Shown: positions 1 to 64,000, counted from the stretch's first letter. The stretch: 64,000 bases of DNA from Bryoerythrophyllum caledonicum (GCA_963971425.1 OZ020524.1:14139845-14203844), one strand, 5' to 3'. The notes: generated by a model from the sequence alone, not told the origin. Numbers and translations are program-made.

Positions 1-3000
1 CGTCAAAGTGGGTACTTCACACGGACAATTTGATTTCCAAGAATTGCTTGAATGCGTGGTGGAAAACGGTCAGGGGTCTCTGAAGGAGGCGTTTGAGAAG
101 TACCTGCCTTGGGATAACGATGAAGCGGTGAAGGCCAATAGGCGGTTGGTTCGAGTTCACCAGTTATTGTTTGCCTTTGAAGCTCGACAAGCTCCAGTCG
201 AAGGCACGCAACGATGTCGTCCTCGAGCAAGTACCGCGGATGCAGCGAATCCATCGGATTCATCCATCCCAAGAACATCAAGCCGTCCTCCTCCAAGGCG
301 CCCAACAACTACGGCTGCAACGCCTGGCGAACCATCATCAAAGAGGAGGAAATCAACTACCGGAGGGAGCTCGGCATCCACGGTAACGTGGGCTGTCACT
401 CCAAGTAAGGCGCGGAGCGATCCTCAAGTTGACTTCTAGAAGATCACGGAATCACAACGCCTTTTTTGGGAGGAGTGCAAATGATGCTTTCTATTCAAAT
501 CATCAACATACAGTGTGTGGAACAAACAATGTGTTGTTGCAAAAGAACAATATATGATTTGTGGAATGGAAGAGGGCATTGTGCTAAGCACAATGGACTT
601 TCTTGTCCAGCTTGGCAAAATCGATCAACGCCAAAAAAATTGTATATGTCCAGTCGATGACGACGGTGAGCCGATAAAGACCAAACCCAACTTTTGGGAC
701 GAAATCAAGGGAGGCAAGTTCATGCTCATAAACGGACAACATAGCGTGGAGGCATCCAAGCGACTTCAAGACAATGACGACTGCAGGGAAAGTCGGAAAA
801 ACAGCCTTCAGAATTGGGGTGCTTGTGTAGTTTTGTCAAGAGATCCTCTGATACTGCAGAGGATTTCTAAATTTTACAATGACACAAACTACCTGGACCA
901 TGCACAACCAACATGCGGTAACCAGATCTTGAGTTGCAGGAGAATCTGGCTAAACTCGGGACGTCCGAGTTATCAATAAGGAGAGGCCGCATCCCAAAAT
1001 AATGGTGCCGTGTTTGACCAGGAGAAGTATTTGGTAAGCTTTCTCTTTGTAGTGTATCCTCGGGTCGAGGATAATCTTTGCGACACACTATGTTTGGTAT
1101 CAATATCGTATATGGACCCGTCTGGTGCAACATAGTGTGTTTCATTAAGGTGTCGGGGTTGATGTTCTCGCCTTTTGTATGTCGTTTGAGAAAGTCTTCC
1201 CACATCTTGAATATGTCATTAGGAAGGGTGATCACCTTGATCTCATTGGTGATGTCTGATGACTTGTTGACTTGCTTTCCTTCCTTGGTTGGATCCATAT
1301 TTTGAAAGTAGGTTCAAAGTTCACCAATTCATCGGGAATTCTTCAAGAGATTGGGGCATCTCTCCGATAAAGACTTGAGGGATCTGTTCCGCTACCTGGT
1401 AGACAGTGAACGAGCTTATGGATACCCCAAAGTCACGCTCCGTAGAACAAACGTGGTTCATGGGTCCTGCTATCACTACGAGGAGTGGGCAGATCGTCGT
1501 AAGAGAAAGCGCATCATCTTGCAGGAATTGGTCGCGATTGATCCATCCTTGCATTTTTTGATGCCAGACGAGTCCACAAACGACCCGGTGTGGAGAGCGT
1601 GGAAGCAAGAACATTGCGTTTTGTCCGCCACGTACAACATGCTCCTTGTCCGTCCGGACAAGCAGTTCTTCTCCATGAGGTTGACAAATGCAGGAAAACT
1701 CAAGCGCGCGTCTCACTTAGTGGAGAAGTTTCCCAACGTTCTTCCGTTTTTTCGGAAGTTCTTGTATATGAAGAGCCACATCGATCCCATCAATGGGCCT
1801 TCGAAGCTTCGTGACTTCGACGGGGAAAAAATGGAGTCCTGTTCGTATTTCGAGCCACGTGCTCAAGACAAAGAGTGGTCCCTCCGACTCCTTGACCTAC
1901 GACAGGTCCCTGGGTGGGCATCAAAAGGCGACTCTTTCGACGAGCCCTATTTTTTAGCGTTTCTTAAAACCCTGAAGATACAACAAAGCATTCCAAACGT
2001 CAACTCTACTGCCGTCTGGATGTGGATCACCTCTGCTGAGTAGCGAGCCAGGCAAGTAGAGAAGTATGCTGAAAGGAGGATGCCAAAGTACAATAGTCTT
2101 TCCTCAGCGTACATTCCCTCCGCATACGAGCGACTTAATTTAGGGACATCAAGGTCGAAGTGTTATGAGGTTTACCTTCTAATCCTCATTAAAGACGACC
2201 TTCCTAAATGTGCCGCTTTGCTTGAGAAAGTGAAGCTGAACTACTCTGTTGTTGATACTCTATATTACACGAAGAGAAACGAGTATTTGGAGGCTTGCTT
2301 TGCAGTCCACGGCTACGAACTAAGGATGAAGTTCTACCTCGACCTCCTGACGGACTTCAGCAAGCCCATGAGCAGAGTGTTTGGAATATATTCCGGCTCA
2401 AAGTTATTGCTCGCCAGTAAGGAAAGAGGTGACCCTTCAGTTTCTGAGTTTATCCTCGACCCGAGAATAATCATCGATCCATCGTTTGTTTTGTAGAAAT
2501 CTGTGTCTACTATGAAGCCCCGCCATTTGAAGTTCATTAGGCCCATTGTCTTGCATTGTAGATTTTTTTCTCATATTGTGTTAATTCATCGAAATATTTA
2601 ACTCTTTAGGCAAACTTGACTGCTAAACTTGTTTCGTCTTACCTTCCGCAGATGTCTCGAATGTCATTTTACGATCTGGTGGATTAGAGCTTTTGGAAGT
2701 TATACAAGGAGAACTCAAGGAAGATTCACATGTATGACATCAACGATTTTATCCACAAGGATTGTGCGTATGTTGGGCCTCTTCCAACTCAGTCTGGAGG
2801 GCTGGAAACTGCAGTAGCTAGAGCTGATCTAAGGCCTTCGCGAGCAGCAACACAGACAACCTCAACCTCACAGGCTGAGCCTACTCGTGCTCAGGCCAGG
2901 GCATATGTGGGTATTGATTCGACTGTCCGGGGATGCAGTGATCTAAGTGGTTCTCGATTCCGTATTGAATCGCGAGTCCCTCAAGAGTTTGCGGAGGACG

Positions 3001-3890
3001 CCGACCCTACATGCTTGTAATCGACCCCACCTCCTTCGAACCCGCCGGATAATGATCAAGACAACGTCTTCGAGTTTAATCCGTATGGGAGTAATGAAGA
3101 TGTGGACCTCTCAATACTTGGACTCCGTGACGCCGGGCCCTCATCTACATATGAATCATCTCAATCAGCAACTCCTATTGCTCGAGATGATGAGGAAGGG
3201 CATCAAGATTTGGTTGATCCGTTACGCTCTCCTGGGTTGCTAGAAGAATCTACAGCAATTTTGGAGATCCAAAATCCTGAGACACTAGTGCCTTCAAGAG
3301 CTTCAACGCTTATTGACTCCATTATCTTGCTCTCTGATTCGAGTGACGATGAAGACGAGAGACCCAACGTCCCAGACATATGCATCAATGCTGCCGGAGA
3401 AGGTCCTGCACCTCATGGAGTCATTGTGAAGTATGAACCAGGTGCAGATTATTTCCAGCACATGGCGTACAGACGCGCTTTGGAGGAGAAGATGAATTAG
3501 GATATTCTGGAATAGTTAGAGGCGTCCGAGCGCAAGTTGGCTGAGATGGAGGTTGTTTTTGAGAAGTAGAAGTTGGAGTTTGCTTTGGATAAGGAGCGAA
3601 TTGTGGCCACTATTAAGGCTGAGCTACACCTGCAGATGAAGGCAGACCTCGCACAAATGATGTCCTCAGCCTCTCTCTTTATAGGTGTTGCTTCATCAGG
3701 TCCTTCACAATCTATATTGCCTGAGTCCGCAGTTCATCTTCGTATCGAAGATTACTCTGGTTCTGGTCTTTCGACTCCCTGCCAGCCCTTTGCGGTGAAC
3801 AAACCATCCACTGTTGATCATCATCATTCATCCCCGGTTGGTTCTCATCTTATATGCGTGTGTTGGCTTGCAAGCATCGGATCTAAATGA
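1..3890 (+). pseudogene. ParB-like / methyltransferase-like gene remnant (copy C)
   Basis: Homologue of the minus-strand gene at 14532-18986, entered mid-gene at the window start. Visible blocks in order are a charged and Pro/Ser/Thr-rich stretch ending in DPQVDF (to about 436), a ParB/Srx-like block with INGQHSVEAS (about 720-790) and a SRDPLILQRISKFYNDTN block (about 838-885). A donor-like GTAAGC follows at 1034. Later come GHLSDKDLRDLF (from about 1351), the methyltransferase-like tail region (2080-2430) and the acidic, Ser-rich C-terminal part (2730-3890) with a coiled-coil-like segment. Several in-frame stops and an inverted segment show that it is dead. The function of the intact gene is inferred only from motifs. 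Confidence 0.75.
1075..1312 (-). other. Micro-inversion inside copy C
   Basis: The segment encoding DPTKEGKQVNKSSD and TLPNDIFKMWEDFLKRHTKG reads on the minus strand here, while all flanking blocks of the same gene read on the plus strand. In element A the matching block (about 17290-17440) is collinear with its neighbours. The inversion starts right beside the A-type palindrome at 1055-1074 and includes a short inverted pair (CACACTATGTT and AACATAGTGTG at about 1083 and 1128). The right break is about 1312, just before the plus-strand PIHREFF block. Confidence 0.75.
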
Positions 3891-3991
3891 GTTTTAATGT
3901 ACATTAGGCGGAGTGTACATATTTGTAATACCACTTTGTTTATAATTTATGGAATTGTTTAACAATTCAATTTTCTTCAATTGTTTTCTCA

Positions 3992-4952
3992 GATGAGAAT
4001 GGATGATATTGTTCACCGACCTCTTGCATTGAAGCCTCGGATTAGGAATGGTTTACAGAAGTCGCTATGTGGGGGAGAATTGATGCTATCTATGACACTT
4101 CATTTGCATATTGCTCAATGTGCATTTGATCAGGTAATTTCCGTTCACCTTACTGTTTGTTCGTCCTGTTCCAAGACTGTTTGCCGAGGAGTTTGTTCGT
4201 TGTTCTCAGCCGACGGCCACACATGTGGCTTAATATTGTGCTGGATATTCATGGCATCTTGTGCAAGATAGAATATGCCCCCGGGTTGTCAAGAGGCTGC
4301 GGGAGTTGAGCAGCGTATTCTTGCACCGTCCCTGCGTACATAGGTTCCAAAGCTGTATATACTCGCCCTGGAGTTCGTGCGTTTCTGGCGGACATCCAAA
4401 ACATTACAAACTCTATTGTCGTCTGGAGCTCCATGAAGAAGTCCACTGTTGTTGAAATTGCAAAGTATCTTTTTTCGGACATGCCTTCTCCAGCTCGGGT
4501 TCTTAGTTAGAAGAGCTGTGATAGAATTGAAACCTTGCCCAATAAGTTCTTGATGGATCAGAATAATTCGAACAAGATGATCTTTTTGAAAACACTGTCA
4601 TCAACTTTATTTAGGCAACAACTTGAGTCGATGGTCCTAGATTCGGACAACACCCTTCTCATCGACGATAGCCCGGAGAAGAGCGATTGTGATCATATGG
4701 GAAATGCCATTTTTCTTCGTCCGTGGAGACATGTGGCTTGTGATGACATGTTCCTTACTCAAGAACTTGTACCTTGGCTGCGACGTTTGGTTTCCAAATG
4801 CCCTGTTGGGCAATTAACAATTGCATAGGGTTCCACCGTTGGCGCATAATAGTCCTTTCATGAAGTATATTGTAGATGGAATGGCGCTCTCAAACAAGAA
4901 CGTTGGTTTTGTCTATGAAATTCCACATGGTTCTACTTCATTGGCTTCATAG
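3992..4952 (+). pseudogene. FCP1/NIF-like phosphatase-domain gene remnant (copy C)
   Basis: Counterpart of 13178-14154 minus. It opens with MRMDDIVHRPLALKPRI after an acceptor-like TTTTCTCAG, suggesting a spliced leader. A GTAATTTCC donor follows CATTTGATCAG near 4133. The FCP1 motif I region (about 4230-4270) and motif IV region LLIDDSPEKS (about 4650-4683) are visible, followed by FLTQELVPWLRRLVS. HAD/FCP1 proteins dephosphorylate phosphoserine or related substrates in the nucleus. Activity here is not expected, because the frame is broken in several places. Confidence 0.75.
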
Positions 4953-5332
4953 TCTCAGAGGCTTCTTTTTTGTAATATAGTAGGCATTTAATATCGACAT
5001 TGTAAACACCCTTTTACGTTTTGAATATATAAATATTTTACAACTTGAACAATTTTTTTTATAACTTATTGGCATTGTCTCGTGTTTTTCGTTTCCTATG
5101 TGCTGCTATTCATCTCTCGATCGGTTCTAGGATTTATCATTGTTTTCAGTATTATTGTTTATCCTCTGGTCGAGCTTACTGTTTTTATTGTGGAAACAAG
5201 GTAAATTGTATTTCTTCGAGCCTGGTTTCATATTTATCTTTGGGTCGAGCATGCGTTGGATTGCTGTGAATGTTATTATGTCCTACTCATCGCTTCTTTT
5301 ATCACGTGTGTCTTTTGCAGGTTGTGAAGGCT

Positions 5333-5932
5333 ACCATTTCTCCTCTTTGTAGGAGTGATCGTAGTAAACCGCTCTCCAATTGTGGCTTGTTTTCTGAGTA
5401 CTCTGGGTCTTTTCCTAGAGGTTTTTCCCAATCCCACTATTCAAAGCCGTTTCTTATGTGCACTGCAACCGATGCTCTCTTTGCTATCATGGAATTTTCT
5501 ACATAGAAGGTCGATGATGGTGTTGTTGATAGCCCTCATGAGCGGAGGGCTGGAATTCCTTGTGTGGCATCTCCTTCCCCACTCAAGCGGATGTGTGCTT
5601 CTGTAGAGCCTATTGGCGATTGCACTCCTAAATGGTAGCTCTATATTAATGGTGCAATTGGTGTAAATGAGGTGAAGGAGTCTGAGCCAATCTCTTTCAA
5701 TTTGATAACTCCGCCTTCATTTATTCCTATCCAGCCTTCTCCTACCGCTGCTAAGCGGAGGCGACTTCCTAGTTCAAGATCTAAAGGTATTGTAGAAGTT
5801 AGTAATCCTCCCATACGCTCAACGGTATTGCATACTCAATCTCTTGGTTTAAAGCCTAGATCTTTGAGATCCGCATCTTCACAGTTTTGTCGGAATAAAT
5901 TGATAAAGTATAAAAGCCGACAGAGAATATGA
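5333..5932 (+). pseudogene. Ser/Pro-rich third-gene remnant (copy C)
   Basis: Counterpart of 12013-12825 minus. It begins after a TTTTGCAG acceptor with GTTGTGAAGG. The shared blocks SDRSKP, NCGLFSEYSGS, SQSHYSKPFLMCTATD, KVDDGVVDSP and FNLITPPSFI/IQPSPT are in the same order. Similarity ends near 5900, where copy A continues for another 100 residues. The reading frame is broken more than once. The product has no recognisable domain and looks disordered and nuclear-like. The upstream stretch 4953-5332 is AT-rich with degenerate A-type palindromes and appears to be intergenic plus intron, as in copy A. Confidence 0.65.
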
Positions 5933-7689
5933 TCAATTGTCACCTTCATTTCCACAGTTCACTGAGATGCGAGCAACATTCAAAGAAGCAATCGCAGCGC
6001 TCGTCGCCTCTGCAGGAATGAGGTGGATCTTTGGAATGCCTTTCTTATTGTGGGATGGGTAGCGGTGCAAGTACAGAACAATTCTGCAATCCACTACCTC
6101 ACGAAGACAATTTTCCTTTTCCCATCTTCTAGTCCAACACTCCTTTGCGTCGACCCTCTTCGATTCGTTCTTCCCCACTAAATGTATCCACCATTCGATT
6201 TTGAATTTCCGGAAGGTTTCTCCGGGAGTCAGATTGACGCACTCAAGAACTCGACCCATCCATACAGAAAGGGCATGTCCGGTGCTTGGACAATAGAGGA
6301 CGAAATCCCCGAGGACTCCCTAACCACTCCCTTAGGACGGCTGAGTTTTGGGCCATAGAAAGAATATGCATCGAGGTCATCCTTAGGGATAACGTCAGGA
6401 ATGGCATTTGCGTCACCCGCCGTTGTAGAGATCCGAGCATGATCAAGAGTCCAATTTGATGATGGCCAGAATCCTTCTTGAAGAGACTCCTAGTTAGATA
6501 GCAAGGGACCAAAAATCACTTGGAGGAGACGCTCCCAGTACAAAATGTACGAGGCCATGTTGGTGGCATATCTCTTGTCTCTGGACATGCCTCTCTTCCA
6601 GAATTCAATATATTTTGCAATCCCGTTCTTGATGAAGGACTGCTTGTCGCTCAACCCAGTGGCACGTGCAACCTCTTTCTCAAGATTTCTCTTGTTTGGA
6701 TTAACTCGAACATCTCCCCAAAGGGGTTTGAAGGGGACTGGGTTTGGATCTCCAATAGGGAGGAGTGGATTTTCCTCTTCGTCCGCGGTCCACATTTTGA
6801 TAGGCTTTCTTGAATTTAACCAGTATGTCAGTTGCAAGAGATCATGATGTAATCAAAGCCTGAATAAGTGCATGATTGAAACCATGAGTAGTATCGGCAG
6901 GAGCCCATGAAGGACCACTAAACTGCATGAGGATTACCTAGTAGGATGCATAAATGACAGGTGATTGACTAACTTACCCGGAGGAAGCCAAGATGAATCA
7001 GTCGCATTTTTCTTGTATCTCATCACATGCCATTCAGCGTCTTCACCTTCTTCCTCAACGTAAAACTTGAAGAGGTGCATCTCGCCAAGTCCCACAATTT
7101 TGTTCTTGCGGACGTGATGGTAGTTAACAATGAAACTCTTAAAATCAGCAACCTCTTGCACAAGTTTAGGAATGAAGGAAACGGTCTTCTGTGAGTCCAT
7201 GAATGCCTTCATTAGGTCAGCCTTGGTACATGAGATCGGGATTTGATCTAACCCTGTTGTGGCCTTGGTAATCCTTTGCATTCTTGGAATGGCCGTCTTT
7301 GAGGTATCCATCTTATCGTGAATTATACAAAGGAACTCTGGTGGATTCTGAATGGGTTGAGTAGTCCTTCCAGTGTACACATTTTTGCACGCCTTTTGAT
7401 AGTTGAGGTGGCGGTCCCTATCATTTGTAGGTGTTTGCCACTCGTTAAAACCGCTGTCCTGATGGAAATTCTTCCATCATGTACATACAAGTATTAGTCT
7501 TTATATGTATGAATTTCAATAAGTAAAGAGTTGGGATAAAATGGGTTGGTCGTGGTAAGAACCACGGTTTGAGGATTTGGGCAAGTGTTAGCATATAGGT
7601 GTTGCACCGCTCTTGTCACTGCTTAGGGGGGTAGGTAGCGGGTTGACTGGTATTTTTCCTGCTTCACAAGCGAGCCAAGCCGTGGGCTG

Positions 7690-7800
7690 CCGAACCACTC
7701 GACGGGCTCGATTGGGTTCGAACCCGGACCGGCGGCAGCCACTGACCACGACATTTCCAGCCAACCAAGTCCACGACTTGGCGATCAGGTTGTGCGAATC
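7690..7800 (-). repeat. tRNA-like (Pol III box) segment inside the solo LTR
   Basis: On the minus strand GGTCCGGGTTCGAACCC matches a tRNA T-arm/B-box, preceded by an A-box-like ACTTGGTTGGCTGG about 50 bases upstream. There is no acceptor-stem pairing, so it is not a tRNA gene. The same CGCCGGTCCGGGTTCGA string occurs in the LTR-type block at 25394-25545, in the same relative position upstream of the tandem units. Confidence 0.55.
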
Positions 7801-8119
7801 AACACCTTTATGCGTCTGTACCATCAACTATTTTACGATAAGTTTTATTTTTATTTTTATTTAGTTATTTTTTTATTTTACTTATCTTGTTGGTTGGAAG
7901 GTCTAAGTTTTTAGTCTTCCAATAAATAAAAGACTAGGGGATTTTATGTGGTTGAAAGTGGAAAGGATAAGAAAGTAATGAAGTACCTTGTGGGGTACTT
8001 TGGGTAGGGTGACATGGGCTGGAGTGCCCACGTCCACTTGAGGTGGAAAAGTTGGAAAGGAGATTCCTTAGTGAGTGTGTGTGTGTGCGGGTGAGAGAGC
8101 AAGGGTTTTAAAGCAGAAA

Positions 8120-8640
8120 TTTGATTGAATGTAGCTCAATGAGTACGAACTCTTTTGAATTAAAACTTTGGGATGTTGTTTCTTGTGTCAAGAGCTTTCT
8201 AAATTGTGTTTATAAGTTGAATTTGGAGTTGTATTGCAAAAGTTATGAAGGTTTGAAATTGTGAAAATCCGAGGCCGTCCATTGAGAGGGCAGAGGTTTC
8301 AACAAGCCATAACTTTTGGACAGTAGTTTAGAATGGTTTGAATTTTGGAAGGTGTATGCATCACTGTAATAGCTCTCCAAAAACTTATTACAACTGAGAT
8401 TTAGAATTTTGAAGAGGAAGTTATTGAGGACTGAGTTTTTCTTGAAGGGCAGAACTTTGAACGTCCATAACTTTTGGACAGTAGTTTAGAATGACTTGAA
8501 AATTGAAAGAGTGTTAGTTCGTTGCAATAGCTTTCCAAAGAGCTATTGCACTTAACATTTGGAGATTTGAGCCATTTGTGGCACTTGTTTGAAGGTTACT
8601 GCCTTGGTGGAAGTTTTTCCATTGTGTTTTTGAACACTTC
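8120..8640. repeat. Tandem AGCT-TTCC-type units of the LTR
   Basis: There are about three loosely repeated units of 120-180 bp, each with an 'ATAACTTTTGGACAGTAGTTTAG' type phrase followed by a small hairpin such as AATAGCTTTCCAAAGAGCTATT. The same design, with different bases, recurs at 25900-26640. Confidence 0.6.
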
Positions 8641-9420
8641 TTTGAGTTTCTTTGTGTTTTTGAACACTTCAAGACTTGAAGACAAGAAGACATGAAGACT
8701 CGTGTGTTGTGGCTTGTGGCTCGTTGTCTTTAATTTATTATTCCCAGCCGATTTTGGAGGCTAGTTGTTTTCAATTCTGTTTTGTAAACTTTGTTGCGGC
8801 GAAGTGGGGTTAATGGCCCACACGGTCCTATTTATGTTGTTCCCACTGGTGAGGCACGATTGCTGGTCACCGTGGGTTTGAAATTTAGGAGCCAATCTCC
8901 GGACGGTTCAGCTCGTGGTCTGGTCGTCCCGTTTTTCCCGTCCGAAGCCGTGGGTTCTTATTACCTTACCTTTACCCTTAAACCTGTTAAAGCCATCACA
9001 GGTTAGGCCAACGGGGAGCAGATTGAAGACTTGAAGATTTAGAAGACCGGATAATTGAAGACCTGAAGATTTGAAGATACGATTGGATTCCCAAGCAAAC
9101 AATCTCCAGTCGCAGCCAGATTCCCTGTGAATTCTCAAGGCGCTCCCCTCTCTACACGACACCGCGCAGATATTTTGCAATGATTTTGTCAAGGAAATCA
9201 CACTCCGTGTACCTTGAGAAGTTGTTTTCCACTACCTATACCTCGACATTCCTGAAGAAGCGCTTTTTCATCCGATTGACTGCAGATTGCGAAATCAGAG
9301 TGGTGTTGCATTCCTCGTTAACTTGGAAGGGACAATGTCAATATGCATCCAGTACTAGCAAATGACCATGTCCTCGGCTGCCAGCCGATGATGCAACGGA
9401 TCCTAGGTTTGTCGGCAATC

Positions 9421-9870
9421 CAACATTCATCTCATTTCCATCCAATCATTCTTTGTCAGCTCCGAATTAAGGCCTATATTGGTCAAGATCCCTAACTTTT
9501 GGTCGACGCTCATGGAGGGTACCTAGTGGCAAAATTAGGCTAAAGTGGGAGCACACTTTGAAAATTCATAACTAATTCAATTTTTATCACTTGGGTTGAG
9601 ATTATAACTCTATATTTCAATATTATAAAAAAATATGAAACTACTTGGGTTGAGATTGTAATTTCATTTTCTAATACCACTAAAAAGAAATGTATGAGTA
9701 TTTGGATTCTTTGTACATGCACATTGTCAAATATGGCAGTCATAGGCTGATATACCTTAAATCTTATCACCAATGAGAGACCAATAACCGACCAAAGGAA
9801 CGCGTGCGACAACCCAAGGGTCGCTTCACACCTAACGCCCAAGTTGAGAGGCGGTTGGTTTCCACCAATA
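9421..9870. other. Unassigned AT-rich spacer
   Basis: No gene is recognised. The stretch holds an imperfect direct repeat beginning ACTTGGGTTGAGATT at about 9591 and 9643, and no convincing coding potential. It lies between the last recognisable part of fossil D and the Harbinger terminus at 9871. Confidence 0.5.
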
Positions 9871-9890
9871 AGGGCCTCTTTACGTTGCAA
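9871..9890 (+). repeat. Harbinger left terminal inverted repeat
   Basis: GGGCCTCTTTACGTTGCAAG, preceded by TAA (the usual three-base TWA target of this superfamily). It pairs with the right end at about 63548-63567 (14 of the first 16 bases). A matching TAA is not seen on the right side. Confidence 0.65.
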
Positions 9891-10433
9891 GTCCAAAGGC
9901 AAAAAGTTGCAAGTTGAAGCATTCTCGAAGGTTGTGATTGGTCAAAATTAAGAAGTCTCTCAAATTTGGTTTTATTTTGAAAAAATCAGCTTGAAAGGAG
10001 GAGGGATGAGAAAATGATGTGGCGAGCATTTTTTTCCTACATGGCAGAAAAAGTGCCTCCATTTTGTGTCCCTTGGAATTTCCATCCAACCCACCTCTTT
10101 GAGGTGGGCCTTACGGAAAATGCAAAAAGCGATTCTGAAATAGCTATGAAAAAATAAGATATATATTTTCTTGAGTCTTTTTCAAACGGCTTGATCAACA
10201 ACTAGTACTATTCATTGCTAGAATCCTTCTTTAAAAGAAGTACTCTCCGTCCTTGAGACTTGTATCTTTTTGTTGTTCTCCAACATTGCTTGATTGTTTT
10301 ACAATTTTGAGTGGATTTGTTGTTTTTTTTGTTTTTTTTGTTTTTTTTGGTTTTTTTGCAAGGCCAGTGTCATGGAAGGTGGTTGCTCTCAAGATGGGGA
10401 GTTTCACAAGGTTGAAGCCAAAATTCAGCTTGG

Positions 10434-11612
10434 ATGACTGGTTTTCAACAATTGCAGGGAGTGTCTTCTTCTATGCCTATGTCAAATTCTGCTTTTATTG
10501 ATTTGAAGAACAAAATGTATTTCAATCCATTGTTGTTGAAAGGTCATCATAATCAAATAGACTTAGACCAATTGCCGTATAGTGCAAATGTTGCCCAATA
10601 TTTACTAATGCAAATGAAGGAAGAAGAAGCCATTGTTGCTGCTGCAAAGTCTCTTACAAATGAGGAAGGTGATATAGCAAAGGACATATTCAATGAAGGA
10701 GTAGAAGCATCAAAGAAGACAGGTCGTCCAGCAACTACACAAGAAACATTGAAAGGTCAACTGAAGGGGAAAAAAGCAAAGACTTCAGCAAACAAGCCAA
10801 AAGAAGTCATTGAAATACACAAATCAAATTCTGAAGGTGAAGATGAAGGAGTCGGCAAAGGTGCTACTTCCGGCAAGTGGAAAGATCATGAAGTGGAGCA
10901 CCTTATTGCAATTAGAGGTGAAATGGATGAAGAATTTGCAAGGTCAGCAGAAAAACAAGGTATGCATTATTTTCCTCATATCTTATATTCTTTTGTAGTA
11001 TGTTGAAGAACTTTCCAAAAAGAAATTCCCCCTTGTGGGGGGTTTTGGCAAAATGATGTTGCCTTTTGCTGCCTTCGCCTTTGCCAGAGGCCAGAAAGGT
11101 CCAAACGGGCCCGTTTGAGGCCTTCCCCTTTCCCCCGCCATAGATCTCTCAATCGGGGGCAAAATGCCACCGGCAAGGATCAATTCCCATACCTCGAGTA
11201 TGTCATCCAAAGGCTCTACCTTTGATCGGCTACCAACAAGCCTTCTTCAATTTGGTGTTCTTTAACTACATTCATTCTTACCTATACCATTGTTTAGTTC
11301 AACTATCTTTGATGTCCACTTCTTTAATATGTATTTTTGAGGCCTTCAAGCTTATTTTTTGAGTTCTTTCACCTCTACTACACTGCTAAATGCTTATATA
11401 AATACTATGCATGTGCTTTTCAAGGATAAAGACATGGTTGAAGTTGCAAACAACGATGGTGGCGGCAATGCGTGGATTTAACTGGTCATTGGAGTCATGC
11501 AAGAAAAAATACAATATTATTTATTCAAATTTCAGAATGACAAGCAACGCAATGAAATTTGAGAATCGGGACGGCATCAAGATTGTAAGTGGTTTTATCA
11601 AATGGACCTTTA
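10434..11612 (+). pseudogene. Trihelix/MYB-like DNA-binding protein of Harbinger, 5' part
   Basis: The 10434-10960 frame encodes a Lys/Glu-rich region followed by GKWKDHEVEHLIAIRGEMDEEF, the first helix of a trihelix/SANT-like domain. A GTATGC donor follows AACAAG near 10961. The second exon (about 11420-11608) gives VAAMRGFNWSLESCKKKY and a block ending HQDCKWFYQMDL. PIF/Harbinger elements usually encode such a protein as partner of the transposase, binding the element ends. At least one in-frame stop and one frame change are present. The intron (about 10961-11410) contains a GC-rich tract near 11020-11200 with no recognised content. Confidence 0.7.
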
Positions 11613-11638
11613 AACACCATATTCATTAAAATGAGACA
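11613..11638 (+). repeat. Element A left terminal inverted repeat
   Basis: Begins AACACCATATTCATT and ends AAATGAGACA, with one mismatch (A against C) to the right end. Like the B terminus it starts AAC and carries an ATATT...AAATG core, suggesting the two families have related ends. The flanking bases TTTA (11609-11612) are the presumed target copy. Confidence 0.8.
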
Positions 11639-12012
11639 AATCGTGAGATTTGAGACTAAAAGCCTATTACTTCGGACACAAATATCATGAAAAGTTGTTG
11701 CAAACGAAGGCATGCATCATGCAGCATACAAGAAACATCCCATATCCAACAATAAACAACATGATCATTGCGACCCTTCAAAATTGCATTACACAGAAAT
11801 TCTATTAATAGATCGGCATAGAGAATATAATTCCATCCATAGTCGAAAACAAGTGAGCATAATGGAAATAATCATACTAAAACTTCATTTTCATGACATT
11901 GTTTACCAACATAGGTAATCACAATTTAATTTCTATTAATAGTAGTCTAGGATCTATACTACCGTGTCTACAACAAAACAAGAAAGGACTTCTAAAGCAT
12001 ATAAAACTGTTT
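11639..12012. other. Left subterminal region of element A
   Basis: AT-rich, without a convincing gene. It separates the terminus from the stop codon of the third gene. No palindromes of the family are seen here. Confidence 0.5.
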
Positions 12013-12825
12013 CTACTTAGTAGTTTCCCCCTCACTAGAAGGAATGGTTGAACCACCTCGTGTCTGCAGAAGTAAAGCATCTTGCGCTTTCACTTTCGCA
12101 TACCCAATCATAATTTCCTTCCTCTGAGAATACGGTTTATAGTAATCATCTACTTCCGAATAATTCACAGATTTTCGCACAGGTGAATGACGTGATTGAT
12201 GGCACTGACCACTACCAGCCCCAGAACCACCACCTCCACTCAAGCATAGTGACTTCCGACGAATCTGTGTAGATGCAGATCCCAAAGATCTAGGCTTAAC
12301 ATCGAGAGATTCGGTATGCAATCCTATTGAACTGGATGGAGGATTACTAACTCCAACAATACCTTCAGAACTAGGAAGCCGCCTCCACTTAGCAAGGGAA
12401 GGAGGGGAAGGCTGGACATGAATAAACGAAGGCGGAATAATCAAGTTGGAAGAGATAGGCTCAGACTCCTTCACCTCGTTTACATCAATTGCACCATTAA
12501 AATAGAGCTGCCGTTTAGGAGTGCAATCGCCAATAGGCTCTATAGATGCACACATTCGCTTGAGTGGCGAAGGAGATGCCACACAAGGAATTCCAGCCCT
12601 CCGCTTAGGAGGGCTATCAACAACACCATCATCGACCTTCTGTGTAGTAAAGTCCATGATAGTAGAGGCATCATCGGTTGCAGTGCACATAAGAAATGGC
12701 TTTGAATAGTGGGATTGGGAAAAACCTCCAGGAAGCGACCCAGAGTACTCAGAAAACAAGCCACAATTGGAGGGCGGTTTACTACGATCACTCATACATG
12801 AAGGGATAATGGTATCCTTCACAAC
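12013..12825 (-). CDS. Third cassette gene of element A: Ser/Pro-rich protein of unknown function
   Basis: About 270 residues starting after a TTTTGCAG acceptor at 12826. The frame is open further upstream to 13059, but that stretch holds degenerate A-type palindromes and reads as an intron (hydrophobic, low-quality translation). No domain is recognised. The protein is rich in Ser, Pro and Gly, with basic patches (PPKRRAG, LAKWRRLPSS) and a C-terminal glycine run before a basic RHSPVRKS segment, suggesting a disordered nuclear or nucleic-acid-binding protein. The C-terminus is PSSEGETTK. It lies 350 bp downstream of the FCP1-like stop, on the same strand, and ends 400 bp from the element terminus. 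Copy C has the same gene, and B has no clear equivalent. The first exon is not identified. Confidence 0.6.
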   Translation of the reverse strand, partial: VVKDTIIPSCMSDRSKPPSNCGLFSEYSGSLPGGFSQSHYSKPFLMCTATDDASTIMDFTTQKVDDGVVDSPPKRRAGIPCVASPSPLKRMCASIEPIGDCTPKRQLYFNGAIDVNEVKESEPISSNLIIPPSFIHVQPSPPSLAKWRRLPSSEGIVGVSNPPSSSIGLHTESLDVKPRSLGSASTQIRRKSLCLSGGGGSGAGSGQCHQSRHSPVRKSVNYSEVDDYYKPYSQRKEIMIGYAKVKAQDALLLQTRGGSTIPSSEGETTK

Positions 12826-13177
12826 CTGCAAAAGACACACGAGACAAAAGAAGCGATGAGTCAACATAACAATAGTCACAGCAATCCAACGCATGCCCGA
12901 CCCGAAGATGAATATGAAAGCCCAAAGGAATACAATATACCTAGGATCCATAGTAAACACAATACGCTCGACCAGAGGATAAACAATATTACTGAAAACA
13001 ATGATGAATTCTAAAACCAACCGACAGATGAATAAGAATACACAGATAACAAAAAACACCAGACAAAGTAAATAAACTTGTTGAAGTTGTAAAATATTTA
13101 TATATTCAAAATGAAAGAGAGTATTTACAATATCGATACTAAATTCCTACTATATTACAAAAAAGGAGCCGATGAAA

Positions 13178-14154
13178 CTATGAAGCCGACGAAGAAGAAC
13201 CAAGTGGAATTTCATAGACATAGCCAACGTTCTTGTTTGAGAGCTCCATCCCATCTACAATGTATTTCATGAAAGGACTATTAGGCGCCAACGGCTCAAC
13301 CCCTATACGATTGATATTAACATAATCATGTAACTGCCCAAGAAGGCATTCAGAAACCAGACGTCGCAGCCAAGGTACAAGTTCCTGAGTAAGGAACTGG
13401 TCGTCACAAGCCGCATGTCTCCACGGACAAAGAAATATGGCATTTCTCATATGATTACAAATGCTCTTCTCCGGGCTGTCGTCGATGAGAAGGGTGTTGT
13501 CCAAATCTAGGACCATCGACTCAAGTCATTGCCTAAATAAAGTTGATGATAGAGTTTTCAAAAAGATCATCTTGTTCGAATTATTCGGATCCATCAAGAA
13601 CTTATTGGGCGAGGTTTTGATTCTATCACAGCTCTCTTGACCAAGAACCAGAGCTGGAGAAGGCATGTCCAAAAAAAGATACTTCGCAATTTCAACAACA
13701 GTAGACTTCTTCATGGAGCTCCAGACGACAATAGAGTTCGTTATGTTTCGGATGTCCACCAGAAATGCACGAACTCCAGGGCAAGTATATACAGCTTTTG
13801 GACCTATGTACGCAGGAGCGGTGCAAGAATACGCGGCCCGACTCACTGAGCCTCTAGACAACCCAGGGGCATGCTCTGTCTCGCAAAGGATGCCATTAAT
13901 ATCCAGAACAATATTAAGCCACTTGTGTCGCCGCCGGTTGAGGACAACGGACAAACTCCTCCGCAAACAGTCCTGGGACAGGACGAACACACACTAAAGT
14001 CAATGGAAATTACCTGATGAAATGCACATTGAGCAATATGCAAAGGAAGCGTCATAGATTGCATCAATTCTCCTCCACATAGCGACTTCTGTAAATCAAT
14101 CCCAATCCGAGGCTTCAATGCAAGAGGTCGATGAACAATATCATCCATTCTCAT
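13178..14154 (-). CDS. FCP1/NIF-like phosphatase-domain protein (element A)
   Basis: Exon 14154-14014 (MRMDDIVHRPLALKPRI ... CAFHQ) is followed by a 41-nt GT-AG intron (14013-13973) and exon 13972-13178. The FCP1 fold is seen in LNIVLDINGILCE (motif I), NSIVVWSSMKKS (motif II) and VLDLDNTLLIDDSPEKS (motifs III-IV), then WLRRLVSECL. FCP1/SCP enzymes remove phosphate from Ser using D-x-D-x-T. Here the first Asp is kept and the second is Asn, as in many plant FCP1-like proteins, so catalysis is uncertain. One in-frame stop lies between the two halves. The gene sits between the methyltransferase-like gene and the third gene, all on one strand. B carries four related genes in the same place. Confidence 0.75.
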
Positions 14155-14531
14155 CTGAGAAAACAATTGAAGAAAACTGAATTGTTAAACAATTCCATAA
14201 ATTTATATACAAATGCTTTTACAAGTATGTACACTCCGCCTAAAGTACATCAAAACTCATATGGATCCGATGCCTGTAGTCCAACAAATCCATATGAGAC
14301 CTATTGGAGACTATGAGTAGTCATTCAAAAAATACAGGGCTGCAGCTCGTAAAGTAGCCTGAAAAAAATGAAAAAAAAGAGCTAGCCAACCTGGTCAGAA
14401 TCAGATGCTCCGTTTCGAGGTCCGTCAGGTGTCGGCTCGTAATCCATTCGATCCTCCTCCACCGGACTGACATCCATGGCCACCACAGGAACGTCGATTA
14501 CGCGGGCCTCTGTGCCGCACTCCCCAGACTG

Positions 14532-17500
14532 TTAAAAAAGAGCGGGGAGAGGAAGCGGGTTCTGGCGAAGGCAGGCACCCGGCGTATCCTTGGGTCGAGA
14601 ATACTCCGAAGGAAGGCTTCTTCTTGAAGAGGGCTCCTCAGAGGGAGCGACCGCAGGTAATGCTTGAAGAAGAGACTGCTGCTGATCAGGAGAGGCAGCT
14701 TCGCGAACAGGAACATAATGCTCCCTCTGAGATAACCCAGCCGAAGGTTGCAGGAGAGTAGAGAGCTCTGAACCTACGTTATCTTCGACACGAGGATAAC
14801 TCATGCTCACAGGCAACTTAGTGGGAGGAGGACCAAATGATGTTGCCCCCGAATTCACAGGGCTCCTCACGTACATCTGGGCAAGGTCTGACTTCATTTG
14901 AAGCTGAAGCTCAGCCCTCATAGTCGCCTCGATCCGCGCCTTCTCCAAGGCAAACTCCAACCTCTGCATCTCAAGAGCTGCCTCCATCTCTGTCTGCCTG
15001 CGCTTTGACTCTTCTAAGCAGTCCACCATATCCTGCTTCTCCTTCATCTCCATGAGGCGTTTGATAGCTAGATGTTGATAAAAATCACCACCAGATTCGT
15101 ACTTCACAACCTTTTCAGGGGGTGGGGTTTCTCCAGCAGCGTTGATAAAGAAGTCGGAAGCCTCTATCACAGTCGGTTTCAAAGGCCATTTACCTACAGG
15201 AGTTTGAATATTTGATGGGCCGGCCGCAAGAGATCTTGGTTCTTCGTCGTCACTGTCCGAAAGTAGAATGATGGGAATATCCCGCTTCGTGACTACTTCA
15301 GTTGGTGGCGCCTCTTCAAATGAAGGTGCTAAATCAACAGGGGCGTCTCTTTGAAGAGTGGAAATAACAGAGGAAGGGACCTCATTGGGGAGCACGGTAA
15401 TGTCGACTCCAGAGGATGATGGCACCGGTAAATTGCCTACATCATCAGCATAATGAGATGATGGCCCAACAGAGTCGCGTCCTAGAGACAAGAGATTTAC
15501 ACCAATATTACTCCCATACGTATCCAATTCCGGAGTATCATTGTCGTTAGATTCCGGGGGATTCGGCGGAGGAGGAGATCTGCGCGAGAGTGGAGGGTCG
15601 GCATCCTCATCAGGTTCGTTGTCAATGCGGACTGAATCCTGACGGAAACCAGAGGATGAGGCCGTTGCAGCAGCAGTCTCAAAAGGCCTCTGTGCAGAGC
15701 TTATGCGAGCGGTGGCGGTCCTGGAGTGCCTTCGATCTTCAGTGTTGAGAGCTGGTGCGGATTCGGGATCATCGGAATCCGGCGGCAGTGGACGACTAAT
15801 ATACGCACAATCCTTATGGAGGAAGTCGTTTATGTCATACTTCTCAAAAAAATTCGCATTGTGCTTGTATAAATTGCGATAGTCTTTGTCTACGAGACCG
15901 TAAAATGATGTTCCAAACATCTGCAAAAGACAAGAATAGTGAGTTAAACTTAATACCAACAAAATCTAGAAATGGAGAGGCAAGCATAAGAGTTATTCTC
16001 GATACGAGGATAAACATTTACTAAGCATTACATGATGTGGCATAATTCAGAGAACCCGAAAACAGAATAATGTGATTGAGTGATTTATCGGGTTTATCCT
16101 CGACCCGAGGATAAACTAAGAAATGAAGGAGATCAATTACCTTACTCGCCAGCAACAGCTTGGAGCCACAAAAGACATCGAAAACTCTACTCCCGGGCTT
16201 GCTGAATGCGGATAGGAGCTCAAGGTAGAACTCCATCCGCAACTCGTAGCCGTGAACAGCAAAGCATGCCTCCAAATACTTGTTTCTCTCGGAGTAGTAT
16301 GGAGTATCCGCTGCAGAGTAATTCAGGTCAACCTTCTTCAGTAGCGTTGGAGAATCGGGATGGTCGTCTCGAATAAGGAACAGCAGGTACACCTCAGTAC
16401 ACTTTGACCTCGATGTACCCATGTTCAGTCGCTCGAATGCGGATGGCATGTACCTCGACGGAAGGCACACATACTTCGATATCCTCCTCTCCGCATACTT
16501 CTCAGCTTGCACCGCTCGCTGCTCAGAAGAGGTTATCTACACCCAAACAGCCGGAGAGTTCAGGGTGGGTTTGCTTCTCTGCGTCTTTAAGGTCTTCAAA
16601 AACTCCGAGAAGTATGGCTCATCTGATGAGTCCTCCTTGGAAGACCACCCGGGGACCTGTTGAAGGTCAAGGAGACCAAGCGACCACTTTCTGTCTTCCG
16701 CAAGGGGATCAAAGTATTCGCCGAACTCCATTTTCTCTCCATCAAAATTGCGCAGCTTGGCTGGTCCAACAACGGGGTCGATGTGGCTCTTCACGTACAA
16801 AAACTTCGAAAAGAATGGAAACACGTTCGGAAACTTCTCCACCAACTGAGATGCTCGCTTTAGCTTCCCAGCATTTGTGAGCCTCATGGAGAAGAACTCC
16901 TTGTCGGGCCGGACAAGGAGCATATTATACGTCGCAGAAGACACGCAATGTTCTTGCTTCCACACCTTCCACACCTCGTTGTTTGTGGACCCGTCTGGCA
17001 TCAAAAACTTCAAGGAAGGATCTATTGCGATTTTTTCCTGAAGGACAATGCGCTTCCTCTTCCGGCGATCTGCCCACTCCTCGTAGTGATAGCAAGACCC
17101 GTGAACAACGCTTGTCCGCCGAAGCGTGACTTTCGGATACTCATTCGGGCCTTCACTGTCTACCAAGTAGGTGAACAGATCCCGTAAGTCCTTGTCGGAG
17201 AGGTGACCCAACCTCTTGAAAAATTCACGATGAATGGGAGAGGCTCTGAAATTTTTTGCCTCATTATACATCACCATCGTGTCTGGGTTGATAATCTCGC
17301 CTTTTGTGTGCTTGTCGAGAAAAGCTTCCCACAGCTTGAAAACGTCATCAGGCAATGTGATCACCTTGATCTCATTCGTGATATCTGATGACTTGTTCAC
17401 CTGCTTCCCTTCCTTTGAAGGGTCGATGTTTTGGAAGCGGTTGACAATCAGCTTGGAGAATAACTGCAGTTCAAGAAACCCAGGCATGTCAAATATCTAA

Positions 17501-18986
17501 ACACATTCTAGGAAAATAATGAAGACATGCATGAGGGATATAATGGTAGTTGTTATGAATCATGAATTATCCTCGAGTCGAGGATACATTCTGACTGAAA
17601 TCTTACCGAGTATTTCTCCTGGTCAAACAAGGCACCATTGCCACGAGTTGAGCCCTCTCCTTGCTGGTAACTTGGTCGGCCCGAGTTGAGCCAAATTCTT
17701 CGGCAACTCAAGATCTGGTTTCCCCATGTCGGTTGAGCGTGGTCCAGGTAATTGGTGTCGTTGTAAAATTTGGAAATCCTCTGCAACTTCAGAGGATCTG
17801 TTGACCAAACTACATACGCATCTCAACGCTGTAAAACATTTCTTCGATTCTCACTGCATTTTTCGACGTTTTGCAGACGCCTAGAGGCTTCCACGCTATG
17901 CTGTCCATTGATAAGCATGAACTTGCCGTTCTTAATATTGTCCTATGACGTCGGCTGCCGCTGAAGAGGCTCACCATCGTCATCGACTGGGCAAACACAG
18001 ATCTTCTGGCGTTGTCCAATTTTGCCAAGTTGCACGAGGAAGTCCATGGTGCTTGACACGATGCCCTCCTCCATTCTCCGAATGACGTATTGGGCTTTCG
18101 CAACGACGCATTGCTCGATTCCGACCCCATTTGTTGAACTGTCGAACGGGAAGCAACCCTTGCACTCTTCCCGGAACACGTGCTGCAATTCGGTGACCGC
18201 CTCAAAATCCACCTGCGGATCGTTTCGGGATTTATTCGGAGTTGCTGCCCGCGAAATGGTCGAGGTCGAGCTTCCACCAGCCGTTGACTTCCGTTTTTTC
18301 GAGGAGGGCTCTCCAGCCATTGCAGTTGTTGTCGAGGGTCTTCTGGGCGGAGCACGGCTTGAAGTTTGAGGTGGAGATGAGCCTGATGGATTGGTTGCAC
18401 CGGCACTAGGAGCGCGAGCACGACGACGTGCACTGCCTTCGACACGAACCGGCCGAGCTTCAAATGCTGTAAGGAGTTGATGGATTTGAACTAATCGCCT
18501 ATTGACCTTGACAGCATCATCGTTAGTCCAGGGCAAGTACTTCTCGAACGCCTCTTTTAGCAATCCTTGCCCGTTTCGAACCACAGATTCGAGCAACTCC
18601 GAGAAGTCAAATTGCCCGTAATGCAAACCCACTTTGACAACAATGGAATGGCAGTGGGGAAGATTAGCTCCTGCATCATCGAATGCTTGAACTCCGAGCA
18701 CAATATATTTGTTTTGGTGCTGCTCGACAAAGGTCACTCTCTCCCTGCGGTTCAAAAGCACGTACGGGGTACTGTCATTGACCTTGATCGTAATCTCCAC
18801 AAACTTCCCGGATTTGGAGAACGACCATGTTTGCACTGTATCTTGAAACTCCCACAGTGTGCCATAGTTTTCTACCACGTCGTCGATGGAGGGAGATGGA
18901 TCGAGTGGATTTCTAAACAACTCAATGAAATACCTCTCGGCAGAATAATCGTAGTCGTCAACAATATCCATTGGGTCATTGGCCAT
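14532..18986 (-). pseudogene. ParB/Srx-like plus DNA-methyltransferase-like protein (element A)
   Basis: Three exons: 18986-17607, 17463-16141 and 15920-14532, with good GTAAG/GTAAT donors and CTGCAG/TTGCAG acceptors. Exon 1 has an N-terminal domain and a basic linker, then FMLINGQHSVEASRRL, resembling the I-[DN]-G-x-H/R-x-x-A signature of ParB/sulfiredoxin folds, and a following ISKFYNDTN. Exon 2 ends FSKPGSRVFDVFCGSKLL, and exon 3 opens FYGLVDKDYRNLY; together these resemble the SAM-binding motif and next strand of N6/N4 DNA methyltransferases that often carry ParB-like domains in phages. No DPPY motif is visible (LLDLQQV lies in its place), so it may not be catalytic. Exon 3 is acidic, Ser-rich and has a coiled coil. 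A few in-frame stops are present. The start ATG (MANDPMD) follows an acceptor-like TTCTGCAG. Confidence 0.7.
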
Positions 18987-19900
18987 CTGCAGAATGCCAC
19001 ACCACATGGATATTAGTAATCACATAGTGACTTATCATTGAGTCGAGGATAGAAATTCTCATACTTCGCAAGATACATTAGATTGTGAGTCCTGGTATTC
19101 TCGATCGAGTATAACATCTAGCGTAACTTGGCTGAAGCAATGGATTCGCGAGTTCTTTATTCACGAGTCGTAGAGACATTTATAAAGGGGCGTTCATTGT
19201 ACTTTGATTTTTAAGCTATTTATCCTCGACTCGAGGATAAACGTGGGACCAGAATGGAAACATTCGTGATGCCAAGTATGAAAATTTGACGGGCAAGTAT
19301 ACTTCACAAAAAAATTAGTGACCGAGTACAATCATGCATGATTTCTGGTCCAATTTATCATTGAATATTCACCAGTTTATCCTCGGCTCGAGGATACTAT
19401 ACATTTTGTCATGGTTTCCTCTTGCATTTATTCTCGAGTCGATGATAAATTGGTCAAAATTCAACCACATAATGGACCAGAAACCACCAATGAACCATGG
19501 CAACAAGTTTATCCTCGGTTCGAGAATAAACGGCTTCCAGTTATGGCTGTTTTTTTACAAACTACAGTTCATTGCAATAAAATCGCAGACAAACAAACAT
19601 ACATACAAACGAATTAGCAATACAAACTTTCAAACGATGGTGTCGGGCACTTCTCCACTCAGGCACGTATACAATGTTTTAGACAGAAAATCAGATGCAG
19701 CTTGAAACGTAGAATGCAGAATTGTGAAAGTTATCAAAAACTTACTTGGAATGTGTGCAAATATTGCAATTGTAAGCTCTGAATCTGATTGCAGTTGTCG
19801 TGCACAAGCAAAACCATAGCTTGTGTGAAACTAAATCCAAAACTTCCAATCTCCAAAATCTAAACTGTTGAAAAACTTTGCAAATCACTACCAAAATCCT
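18987..19900 (-). promoter_or_regulatory. Leader/intron region of the A methyltransferase-like gene with palindrome cluster
   Basis: Non-coding AT-rich DNA upstream of the start codon. It ends in an acceptor-like site at the ATG, so most of it is probably a leader intron. It holds six A-type palindromes or halves (about 19041, 19096, 19220-19241, 19377-19396, 19428-19449, 19508-19530). The leader of the A transposase (57080-57862) has the same design. Confidence 0.6.
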
Positions 19901-19904
19901 CCCT

Positions 19905-20115
19905 TCAATGAAACTTAATGCAGAACATTCAAACGCTAAGCGCTGAAAATCACAAACACACCTCACACACCTCAAACCCTAAGCGCTGACAATAACAAAT
20001 ACACCTCACACAACTGAAACCCCAATCGCTGACACTCACGAAACACCTTACAAAACATTTCACAGCTCACATACGTCAAACACGAATACTCATGAAACCC
20101 TAAGCGTTGACAGCC
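19905..20115. repeat. Imperfect tandem repeat, AAACCCTAAGCGCTGACA-type units
   Basis: About four units of 55-65 bp, each with a phrase like AAACCCTAAGCGCTGACA followed by a CACACCTCACA tract. It lies upstream of the A methyltransferase-like gene and may be its promoter or first exon region; no coding content. Confidence 0.6.
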
Positions 20116-20495
20116 ACACACACACCACACAAACAAACCTCACACAAACAACAACATACAGACCTCAGAGACACGCTCTCACACCACACAGAATCACACA
20201 CACCTCACACACACTCACGCACACCTCACACACACTCACGCACACCTCACACACACTCACACACACACGCGCACACACTCATGCACACCTCACACACACT
20301 CACACACACACGCGCACACACTCTTAGACACACCTCAAACACTCATGCAGAAGCTATACAATGACAAAACCCTCACGAACACACTCACGCTCACGCTATC
20401 AAACAGGGGAAGCGAGCGAAGAGAGAGGGAGAGAAGAGAGAAAAAGCGTGTCCTGGAAATGAGCGCGAGAGCGAGAGAGAGAGAGAGAGGGAGGT
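20107..20495. repeat. (CA)n-rich and (GA)n microsatellites
   Basis: ACACACCTCACACACTC-type microsatellite to about 20400, then GAGAGAG tracts to about 20490. Open frames here are composition artefacts. Confidence 0.85.
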
Positions 20496-21075
20496 GTCAC
20501 GCCCTTATTCACTCTTGAAAAAGTGAAGGGATTGACGGCTCTTCATCATTTCCCCTCCTTTCGAGACCAAACCAAACCTAACTTTAAAGCTAAGCGGTAG
20601 ATGAATGTCCAATTATTTAGAATTTAGAAACTATATCAAAATGACGTGATCCTTCAATTAAATTTTTGGTTAATGAATGTTCGTGAATTGGAATGAATAT
20701 GGGACGTTTTCATCCGTCAATTTAATTGTACTTTGAATGATTTGAAAACTACCAACTTTGGCATACTCTTGCATGATAAAAATGTATTCTAAATTAGTTT
20801 CTTTGGGAAGTTCATAAAAATTTTACTTGGTATAAACGTATTTAGAATCTTTTAATTTTTAAAATCATCGTTAATAATATTAATTTTTCATTACTATTGT
20901 ATTGTAAATTTCAAATCTAAATATTTTTTTAATGGTAACATTGTAAACATTTATTAGAGTCATTGTTCATCAAATTAAGAATCTTTGAGTGGATCTATAT
21001 AAAACTATATTTATGTGGCTTTTTTGTTCCGATACGTGTTAATTTCATGCCGTAAATTGTAAGTTTGTAATAATT
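20496..21075. other. AT-rich spacer in element A
   Basis: A short inverted pair around 20505-20530 (TTATTCACTCTTGAAAAAGTGAA) and otherwise nothing recognisable. Confidence 0.4.
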
Positions 21076-21344
21076 TTTCAAAGTGGTCCACATATTGCAT
21101 TTCAAGTTTAAAGTTGCAATTGTCCATTAACAATTTCTTACAACTTATGATACACAATACAAACATACCAAACCAATGAAATTTTGTTTTAGTCGTTCTT
21201 AAAAAAAAACTACATGTATTTGATTTACTATAGATTTATATAAGCAATCCTAAGAAACACAATAAGACTTAAGTCACTAGATAAAAAAGACATAAAGAAT
21301 TACAAACACCATGATCCATGAATACTTTTCAAATACATCATATT
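21076..21344. repeat. Repeat R copy 1, left part (interrupted by element B)
   Basis: Matches 43804-44078 closely (AAAGTTGCAATTGTC, ACATACCAAACCAATGAAAT, CTACATGTATTTGAT blocks). The remainder of this copy resumes at 41253 on the other side of element B. The last four bases, TATT, are duplicated at 41253-41256. Confidence 0.85.
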
Positions 21345-21368
21345 AACGGATATTTAACTAAATGTGGA
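21345..21368 (+). repeat. Element B left terminal inverted repeat
   Basis: Starts AACGGATATTTAACTAAATG and is identical, inverted, to 41229-41252. TATT target copy at 21341-21344. Confidence 0.95.
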
Positions 21369-22102
21369 AAAAAAATCCAGAAATAAGAGTGGCATGAACA
21401 TTTCATCCGCGAGAAACTGACTCATGAAAATGGGCTTCACCCATTCTAGAGAGGGTTTAGGCCAAAGCGTTGATGCAGTTCGAAAAATCTACCACTGTCG
21501 TAGATTCGAGTGGCGCCCAATGGATGAGGGTGTTCTTATCAAATTCCAGATCATACATACCGGTTTAGAAAGATTAAAGAATGACGACAATATTATCTGA
21601 AAAATCACAGTACATGATTGTCGGCTGACAGCCGATCAAAGACAAGGACAACATACTGCATGAATTTGCTTAAACCTTTTCTACGGCAACAAATAAATCC
21701 AAAGAAATATATACGGAAAAAATCGCGGAAGATAAAAGTTATGCAGGAGGAATTGTCAAACATGGGTTCTGAGTATGGCGTCGAAAACATTGAACGGCAG
21801 TGGAAAGACAACGAAGATGCAGCCAGAGAACATGAACAAATAAATTAATAGAAGGATAAGTACAATGTCGGCTGCCCGCCGACTAACAAAATAGACCTGG
21901 CAGAGAAAACAACGTCTTTTACAAATCACTAATTCTACTAAAAAAAACCTCTTAGTATACCCAGCGAGATAAGTTCTAGAACAGTCTGAATATAAAAAAC
22001 ATGTGATATAGAAAGCGCTAGGGATTGTCAGTATGACATCAGACGATTCGAAGGTAATACGCTCAACCAACGACAGTCAGCGGGCCGCCGATAGAGAAAG
22101 AC
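21369..22102. other. Left subterminal region of element B
   Basis: No convincing gene; short frames on both strands are weak. It contains B-type palindromes at about 21620-21635, 21867-21883 and 22076-22091. Confidence 0.6.
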
Positions 22103-22441
22103 CTACCATTCAACTTCCGACCAACTGACAACAGCTCGCCCATACTTGCGCGCATGCGTAACCGCCCAATGAGCCTGCCCCGGGCGTTCAACCTGCGTCA
22201 TATATTCAGGGACGGATGAAAATCTATGGAGGGGGAAGATGAGCGGAATGATGTCGGTCGCCACATTCGGGATTACTCCGTCTTCGGTTGGAGAGGTCAA
22301 ATGACCACGGAACGGCCGGGGGATATAGCACATCCAATCGGGGGTACGTCGGAGCGATCTGGGTTCAACGTCCACAAACAGTACTTGGTGAGGCTTGCAG
22401 ACATGCCTAGATTGCTTCTTCTTGTAGAGCGTTGACGGGGT
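22103..22441 (-). pseudogene. FCP1-like gene 4 of element B, C-terminal part
   Basis: The minus frame contains QVLFVDVEPRSLRRTPDW, matching the LLIDVFPFSNVKNSPYN and LLLDDCPIRNVRNSPLN blocks of the neighbouring FCP1-like genes (motif IV region). The N-terminal part is at 26731-27150; the two are separated by an LTR-type insertion. No catalytic DD pair is kept (VDVE). Confidence 0.65.
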
Positions 22442-23409
22442 TGTCGTGATGCAATATAGTTCATGATATAAAAAATAAGATTGAGAAGAAAAATGGGGAA
22501 TTTAGCTGGTTAAGGTAATTGTGGAGAATAAATGGCTTTTTCCTCAATTACCCTACCAGGCCAGAAGCTTATCTTAGAGGATCTTTACTGCATCTTGTCA
22601 CTATGTGAGTGGCCAAAGTGGGCCCTCACTCTTTTTTCTTTGTTTTTTTCGAGTTTTTGATAGTATTGACCCAATTTTAGTTAAAGTAGTAGTCAATCCA
22701 TCTACTAGAGTCAAATTCCTAGAGTAATAAACTTAGTGCCATGATGTCACACTACGGTTCGTATTTTTCCTCTTCCCTACTAATATGCTTGAAAGTGTAG
22801 TGGAAGTGGAGTGGGAATGAAGAGAAAGATAAAAAAGGAAAAAAAAGGTCCTTGGAAAATGACTAAAAATTGAGAAATGGGACAAAAATTATGGAAAAAA
22901 TTGAGAGAGTGTCTCCTAGCAGGTAGAAGTAGTGGTAAAATTTCTAGAATTTTCCGAGTTGAATTACTATTTAATTCTAGGGGTTGACTAGTTAGTCGAC
23001 GGGTTGACCACTCGGAAAAAATACTTAATGAACTCCAAAAATGCTAGGAAAATTTGTGTAGACTAATTAGGGTGCTAGGAGTCCAGCTATGTGGTTAGTT
23101 TTTGAAGTTATAAGTAAATTGCAAATCATCAGTAGATAGTAGTAGATCTAGGGTAATGGTCGTTAAAAGATCAAAAGGAAAAGAAAAAAAAGGGGAAGAA
23201 AAGAAAAGAAGGTGGTTGGGTGTGCTTCCCCATGCACATGCCACATGACAATTCTTGCCACCATGGAATTAATTTTAGGGAGGCTTGTCAGGAGCAAAGC
23301 GGCGAGTTAATGCTAGTAATAAACTAAAAACATGCAAAAACGGCTGTAAGTGGCCAATCCTGCACTTCTGTGAGAGGTCATGGGCTGCCTCATTTAAACT
23401 AAGCCAGTC

Positions 23410-24400
23410 TTGTCGGGGAAGAAAAACGAGAAAGACCAAAAGAAAAAGAAAAAAAAAGGAAAAAAAAGGAGAACCAGCCAGGCTGAGTCGCTGGCGAGAG
23501 AGCTGGGGTCACGGGATTTTCGGGGGGCCGTTTTTGGAGCGAGGAGGAGCTCCTGCGAGCAGGAGAGAGGGCTGGAGCTCTCGTTTTTCTTTGGGTTGGA
23601 TTTGTTTTGTTTGGTGGTTGGTGGTGTGTGCGCCCTGGGCGCGAGGGAGAGCTGGCCTCTCTGTTTTTTTTTCTTTCTTGGAAGAGCTCTGTGGGGAGAG
23701 GCGCGCTCTGAGCGCGTGAAGGAGGTCTCGTGTTCGGGGAGCTGGAGGAGGAGCTCCGGCGCGAGAGAAGAGCTGGACTCTTCTGTTTTTTTCTTCTTCG
23801 TTTTTCTTGTGCGAGGCTCCTGTGCGAGGAGAGTCTCTCGTCTTTGTGGTGAGCGCACCGGCTGCGCGCGAGGAGGGTCTGCGCCTGCCTGCGCGAGGAT
23901 GTCTCGTGTTCGGGGAGCTGGAGGGTGAGCTCCGGCGCGAGAGAAGAGCTGGACTCTTCTGTTTTTGTGTGTGTGCGCGGGGATCGGAGCTGGGGCTTGC
24001 ACGAGCTGGGCTCTGTTCCGGAAGGCTGCTCGGCGAGGGGCGCACCTGTGCGCGCAAGGGTCCGTGATTGTGATCACGAGGTCTGGCTCTGAGCACGGGA
24101 GAGAGAGCCGTGTTTTCTTTTTTTTTGTGGTTTTGAGAGAGCGCGCTGGAGTGCTCCTGCGGTGGGAGCTTCGGTGTGGAGGCGCTGTTGAAGGTCGGCG
24201 TTGGTGATCGTGGAGCCGTGTGTGCGCGCGGTGGTGTGAAGGTGCCGCGAGCTGAGAAGACTCGAGCTGGAGGATCCAGGCGAGAAGAGGCTGCGGCGCT
24301 CGGACCAGGGAGTATTTCCTGGGTGAAGCTACCTTCCCTAATTCCTACCTGCATGCGGTCGTTGCGGTTTCCTTCTTGTGTTGATTGAATTTGTGGGATC
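23410..24400. repeat. GC-rich, strand-skewed tract with 65-bp repeats
   Basis: Rich in GAGCTGG, GGCGCGAG and TTTTTCTT phrases. A 65-bp unit (TCTCGTGTTCGGGGAGCTGG ... CTCTTCTGTTTTT) occurs at about 23726-23791 and 23900-23965 with few changes. Long open frames on both strands result from this composition and have no family resemblance, so no gene is called. Confidence 0.65.
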
Positions 24401-24984
24401 TCTAAACTTGTGCGGAAGCGCTGGAGGATTTTTTTTGACATTAGGGTTCCAAAACTTGGTGATGATTGCTCGCTGGCCGATGCAAGAATGCTGATGCTTG
24501 TAAGTTGGTGCTTGCTGGAATCGTTGAGAATTTGGTGAATGGTGTTCCCAATTGAATGATGTGTGAGCTCATGAGGAAGCTGTGAATACTTGTTGTGGTT
24601 GTTGGGTCGCCGCTGTCCGTCTGTATGTGGCAGTCCTCAAGGTCTGGTTGGACATTCTGAGGAGTCCATCGTCAAGAGCACGAAAAACTAATAAGATTAG
24701 AAGTTGAAAACGCTCAATTCGGAGTTAATCCTAGGAAGTTAAGATGTTTTAAAAAAAAAAAAAACAAAACCTGGGACTCACAGGGACTGTCTGCTGCGAC
24801 TGCTGGTGGAGGCCGGTATCAATCTCAAATTAGGTATTTAGTGTTTTAACCAAGTTGGAATTGAGCTGGTGATCATTTTAAGAGGAAATTTTTTGGTATT
24901 CGGAGTCCCGAATCAATAGATAAAGGCTGCCGAAGTTGCTGCTCCAACCAGGGTCTGGATCAGGCCTGATCAGCTGACCTAAAC

Positions 24985-25075
24985 TAAAAAAAAATAAAAA
25001 TAATAATAATAATAATAATAATAAAACAACAAAAAATTAAAATAAATAAATAAATAAAGAATAAGTAATAATAAT
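24985..25075. repeat. (ATA)n / (AAAT)n microsatellite
   Basis: AATAATAATAATAATAATAA followed by AAATAAATAAATAAAG; simple sequence within the LTR-type block. Confidence 0.9.
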
Positions 25076-25393
25076 CATAATAACTAATAGCCATAATAAT
25101 TAGATAACAATTAATTAATTAACTATTCATACCTATCTAATTTATCCAGAGTTAAGCCTTTAAATACCAAGGAGGGTTAATCGAGTTCACTTAACTGGAT
25201 TAAGATAATAGTACTATTGATTTCTAAATATATAAATGGATATGCCAAGATCCAAATCCAGTAGAAATTAGGGTTTACAGTTAAGCATAAGGAATGGTAA
25301 GTGGTGTAACAATAGGACCTCGTAGGTTTAAAAATGGATTCTCTTAGGGGGTTTATTTTTGGGCTTACACACTAGCTCAGGGCTTAGGAGCGT

Positions 25394-25545
25394 CCACCAG
25401 CTGGATTTGCTGCTGATTCCGGCAGTCCCCTGACCGCGCGAGCGCCAGCCGCTCTGACAAGCCAAGGAATCGAACCCGGACCGGCGAGGTGCAACGAAAA
25501 GCTTAGCCAGCCGAACTAAGCCGCGGTCGATGGCAGTACGTGGGC
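25394..25545 (-). repeat. tRNA-like (Pol III box) segment inside the LTR-type block
   Basis: On the minus strand, TTAGTTCGGCTGGCTAAGC (A-box-like) is followed about 20 bases later by CCGGTCCGGGTTCGATTCC (a perfect B-box). There is no acceptor stem. It is homologous to the segment at 7690-7800. Confidence 0.6.
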
Positions 25546-25869
25546 TCTAGTGATATTTAAGCTATTCTCTAACTCTTCTGAGATCAAAAAACTTAAACAG
25601 AGTGTTATGGTATTATAGTTTGTAGTAGAAATAAGAAATGTTTAGTTTGGGGGTTAGTTTAGGGGGAGAAATATAGTGCCAACTTGTAGTAGAGTTATAG
25701 GTTAGGAAATAAAAGTCAAGCTAGGCTTATGTGGGAAGATTTGGATAAGATTTGGAGGTAAATAGACTTTGGTGTCCAAGGGTGAGTCAAAAGGAAGGCT
25801 AGAGAAGCATGGGCTGATTTAGGCCCTTGACTTTTCTTCCCTCCTCCCTCGGCCTAAGCCTCCTCCATT

Positions 25870-26640
25870 TAGTATAAAAAGACGCTCGGGTTTTCCAGTG
25901 TGAGAGGTAGAGTTTTTTGAGTTTTGATGTCAATTTTTAGAGTGTTGTAGAACTTGTTAATAGCTTTCCAACAAGCTATCACACACTCCAATCGGAGTTA
26001 TGTAGAAGCTGTGGTGTGGATTTGAATAAACAAGGGTACTGCTGCCATGAATTTTCGAGAGCAGTAACTTTGATTCCATGTAGAAACTTGTATACAAAGA
26101 GTGAGATAATGAATCTTTGTGTGTATAGTGTTGATTGTATTAGCTTTCCAATGAGCTATCATAAGCTCAAATCCGAGTTGTTATGGAGTCGTGGCACTTG
26201 ATCTATTGAAGGAGTGTTCTCGGAGGAGCGGGTTGTTTTCCACAAGTTTCAAGCAGTGACTTTGAGCAACTATAGTTCATTGAATATAGAATCAGTAGGA
26301 TTGAGAATTTTATCACTTGCTGATCTTGTTGTTAGCTTTTCAAAAAGCTATTACGTAAGTGGATTGGAGTTGGTTTGAGAGAGTTATGCTAGATTGAGTG
26401 GAAAGGAGACAGCTGCCTTGAGCAAATTAGAGCAGTGACTTTGATTCCTTATAGAAGCATTTGTATAGATATTTTTATATTTAAATTTTGTACGTATGAG
26501 CCTTACTGTATTAGCTTTCTAAGAAGCTATTGCATGCTCATATAAAGTTAAGTATGAAGTGGTAGAGCTTGATAGAATGAGAGAAGATTCTGCTGCCCCA
26601 AGTTCATTCAAACTACTTGTTTAATCACTTGCGAGGGTTT
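25870..26640 (+). promoter_or_regulatory. LTR promoter-like TATA and tandem hairpin units
   Basis: TAGTATAAAAAGACGC at about 25871 looks like an LTR core promoter. It is followed by about four units of 150-200 bp, each containing TTAGCTTTCCAAxxAGCTATxA and an AAGCAGTGACTTTGA-type phrase. The layout matches 8120-8640. Confidence 0.55.
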
Positions 26641-26730
26641 GTCAAGATGAGTCAAGAAGTTTACCTTTATTGAAGATCTAAGTCTTACTTTGTATTATTT
26701 CAAATTTATCACCAATGAAGATCGCCTTTA

Positions 26731-27150
26731 TTACACCTCCCTTCTTCCTTTACTGAAATTGGTAGCAGCCAAGAATCCTGCGTTTTCCCAAGGCAAATTC
26801 TCTCTCCACGACAGCGTTTTGTAGCTCCATGGAAACCTCAAACTATCAGCTAAGTCACTTCTGCTATAAACAAACGACAAACATTGAAAGACTCCTTCCG
26901 GAAGAATATGCAACAAGAGCGGCTTTAACTTGTTTAGAGGAATCGTTGACCAGAGCCCGATGTTGAAGCGCGGAAGCAACATATCGAATAGTTTTTTTAG
27001 GCCCGGCCTCCGGACAACATTCCCATGAGGGAAATCAAAAGATATCGGCTTGTTAGGGTCCACATAGCAAAGAAGACCATTGACGCATAGTACGATACAT
27101 TTTCGAATCGGTGATGGAAGAGCGTGCAGGCATCTGAAATGGAAGGATGT
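26731..27150 (-). pseudogene. FCP1-like gene 4 of element B, N-terminal part
   Basis: KCIVLCVNGLLCYVDPNKP (motif I region, nucleophile Asp replaced by Cys) is followed by RRPGLKKLFDMLLPRFNIGLWST (motif II). It is cut by the LTR-type insertion at about 26722; the C-terminal part is at 22103-22441. A B-type palindrome lies upstream at 27219-27235. The stretch 27190-27450 towards gene 3 is an AT-rich spacer with no gene. Confidence 0.7.
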
Positions 27151-27454
27151 TCCCTGGAAAATGTTAAAGAAACATTGTCATAATGCAAACTACGGCTGGC
27201 AGTAAGAAGTAAAACACATCGGCGGGCCGCCGACGAAGGAAACTACAACAGGTAGATGGATAAGAAACAAACCACTCAAATGAAATATGCGAGGAATATA
27301 AAAGAGAAAAGTAGTTCAGCAAAATTTGAGATGAATATATAATAGTAATTACATGAAATTGTCTGTAACATTTATCCATGTATTACGATGGGCGAGAGTC
27401 CAGTGAATTTAAGTGAGTGCCCTTTCGAGAGGCCCTCTTAGAAAATATGGCTCT

Positions 27455-28597
27455 CTAAGGTGGGGGAGTGACTGTCAACTTGGCCATCACTTCATCTAGA
27501 CAACCTGGCTTGTCGTAGCCCTCTTGGAAAGAAGAGATGACTTCTCGGTATCTGTTGTGGACAGCTGATCCCGGGAAAATACGACGCTGATCCAAATCGG
27601 AGTTCGGCCTACAGTAATCCTGGACGCTGAATCTGGACTCGAGTAGTCCCTTAAGCCAAGGAATCAGCATACTCTGAAGATACGTCTGTCCTCCAGGAAG
27701 AGTGTGTTCCGGGGGAGAGTATGTGAATATTGAAGGATGCACCGCATTAAAAGGATCATTTAGGATATTATGGAGGGGGTAATGATCGATAAAAAGTGTG
27801 TTCCGTTCATTCGCGTCAGGCCCAATGAGATAGCGTCTATCTCGAAAAAGACGAGCAAGCCGCTTCAGCAGCATGTCGCACTTCAATGTTTTGGGATTCG
27901 ACCAGGCAAATATATCACAATACCCGTTGGTCATCTCTCAGACGCCATTATGTAGGTCAGGGTACACCTCGCGCAAATAACCCATGTGTCTGATCATGGG
28001 TTGATATTTCTCGGTGGACCAGAATGCCAATCCGAAGTTGGACTGGCAGAACGTCAGAAACTCAAGGAGACCCGGCCTAGGTTTTTGATGAAAATGGGGC
28101 TTCTTATCTTTTCCACGGTAACCATATCTTTCAGCCATTAGAAGCCCTCTAACTTCTAGGACGAGGTAGTATCTTGAAGGACCCACCTGAATGTTCCTTG
28201 GAACAACTTCGGAGCTCACACTGGCAGCCGGGTATTGGGTAGATGTAGCTGTCGGCGGCCGGCCGACTACTCCGACCGCTCTAGGCCATGCTCCGTCAGA
28301 GGCGAAGTCTTGGCTGTCCCCATCTCGGTTGATACCGTGGTCCGCGACGGATTCGACAGGAACTCGGTGGACACATTCGGGCACCACCTCCTCCATCGGA
28401 AATGGTGCAAAGTCTTGATCGTCAGCTTTGGTACAGAAGAGGTGGGAAGGACGAATGTCGGAGACGGAAGCTGATGACTGCGAGCCGTCGATCGGGTGAC
28501 AACTCGATCTCTCCGGTGAGCTGTCATCGAGTATTATAATAACCGGGTTTTTTTGAATCGGAACCAGCTCCTCAATGTCCTCGACAGGACAGTCCAC
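27455..28597 (-). pseudogene. FCP1-like gene 3 of element B
   Basis: An N-terminal acidic Ser/Pro-rich region (28597-28200) precedes YYLVLEVRGLLMAERYG (motif I lacks both catalytic acids), RPGLLEFLTFCQSNFGLAFWST (motif II), then after one in-frame stop MTNGYCDIFAWSN and NTLFIDHYPLHNILNDP (motif IV region) and WLKGLLES. A B-type palindrome (28251-28267) lies inside the N-terminal region, apparently in frame. The catalytic residues are lost, so the product, if made, would be a binding protein rather than a phosphatase. Confidence 0.7.
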
Positions 28598-28888
28598 CAG
28601 AATGGAAAAGTCGATTCAAATGCATACAATAAGGGATGAGCCATGTGCAAGGGAGACTGTGATTATTGTAAGGAATTTTATTTCGAAGAAAAATGGTGTT
28701 ACAGACATGAATGTCAAAGCCTGGCAAAATTGGGCGATTTCGGCGTCGGCTGCCCGCCGACGCCGAAATACTATGCAACAACACGAGGGGGTCGCCTACT
28801 GCTAGGGTACGCCAGAACAAAGTCCTCCCATTGAGGGTCACCGGGAGAAAGTCGAGGGCATCGAGAGCCTGGATTCCTCCGAATATAT

Positions 28889-29491
28889 TCAGGGTACCGG
28901 CAAGCCTGACTCTAACAACCCGGAAAGGTACTTAACGACCACGGGAAGAACGGCATTCTTGTCCGACTCCGTTGACTCTAGGATAAATGTCATTGGATGC
29001 ATGACATTCAGAGGACTATTCCTGACATTCCTGATAGGACAGTCGTCAAGCAAAAGGGTGTTCTGACTATTCGCGCCAGATCCTAACATTTCCCTTCGGT
29101 TCAAAAACAAAGTAGACAGTCTCATCAGGAATACGTTCCGAGTTCCCACCAGTTTCTTGGCTACATCACAGGAGGAATTATCGAATACATGTCTGACAAC
29201 TTTAAGAATCGGGCATTGGCCTCTGAGGGCTACCAACTGGACAGCGAGCTTAGGCTGGCTTTCGTTACTCCAAAGCACAACTGTGAAGTTATCCACGCAG
29301 AAGTTGATAAACTCAGCCAACTTCGGCCTGAATTTGGTATGCCACTTTCCGTCCCTGCCTATATTCTGTGCGATCAACAAACCGTTTACACCTAGGACAA
29401 GGAAGTAGTGATTGACCTTCACAGTTGGCAGCTCAGGATGCTTCTGAATGGATTCTCCACCCGCTTGAAACCCAGCCACAATGTGAGGCAC
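28889..29491 (-). CDS. FCP1-like protein 2 of element B
   Basis: About 200 residues, open throughout. Blocks are HYFLVLGVNGLLIAQN (motif I, D to G and D to N), RPKLAEFINFCVDNFTVVLWSN (motif II), CDVAKKLVG, NTLLLDDCPIRNVRNSP (motif IV with DD kept) and VKYLSGLLESGLPVP. It belongs to a tandem set of four, spaced about 1 kb apart and separated by B-type palindromes (28745-28761 and 29660-29676). The start is uncertain; the true N-terminus may be spliced. A role as a phospho-Ser/CTD-binding pseudophosphatase is a guess from the fold. Confidence 0.7.
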   Translation of the reverse strand: MPHIVAGFQAGGESIQKHPELPTVKVNHYFLVLGVNGLLIAQNIGRDGKWHTKFRPKLAEFINFCVDNFTVVLWSNESQPKLAVQLVALRGQCPILKVVRHVFDNSSCDVAKKLVGTRNVFLMRLSTLFLNRREMLGSGANSQNTLLLDDCPIRNVRNSPLNVMHPMTFILESTESDKNAVLPVVVKYLSGLLESGLPVP

Positions 29492-29684
29492 TTGGAGGCA
29501 AAAGTCGACGACATAGATATAATAAGTATTTTACATTAGCACCGAACACTGTGATTGTTATGACGACATAAATTTGGAATATGTACCTCAGAAAGTTGGA
29601 GACAGTCTTTATTTATGTAGATTTATACAGACGTGAATTACAAAACGGGTTCTACAAGCGTCGGCTGCCCGCCGACGGCAAGTT

Positions 29685-30452
29685 CTAAGTAGTACTAGGA
29701 CGTGGACGCCTACTGCTTGGGTACGACCAAATGTACTGCTCCCATTCAGGGTCACCTGGTAGGAGACGACGGATCCAAGGGACGACGGCCCTGCTAGAGG
29801 AGGTTTTCTCTTTTTCTACTAGGCGAAGGGCTGCCATTCTTGGACTTTCGAAAGGCACAGCCGATTCCTTCACCAAGGAAAGGCAATCGGCAACCGCGGT
29901 ATACAAGGGTACATGCATGCCTGACTCTTTCATGGCTTCAAGGAACTTTGAGACCTTGAAGAGAACAGAGGACTCATTCGTAAAGGTCTCAATAGAATCC
30001 ATGGTGAAGGGAACCGGATGGATGGCATTATATGGACTGTTCTTGACGTTCGAAAAAGGAAAAACGTCAATCAACAGGGTGTTGCCGCTATTCGCTTCAG
30101 TTCCTTTTAGCGCTGCGGGACTCAAGAATAGAGTTGACAGCCTCTTCAGGTAGAGTTTCTGACCCCCAACACCAAACCTCGCCACGTCGCAGTACGACTG
30201 ATCAAAAATATAACGAAGCTTTCTAATGCTGGGACATGCATCTCTAAGGATTTTCATTTCATGGGCATGCCTATCTGGATCCTCCGAACTCCAGATCACA
30301 ATGCTGAAGTTCGTAACGCAGCAGTTCAGAAATTCAACCATGCGTGGCCGGATCTTGCTATACAACGACCCGTCCTTGTCAATATCCAGGGCGAGCAACA
30401 GACCATCTACTTGGAGGACAAGGAAATAGTTACTGAGTGGTTGTCTGCCCAC
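29685..30452 (-). CDS. FCP1-like protein 1 of element B
   Basis: 255 residues, open. NYFLVLQVDGLLLALDID (motif I, nucleophile D to Q, second D kept), RPRMVEFLNCCVTNFSIVIWSS (motif II), CDVARFGVGGQKLYLKRLSTLF, NTLLIDVFPFSNVKNSPYN (motif IV), then a C-terminal extension with WIRRLLPGDPEWEQYIWSYP. Same strand as, and downstream of, the methyltransferase-like gene. The frame continues upstream toward 30520 with acidic sequence, so the start may be earlier. Copies 1 and 2 are the best preserved of the four. Confidence 0.7.
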   Translation of the reverse strand: MGRQPLSNYFLVLQVDGLLLALDIDKDGSLYSKIRPRMVEFLNCCVTNFSIVIWSSEDPDRHAHEMKILRDACPSIRKLRYIFDQSYCDVARFGVGGQKLYLKRLSTLFLSPAALKGTEANSGNTLLIDVFPFSNVKNSPYNAIHPVPFTMDSIETFTNESSVLFKVSKFLEAMKESGMHVPLYTAVADCLSLVKESAVPFESPRMAALRLVEKEKTSSSRAVVPWIRRLLPGDPEWEQYIWSYPSSRRPRPSTT

Positions 30453-30759
30453 TTGAATGAAGTGCTCAAGTGCCTCTGTTTCCCGATCCGCTCCATCATC
30501 GTCGATTGCTGGAGTTGAAACGACAGCTGTAGGAATACCCGGATGAACTGCTGATTGATAGAAATATGGAAGCTATTAGATATACAGTCGGCGGGCAGTC
30601 GACAGAAAAATGGAACATGAAAACACATTCTAATATCAGACTGCGAACTCAGAAGAACAACCATGGAAAATGAGCTTTGTGTTCATGTGATAAAGTACAT
30701 GTATTAAAAAGGTAGTATCCTAAACTGCAAGAAAATCTCCTAGGTGCACTATCTTGTGA

Positions 30760-33700
30760 CTAACCTCCGGATGTATTGCCTGTATCATGCCTCACAGAAG
30801 GAGCAGTTGGCGATAGCCCCGTGTTGGGATGATCAGCAGAGTCTGGGGACATTGCTGATTTTCTTGGGGTGGAACCAGCGCTACCCCCCCTTTTCGACTT
30901 CCGCACTTCCTTTTTCGCAGGCGGAGGCGACCGCTTCCTTGACCGCCCCTCCTTGCTGATCTTCAAAGTGCTCTTCGGTGACGGCACTCCGGAGGAAACG
31001 CCACCCTCTTCCGACGGTGCCTTGCTCTTCAGCGATTGGCTCCGAGGCTTTTTTATCGGTGGCTCAGTTGGGGGGGAACTCTAGGGAGTCCGTCCTCCAC
31101 TAATCTCGGGAGCCACAACTTGAGTAGTCCGATTAGGAGGAATAATCCTCACATTCGGTTTCTTCTTCTTGGCCACAACTTTTGTCACCGGTGCCTGATG
31201 TTGAACATCACCGGATTTCAGAGTAGCGGACCCGCTTGGCTGTAAAGAACTCCCAGGATTCTCACCCGGTACAGGCCCACCAGATACAGCTAGGCTTGGT
31301 GCATGCAGCGTCGGCGGGCCGCCGACTCCTAGGTCGATTGGGGTCACAGCTCGGGGAGGGACGAAGGCACCTTGCGAGCGCAAGACAGTCTCATCCGCAG
31401 GCTGAGCGAACAGGGGGACGGTCATCCCGCTTGGTGCAGGGGGACGGTCATCGCGCCGCGGCGCCACCTCTGATCGCACAACAGCTGCTGCCTTTCCTCC
31501 CTTCTGAGGCCTTATCAGGTGTGCTTCATCAAGACGAACACCTAAATCGGTTGCTGTAAGCAAACCATCGTTGTCAACGATGTCGAGGAAGAGGTTGTCG
31601 TCCATCGCATCCTCGCCCATGTCGGTCCCATGGTCTGAATCCTATGTCAAGTTGACCACCTCATTGGGTCCCACAGCGGGCTCAGGTGGAAGCATTAGCG
31701 CAAGCGGGTGAGCTCTGCCCGGCAGGAAGGACATTGCCTGCACCCGCTCCATCGCGACAGCAACCTCCGCCTCCTCGCGAACAAACTCGATGACTGTAGC
31801 CTTGTGTCTCTGTTGGGCAATTAGTGTCGATCAATAATCAAAATAAAAACTGTCTCATCGGCGGGCCGCCGACGAATACAAGAAGGTGATGCAAAGAAGG
31901 AATGATTGGATGAAAGAGAGGTGACTTACCAAGGCCAATGCAGTCACGTTGCCTCCACCCCAAGTGTTGAAGACGGTCAGACTTGAGTCGCCCTTCACCA
32001 GTGTGGGTTGCAAAATTGATGAGAGCAACCCCAAGCTTGGATGGCATTCATCTCCAGCCCAATTCTCAGCCGAGGGCGAGGCAGCGTCGTCGTAGAGTGG
32101 ACTGAGAGGCTTCGTCAGTCCAGTTACCTTTTTGAAACTGACGCAGGCGGTCCCGTGGAGCTCCAGGCTGGTTGAAGAGGATGCCGACATGCACGATGGA
32201 TCTCTCGTCCATGGCGGAAGGAGTGAATCTACCGCCGGAGTCTGGAAGGTAGCGGATGGTGTGGACTGCGCAATCCAGCTTCTTCGAACGACATTCAGTC
32301 TCAATCACGAAATTGGACTCGTCGTCAGTGATGAAGACTGAAGGAGCATAGAGTTCCTGGTCATCCCCATCACCCCGAAGGACCCTCTCTGCAACAGCCT
32401 TGAGCCTGTCCTTGTTGCAGTAGATTGGATCCCCGCCCTTATCGAAGCCAAACACGATAAACATCTCGCGCGCCGCCTTCTCCAGATTGAAGAGTCCGGG
32501 TTCATCGATCAGGCTCACGACGTCCTCAAGCTCCTGCGCAACCCGTACTTCGTGACGGACACTATACTCATCTACAACATCGTTGCAGTTGAGGGCATAC
32601 TTCCGTAACGCCGCATGGAACTCCGCTGGCGCTGGGGTGGTACTTGGAGTAATCCCACTGTACCTCCCTTTGAGGTAGGCCTTCCCCGGATCACTCAGCT
32701 CCAGCTCGCGTCTGATGTTCATGACGGTTTCGTCGCTGATGCCCTTCTCTTCTGCCAGCTTCACGTATTCCTGAACCGGCCAAGGTGAGTAGGTGTTATC
32801 GCCAGCCTTCTTTAATGGATACTTCCGATACATCAGCATGAGCTCGTTCTTGATGATGTATTCCATCTTCTTGTCCTGACACCAGGATTTCAGCGATACA
32901 CCTTTAGCATCCTTGTCGCGCCCCCCGGTTACCTTCAAGTATACCTTCTTCGCAAGGATTTCATGAGCCAGCTTCATGGATTCCTCGTCCCGGAGTGCGA
33001 GAATATGTTGAAGGTCGTGGAGCGTTAGGTCCCCTTGAGGAATTTTAAGGATGTTTTGGGGCTTCTTCCCATCCTCACCAATCAGGGTGCCCCGATCCCA
33101 TGCGTCGAATACTTCCTGCCACTTGTTGTAAAGATTGTCTGGTGCAAAGACAAGCGGCAGCTTCAACGTGTCCGTCTTGGAGTCCTTTTCCAACAGTGTT
33201 GCAAGGTATTCCTTGCAGAACTCCTGTAAAACATGATGAAGATGACATAAATATGAGCTCACTAACAATGTTGTCGGCTGCACGCCGACGAAACATAATC
33301 TATGATAAAACCACCATGCTCAAGAGATTGCCAATAACGGAGCGCAAAATTGCTGTGTAAAGTGACACATTACCTTCCATTTCTTGTAGTTCGTCCTCCT
33401 ATCGAGCCGACCATGCTCGATCCACTTATCCCTCATCTTCCGGAGCTGCGACACGAAGGTCTCCTCCGCTTTCTTGTCCTTGATTTCAATGTTCAAGAGG
33501 TTGGAGATCTTCACAAGGTTTTCCGGATCCCTCGACCACAATGGGATAATATCGTGATCGAGGAAGTAATTCGCCCTGTCCGAATCCACGGGCTCCAACT
33601 CGCCGAGTGCTTTGCATGCCAGGTACGTGTGTTGGCCACCAATGATGTACCAGTGGCATGTTGGAGAATTCCACCACTTGTAGTGTACTCCATCAAGCAC

Positions 33701-34731
33701 AACTTCGACGTCCATGGTCGCGTGAATCCTTGGCAGCACAAGCTCGATCCCATGTAGCACCCTCCCATTCTCTATTGTTCCCGGAGGACCCCGCAGAGGA
33801 ACACAGACTACAGTACAGAGGTGGCTTTGCCCGCCATGGTCCCAGGACCCAATCCTCTGTAGAATAGTACGAGTTGTTCTGTGCGCTTCGCGATGATGGG
33901 TCTGTACTTCATCGAGTCGGGAGCAACATGAATTTTGTCGGAGGAGATCTTTGTTGGGAGCATGTTCTGCCCGAATGGATAACAGGCGCTCAGACCATCC
34001 TCTAACGCCTTGTACATGATGTCCAGCTCCTGACCACTCGTCTTGACAGAGAGGTGGTTGGCAAATGAAAGCGCATCAGCCACGGACTTCACCTTCGGCT
34101 CCTTCTTAGACGCCCTCCTCTTGACCACCTGCATACTCGACTCTCCGGTGTCGGGAGTTCCAGCAACTTCAGTCCCAGCGTCGCTAGCTGCTTTCCTGGA
34201 GTTCCTGGGCTTCCTCACCGTCTTCGACTTTGAGGCCGTCATGACCCCGGCCCTGGAAAGATCCGCGTCCCTAAGGTCCTTCGCTTTACTGAAACAAGTA
34301 AGTAAATCCGTCCTGTCTTCAGGAGTCAAGCTGAGGAACTGCATCCTGCTCTCCTGAGCAGTGATGCATAGCTCTTGAGTGCAGGTCATCCAGGGAATTC
34401 GAACCGCAATGATGTCCGGGTTTTCATCAGCCATTTTAACCTTCACCTGAATGAGGAGTCGGACTTTCTCCTCGTCTTCCGGGACCTCCTTCATGTCAAG
34501 CACGGACACCAGGCTCCCACCCACGAATGTTTTGGCGTTGTGATTTCCGTTGATATCCAACTCGGCAATTACTTCCTTCCTCCATGTGATTCCCCACGAC
34601 ATTAACTGTGGGTGGAATTCACATGTGACTCCTGGCATGTTGTCATCCAGCCAGCCCACGTCCACTTCGACGTCCACAGCGCTGCCAACGAGCCACTTCA
34701 GCTTGTTTGGAACAACAGTCCTGAGTGACAT
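30760..34731 (-). pseudogene. ParB/Srx-like plus DNA-methyltransferase-like protein (element B)
   Basis: Exons are about 34731-33374, 33222-31930 and 31809-30760. The second and third introns carry B palindromes (33272-33288, 31857-31873). Exon 1 has an N-terminal domain, a basic linker (KRRASKKEPKVKS) and CHWYIIGGQHTYLACKAL with PLWSRDPENLVKISNLLN, aligning with INGQHSVEAS and SRDPLILQRIS of A. Exon 2 ends with LVKGDSSLTVFNTWGGGNVTAL, a better match than A to the G-x-G SAM-binding loop. Exon 3 opens with ATVIEFVREEAEVAVAMERV, like the strand after that loop, and ends in a basic Ser/Pro tail. At least one frame change and two in-frame stops lie in the coding parts. Proposed role, by analogy with phage ParB-methylases, is DNA binding or modification in the nucleus. 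Confidence 0.7.
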
Positions 34732-36390
34732 AATCGAAGATCAAACAACCTGCCAAAGACTTCATCGGCGGGCCGCCGACGACCAGAGTGATGTTTGGAG
34801 ACACTATGACCTTGGAATCCACACTTCACACTCTGCTTATCATTTCTGTGCGATAGACCCTAATGCAACATAAGCTTCTTCAAGTGTGAATTTAGCATTC
34901 GTCGGCGGGTCGCCGATGGACGCAGTCAATTGTGAATCACAAAGTACCATTTTGAAGATCCTATCGCGAATTCATTCTGAAACCGGTCTACATCCACTTG
35001 TGATCACTTCTAAATGAAAATTCGAACATAACAGTAAGTTTAACTACACTAAACACAACTTTCGTCGGCGGGCCGCCAACAAAACACCATAAACCAAAAG
35101 GGCATATCTAATACGGCACTCGAAATCCGTCGGCTGGCCGCCGACGGTGATGATGTATATACCTCTGCGTTGTCGCCATTTTGTCGGCGGGTGGGAATTA
35201 CTCCTCGGCTGATCACTTGCGCTGAAGCGCCTCTGCTAGCCTCCGACGTCTGTCGGCTGTTGTTGATCGGCGGATGAATACAAACACTAAGCTTATAGCT
35301 GTAAGCACGCTTAACTTAGCGAAAATGCGAAATCAAGAAGTGCAGGATTAGAAATGACCAGAAATAGGAAGACGACAGGGTTTTGTACTCGGATCCGGTG
35401 GACCGTCGCAGCCGTTCGATCTCGGTAGGAGGATTTTCGGACGGCCGAGACTTCATGACCGGGTGCTAAGCCTGATCCAGGTATCATTAATGAAGTGACA
35501 TGCCATGTCGAAGTGTCGTCTCGGATAAAATCATAGAAACTAGGGTTTTGGGGCCATGATACCTCGAATCGATGAGACATCATTAATGTCGCCTCTGCAA
35601 TCATTCGTCCTAGGGTATGGGGTCCTACACCTACGATGTCACTTCGAATGACTGATTTCATCTTGTCTCCTCGTTCCATTTTGAATCTGCAGAATTTGGC
35701 GCGCTCTCGACAACCCTTGAGCGTGCCGTCGATTGATTTTGGCGGCTAATTTCAAATTTGAAGTTCGCGCGCGAACCAGTACGAATGATGGTGGGGATAT
35801 GAACTAAACCTTAGGAACTCACGCGTCATTTCTGGACTCGCTTGCCCCCTATTCAATGCCCTGACTTCTCAAGCTCCCAAGTGGTACTGATTCTCTTAGA
35901 GGCTAATTTAGAGTCTAAATATCTGATCGTGCACATTTCCGTTACCATTGGTGCAGCAATGGTCCGTTTTTTATCTCACACCTTCACCTGAATATGCTTG
36001 GATATTCATTGTCACGTATCGGGCAGTTTTATTGTTTTAGATGGCTCATCTTAAATCAGGTTGTACTAACTTAGTTCCCACGAAATGTTCTTCACCAGTT
36101 CTAAAGGCCGTCGGCGGATGATAATTTTCTCTCGGCGGATGCCTGTCACATCCTTGACATGGATGACTCTATGTGTAACGTGCAGCCGTCGGCGGGCAGC
36201 CGACGGCATGGTTTACGGGACAGATTTTCCAGCGACTCTGAAGCTAATTTAGGGACTTGTGTGGTTGTTGTTCAGGTTCATTGACTTCGAGACTTCAGAG
36301 CCACCCTCGTCGGCGGGCGGCCGACGAAATCATTGTTGCTGCAATTTCCTCATCCACTGTCTTTAGTGATTTCATATCACTGACGTCAGC
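34732..36390. promoter_or_regulatory. Divergent control region of element B, dense in palindromes
   Basis: Lies between the start of the minus-strand methyltransferase-like gene and the plus-strand transposase. It holds at least six full B palindromes (about 34764, 34902, 35063, 35129, 36189, 36309) and several half-sites (35182, 35253, 36110). A weak minus-strand frame at 35311-35679 has no relatives here and is not called. It also contains a CGCGCGCGAA-type hairpin near 35770. This is the likely bidirectional promoter and the best candidate for a transposase or methyltransferase-like binding region. Confidence 0.65.
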
Positions 36391-39300
36391 ATGGATCCCG
36401 AACCCATGCTATCGTTCATGAGGAATGGGAAGTCTGGACGATGGAAGCCTTGCAAAGGTGTTGCTGTTGCTCTCACTCATTCCGGCCTCTACTTTGCTGG
36501 TAGGGCGATTGTCGAGAGGGTCGTTTTCAAAGACCCATGGATTTTACGTGTGAAGGTTATTGAAGTGTCCGATGCACTGGAGATGCCCATTCCATTTCCT
36601 GCCGATGGCATTTCCATGTTGCGGGACTGCGAAGGTCGGTCGATTCACTGGGAGGCCGCTGATCTTAGGCCTTACGCTGACATTGCTGAACATTCAGAGG
36701 AGCCTGCCGAGATATCTTCTCTCTCAGTTGATGACCTGAAGCCTATCCAAGAGTTTCTGGACCTTCGCAACGGCATGGAGGTGGTCTTACTTCATGGCAG
36801 CGGCGATCAGAGACGTTGTGCAGGAGTTGGACTCATCGACGAATGCTCACCGAAGGGTACGTGGGAGGGGTTTCTCATTCCTCACAGCTTCTTCCTGCTT
36901 GTCAGAGTTCAATCAGTCAATCCTAAATACGTCGGTCATCCCGCACATTGCGAGATTCCGTCCATCGGCGCTCTCGGCGATTCTGTAGGCTTACTAGTCC
37001 TTTGGAGTGGCTATCGGGTTCGTCCGTTTTTACTTGATGTCCGCTCGGATGATGCCCTGGGGATTGACCCTTCATTGATTAATACTGACATTGAAGCATC
37101 GGATGACGACAACCGTTCCGAAGGGTATATGAGGACAATTATAATCATGGAACCCGTAGTTATATGGAGGGATCCAAATCGGAGACTGAAATGGCTGCTG
37201 GAAGTGACGATGATGTCCCGTCGGCGGGCCGCCGACAACATAATTATCACTCTTTTGAAAATCCACCCGTTACCCTCGACGGTGTATTTGTTCCGAATTC
37301 GTTCCTAGACCGACCACAATGGCGGAACAAGTACTGTCATCTTCTAGATGACAACTTCGCTACAATTGGGCGTGCCATGATCCAAGTTTGCTTGCCACAT
37401 GAGGCATGCGATTCAGAGATTTTAGGAGACACTGATGTTGGGGTCCTCTTTGTCTCAGAGGACGAGGATCTTCAGATGACGACTATGCGCTGGCGATTAA
37501 CTCACACGCGCCTTGAAGGTGGTCCACTTCTTTCTGAGTGCCTTACATTCTGCTCAACGCATAGTTAAGCGGCATGCGAGGATGACGGGCTTGAGGGTGT
37601 GCCTAAGTATCCTTACAGGGGCGTTCATCGGAAGCTTTTGCCGAAAGACGATGTGTCGGTTTCCAAGTTCCGTCGTCTTCAGAGCCCAGATGAGTGCCGC
37701 CTCGTTAGCGCGAGAAGGTGTTGTAAGAAACGATATTGCCAGCTATTTCGTTGGGAAGACAGCGGCAAGATTCGAAGGAAGTACTACGCGTCAAGCTTCA
37801 AACAACGACGCGAAATGGCCTATGCAGTTGCGGACTAGCTTCACCAAATTCCTGGATTCCGAAAATTATACATCACCCTTATGGGTGTCGATGTTTGTGA
37901 AGTCGCTTGGTATAACATTCACGGCGTGTCGAAGTCCGCATACTACAACTACAAATATGATTCTAGGATCGGTCGCGTAAATGGCAGCCACGGTAACGCA
38001 AGCACTTTGCGGCCCAGGCCTCACACCGTTCAGGCTCGTGGGACCATATCCAGCATTATCAATGACAGTGCGGACCAGATGCCAAATGAGTTCCGTGTCA
38101 TCGGAAACAAGAGGGTCGCCGCGTTGAAGGTCCTTCCCGCGGCCATGAATTGGAATCACTTACGTGACATGGCCAACTTTGTAAGTATTGTCACTACTTT
38201 CCCCTATCTTTGAATTTAGCTTAGGTCTGACTTCTCTGTTGCTTTTACGAGCGACGTCGGCGGCCCGCCGACGCAACTCACTAATTGCCTACTGGGCAGA
38301 CCCATGACACCATCGTCTTTCTGTATTACTGAAATCCTTTAAAATGTCTTATCCAGGTAAACGTCGAATGCAATGCAAAGCCGATTTTGCAATCTGCGGT
38401 GAGTAACATGAAGAAAAGGTTCTTTAGAAATGTTGAAGTGAAGTCTGTGGGCAGCAACTTCTCTAGATGCACGGAGTGCGACTTCCTCGTCGAGTTTATC
38501 GCAAAATATCCTCGCGGGTCAGACGAGTGGCAAGGACTCACGGATGATAGAAACAGGCACCTGAACTACCAAAGGGCATGCAGAAATGTTTATTCCGGCT
38601 GGTCTGCTCAGTCTATTCAGTACCCGTCTGAGTTTCTTTGCATAATTCATGACAAGATGGATACCTCCAAGACGGCCATTCCTAGAATGCAGAGGATAAC
38701 CAAGGCCACCGCCGGGCTCGGTCAGATTCCGATTTCATGTACCGGCATGCTCACACATGGACACGGCGACGGTGCCTACGCTCATTACTCGACGTCGTTA
38801 TGGCCGGGGGACTCGAATTTTACCATTTCTTCTCTCTGCCGTGTTCTAAGAGCATTAGAGAGGCACCCCGTGCGAGAGTCCAAGGAGCTATTCACCTGTC
38901 CACCCCTCAATCCATTCTTTGATGCTCTACTTCATGGGAAGTCCAGATGTATGTCATCGATTCCTGAATCTAAAGGAGATCCATTCCCGAATACTCCTTC
39001 TGGTAGACCGCAAATCCCACTTCCCCGGAAATTGTTTCTCCAGCTTGATAACTCCGCCAAGGATAACAAGAATCGGTTCCTCATGGCGTTTTGTTCGCTT
39101 CTTACAGCTAGAAAAATCTTTAAGGAGGTCACTGTGGGATTCTTGATTGTTGGCCACACTCATGAGGATATTGACGCACATTTTAGTTACCTATCGAAAC
39201 TCATCAAACGGAAGAATACTTACTGTTTGGCTGACCTCATGAAAGCCTTCATGGACTCGCAGAAGACTGTCGCGTTCATTCCGAAACTTGTACAAGAGGT

Positions 39301-40524
39301 TGCAGATTTTAAGAGTTATATTGCTGGATATCATCATGACGGGAGTAACAGGATTGTAGGACTCGGAGAGATGCACATGTTTAAGTTTTACGTGGAGGAG
39401 GAAGGAGATGACGCTGGATGGCCGGTCATGAGATACAAGAAGTGTGCGACTGATTCATCCTGGCTTCCTCCAGGTAAGCCTGTCATGGTGGAAATACTCC
39501 TATTCCCATCTCTCTTTAGCTTTCTCAACCTTCGTCGTGTTTCATCTCCGTCGGCGGCCCGCCGATGGACCTATACGTTTCTGCTGTGAGTTCGTGTGCT
39601 CATTTAATTTGTGCCACTGATTCTTCTTGGACTCCTATAGGTAAGCCTGTCAAGATGTGGACCGCGGATGAGCACGGAAATCCACGCCTACGTGTTGGAG
39701 ATCCAAAGCCAGTCCCATATAAGCCTCTCTGGGGGGACGTCCGAGTTAACCAGAAGAAAAGAAACCTAGAGAAGGAGGTTGCCCGTGCCACTGGAGTCAG
39801 CGAGAAGCAATCCTTCATCAAGAACGGAGTTGCTAAATATATTGAGTTCTGGAAGACCGGCATGTCCCGGGACAAGCGTTATGCAACGGATATGGCACCC
39901 TACATTTTGTACTGGGAGCGTATCCATCAACTTATATCTGGTCCTCTGCCACCAAACCGGGAGTCTCTCCAGGAAGGATTTTGGCCAACTTCAAATTGGA
40001 TTCGCGATCATGCTCGTGGCTCGAAGTCGCCCGATGACGTCATTGGAATTCCTGACATTACCCCTGAGGATGACCCCAACGCATATCCTTTTTGTAGCCC
40101 TGAATTGAGCCGTCCGAAGCTATCGTTCAATCCATTTCGAGACGTTTTACTCAATGATTTCGTTCTCTGTTGTCCTAGCAACGGTCATTACCTTCCCGTG
40201 TAGATGGGCCGAGTTCTTGAATGCGTCAATCTGACACCAGGTGATTGCTACGGGAATTTCAAAGTCGAATGGTGGATGCCCATGTCAGGGAAGAGGGAAT
40301 CAAAGAAGATTGTCGTGAGGGAAAGCTGGACCAGGAGATGGCAAAGGGAACCTTGTCTTTCAGAGGTACAAAACTGCAGAATTGTTCTTTACTCGCACCG
40401 CTATCCGTCGCACACTAAGAAAGGTCCTTCTGGTTCTCACCGTATTCCGCCTGAGGCAGCGAGCGCTGCGATTGCAACTCTGGAGGCTGGCAACATCTCA
40501 GTCATTTGTGGAGATGAGGACTGA
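36391..40524 (+). pseudogene. DUF7869-type transposase-like protein (element B)
   Basis: An N-terminal region (36391-37160), a middle cysteine-containing region (CCKKRYCQLF) and GVDVCEVAWYNIHGVSK (helix-turn-helix-like) are followed by the catalytic part: CIIHDKMDTSKTAIP, FLQLDNSAKDNKNRF and LIVGHTHEDIDAHFSYL, a D...D...HxDxD pattern like RNase H-fold transposases. GT-AG introns at 38181-38356 and 39474-39640 each carry a B palindrome. About three in-frame stops are present. It is homologous along its length to 57964-60783. Strand transfer at the TIRs with 4-bp staggered cuts is inferred from the context, not shown. Confidence 0.75.
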
Positions 40525-41228
40525 TTCTTATTTCATCGGCTGTCAGCCGATGGATTGTTGTTTAATCCTTATCTTAGGACTCAATTGTTGTCAGATCGAA
40601 CTGTTGATACTCTTCTTGGTTATTAGATGGCAAGGTCTCTTTCTGGATAGAAGTGAGCGTTCTTGTCGGCTGCTCGCCGATTGCGGCTGTACACTTTACA
40701 CAACAAATGCAATCGTGTCGACTATTTCTCAGATAATATGCAGCCGTCTTTGTTTGTCAAAGTGTCCTAATTCGCTCGCTTCATTGTTTTGTATGAAGCC
40801 TCCTTGTGCTTACAAACCACCCTCCCCTCTCTTCACTAGTCGCAGGATTTGAGCCCTTTATTCAAGATATTTTTACGCTCATGATCGCGGACTATGTGCA
40901 TGACGCCATCCTCCATCATGGCTTGTTTCACCTTATCCTCGATCACTACGTCTCGGCTGCCCGCCGACACTTGCGTTTAAATTCCTTCTACTATATTTCT
41001 GCAATACAAAGCACTATTCATGTTAATATGGAAGACGAAGAATCTAGGTCGTCTACGTCGCCTCATGGTCGGCCGCCCCCCGAGAAAAGAAGTCACGCGA
41101 CATTTTAACAATCCTCAGTAGATTCTGAGTAATATCCTTCACCCATACAAATTGTATCTTTTAGGACAATCTAGTAGGTGTTTAGGGTCATCACAAGTAT
41201 CTAATTTGGTCCACAATTGATCGTTTTG
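40525..41228. other. Right subterminal region of element B
   Basis: No gene recognised. B-type palindromes at 40538-40553, 40664-40680 and 40951-40967. Confidence 0.6.
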
Positions 41229-41252
41229 TCCACATTTAGTTAAATATCCGTT
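41229..41252 (-). repeat. Element B right terminal inverted repeat
   Basis: Exact inverted match to 21345-21368; TATT target copy at 41253-41256. Confidence 0.95.
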
Positions 41253-41580
41253 TATTACACTATACAATTTAGTGGTTATATCAATTTTATACCATTTTCT
41301 AATTTTCCAATACATTGCAATTGACTTGTAGTTATAAAAGGAAAGTTTATCCTCGAATCAAGGATAACCTCTAATTAGAAAGTCATCAAATTGCATGATT
41401 TTGCTCAAACATACCAAACCAATGAAATTTTATTTTAGTTGTTCTTAAAAAAAACTACATGTATTTGATTTACTATAGTTTTATATAAGCAATCCTAAGA
41501 AACACTATAAGACTTAAGTCTCTAGATAAAAAAGACATCAAACACCATGATCCATGAATATTTTTCAAATTCACATCATA
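41253..41580. repeat. Repeat R: end of copy 1 and partial copy 2
   Basis: 41253-41408 completes the R copy interrupted by B and contains an A-type palindrome (41346-41367). It runs directly into a second, partial R copy (41409-41580), so R was tandem here before B inserted. Confidence 0.8.
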
Positions 41581-42415
41581 TTTTAAATTTATGAGTATTT
41601 ATTTAAGTCTTACCTTTTTAATCAAGGTTAAATCTGTTTGCGTTATATACTTTAGAAGAGGTTTATATTTCCTCTTTTTTTTTCTATTTTAGGCCTCTTT
41701 GACATGAATATTCTATCTTTTATTGCTTTAATGAATGGAAAGTTAAAAAATTATAAATTTAGTGAAAAGACTTCTAGATACTTTTCATATATTCTCTTCA
41801 AAACTGTTATTTCACTCAAACTTGTTAAGATTTTATAGTTTCTTCATTGTTTGAAATTGATTAAGCATTTAGCATTTGATCTTTGATGACTTTCATGTAC
41901 TTCACAGGAATGCTAGGTTGTGAGCCGTGAACAATGCTCAATGAGCGGTGGGACGTGAGCGATGAGTTGTCAGAAATTTCTAGCCCTGCTTTTGTAGAAA
42001 CCTAATGATTGACCGTGGAAATTAGGCTCTAGAGTACCCAATATCTGTGGAAAATTTGGTGACATGTTGCCTATTTCCGTGGAACTTTTGCAGAAGTAGA
42101 GCCTATATCCACAATTGAAATCTGGATTATCTTATCTTGTTTTTGAATATGCAATAAGATTTCTTTTCCTTCTATATTTAATTTTTAGATAAATCACATT
42201 TACATAACAATTAAGTAAGTTCTATTCTATGATTATTTTGTTTACTACAAATAAATGCTGCGTGAGAAATGTTTAAGAGCTAGAATTACAACACTTACAA
42301 GTTTAGAGTTGAAATTGATTAAAAGGAGATTCATCCAATATTTTTTGAACATCATTCATCAGCCCCAAAGCATTTTAACTGTTAATGATTTATTCTATAT
42401 CTTATACTTAATCCC
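41581..42415. other. AT-rich spacer of element A
   Basis: No gene, terminus or repeat recognised. Confidence 0.4.
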
Positions 42416-42585
42416 AACAATAATCGATGGGCCCCCATCAATAGCTGTTGGGGCCCCAACAACAGTCATTGTGGCCCCTAGAAATAGCTGTTGGGGCCCC
42501 AACAACAGTCGCTGGGGCCCCCAACAATAGCTGTTGGGGTCTCAACAACAACTGCTAGGGTCTGCCCAACTAATTTCAGCCCCCA
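42416..42585. repeat. Tandem palindromic GGGGCCCC array
   Basis: About 3.5 units of 42-44 bp, each containing a near-perfect palindrome of the form CTGTTGGGGCCCCAACA. Spacing and sequence differ from the A and B palindromes. No coding content. Confidence 0.75.
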
Positions 42586-43495
42586 AACGTAGCACTTTTT
42601 GGAGTGGATGGAGACTTAAATCATGTCCAAAGTACACAAGAATTGGCTCACTTATTATTTGGCTATGTTTGAAGAGGATCTTACGGTTACTTTTTGAATA
42701 TTTTTCTCTCATTGAATTCTACATGGAATTTAATTTTGAGGGATTTTTGACTGTATTTCATCGTTTCGACCCTCCAAGGACGTTTAGGGGTTAATATTAA
42801 ATTGTATTTGGATTGAAAATATGTTTGAAAAAGTAAAACTAGATTCGAATTCGGAGATGGCAAAGAGCATCCTTAGGTTTAGGGTTAAGGATTTAGTATA
42901 TATGAAGGGGCTAGTTTTTAAGTTATATATAAGAAATATGCTACATTACACCAATTATTTGCCATGTGAATAATGTGAATGCCACGTGGAAATTGTTCAA
43001 ATTTTTGGATTAAAACATTGATAAGTTTGTAATAAACTTGCTTTAAAAAATGGGTCCATTTCAATTATGGGTGACTATGAAAATCTACAAAACTACAATT
43101 CAAACTCATTTTGCCATTGCGGACCATTATCGTTCTAGGATTCGAACCGGAGACTGCAAAGAAATCAATAGTTTACTTCACGTCAGGTATAATGTGAACT
43201 ATCTCCTTGCTTATCTACCTTTGAAGAACCACTTAACGTGTTCAGAATACTTCAATATTACTTAACCCCAATAAAAGTTCCTCGAAATTGCATACCAAAA
43301 TCAATTCTAAACTGTTGATTATAGTGTAATGAGTAACCAAGGAAACAAATATAATACTTGAAGTTTCTATGCCCGTGGACACCTGATTATGGCATCCTTC
43401 ATCTTCTCTAGCCTGTCCTTAAAAGCCACTCTAGAAATGTACGGTTGCCCAGATCGACATGGTGTTCACCAACAACAACACGCATGTTACGGCGA
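42586..43495. other. AT-rich spacer with a lone B-box
   Basis: No gene. On the minus strand near 43135-43160, CGGTTCGAATCC is a perfect Pol III B-box, but no A-box is seen upstream; it may be a tRNA or SINE remnant. Confidence 0.4.
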
Positions 43496-43496
43496 A

Positions 43497-43655
43497 ATCT
43501 TAGGTTTAGGGTTTAGGATTTTATAGTTTTAGAGTTTTTAGGTTTTTAGGATTTACAGAGTTTTTAAGGATTTTAAGGGTTTATAGGGTTTTAGGATTTA
43601 GGGTTTAGGGTTTCTAGAATTTTAGGGTTTAGGATTTCTAGGGTTTCTACTTAAA
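43497..43655. repeat. Degenerate TTTAGGG-type (plant telomere-like) tract
   Basis: Many variants of TTTAGGG (GGTTTAGGGTTTAGG, GGATTTAGGGTTTAGGG). It is interstitial and degenerate, within element A intergenic DNA. A 28-bp direct duplication starting TTAAAAACCTCATGTATGAC follows at about 43654 and 43691. Confidence 0.7.
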
Positions 43656-43803
43656 AACCTCATGTATGACTTGATAATTTATCGACCTGCTTAAAAACCT
43701 CATGTATGACTTGATAAATTTTTTTTAATATACTTCACTTATACATTTTTTTAAAAATGTGCCTATACGACAAATGTTTTTCTTGAACTTGACATTGCAC
43801 TTG

Positions 43804-44240
43804 ATTTTTCAACGTGGTCCACAACTTGTTTTTCAAATTTAAAGTTGCAATTGTCAACTAAAAATTTCTTAAAACTTATGGTACACAATACGAACATACC
43901 AAACCAATGAAATTTTATTTTAGTCGTTCTTAAAGAAAACTACATGTATTTGATTCACTATAGTTTTATATAAGCAATCCTAAGAAACACATTAAGACTT
44001 AAGCCACTCGAGAAAAAGACATAAAGAACTATTGACAGTGCAATGATCCATGAGTAGTTTTCAAATTCACATCATATTACACTATACAGTTTAGTTTTTT
44101 AACACAATTATTATACCATTTTCTAGTTTTCAATACATAGCAATTGACTACTAATTATAATCAAAAAAATTATCCTCGAATCAAAGATAACCTTTAATTA
44201 GAAAGTCATCAAATTGCATGAATTAGCTCAAAAAAAGTTC
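43804..44240. repeat. Repeat R copy 3, uninterrupted (empty site for element B)
   Basis: Full-length R, about 437 bp. TATT at 44075-44078 lies exactly at the position where B inserted in copy 1. It contains an A-type palindrome at 44170-44190. Confidence 0.85.
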
Positions 44241-44329
44241 GTTTTATATTTAAAGATTGTGAACAAAATTAATCATTTTTCCCCATGTTTGTCAACTTTG
44301 AAGAACAAATATGTGTGTGATATAAGTCG

Positions 44330-44405
44330 GTGGACATGGACTTAGCGGTGGATCAAATAAACACTTTATTCACGCCGTCTTTTGAAATAGAGTTCTTCTT
44401 CTTCT
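44330..44405 (+). mobile_element. 5'-truncated LINE 3' end
   Basis: CTTTATTCACGCCG followed by a TTCTTCTTCTTCTT tail matches the 3' end of the LINE at 45396-45475 (which is on the minus strand). It is a very short, truncated copy in the opposite orientation. Confidence 0.65.
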
Positions 44406-44859
44406 TGTGTGTGACAAAAAAAATTTATCAACTTACTTAAATATAATCAAAAGTTGATTAAAAATTTGATTTTTTATCAATGAAACGAAGAAAGCCTAAA
44501 TGAATATACAATTTTTTTTAGAAACCAAATTAAATTATCTTCAATTCTTATTTGAAAACAATATCAACACAAATTATATATGTTAAAACTTTTAATATTC
44601 CAAAAGTTATATTCTTGAAAATGATTCTCATTTTACAAGGCTTATTTTTTTTTTAAAAACCCTTTTCTTACCCTAAAACTAATGTAGCAGATTTATTTTT
44701 TTTATTTTTTTTATTTTACATATGAAACCAAGTATGACTTTCAGTTTTTTATTTATTAGAAAATCCGATTTTGTCAAAACGAATCTCATTTTGTCTTATT
44801 CGGGTTGGTCGCATTTCTAAATTGAAGTGACTCGACAACTTAAAAAGGTCACCTTAAAA
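44406..44859. other. AT-rich spacer
   Basis: T- and A-runs only; nothing recognised. Confidence 0.4.
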
Positions 44860-45382
44860 GATGTGCCAAAAATACATTGTTTTCCCGCCCAAAAATGCCG
44901 CCATTGGAAAAAGTCTTTCAAGTTTCCCGCCCTCCTCCGTTTTTTGTGCACCGAAGTCCATCACGACATTCTGACTTTCCCCTGGAAATACTCATTTCGA
45001 ACTCTTCCCTCTCTGAAGCTCTCTCTTCCCTCTCTGAAGCTCTCTCTTCCTCGCCTCCGCTTCCACTTCTGTGCTTCAGCTCTTGCCTTTGCTCAGTAAG
45101 ATACTCAACTGGTTTTTATTGTTCCAGGTCGTTTTTTGGGACATGAATGTTTTGGATAGTTTTTTAGGGCAGGAGTGTAAGTGAGGCTGTATTTCTAATG
45201 TGGTTGTATTTCTTGCTCGTTGGTTGAAATCATATTCATTTTCTATTTGCCTCTGTCGCACAGGTCATTTCAATGTTTTCTACTCTACTTTCTGTGCAAG
45301 AGTACAGGTCTCCCCATCGCACGTTATTAAGTGATATTGACCACTTTCGCGGTTCTTGTTTGTCTCTAAACTAAATCTCTAT
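44860..45382 (+). promoter_or_regulatory. Probable promoter/leader of the A transposase, upstream of the LINE
   Basis: The composition changes to CCCGCC boxes, then C/T-rich DNA with a duplicated CTCTCTGAAGCTCTCTCTTC unit (about 45006-45050), typical of a plant 5' leader. It is continuous, once the LINE and one 13-bp target copy are removed, with the palindrome-rich leader at 57054-57963. No start codon frame is supported. Confidence 0.45.
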
Positions 45383-45395
45383 CTGTGACACTCCG
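45383..45395. repeat. LINE target-site duplication, 3' side
   Basis: CTGTGACACTCCG, identical to 57041-57053. Confidence 0.85.
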
Positions 45396-45643
45396 AAGAA
45401 GAAGAACGCCGGTACCCGAAGGGGACCGGCGTGAATAAAGCGTCTGTTCGTTCCATTGCTAAGACCATGCCCACCGGACAAGGAATTAGCAAACTGGAAC
45501 TACTTCCCCCTTTCGAGGGTAGACACTATGTAACGAGTAGCCAGAAACCAACCAACAACGATCAACCACGACCAAACTAACTAAACAACAAAAAGCAAAA
45601 CCAAACAGGCAGCCAATCAGGAAGAGACAGAGTGGCAAAGTTC

Positions 45644-48600
45644 CTAAGGGGGGTCTTGCCTATCAGGAAGGACTTGGTTGTTTTCGATTTTGCGTTTATG
45701 CAGTAAAATAGACATGGCATGTTGAATAGCGATGGTGTTGATATTTTTAAAGGTAGTTTTAATTGTATCAATGGGTATCTTGAAGGTATCTTCGAGAGTT
45801 TTCATAGATGGGATAAAGGTGGTGGCACGAGCGCCGAATGTGATAACAATAAGGGGGTCCACATTCCAGCCGAGGGCAATGATGTCGTCTATGAGGGGTT
45901 GGTATTTATCTATTTTGTTTTGTATTGTTTCCGGGGAGAATCTATCGTTGCAATATGTAAATTCGATGAATTGAATGGTGTAGTCTTGGTTGATGTTCTC
46001 GGGTGGTGGGTCGTTGTATGGTAAACCTTTGACACAAAGAATGTCCGGTTTGAGCCTAGGGTTGCAATGACATCTTTGGGTCATACATGAGCATGGAAGT
46101 AGCCATGGGGGGACCGTGTTTTCTTGTGGATTGCTATTAAAAGTGTCGGCGTTCATAAGTATAAAACATCTCGAATTATTGTAGGAGGTGATTAATTTTC
46201 GGACTTCCCATACCGCTTTGTTATGTCTTTTAACAATTAGGGAGTGTATGTGGTGGTTTTGGCATTTGAGTAGCACATGAAGCCATGTGTCGGGGTCCGT
46301 TGAGGGGCATATGGGGCATGTTATGGATGGGAATCTTTCTATTCCAAAGAAGAGTTGTTTGCGAGCGTTTCCCATGTACTGACCCATACGGAATTTGATG
46401 AGGCACGTTATTTGTGAGTCTGAGATGATGGGATTTTTCCAAAAGTTTGTAGAGAGTTCATTGTCTATGTCGTTATTGTTAGTCCATTTTTCTATGTTAG
46501 GAATATTTTCTGAGATTGTATCCAGGTTGTTGTAGAGGTCTTGTTTTTTGAGATATTTGCCCAAAAATCTAATTGGGCCTTTGTCGGGGGTATCTTCTTT
46601 GGAAGGCCAATCTTTCTTTTGAAAGTAGTATGGGGTGGCATGAGCATGTTCGTGAGGGTCTTTGGCGTTTTTGTGTGTTTTTTCTCGGCCTTCTTTTGCA
46701 AGTTTGTCTGCTTGTTCGTTGCCATCAATGTTGGCATGGGCTCTGACTTTGTGAAGGGTTGTGATTTGTGTACGTTTTTGTAACATTTGTACCATTGATG
46801 TTAGTATGGTTTGGTCGGGATGACTGTTGTGAAGGGTTGGGTGTGTTATTTGAGTGTTTAGTAGGTAGAGTGCATTTATACAATCGGTGAATATATGTGC
46901 AGGTTCATTTTTGTATTTTGTTGTGATGATTTGTAGTGTTTTGTGAATGGCCATGAGTTCTGCTCTGAGGATATTTTGTAGTCCATGGAGTCTTTTGGCT
47001 AGTTTAATTTCTTTGGTAGAATTATATATGCCATAGCCAGCTTTTTCTCTTCGCCAAGAGCCCGGGCTAATTTGTTCCGGTGGTTTAAAGGAGCCGTCGG
47101 TGTAATAACTGTATGCGGGGTTAAATTTTGGTGTGGTATGAGTTGGGTAGTCTGGGAGAGGGGGAGGTATGACGGAGTAGTTTAATGTGTTGTTGTCATA
47201 GTTTAATTTTGACCATTTTTTACTTTTGTTTACGGGGGTTTGTATGGGTGTTGGTGGGGCCGGTTTTGTGTATGGTCGTTGTATGTCTAGATTGTCTGTT
47301 ATGGAGGTAAGTTCCGCAAGTTGTTCTAGGGAGCCCAGGTTTTGATTTTGATGATGGACGCATAGAATTTGTAATGTAGATGGCTCTATTCGGGGTTTTT
47401 TTAGCTCGGGTGGGATATTAGGTTCTTCGTATGGTATTGTGTCTGCTTCGAATAATGCAATGATGTGGGAATCTGGGAATGGGTTTGAATGTTGGTTGTT
47501 GTTTTGGTACCAATTATTGTTCGGTGTGACGATGATTGTTTTTGTGTTATTTGGATCGTGTTTGGCGGCAAGTCTAGCCCAATGTATGGCTTGTTCTATG
47601 TCTTTCTCGTTGTGGGGGTGAACTATTCCATTTCCGATCCATTTGTGTTCAAAGGCCTTGCCTAGGGATCCAAATATTTTGTCTCTTTCGTACGGTGAGT
47701 AAAATTTATTTAGTTTGGTAGGACATGTGATCGGGGAGGAAAAGTATGAGTGTTCGATGTTAAAGGATGATATTAGTGAGTCTAAAATGGGGGTGGGTAT
47801 TGTGTATTGCGCATTTTTGAGGGGGTCAGTTTTTGGTATTCGATATTTATATCTTTGGTAAAGCCATATTAGTTCGGTTTCAAAGGGTTGGATTGTTGGT
47901 TCAATGTTTGTGGGGGTTTGTAATTTTGTATGATATTGGTTCCATAACCATTGGAGCCGGGGAATGGGTATGGTGTGTAAATGTCGGCCGTTTTCTTCGT
48001 ATAGATGTGCTTGATTGTTATCTATTTGAATTGTGTTTGAGGATGTAAGGATATCATTTTCGGGGTTGCATTCTGTTGTGTAGATGTTTAAGAGTGGGAT
48101 AATTATGGGTGGCGTTACGGACCTTGAGTCTGAGGATTGTTCTTGTGGATGGTGGGCAAGGATGATATCTGAGTATATTTTGTTTTGGATCTTTTGGTAG
48201 TATTGTTTTAATTTTTCAGTGTTATGTGTGGAGGTATTGGTGTCATGCCGTGGAAAATGGTCTCTTTGGGGGAGCCATTTATTGTATGTATTATCATTGT
48301 GTTGCCATTGGCATAGATATTTTGTGTAGGTATTTTGTATGTTATTTGTGTCTGTGTGTTGGATATGTTTATGGTTTATGATATTATTAATGGGGTATGT
48401 GGTAGGGTTTTTGGGGATGTATGTTGGGGGGCGGGGGTGGTATGTATGTGGAGGGTTAGGGGGATTGGTTGGTGTGAGAATATTTCTTGGAATGATGTTA
48501 TTGTTGAGGGTGATGAATGGATCTTTAAGTGTATGAGAGTATGGGTGTATGTTGCAAGGAGTATGACATATAGTGGGGCATGTTATGTGGCAAAATAGTT

Positions 48601-49870
48601 GTTTAGCAACACTTAGGGCACTCTTTATTAGTTTAGATGGGGTGAAGTGGTAGGTTTTGAAGTCCTCATTGTTCATGATGTGTGTACCGTTAGGTAAGGT
48701 AATTTGGTTTAGTTCAAAAATATTTTTTGAGAGGAATTTTTGTAGAAGCTTTTGGGAGAGTTGGGCATTGAGTGTGTTATGATTTAATGTTTCTTGGCGC
48801 CATAGTATTTCTAGTCTTGTAGGATTAGTGAGGAAGTTCGGGAGCGTACTTTTAAGGTGGGCTTTAGCTATATGTTTTAATAAGAAGAATGTTCGTGTTA
48901 TTAGTGATCTTATGTAGTCACTTTTTTTAATTCTCGGTATGTTTTCAGCGCCACCATATTGGGCAAGGACATAGTGAGTTAATCCATTATATATTTTCCC
49001 AAGTCTTCCTTTATCGTTTAGAGCATTTTGCAGTTGTTCGCCTATACATCGGAGGTATGCGTTTTTGAGGGAGAAAGCTTCAAGTCCAAATAGGTTATGC
49101 GGTAGTTGGGTTATTGCGTTTGACATACATTTTGGTAATCCGCATATGGTTTTTTGTATGGCTATTATTTTTTTATCAAGTTTTTTGATAGCTGGCATAG
49201 AGTATGGTACACCGTAGAAACTGTATGCCACACCTGGGCGTAGTACGGTATCAACCATTTTTATTTTTTGTTTCATGGTGGCTGGGCATGTTGTTAGTTC
49301 TTTGCATTGTTTGATGAGTTTTGTCGTTGTGGTGTGGATTTGGATTTTCCATTTTAGTGAGGGAACAAGGTTTGTGCCTAAGTATATGTATGGTTCATTT
49401 TGGTGTAGTATGGGGATCGATTGATTGCAGTAATTGATGTTCGAGGCTTGTATTAGGGTTTTGAAAGTGGTAGGATTCAATTTGGATTTGTTTGGGCAAC
49501 CGGAAGCGGCACATTTTGGGACACCTACGTCCATACCGGCCCATTTACAATACCTATCAATTTTGTTTAGTTGTATTTGGATTGATTTGATTTTGTTAGT
49601 TATGGTGGCTAGGTCATCCGCGTATGCGGCAGAGTTTATTATGATCTGTGATGTGCCAAAAGTGTATCCGTAATTTCCTCTTTCTAGCCATCTGAGTAGT
49701 GGTTCTAGAAATATGATGAATGGGTATGGGCTGAGAGTATCCCCTTGTATGGTTCCTCTTTAAATGGGTATAGGTTTTGTTTTCCCAAAGTGTTCGCCGG
49801 TATAACATGTAGATGATTGAGAATAGATGTTTCCAACAAGTGTAGTTGCATCTTTTGGGTAACTGTGAGC
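45644..49870 (-). pseudogene. LINE ORF2, RT palm-thumb to C-terminus
   Basis: The order on the minus strand is RGTIQGDTLSP and AYADDLATIT (RT catalytic block, 49870-49600, one stop upstream of RGTIQ), YLGTNLVPSLKW thumb, a long middle region including HWARLAAKHDPNNTKTIIV (a possible methylase-like fold, weak), RNase H (YYTDGSFKPP, LRAELMAI, FTDCINAL, RAHANIDGNEQAD; about 47105-46690), a CCHC-type knuckle (CPICPSTDPDTWLHVLLKC), and KPDILCVKG ... IEFTYCNDRF ... KIDKYQPL, resembling a PD-(D/E)XK nuclease. The ORF from 49534 is open for 1296 codons. The RT finger region is absent. Confidence 0.85.
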
Positions 49871-50655
49871 CGCAAAAACGGCTCACGGTGATGAATGGAC
49901 CTCACGTCGGGTCCATTAAGGCTAATGAGTGGTGAAAATGGGTTATCCCATGGACTAGCTCGTGGTTTTTTGATTAAAATGACCAAGTGGCCTTTCCCCT
50001 CACTAAAAGAGGAGCCATTTATGGGCAATCGCGGAATTTATGTAGTTAGCCAAAAAGGAAGAAAAAAAAAGGGAATAAACCAGAAAAGAAAAGCAAAGAG
50101 AGAAGGGAAAAAAGACAAAAGAAAATTAGAAAATAATTAAAATGAGTAGTGGTGGAGAAGAATTTACCTCCTATCGAGTTGTAGACCGTATTCGGTCACG
50201 ATGAAGAAATCACGAAACCAAAAAAATGGGAGAAGAAGAAGGAGGATGGTGAGGAGAAAAGAAAAAAGAATGGGGCGTTAAAAGCCCTTAAAAAAAAATA
50301 GTCTAAAGGGTCCAAAAAGAAGTGGAAAAAAATCCTCATCAATCACTTATTAAATTAGGAATTCCCCCAAGCAAGGGAAATTTAAGCTAGGTAGAGTTAG
50401 ATTTTTTTTGCATCCTTGAATTTAGCTTAATAGCTCACTTATTGAGATCATGCACACACATGTGGCATGGAGTCAAAGTTTAGATTTAGATATTCCTTGG
50501 TTAGTGGGACACCCACTTGTGTTAAATGCAAGGGTGGCTAGTGATTTATTAGCTTTTAGATACTAGTTGTTTAGTGTGACCATTAATGTGGCCACCCAAA
50601 ATGGCGGCTGTGAACGACGAATAGAACGACCTTGGGAACAAAGAAGGGAGCGAGG
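49864..50655. other. Unclassified insertion replacing the RT N-terminal region of the LINE
   Basis: The block is non-coding and unlike the K/N/T-rich LINE. It starts TGTGAGCCGCAAAAACGGCT, is A-rich in the middle (50030-50330), and shows AAATGGCGGCTGTGAACG near its end. It sits between the endonuclease and the RT catalytic block, where about 250 codons of RT fingers are expected but missing. It could be an LTR fragment; no duplication is seen at its edges. Confidence 0.5.
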
Positions 50656-50664
50656 GCCTTGGGG

Positions 50665-52773
50665 TTACCCCCTTGGAGGGCGCTCATTCGAAGTGTCATT
50701 GTTTGTATTTATAGGGGTACGGCTAATTAATATGTTATTTGGTATGTGAAGTTGTATAGGTGAGTGGTCCGAGTTAAGAATAATGTCTTTATTTGTTGTA
50801 GAAGTGTATTGTGTATTATTGTTTGTATTTATATAGAAGCCGTCTATTAGGCTCCAATCACTATAGTTATAGCCGCCTTGTCTAGAGTATTGTGTATCAG
50901 TATTTATGTAGGTGAAGTTTAGGTTTTCTGTGAAGTGGCGCCATTGGTAATCTGTGGTCTGAGGCGGGGTGTTATGATTTCCATTTTGTCTACCAATTAA
51001 TGCTATGTCTCTGTTGAAGTCTCCACATAGCATATAAGTGTGATTGGGGTAAATATTTATTTGAGATGTAATAGTGTTTTGTATGTCCCTAATAAATCTA
51101 ATATCTTCGGGGTGAGATGGCATATACATGTGAAAGATCAACCATGATTGTAGTGGTTGATTAGCAATTCTAATTATTTGGAGGTAGGGAGATATGTCCA
51201 TTGGGGTAGGGATTTTTTTGATGTTGCCCGGGAAAGCGTATTTTTTGTGTATTAGTGTGAGGAGGCCACGGCGGCCTGGTGTGTATGGTCTACGTTGTTG
51301 GATGCATCTTGTTAGTGCATGTGTGTTATTAAAAATTAGTTTGTAGTCTTGGAATATGTTTTGTATGTATTTTGTAGATTTTGTGGCGGATAATTTTGTT
51401 TCTTGTATAGTTATAAGGGCCGGTGGTATGTCTGTCTGTGTGATTAAAGCTTGTAGGCTAGGGAGAGCGGTGTTTAGAGATGAAGCATTCCATGTAATTA
51501 TACTTGTATTTTCGTTGTTTGTACTAATGTTTTGGTTTTGTGGTGGAAGGTAGAAGGGTGGGGGGGGTGGGTGTGTATATTCCGGTATGGGGTCAAAGCA
51601 TTTTAGTGACTCATTAATTAGATTGTTAGGAAGGTAAGGAAATTTTTGTTTTATTATGTCACTGGAAGGAGGAATGGTTTGACGATGTAGAAATTTGTAT
51701 AATTCTGTATGTATTGAGTTCCCGTGATTTATAATACTTTGATTTTCTTCAAGAAATTTTGTATATGGGTGGGGGTTATGTATATGTCTTTCGGGTGGAT
51801 TTTGTAAGTTTGATAAGGTCCGTAGTAGTGTGTTAGTCCATGTAATAATATTTAGGTTTTGTGGATTTAAAAGATTGTTACATTCGTCTATGTTTGGGTG
51901 GGTCGTAGTTATTAGGGCATAAAAAATGTGTGTTAATGGATACGTATTTTTTTGTCGTATGTATAGGGCAATATTTGGGTGTGTAGTGTTGTATAGTTGA
52001 TGTAATATATGTGTGGTTTTTAAAAGAGGTGCAAATGTTTGAGCGATATGTTTGTATTCCGGTTGTAGTTTTATGGTATTTGGTATAAAGTATAGTTTGG
52101 CATTTTTCTTGTGTGTTGAGGGGTGTCTTTTTAACACATATGGCATAGGCCCTGGATTGGTTTCTATGTCTCCGCTTAGTAGTATTAGGGTTTTATAGTG
52201 TATAGGTTTAATGTGTTGTTTTTGGTTCTTTGCTTTGTGCGTATTTTTTGGAGTTTTAATTATTTTGTTTTTATTGTGTGTTTGTGTTTTAGTGTTTTTT
52301 TCCATATTTATGTAGTTAGTTGTGTGGGTGGTAGTTTTGTGTGTCAATGTATTTGTGTGTGTGTATATATATTTTTTACATAAATTTTTGTAGGTTTTGT
52401 ATGTATTGTATTTGTATATCTGGGCGGTGGTTTTTGGGTTTTTTGTTTTTGTATTTGTGTGGTTATTTGTATAAGGGTGTATTTGTTCTTTTTCTTGTAT
52501 TTGTATTTTTGTATTTGTGTCTGCTTTTGTATATAATCGGGTTTTATGTATGTGGGTTTTTTGTGTTGATACATATGTGTTTTTTGGTTGTTTTTGGAGT
52601 TTTGTGTATTGAATTTTTGCTTTTGTATTCCATGTGTGTATTTGGGTGTAATATTTGTTTTGGATATACTGTATCGTATAGTTTTTGTATTTTTTGAGGT
52701 TTTTGTATTGAGTATAGTATATTGTAAAGTATTTTGTTTTTGTATAGAAACTGTTTTGGATAAAATACGACAT
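50665..52773 (-). CDS. LINE ORF2, N-terminal low-complexity leader, 2A-like motif and APE endonuclease
   Basis: 702 codons. Residues 1-195 are extremely rich in Lys, Asn, Thr, Tyr and Gln. LILLSGDIETNPGP (about residues 195-208; DNA near 52147-52190) is a canonical D-x-E-x-N-P-G-P ribosome-skipping motif. The APE-type endonuclease domain follows: SIITWNASSLN, ITIQETKL, MLCGDFNRDI, NSDHSPIQL. In families with 2A, such as CR1-like LINEs and trypanosome L1Tc, the motif separates an N-terminal leader from the enzyme during translation. The frame stops at 50665, where the foreign block begins, so the natural fusion to RT is lost in this copy. Confidence 0.85.
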   Translation of the reverse strand: MSYFIQNSFYTKTKYFTIYYTQYKNLKKYKNYTIQYIQNKYYTQIHTWNTKAKIQYTKLQKQPKNTYVSTQKTHIHKTRLYTKADTNTKIQIQEKEQIHPYTNNHTNTKTKNPKTTAQIYKYNTYKTYKNLCKKYIYTHTNTLTHKTTTHTTNYINMEKNTKTQTHNKNKIIKTPKNTHKAKNQKQHIKPIHYKTLILLSGDIETNPGPMPYVLKRHPSTHKKNAKLYFIPNTIKLQPEYKHIAQTFAPLLKTTHILHQLYNTTHPNIALYIRQKNTYPLTHIFYALITTTHPNIDECNNLLNPQNLNIITWTNTLLRTLSNLQNPPERHIHNPHPYTKFLEENQSIINHGNSIHTELYKFLHRQTIPPSSDIIKQKFPYLPNNLINESLKCFDPIPEYTHPPPPPFYLPPQNQNISTNNENTSIITWNASSLNTALPSLQALITQTDIPPALITIQETKLSATKSTKYIQNIFQDYKLIFNNTHALTRCIQQRRPYTPGRRGLLTLIHKKYAFPGNIKKIPTPMDISPYLQIIRIANQPLQSWLIFHMYMPSHPEDIRFIRDIQNTITSQINIYPNHTYMLCGDFNRDIALIGRQNGNHNTPPQTTDYQWRHFTENLNFTYINTDTQYSRQGGYNYSDWSLIDGFYINTNNNTQYTSTTNKDIILNSDHSPIQLHIPNNILISRTPINTNNDTSNERPPRG

Positions 52774-52946
52774 GTAGTTTTTGGTTTTTGTATAATAGTT
52801 GTATTTAGTATATTGTCTAATACATTTGTTTTTGTGCGAGTTTTCTACTAGTATTCTACTAAGTGTAGAGTAGGCTATTCTATCTTGTATACTATGTATA
52901 TAGTATAATGTCTTAAAGTAGATAGTTGCCTTGTGGTCTTGTATTT

Positions 52947-54581
52947 CTACATGTTTGGCGGTTCTTTGTCTTCAAGAGATAAGTTCTTCTTCCCCGTAAT
53001 GGCGGACATGCTTTTGAGTACCCCAAGTAGAGCATCTTGGAGGTTCTCCATTTCTCCTTTGAGCTCGTTGTGCATTTTGTTGGTGTACTCCCTAGTTTCT
53101 CTCCTAATCTTCTTGTTGTTCTCCTCCAAAATCTCCACCATGTCTTTTTTGGTGAGAGTTTCGTTCTTGTCTTGCATCTTGAAGGTGGAGATGGTATTGA
53201 CAATTGCCATGTTAATATCATCAAAGCCAAAACTTTTGACTTGTTCTTCGGTGGGGCGGTTGACTCCTTCTAGACTCCGCCGGTGTGGAGCAAAGTCTAC
53301 ATAGTTACCATTCATGACAAAGGTTTTGTGCACAAAAGTCCTATATACGATAGGGTTAGAACAAAGTACATTTGCATTTCCATTGTGATAATTAGCCTCT
53401 TCTTTGTGAAAATAAATATTCCTCACATTGGCTCCTCCCATTATTTTGTAGATTTCATGTGAAGTGTGCATAACATCAAGATGGATAGGAAGAGGTGAAA
53501 GAGTAAGGGTTAGAGCTTCTTTCCTTGCTTTGGATTCCACCACACCATTAGACCCTTTGGTCTCTCCCACTTGTCTTGCTTGTATCACCTCGTCACCCAC
53601 GGTGATGTGATGTGCGAGTATCTTCTTTGTTTGAAGAGGGGTTGTAGAGATGATAAATGCGTGGGCATCGCCATGGCCCTTTTGCACGCCGTAGACTTCA
53701 TAGTCATGCCCCCGATGAAAGCTACTGTCAAGGATTTCCTTGAAGAGAGTTTGGGCTGAGAAATCCATTAGACTATCACTTTTGACCTTCACGGAAAGAT
53801 TAGTACCTTTTGCAATCCCAAGGTAGGATTTGCATACTTTGCCAACAACAACTCCATCATCAATGTCAAGGATAAATGGTCTAATGCCTTTTATGAGCAT
53901 CAAACCATCCAATTCGGGTTTGAGTAGATGCATTTTAAGGTTTCCAGCCCATACTCCTTTAGTCCCTCCATGTTTAATACTCAAGCATTGGATGACAAGA
54001 GGGTCCACCAAGTTTTTTCCCAGAGCAATATCCATCTTTTTAAGTCTAGCAAGGGTCATCTTCTTAACTTCATCATGCATGATTGGGTTTTTGGGGAGCT
54101 CAAAGTGGATAGCCACATGGTAGCTAAATGACAAGCCAGAACTCTCTTGGGTTTTGATATCAAAAGGAATTTGTGTTAAGTTGTAGTGTTGCCCATCTAT
54201 CCCTTTTCTAGTCATGGGGTAAAGGTTTTGTGGGATTCTAGGAAATGCTACTCTTGCATTACATACCTCTTCCGCTTCTTCCTTCTTCATGCCTCTAGCC
54301 ATCATGTCCAGTGTCGTTTCACCACTATAGAGCTCTTCATCTCCGTTCTCCACTGCCAAAGCCTCCATTGCCTGAAACCCCAACCAAAATTTGAACTTGG
54401 TTAGTTCAGGCATTTGTATAGACTTACCTTTTTCCTTTGTGGATGCTTTGCTCTTCTTGCTGGTGCTGGTTACTTCTTCTCTTCTCCTGGTTGCCTTTGA
54501 GCTTTGGGCTTTGATGGGGCTCTGTTCAGGTGATTCTACCTCCATGTCCATGTTCAGGGTCCTCTTTGTGCTCTCTGTCAT
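52947..54581 (-). CDS. LINE ORF1 protein
   Basis: About 544 codons from MTESTKRT (an in-frame upstream Met exists at 54632). N-terminal basic Ser/Lys-rich part, then a globular region without a domain I recognise (FKFWLGFQAMEALAVENGDE ... LSIKHGGTKGVWAGNLKMHL), and a C-terminal coiled coil (LTKKDMVEILEENNKKIRRE). It lies directly upstream of ORF2 on the same strand with a 173-bp spacer, the position of a LINE ORF1. ORF1 proteins of other LINEs bind RNA and assemble the RNP; that role is inferred here. The frame is fully open. Confidence 0.75.
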   Translation of the reverse strand: MTESTKRTLNMDMEVESPEQSPIKAQSSKATRRREEVTSTSKKSKASTKEKGKSIQMPELTKFKFWLGFQAMEALAVENGDEELYSGETTLDMMARGMKKEEAEEVCNARVAFPRIPQNLYPMTRKGIDGQHYNLTQIPFDIKTQESSGLSFSYHVAIHFELPKNPIMHDEVKKMTLARLKKMDIALGKNLVDPLVIQCLSIKHGGTKGVWAGNLKMHLLKPELDGLMLIKGIRPFILDIDDGVVVGKVCKSYLGIAKGTNLSVKVKSDSLMDFSAQTLFKEILDSSFHRGHDYEVYGVQKGHGDAHAFIISTTPLQTKKILAHHITVGDEVIQARQVGETKGSNGVVESKARKEALTLTLSPLPIHLDVMHTSHEIYKIMGGANVRNIYFHKEEANYHNGNANVLCSNPIVYRTFVHKTFVMNGNYVDFAPHRRSLEGVNRPTEEQVKSFGFDDINMAIVNTISTFKMQDKNETLTKKDMVEILEENNKKIRRETREYTNKMHNELKGEMENLQDALLGVLKSMSAITGKKNLSLEDKEPPNM

Positions 54582-55344
54582 GTCCACTGATTCTAGGAGG
54601 TGAGTTCTACAATGAGGGCTAAAGCAACACAAGCACGGTGGTTTTTCACAGTAAACGTAGAGAGGGTTAGAGTATACAGCACGAGGCCTTATCCTGATGT
54701 GCTTTCGATCCGGTTGTGTTTCTTCCGTTGTCTCTGGCCACCGGCTGGGTCCCCTCCTTTGTTTCTTCGTTTCTCCTTCTCTTTGCTCGATAGCTGGTTT
54801 GTATCCCTTCTTGGCACTCCTTTGGTGCGGAGTCTAGTTGGCGACAGTGTGCGTGGGCCAAAGGGGCGTCGGGGTGGGGCGTTTTGAGGGTGTTTCGATG
54901 AGGTTGGGCGTTGGCGAGGAGGGCGTCGTTGACGCTCTTCTGAGCGACATATCGCTAGCAACGTTGCGGCAGTCGTCTTCTCCAAGTCGCGGCAGGTTCA
55001 ATATCAGCCGGACAGGTGTATTGCGGGGGGGGTGTCTTCTTCGGTGATGTATATTGTTGCTCTTCGGGTGCTGGGCGTTTCTTCGGGTTTTGCTGCTTCT
55101 CTCGTTCTTGTCGTTGTGGCGTCTTGCTTCTCTTGAGTTGAGCTCAGTCTTGGCTTCTGTTCGGTGGAATGCTGTAGGGAGCTCTACTCTGCCGAGGACA
55201 TCCAGTAACGAGATCGGCCTGGCGCGGAGGAGGGTTCTACGTCTTTGAGGTGTGGCCCTGCTCTTCGGATGATGGACGTTTCTTCTGATTGTGTCGCTTC
55301 TCCCCGAGTGCTGGACGTGTCTTCTGGTTGTTCCGCTCCTCTCC

Positions 55345-55535
55345 GGATACTGGTCGTTTCTCCTGGTGGCGCTGTTCCTCCCGTACTTGTCTTTAGGGTT
55401 CCTCTCCGGGTACTGGTCGTTTCTCCTGGTTGCGCTGTTCCTCCCGTACTTGTCTTTAGGGTTCCTCTCCAGGTACTGGTCGTTTTTCCTGGTTGCGCTG
55501 TTCCTCCCGTACTTGTCTTTAGGGTTGACAATTGT
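55345..55535. repeat. 63-bp tandem repeat in LINE leader
   Basis: Three nearly identical 63-bp units (TGTCTTTAGGGTTCCTCTCC ... GCGCTGTTCCTCCCGTACT), preceded by diverged units. Confidence 0.85.
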
Positions 55536-55919
55536 TCGGTGGGAGTGGAGTGCGACAGGGGGCTCCAATTTGCGGAAGTGGAGTGCGGTGGGAGGTTCCA
55601 GACTTCGTCTTTCCTGAATGCAGAAACGGCAATAGCAGTGCTTCCGCTTCTGCTTGTGAGAAAGCTTTACAATGATTTTTTGGTGAATGGTTTTTGTTAT
55701 GTGCTGAATGTGTAGTTCGATTGTGTGCATTGAGGTGTTTAAACAAGACGTAATATGAGAAAATACATGAGGGTGGGAAAGAAGGGCAAGCCTGTGTGTG
55801 TTGTCGTGGCAATTGATGACGAATCTGCAACCTTCTTGTTGATGCGTTTTGTAAGTTGATAGGCGTCTCTTCAGTTGTTGACCTTTGTTGGATCTGCTTC
55901 GCTTTTTCTTGTGAACTGT

Positions 55920-56420
55920 AGGTGTTAGTATATTTTGTGGTACTAACTGAAACTGGATCTAGTGTACTAGTATTGTAATATAACGATGATCTCACAGGGT
56001 TTCTTGACTCCAGATAGGCGCTTCTACCTTGCAGCAGATCTGGATCTACGTTAAAACTCAACTTTGGACTGTGTGCAATTCTATCAAGTGTACTAGAGCT
56101 ATGATGCAACAGTGATCGCTCAGTATTTTTTGTTTGTGTTTTTAGGTGAGTGCAGCTTCTATGTGGTAGATCTGGCTCTAAACTTAATCTAGATTCCGGG
56201 CTGTGTGTAATTCGATCCGGTGTGCTAGAGCTGTAATATGGCGATAAGCACTTATGGTTTATTGACTGTGATTTCAGGTGGGTGTTGCTGCCTTGTAGCA
56301 GATCTGATTCTAATCTGAAACTAGACTTAGGACTGTGTGCACAGTGTGTACTGGTTTTACTAGATCTTGGTGTACGCTCTTGTATAATAATCTCAAGGTT
56401 TCTAGTAGGTTGATAAATAA
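55920..56420. repeat. About 132-bp tandem repeat in LINE leader
   Basis: Three to four diverged units, each with a GCAGATCTGG-type phrase, AAACTxGACTTxGGACTGTGTG and CTAGAGCTxTxATA. The remainder of the leader, 56421-57040, holds no recognised feature. Confidence 0.75.
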
Positions 56421-57040
56421 ACGCAGCATATAACATAAACTGAATTGAATTGAAAGAGAGGTGAAGGATACGTATTGTTGTAGTAGCTGGTGCTGTGTGT
56501 AATGGTGGTGATGTGGTAGCTGATGCAGTGTGTAACGGTGGCGATGAGATAGCAGTTTCGTCCAGATCCGGAGTCGTCGGTGTACTTGGCTCCGATTCCA
56601 GCTTGTTTGATGTGCAGCTCCTGGGTCCGGCTGCTATGAGAGTTATGTCTATGCTATGGGCGTGATCTATCTAATGCCACTTAGATCTAGCTCGTGAGAC
56701 GCAGTCTGGGTGGAGATTTCTTCTGCCAACTCTCGAGTTCAAGCGCTTCAGATTACTCATAGAAGTTTCACCAATGATCCCACGTTCCAACTATTGAGCC
56801 CCAGCTCTGCAGATCTGCTCAAGGCGTAACCAGAATGTGCACACAAGTAGATCTAGGTGATAAGAGCCCCTTTCCAACACTACACGCCTCTCCCCAAGCA
56901 TACACTAAGTCCAGATCTGAAGTAAAGGTGGGGTAGAAGCAATCCCAACACCTCTTGCTATCCTAAACGTCAGATCTGAGACTAACTCCTGAAGCAGCCC
57001 TCACCAGGAATTACGGAGCTCTGAGCAGGCCATCGAAAAC

Positions 57041-57053
57041 CTGTGACACTCCG
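57041..57053. repeat. LINE target-site duplication, 5' side
   Basis: CTGTGACACTCCG, identical to 45383-45395. Confidence 0.85.
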
Positions 57054-57963
57054 CATATTACGGAATCACTGTAGCACTGTTATCCTTGGGTCGAGGATAA
57101 CCTGAACTCACATAATCGAATCAAATCCATCACTAACGGGACATTATTTTTGAGGTTTATCCTCGACTCGAGAATAAAACTATTGAATCTTGTAAAGTAC
57201 TGTAAGGTAAACGGGATGCAAATTGAAAAAACAATTATCTTCGACTCGAGGATAACGCATGTAGTTTCGTTGGAATTCGACGAAACAACATTAAGTATAA
57301 CCTGAATTCATTAGCTGAATCAGGAATTGATGTCAAGTCTTGATTTGCACTATATGGGTGTAATATCCAACATGTCTGTCATTCTCGAGTCGAGGATATC
57401 AAAAGTATGATACACAATATCTGGATCACTTACTTTATGATGGTTATTCTCGAGTCGAGGATAACTGACTCCGAGTTTAATGTCATCTGAGATACATGTA
57501 TTCTTCAAACTATGAGGTGGTGAATGCCAATGTCATACATTCTTTTATGTGCTTCGGATTTCTTTCGCAGGTCTATCTTCGGGTCGAGGATAACTCACTG
57601 AGGTTTTGTGCTGTCTGTTCCATCATAAAGAAAGATTGGTTCCTAGCCATTTCAAATTGATGGAGATAATTTAACAAATCTGAATTTTGATAAATTAATT
57701 TATGAATGCTGATCTTCGTTTGAAATATTCTGTACATTTGGTGTGTTTACTCTGGGTTTAATCAACAATTTGTTGTCATAACTGACTGTTGAATTATTGT
57801 ACATTTCCCTAATTCAATGTTGAAATACTCAATATCTGGAGTTATCCTCGTGTCGAGGATAAGCATTTCTTATTTGTATCTCTCTCCTCTGATTATAGCC
57901 GTCATTTACATATTTGCCAATATCTCTAGATAACTAAACCTTTGTCCTTTTTCTTGTGTTATC
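57054..57963 (+). promoter_or_regulatory. Palindrome-rich leader of the A transposase
   Basis: Seven A-type palindromes in under 800 bp: about 57080-57101, 57157-57178, 57234-57255, 57381-57399, 57444-57465, 57572-57593 and 57842-57862. This is the densest cluster in the window. It resembles the leader of the A methyltransferase-like gene. It is probably intronic or promoter DNA. Confidence 0.75.
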
Positions 57964-60783
57964 TTGAAGATGGAAGAACGCTCATATGATGGTGTAGTTC
58001 GAGTTCCACCTACGTTACCTCTAGGTGTTGCTGCATGTGAGGGCATTCCTCGCGTATCGTGGTTCTCAAAACGCGTTATTCTTCGAAACACATCTGGTGC
58101 CGATGTTGCACTTGGACTTTGCCAGAGTGTTGATTCTGGATTTGTTCCTGAAACTGGTGGTCGACCACTTGGAGATGATCATGTTGCTATTCTAATCGCT
58201 GAATGCTTAGACGAGAATGAAATTCCATTGAATTGGATATTTGCCCTCCGAGCATGGCCAACTCGACAAGTCTTTCTTTGTAATGTGAGTTTGTATGACC
58301 AAGAACAAACTAGCATTTTCAATGCAGCTCTTAAGGTATTTCGTCGCGGATCAAGAGTAGGCGTTCGACAATACGAAACCACTCGTCACAGGGTAGAGGG
58401 TCCTTCTCGACCAAAGAAGGAAGTACTTCTTACTTCACAATCAATCAACTCTGTTGCAAGCACCGTCTGTTGTCCAAGAAATTGTACTCAACGATTTCCA
58501 CGGTGTTCAATTTCTGTGCTTTGCTCCCAAGTTTACCGTGACATTGGAGGTGTTTTCTTTCAAAAACATGTTTGGCTTGATGTACACAGGCAGATCCACA
58601 TGGATTCCAATGGCAACCATATGGTGACGCTTGATGGAATTGATGTATGCCAAAATGCATGGTGTACTATCATGGGGGTTAGTCGAGCCACATTCTACCG
58701 GTACAAACGAGAGGCAAAGGATGGGATTCGGGCAGGGGCACACGGCAATACTGGTTCAAAGAAGCCTCGGACTCATACCCTACAGGCAATTGCTACTCTG
58801 CATGATATACTTGATGATGCTGCCGATCACAATCCTAATAAGACAACTACACTTGGCACTGGGGCGAAGGTCGTCTCCAAACACCTTCCTGCCTCTTTTC
58901 AATGGATTGGAGTGTTGCCCAAAGTGAATGAGGTGAATTCAAGATTTGGCCTCAAACCAATATCTTTGTCTGGTCTTAGTCGAATTCGAAGCTCTGAGTT
59001 TGAACAATACTCTACGAAGAAGCCTGGTGACAACTTTGCCTGCTGCGGAAGATGCGACCAACTCAAGCAATTAAAGAAGGCTTGTACACGGGGGTCCTCC
59101 TCATACAAAATGTGGGAAGTCAAATTGCAGTTACATCAGGCCTCTCAACAAACTCATCGTATTTTATATTATGGGAACCGGAAGAACTCGGAAGAAAAAC
59201 CTAACGAGGTTGTGTGCATCATTCATGATAAAATGGATCATAGCAAAACCGCATCACCTCATTTTTCTCACAAGAATAAAGCGACGGAGTCCTTCATGAA
59301 ACTGCCTGTGGCCGTAACTGGAATGATTGCTCATGGACATGAAGATGTTCGTTATGCCCATTATAGTCTTGACATCTTCCCCACAGACTCAAACCACACT
59401 ATTGGATCCATTGCAAAGTTACTTCGGGACTTAGAGAGTCCACCGGTGTATTCTTCTCGTGAATTATTTACGAGAGGAAGAGCTTCTCCTCTCTCTGAGG
59501 CTGTGCTTGCGGATGCTAACATGTGTCTTGGATCCCTTGCTGCTCCACCGGTTGAACCTGTTCCTACGAAACAGTTACCACCAATTCTCCAAATGCAGTT
59601 AGATAATGCCACAGGGGACAATAAAAATAGATTTGTGTTCGTTTTTTTTTCCCTCCTTGTCCATATGGGTATTTTCCGTGAAGTGTATGTCAACTTCTTA
59701 CTTGTTGGTCATACTCACGAGGATATTGACGCAATGTTTGGGAGATGGAGTTCCAAACTCAAATCAAATAGCTATCCAACGATTCCACTCTTGATGAAAT
59801 CATTCATGGATGCTGAGATAATGCCAGTTATTCCACACCTCATTGAAGAGGTGCCCGATTTCAAGGGCTTTTTAGAAGGATATTTGTGCATTGGCAAAGA
59901 GGCCCTTACAGGTCACACTAAGGGCCAACAATTCAAGTTTTACAAGGGCTCTGATGGATTGCCAAAGATGCAGTACAAAATTCTTTGTACAGATAAGGAT
60001 TGGTTGCCTGAGGAGGATGGAGGAATCTAGCTGTGGAAAGTGATGGAAGATGGTAGGCCAATTTTGCCTCGTGGACAGCCGATTCCTCTCATTCCGCGAT
60101 GTCATGAGAATTATGATGAGGTCCTGAAGGGTATCTCTGGGTTTCTAAGTCTTTGGGAATCTATGGCTAACGAGGATCTCTCGAGTGAATATAGGAGGAA
60201 GAACGAGCATATTATGTACTATTGGAGAGGTGTTAAGGCTTCCCTCGAGGTGCCTTCGGAAGAATCGCCTCTCCTACGAGAGGGATTTTGGCCACTATCT
60301 AGACATGCTCCATCCATGGTGGATGAATATGAGATTGATGGGTCGTTGAGGGAGGAATATGCAGAGGACCCTCCATTCATTGGACAACGACGTCATTGTC
60401 CCCCTCTATCGTTTCGGGTTGGTAGAGATGTGTACGAGGGCTATGTACTTGCGGTGCGTTCAGCTGATGGAGATTTGCGTCCATTTTGGATTGCCTTGGC
60501 ATTGACTAATCCACATCCGGATCGTGAACATTCTCATGAGATTAAAGTGCAATACTCCAAACCTGCATCCCAGCATCATGTGGACTTGGAAACGTACCAA
60601 GGGTGGGATTCTAATCATGGGAATAATTGGGTTGAAGAGACTGAATCTGAACCAATCTGGGTGTATACAGATTGTATTTTAACGGCTTGGAAGCCTAGGT
60701 TGCGTGGAAACACAAGCTCCTCTAGATTAAAAATTCCTAAATCACAGGTGGACATAATCAAGGCATCTTTAGCCGAATTATAG
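57964..60783 (+). CDS. DUF7869-type transposase-like protein (element A)
   Basis: About 939 codons in one frame with a single in-frame TAG after codon 688 (EEDGGI). Start MEERSYDG. Blocks: an N-terminal domain, a cysteine-containing block (CCPRNCTQRFPRC), GIDVCQNAWCTIMGVSRATFYRY (helix-turn-helix-like), CCGRCDQLKQL (zinc-ribbon-like), then CIIHDKMDHSKTA, LQMQLDNATGDNKNRF and LLVGHTHEDIDAMFGRW, giving a D...D...HxDxD catalytic pattern. It is homologous to the B protein but has no coding introns. It is the best preserved copy of the family in the window. The role as the element's transposase is inferred from conservation in both families, its position and the flanking TIRs. The stop may be a lesion or a read-through site. 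Confidence 0.8.
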
Positions 60784-61657
60784 ATTTCAACGGAGTTTGT
60801 GGTTTTGGGGACTGGAGTTATTTTACCAATATAAAATGGAGGGGGTGCATGTTCTTTTTTTATTTTTTGTTCATCCGTACTGGGTATCCTATTAAGTATG
60901 TAGTGAACTTGTATCTATAGGATGGAATTGTAGACTTTGAATGTGCGCATAGCATATTTGTAGATGGAGTTAGATTAGTGTTTGTAGTTACATGTAGTAA
61001 TGTATTGTGTTGCTTTCAATATTATACAAGAGAGGCGGGAATTTTGTTACATCATTGATCTATAAATGGCGGTCCACATTGTGAGTGTCAGTAATTGTAC
61101 ATTCATCCTTGATGCATTGATACTTTCTATAGATAGCAATTATTGAATGGATTGCTACAATACATGCTAACTTTTCAACGCTACTAGGTATTTCAACGAC
61201 CTTGTTGTTTGGAAATAGTATAATCTCTTGAAATTGGTAATTAATTCTTTTTCAAATGAAAAGGTATGCATTCAAGGTGGAATTTAAATGAGTGTATATG
61301 TGTTATAATTTTAAATAAGTCCAATTTTGGATTCATCTACTTAGAGGGGTTATCAAATTTATTGCCGCTTCTATTTTCCATTGTAATTTTATTCTCGCAA
61401 TGATTTTTTTTGGATGTACTAGTTTTACTTAGATAATAGGCTCCATATCTAGGTACATTTTTTATAATCTATTACCTTTACACACACAATTAAATATGAT
61501 ATTCAATTTCATACAAGATGAATTCAACAATCCATGATACGGCTAGATTATTTAGCATTTTCAATCGAGATTGAGTCTCAATTTAATACATAGTCTCAAA
61601 TTAATGAAATTATAAATTGACTATAAAAAGATACCATGATAAATTGAGACTCTGAAA
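60784..61657. other. Right subterminal region of element A
   Basis: AT-rich 3' flank of the transposase. No gene is seen. It ends in a small inverted pair (GATTGAGTCTCAATTT at about 61567 and AAATTGAGACTC at about 61641) next to the terminus. No palindromes of the family are found here. Confidence 0.5.
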
Positions 61658-61683
61658 TGTCTCATTTGAATGAATATGGTGTT
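61658..61683 (-). repeat. Element A right terminal inverted repeat
   Basis: Inverted match to 11613-11638 with one mismatch. Flank TTTG (61684-61687) against TTTA on the left. Confidence 0.8.
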
Positions 61684-61967
61684 TTTGGAATTATGGAAAA
61701 GCCACCGACAAGAATAAAATTCCAACTTGTGCATCCAAAAGAGGAGCTGATTCAAGTGAAGATCAAAGTACTCCAAACCAAGGTAATGCTGCAGAACTTC
61801 TTGAGCTGAAATAAGAATTCAAGAAGAAGAAAATTCAAGACAAATCAGAAGGAATACTGCAATAAGTTGTTGCGAATTCCTCTAATTTTCTCATGGTTTT
61901 TCAACAGAGCAATGCTTTATTGAAAAATATGGATCTTCACGTGGCAACTATACTAGAGAAGTTATAA
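61684..61967 (+). pseudogene. Trihelix/MYB-like Harbinger protein, 3' part
   Basis: Continues the exon interrupted at 11612 (WNYGKATDKNKIPTCASKRG ... AAELLEL ... LLKNMDLHVATILEKL), with two in-frame stops. The C-terminal Lys-rich helix and coiled-coil end are typical of these partners of HARBI transposases. It converges with the transposase gene. Confidence 0.7.
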
Positions 61968-63374
61968 CTACTCTTCCATAACATCTAAATCAAAAAATTC
62001 AATTCTAGATTCCATTGCAAGCTTGTATTTCCACAATCCTTTTGCGATGATTTCATGAGCTCTTGTAGCCTCTTGCAATAAATCTTCAGTACTTTTGTCT
62101 TCTCTCCTAAAATATGCATCACGTTCATCATCAATGTCCTCAGCAACTAAATCTTCACCACCTTCCAACACTCTATTGGGATCTGAATTCAAATTTCTAG
62201 TCTTCACCTCACCTATAGAAGCACGTTCACCTTGTAATTCTTGGCCCTCCTTCAGCGCACCACTCTCCATTTGCTTCTTCAATTCATTTTCAGCATCTTC
62301 TATCCAAGTATTGCCAAACTTGTCCTTTGAAATGAGACACAAATTGTTGAGCACAATACAACCTACTACAATATCCGGCACCATTCGTAAAGGTACATCA
62401 AGACGCTTCATAATAATCCTCCACTTGCCTTTTAAGATGCCAAATGCCCTTTCAACACACATACAAGTAGAAGATTGGATAAAATTCCAATTTGCCTTAT
62501 AAGGTTGTAATCCTTTCCATGAACCTCTAAAAGGGATGTATATCCAACTTAGGTCTCACTAGATATGCAACATCTCCAACGACTTATATTGCAAATATTT
62601 CCTTGCCATACAAACTCTTCCTACTTTTGTTTGCTGAAATACAGTCCAATCGTGAAGACTACCTACCCATTCAAATTTGTAGTCCCAAAAAATACACCTC
62701 ACATCTACAATTCCTTGCAACAAAGCTGAATGGAATAACTTTCGACACTAATAATCTTCGCCTTCAATTACTAGAGCAAGAATTGGAATGTGTGAGCCAT
62801 GATAGCTCCTAAAACATACGGTATGTGATGCAAACCTTCAAATTCCCTTGCCAAAACCCAAAATCTGGACTCATTTGGAACTTGTAAAAAAATCTTTTGC
62901 AAATGTAATCTAACCAATTTGCAAAACTCTCTAAGAATCAGTGAAACTGTGCACTCCGCAACTCCAAATAATTCTCCTACCCCACGCAACCCATCATCGG
63001 TACCAAGACTATACAAAGAGATTTGCTACTCGGGTTTCTACAGAAATTGGTGGTTTTCCTTGTGGCCTCTCATAACGTCCAACACTACAACATCTCATAC
63101 CCAAACCCTGAAGACAAGCACTTACAACTGCCACATTTGTCCACTCTCCTTGTACCACCAATGCTTGCATGTTGACAATATGTTGCATTATCGACATATA
63201 CAAGCACCAATATATCACCATAACAACAACAATTCTACGTCTCTTCTCCTCCATAGTGCTGAAATTTTCTAGAAAAGAGCAAAAACAGAAAAGATAGAAG
63301 AAAAATAAGAAAAGGAGTAGAAGAAGAAGGTTGGGGGATTCCAATGAAAATAAGGAGGTAAAGTAGAGCAACAA
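61968..63374 (-). pseudogene. HARBI1-type (DDE_Tnp_4) transposase
   Basis: N-terminal block DGLRGVGELFGVAECTVSLILREFC (helix-turn-helix, 63016-62900), VPNESRFWVLAREFEGLHHIPYVLGAI (about 62870-62790), a decayed middle (62500-62760), then VERAFGILKGKWRIIMKRLDVPLRMVPDIVVGCIVLNNLC (62460-62340), the classic C-terminal part of PIF/Harbinger transposases, and an acidic tail. Several breaks interrupt the frame. The upstream frame 63374-63009 gives a poor leader of hydrophobic residues followed by MEEKRRR, a likelier start. Confidence 0.85.
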
Positions 63375-63547
63375 GGATGAAGATACGGGCTTCCATATTA
63401 AAATTTATGTTAAAAAATGATTTGGTCCACTTGATGGCCTTTTCTCACTTTATACTACTTCCAAAGGCCATGGCTACCAAAGGCCATCCTTTGGATTTGA
63501 AGCGAGGGACCTTCACTAAGCTTTTGAAGTTTTGGCCTCACCTTGGT

Positions 63548-63567
63548 TTGCAGCATAAAGAGGCCTT
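63548..63567 (-). repeat. Harbinger right terminal inverted repeat
   Basis: Read inward: AGGCCTCTTTATGCTGCAA against GGGCCTCTTTACGTTGCAA at 9871. The outermost base differs and the flank does not show TAA, so the exact end is uncertain by a few bases. Confidence 0.6.
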
Positions 63568-63816
63568 CACATGAGATTGCTAGAATGGCCAAAGTTTAGC
63601 CTTTGGGCCTTCATACTTGCACCCCAAAGTCCAAAGGCCATCGTCCTCTATTGTGCCTACATGGCAACACTTTTCAGGAGTTTTTGCGCCAAGGCCACAG
63701 CCTCTCAAGCAAAACTTGGGTTGCCCGTTTTAGTCGACTCAAAATTCCTTCGAGAGTCCGTCAATTTTTTAAATAAAGTAATCAATGGAGAGCCTTCCTT
63801 CCTCCTTCCTTGGATG
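63568..63816. other. Unassigned spacer
   Basis: No gene or repeat recognised between the Harbinger and mariner ends. Confidence 0.4.
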
Positions 63817-63818
63817 TA

Positions 63819-64000
63819 CAGTCACGTCTGAAAAGTTTCGACACCCTATGTTGAAACTGAAGCGTTTAATCTTGCATCTCTTAAAATCTCAAATGTAACA
63901 AACAACGATCAAGACTCACACACAACATGGAGGAAACCCTCAACTCTACTATAATTAGGAATGACCTCCGTTAGCGTTGATTACAGCTTGAATTCTACGA
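63819..64000 (-). mobile_element. Tc1/mariner transposon end, partial at window edge
   Basis: After TA (63817-63818) comes CAGTCACGTCTGAAAAGTTT, a Tc1-type terminus. On the minus strand, entering from the window edge, the frame ends RRIQAVINANGGHS and a TAA at 63957-63955, the usual C-terminus of Tc1-like transposases. The remainder lies beyond the window. Confidence 0.85.

Follow-up and report, generated by a model that had tools for sequence, protein, structure and literature searches.

The DNA analysed here, a 64,000-nucleotide stretch of Bryoerythrophyllum caledonicum (the window), contains two large elements, of which one (B) lies inside the other (A), together with an 11.6-kb LINE that is also inside A, and parts of two diverged, fossil elements (C and D). 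Their boundaries are as follows.

11613..61683, the whole of element A, in which element B and the LINE are inserted
11613..11638 (+), left terminal inverted repeat of A, 26 bp
61658..61683 (-), right terminal inverted repeat of A, 26 bp
11609..11612, left target duplication of A, TTTA
61684..61687, right target duplication of A, TTTG, one mismatch to the left
21345..41252, element B, whole, inserted in A
21345..21368 (+), left terminal inverted repeat of B, 24 bp
41229..41252 (-), right terminal inverted repeat of B, 24 bp
21341..21344, left target duplication of B, TATT
41253..41256, right target duplication of B, TATT
45396..57040 (-), LINE that interrupts A and is foreign to the transposon, absent from copies A1-A3, flanking repeat CTGTGACACTCCG
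22443..26809, insertion of 4.4 kb within B, likewise foreign to the transposon, absent from copies B4 and B6
about 21..5895 (+), fossil C, part of a diverged A-like element, 72-87% identical to A, with A-type palindromes (see below) at 1054 and 2450
about 5946..7410 (-), fossil D, part of a diverged B-like DUF7869 gene, 74-82% identical to B

Giant transposon families are described as frequently nested in one another (PMC12477816). Subtraction of B and the LINE from A left 18,514 bp, and subtraction of the 4.4-kb insertion from B left 15,541 bp, in agreement with the 18.5 and 15.6 kb of a preliminary description of this locus, which had also recognized the inverted repeats, the 4-bp duplications and, in C and D, the further copies. 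When the 437-Mb genome was searched, the A terminus AACACCATATTCATTNAAATGAGACA gave 811 matches with up to 3 mismatches allowed, against 1 for the reversed control, and the B terminus AACGGATATTTAACTAAATGTGGA gave 680 against 0. Ten full-length copies were then fetched by place, namely three of A (18.21-18.37 kb) and seven of B (15.17-15.59 kb), and all ten were flanked by identical 4-bp duplications (GTTT, GATT, ACCT, AATA, GTAT, AAAC, ACAT, ATTA, AGTA and GATA). Empty sites were found for both elements: the insertion point of B was intact, with a single TATT, in all three A copies, and the joined flanks of A were contiguous at six of eight places, with 84-90% identity, the remaining two being the window's own flanks. 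The copies have a divergent cassette in common, in which FCP1-like and ParB-like genes lie on one strand and a DUF7869 protein on the other. A and B represent two families of one kind of giant cut-and-paste DNA transposon with terminal inverted repeats, which number hundreds of copies and have been recently mobile.

The genes of the two elements, homologous and in the order given in the preliminary description, are the following.

57964..60783 (+), A, DUF7869 protein, candidate DDE/D transposase (PF25273, E 1.7e-44)
17555..18986 (-), A, ParB-like exon that opens with the probable start codon and has the motif INGQH (17898-17912)
16024..17496 (-), A, second exon of the ParB gene, methyltransferase-like motifs, degenerate, TAG at 16537-16539
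14532..15965 (-), A, low-complexity, coiled-coil-like ORF on the strand of the ParB-like gene
13178..13993 (-), A, FCP1-like (NIF) gene, here two ORFs, both below cut-off
12013..13146 (-), A, further ORF, kept in three A copies
36370..40203 (+), B, DUF7869 protein in several ORF pieces (PF25273, E 2.1e-43 on 38333-39589)
33320..34740 (-), B, ParB-like exon with the motif IGGQH (33629-33643), here two overlapping ORFs
31855..33319 (-), B, second exon of the ParB gene, methyltransferase-like motif (weak HTH_36 match, E 0.017, under the cut-off)
31081..31641 (-), B, low-complexity ORF that follows the ParB-like gene
29685..30572 (-), B, FCP1-like domain 1 (NIF, E 1.2e-09)
28889..29530 (-), B, FCP1-like domain 2 (NIF, E 6.9e-08)
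27455..28615 (-), B, FCP1-like domain 3, weak (relative L056, NIF, E 0.0035, below cut-off)
26810..27177 (-), B, FCP1-like domain 4, which the 22443-26809 insertion divides (NIF at E 2.7e-05 in the intact relative L056)

The window copy of A is damaged, with an in-frame TAG at 60028-60030 of the DUF7869 gene and in-frame stops in the ParB-like exon; the ParB-like exon of B is a single ORF of 468 amino acids in copy B4. An intact relative of the A FCP1-like gene (L043) matched NIF at E 2.9e-11, the piece 27938-28615 of the third B domain had no Pfam match, and neither did a relative of the low-complexity ORF of A (L040:4748-6319). Active FCP1 phosphatases carry the catalytic pair DxDx(T/V). The corresponding residues read LDING in A and LQVDG, LGVNG, LEVRG and LCVNG in B, and both aspartates occurred together in none of the five aligned domains, which by sequence lack an intact phosphatase catalytic pair. 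The gene that had been described as ParB/methyltransferase-like was upheld in part: by hhalign its ParB-like segments in A and in B are homologues (E 2.5e-7, probability 93), but the Pfam and NCBIfam scans returned no ParB or methyltransferase model (for ParB, at E up to 10), and comparison of the second exon with PDB sequences gave nothing relevant. Both names are therefore used for a resemblance in motifs, and those of the methyltransferase look degenerate.

The DUF7869 proteins of A, of B and of a third family (L059), which is 28% identical to A, all retain the acidic D/D/(E or D) motifs (H/V)D(K/G)MD, Q(L/A)DN and HTHEDID. One row of the alignment (L042) has a frameshift ahead of the last acidic motif. 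In two low-confidence AlphaFold models the local order at the last two motifs is strand-helix-strand-helix, and the full-length model has a strand before the first motif, an arrangement that also occurs in RNase H cores; with pLDDT values of 32.5 and 35, neither model establishes the RNase H fold. In Pfam scans reaching E 0.1 for the A and B proteins and E 10 for L059, DUF7869 was the sole transposase model listed, and it alone passed its cut-off. Pfam has models for the hAT, CACTA, MULE, Harbinger, piggyBac, KDZ and Plavaka families. None of these, nor any other Pfam transposase family, matched A, B or L059. Kolobok and piggyBac elements have a TTAA target duplication (PMC9587614), which was seen in none of the ten copies. 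We infer that the DUF7869 protein is the DDE/D transposase of A and B.

The combination of features had led the preliminary description to set Sola aside with other superfamilies and to propose a new one. The exclusion of Sola does not agree with published accounts. Sola elements have a DDD transposase and 4-bp duplications, some exceed 15 kb, and they are known from a moss (PMC10741241), with a Physcomitrella Sola1 listed in one table (PMC9033089); A and B share the duplication length (ten of ten copies and B in the window), the size and the occurrence in a moss. The Ectocarpus Sola-1 element Sola1-1_Ec32, of 21.5 kb, has a ParB-like/DNA-methyltransferase gene opposite the transposase strand (PMC12477816). 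A and B are likewise giant elements of a photosynthetic eukaryote (rbcL is present), with the gene that is ParB-like by motif opposite DUF7869; the passages on Sola1-1_Ec32 differ in describing neither FCP1-like genes nor palindromes, and the string ‘palindrom’ is absent from the main text (PMC12477816). Since Sola thus offers the same duplication length, a comparable size and a ParB-type gene on the opposite strand, a new superfamily is unsupported, and A and B are most likely of the Sola-1 kind, a likeness drawn from published descriptions. The termini of Sola elements vary. A DDE/D superfamily unrelated to Sola and defined by DUF7869 would agree with the Pfam entry, which names no transposon superfamily, with the lack of any other transposase model among the matches listed, and with a literature search in which the term DUF7869 was not found; considering that 4-bp duplications, a length of more than 15 kb and a ParB-type gene on the opposite strand have all been reported for Sola or Sola-1, we hold it to be rather improbable.

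The new feature here, which did not figure in the preliminary description, is that each family has its own dispersed palindrome. The A-type is TTATCCTCGANTCGAGGATAA, and the B-type is a 15-mer; in the window they lie at the following positions.

14779..14799, A-type, inside an ORF
15993..16013, A-type
16094..16114, A-type, after an apparent 5' splice site
17567..17587, A-type, following the ParB exon's apparent 5' splice site
19032..19052, A-type, just upstream of the ParB-like gene
19220..19240, A-type
19377..19397, A-type
19428..19448, A-type
19509..19529, A-type
41347..41367, A-type, weaker
44170..44190, A-type, weaker
57080..57100, A-type, upstream of the DUF7869 gene
57157..57177, A-type, upstream of the DUF7869 gene
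57235..57255, A-type, upstream of the DUF7869 gene
57379..57399, A-type, upstream of the DUF7869 gene
57444..57464, A-type, upstream of the DUF7869 gene
57573..57593, A-type, upstream of the DUF7869 gene
57842..57862, A-type, upstream of the DUF7869 gene
21621..21635, B-type
21868..21882, B-type
22077..22091, B-type
27219..27233, B-type
28252..28266, B-type, inside an FCP1-like ORF
28746..28760, B-type
29661..29675, B-type
30588..30602, B-type
31311..31325, B-type, inside the low-complexity ORF
31858..31872, B-type, at an ORF end
33274..33288, B-type, at an ORF end
34765..34779, B-type
34902..34916, B-type
35065..35079, B-type
35130..35144, B-type
36189..36203, B-type
36310..36324, B-type
37221..37235, B-type, inside the DUF7869 ORF
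38257..38271, B-type
39551..39565, B-type, inside an ORF
40536..40550, B-type
40666..40680, B-type
40953..40967, B-type
41069..41083, B-type

Over much of the element a palindrome occurs every few hundred to a thousand bases. Each of the 12 elements examined had 16-18 (A) or 22-25 (B) palindromes of its own type and none of the other, against a mean of 0-0.4 in Markov resamplings. Genome-wide there were 3460 A-type sites with up to 2 mismatches (none for the reversed pattern) and 1878 exact B-type sites (5 for the reversed pattern). The palindromes avoid ORFs: gene-strand ORFs make up 48% of A and 66% of B, but in the window they hold only 2 of the 18 A-type sites and 6 of the 24 B-type sites. 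In the window copy of A, the DUF7869 start codon is preceded by seven palindromes in about 0.9 kb, and the ParB start codon by five in no more than 0.6 kb. The class of palindrome follows the class of ParB: on contig C1 below 36.3 Mb, 25 of 32 A-type ParB matches but only 1 of 36 B-type ones had an exact A-type site at most 12 kb away, and in C1:1-14.47 Mb, 25 of 50 exact B-type sites lay within 16 kb of the five B-type ParB matches of that region, where 0.55 were expected. This co-occurrence is due in part to both being in one element; no exact site was near 7 of the 32 A-type ParB matches, nor near 1 of the 5 of B-type.

The explanation that we favor as a whole, and consider fairly probable, is that A and B are Sola-1-like transposons with a DUF7869 transposase and a ParB-like protein that binds the palindromes of its own family. 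The transposase would cut at the terminal repeats, which start with AAC, and insert the element with a 4-bp stagger, and the divergent genes would encode the FCP1-like domains and a DNA-binding, ParB-like protein whose methyltransferase-like portion is degenerate. This protein would probably bind its own family's palindrome at the 16-25 copies along the element and so coat or mark the element from within, with anti-silencing or autoregulation as the most likely effect and the bringing together of the two ends of a long element as a possible one. The presence of the own palindrome beside the ParB-like gene suggests a route by which an element could recognize itself. Bacterial ParB-parS systems combine a GxH-type motif with short palindromic sites near the parB gene. 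A and B share the motif, in the ParB-like segment, and the palindromes near its gene, and differ in their eukaryotic transposon context, in having no ParB profile match, and in that no ParA was noticed. As putative binding sites, the palindromes also resemble the anti-silencing motifs of VANC proteins, each of which attaches to short sequences, particular to its family, in the non-coding portions of the transposon that encodes it (PMC5735166). In the VANDAL/Hi elements of Arabidopsis, a short motif in introns, intergenic and terminal non-coding parts is bound by the element-encoded protein, and related families use different motifs (PMC5735166). In contrast to A and B, the VANDAL motifs accumulated as tandem repeats, the passages on VANDAL/Hi mention no ParB-like protein, and the string ‘palindrom’ is absent from the main text (PMC5735166). 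We offer, more tentatively, the possibility of a private address code, in which the ParB-like protein and its matching palindrome diverge together between families and the protein loads and spreads on its own element only. If true, the code would shield the element from host silencing or fold it for synapsis of its ends, and would represent a parS-like loading system inside a eukaryotic transposon that arose independently of VANC.

The palindromes might instead be recognized by the methyltransferase-like or DUF7869 part than by the ParB-like domain. The B sites are rich in CpG, with C>T and G>A as their main changes, and for a ParB/methyltransferase protein it has been proposed that it may bind and modify its own transposon (PMC12477816); on the other hand, the methyltransferase motifs seem degenerate and lack profile support, and the A-type sites, unlike sub-terminal transposase sites, are missing from the outermost 2.9 kb at one end and 3.8 kb at the opposite end, making this reading unlikely. 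The B-type sites are an exception, extending near the element ends. Of the 78 changes in B palindromes, 66 were C>T or G>A, the pattern that methylated sites would give by decay once inserted, which lends no support to the favored explanation.

We also consider it quite unlikely that the palindromes act as RNA hairpins, in splicing or in the control of transcripts, and not as sites of DNA binding. Two A palindromes do lie shortly after apparent 5' splice sites, their 9-bp stem and short loop could fold in RNA, and the sites upstream of the start codons may be in 5' leader introns, because CAG or AAG directly precedes both start codons; nevertheless, at the seven and five upstream sites of A transcription would have to be assumed, and the B-type 15-mer can form only a short stem.

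That the palindromes are inert sequence carried with the element is very doubtful, considering their spread along it, their family exclusivity, their excess over resampled sequence, their avoidance of ORFs, and their persistence in fossil C, where two A-type palindromes are kept at exon-intron borders beside introns that align poorly, although the recent B copies give no sign of extra conservation: in B1, B4, B5 and B6 the palindromes were less conserved than their flanks (0.911 versus 0.949, p 9e-6), and with B7 included the difference (0.897 versus 0.879, p 0.07) was not significant. A B-type palindrome was also seen at 9374, near fossil D.

The window belongs to a eukaryotic assembly of 437 Mb in 894 contigs, and the host is photosynthetic, since RuBisCO large-subunit genes are present in that assembly (3 matches). 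Two large transposons with inverted terminal repeats, element A (26-bp ends) and element B (24-bp ends), are nested in the window together with two further insertions:

11613-61683, element A, flanked by TTTA and TTTG
21345-41252, element B, inside A, flanked by TATT on both sides
22443-26809, a 4.4-kb insertion that splits B
45396-57040, a LINE of 11.6 kb, inside A

Both transposons carry the same cassette, in which FCP1-like (NIF) and ParB-like genes occupy the minus strand and a DUF7869 protein, the candidate transposase, the plus strand. That they represent two families, as the preliminary description had claimed, was borne out by the genome, in which both have many copies: with up to three mismatches, there were 811 matches to the A terminus and 680 to the B terminus, versus 1 and 0 for the respective reversed controls. 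Three full-length A copies (A1-A3) and seven B copies (B1-B7) were fetched from elsewhere; these were not a random sample but copies whose two ends had been listed the expected distance apart. The proposed 4-bp target duplications were indeed perfect in all 10 of these copies, with no obvious target motif. In aligned blocks longer than 1.5 kb, the A copies were 95.9-98.1% identical and the B copies 95.1-97.3%, except for B7, at about 91%. Among the copies compared, A1-A3 lack both B and the LINE, all three containing the empty site of B, while B4 and B6 lack the 4.4-kb insertion; for the empty site of A, the joined flanks matched contiguously at 6 other places in the genome. All 30 of 30 A-terminus loci aligned to copy A3 beside the terminus, in alignments of 97 bp to 1.5 kb that were 75-93% identical, and a search of 30 such loci, 1.5 kb on each side, for MITE-like short A copies yielded no convergent end pair. 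It is also to be noted that the LINE has CTGTGACACTCCG at both borders, that a single ORF in it has matches to reverse transcriptase, RNase H and PCIF1_WW (E 4e-10), and that the ORF upstream of the reverse transcriptase ORF contains a 2A-like peptide, LLSGDIETNPGP. The two sides of A (10416-11006 and 61968-62555) resemble one older Harbinger copy, with a DDE_Tnp_4 match on the right.

Comparison of the copies revealed a distinct palindrome in each family, namely a 21-bp A-type palindrome, TTATCCTCGANTCGAGGATAA, in every A element examined, and a 15-bp B-type palindrome, TCGGCNGNCNGCCGA, in every B element examined. In counts that left three central bases free and tolerated up to three mismatches for A and two for B, each of four A elements had 16-18 A-type sites and each of eight B elements 22-25 B-type sites (window included), and in these same elements no A-type site was found in B and no B-type site in A. 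Thirty Markov resamplings each of A3 and B6 produced mean counts of 0-0.4. Across the genome, 3460 sites matched the A-type pattern with at most 2 mismatches, vs 0 when it was reversed, and 1878 matched the B-type pattern exactly, vs 5. Gene-strand ORFs occupy 48% of element A and 66% of element B in the window; they contain 2 of the 18 A-type sites and 6 of the 24 B-type sites there. The A-type sites were concentrated ahead of the start codons of the ParB-like gene and the DUF7869 gene and downstream of apparent 5' splice sites, leaving the outer 2.9 and 3.8 kb of A without any; the B-type sites were spread over nearly the whole element. Between the divergently oriented gene groups of A lies roughly 7 kb (20474-21344 and 41257-45395) that contains internal repeats and few ORFs above 150 codons. 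Separately, TCGGCTG(C/G)CAGCCGA was seen as four pairs spaced 204-206 bp apart (e.g., C1:591286-591506 and C1:6305464-6307140, on contig C1 of the same assembly), with no exact B terminus nearby among those listed; these pairs may come from a small repeat in which the B-type palindrome also occurs.

The ParB-like segment is part of a multi-exon gene on the same strand as the FCP1-like genes. The segments of A and B align at E 2.5e-7 and have an INGQH/IGGQH motif in common; the following exon shows degenerate methyltransferase-like motifs when read by eye, and is barely alignable between A and B (E 0.11). No Pfam or NCBIfam model supported either the ParB or the methyltransferase assignment, and a sequence search of the second exon against PDB gave nothing meaningful. 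For comparison with the palindromes, the best 150 ParB matches were scored out of 1328 candidates for A and 1430 for B. On C1 below 36.3 Mb, where 92 exact A-type sites are listed, an exact A-type site lay within 12 kb of 25 of 32 A-type ParB matches vs 1 of 36 B-type matches; by percent identity, the A-type fraction was 5/8 at 85% or more, 6/10 at 80-84%, and 14/14 at 75-79%. Conversely, of the 92 sites, 44 were near an A-type ParB match, where coverage predicts 1.9, and a single one was near a B-type match (2.2 expected); 41 had an exact A terminus within 20 kb (5.0 expected). For the B family, 25 of the 50 exact B-type sites listed in C1:1-14.47 Mb were within 16 kb of five B-type ParB matches (0.55 expected); two of these five were only 47-49% identical to B, and one had no site. 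Palindrome class follows ParB class.

We propose that the palindromes are bound by the ParB-like protein, each protein recognizing those of its own family; the binding, the identity of the binder and any effect are all inferred. In the literature seen, the closest case with experimental backing is VANC, which attaches to short motifs peculiar to each family, located in introns, between genes and in the terminal non-coding DNA of its own transposons, and causes loss of DNA methylation, the motifs differing among related families (PMC5735166). In algal transposons, ParB/methyltransferase-type accessory genes have been suggested to bind and mark their own element, and the passages on these genes do not name the binding sites (PMC12477816). 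The family-specific palindromes supply specific candidate sites and, because the A protein can be set against either A or B sites, they bring their own swap control; the idea of self-binding is therefore directly testable. If true, it would add to VANC a second example of transposon self-recognition through motifs dispersed in non-coding DNA. That the palindromes work instead as RNA hairpins is unlikely; in its favor, those upstream of start codons may sit in leader introns.

Conservation of the palindromes differed between the families. Fossil C, a part of a diverged A-like element (about 21-5895) that is 72-77% identical to A in the ParB-like gene, has kept two A-type palindromes at exon-intron borders, and the intron past each of them aligns poorly. 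The A palindromes were slightly more conserved than their flanks (0.928 vs 0.898, p 0.013). Those of B1, B4, B5 and B6 were less conserved (0.911 vs 0.949), which counts against functional constraint; with B7 included, the difference was not significant, and no selection on palindromes was found among recent B copies. Of the changes in B palindromes, 66 of 78 were C>T or G>A, an excess that fits methylation-driven decay after insertion and lends no support to selection.

The DUF7869 protein, by which the element would be moved, matched its family at E 1.7e-44 in A and 2.1e-43 in B. The genome held 3614 first-look candidates, and the best 150, when scored, all exceeded the cut-off; in many of them the open frame runs to 1066-1087 codons. 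DUF7869 was absent from all 14 control genomes. Acidic motifs, (H/V)D(K/G)MD, Q(L/A)DN and HTHEDID, are common to A, B and a third family that is 28% identical to A. Two AlphaFold runs on the window sequences gave low-confidence models (pLDDT 32.5 and 35), both with a strand at QLDN, a helix, a strand, and a helix at HEDID; a strand ahead of the first acidic motif appeared in the full-length model only, also at low confidence. The predicted local order resembles that of an RNase H core, which is suggestive and no more. A PDB sequence search had no hits, and strict-pattern searches, which are weak evidence, confirmed none of 26 pattern matches in viral contigs and none of 37 in prokaryote genomes. 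The term DUF7869 was not found in the literature searched, nor the letters HTHEDID in the part covered of the literature retrieved with three related strings. Tying DUF7869 to a transposase would give a place to a Pfam family of unknown function.

The preliminary description had further proposed a new superfamily, which is not supported, because A and B appear to share a published Sola-type arrangement. Sola transposons are described as having a DDD transposase, target duplications of 4 bp and, in some cases, a length above 15 kb, and as being present in the moss Physcomitrella (PMC10741241), for which Sola1 is also tabulated (PMC9033089); a 21.5-kb Sola-1 element of Ectocarpus carries a ParB-like/DNA-methyltransferase gene on the strand opposite the transposase (PMC12477816). 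With their ParB-like gene identified by motif, A and B appear to be arranged like this Ectocarpus element, as judged from its published description, and Sola-1 is likely their home. The cassette of FCP1-like, ParB-like and DUF7869 genes was not found in the literature searched. A has one FCP1-like domain and B four in tandem, the third below the Pfam cut-off, and none of the five retains both catalytic aspartates. No pair within 20 kb was found between the 150 NIF and 150 DUF7869 matches listed, which are mostly from other families, so that linkage of the FCP1-like gene is demonstrated in A and B only; among the matches listed, one NIF match and one out of 40 A-type gene matches were 7.9 kb apart. 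Open frames of 281 or 284 codons are common among the 150 NIF matches; those that have them score similarly to one another and better than the FCP1-like gene of A itself (43.7 bits), and may be another repeat family. Contigs C5 and C13 had none of the listed DUF7869 and NIF matches or exact B termini. Of the exact B termini, 53 out of 98 were on contig C1 (65 Mb), which makes up 15% of the assembly, as against 8 out of the 150 DUF7869 matches listed; as a guess, C1 could be a chromosome rich in repeats, perhaps a sex chromosome.
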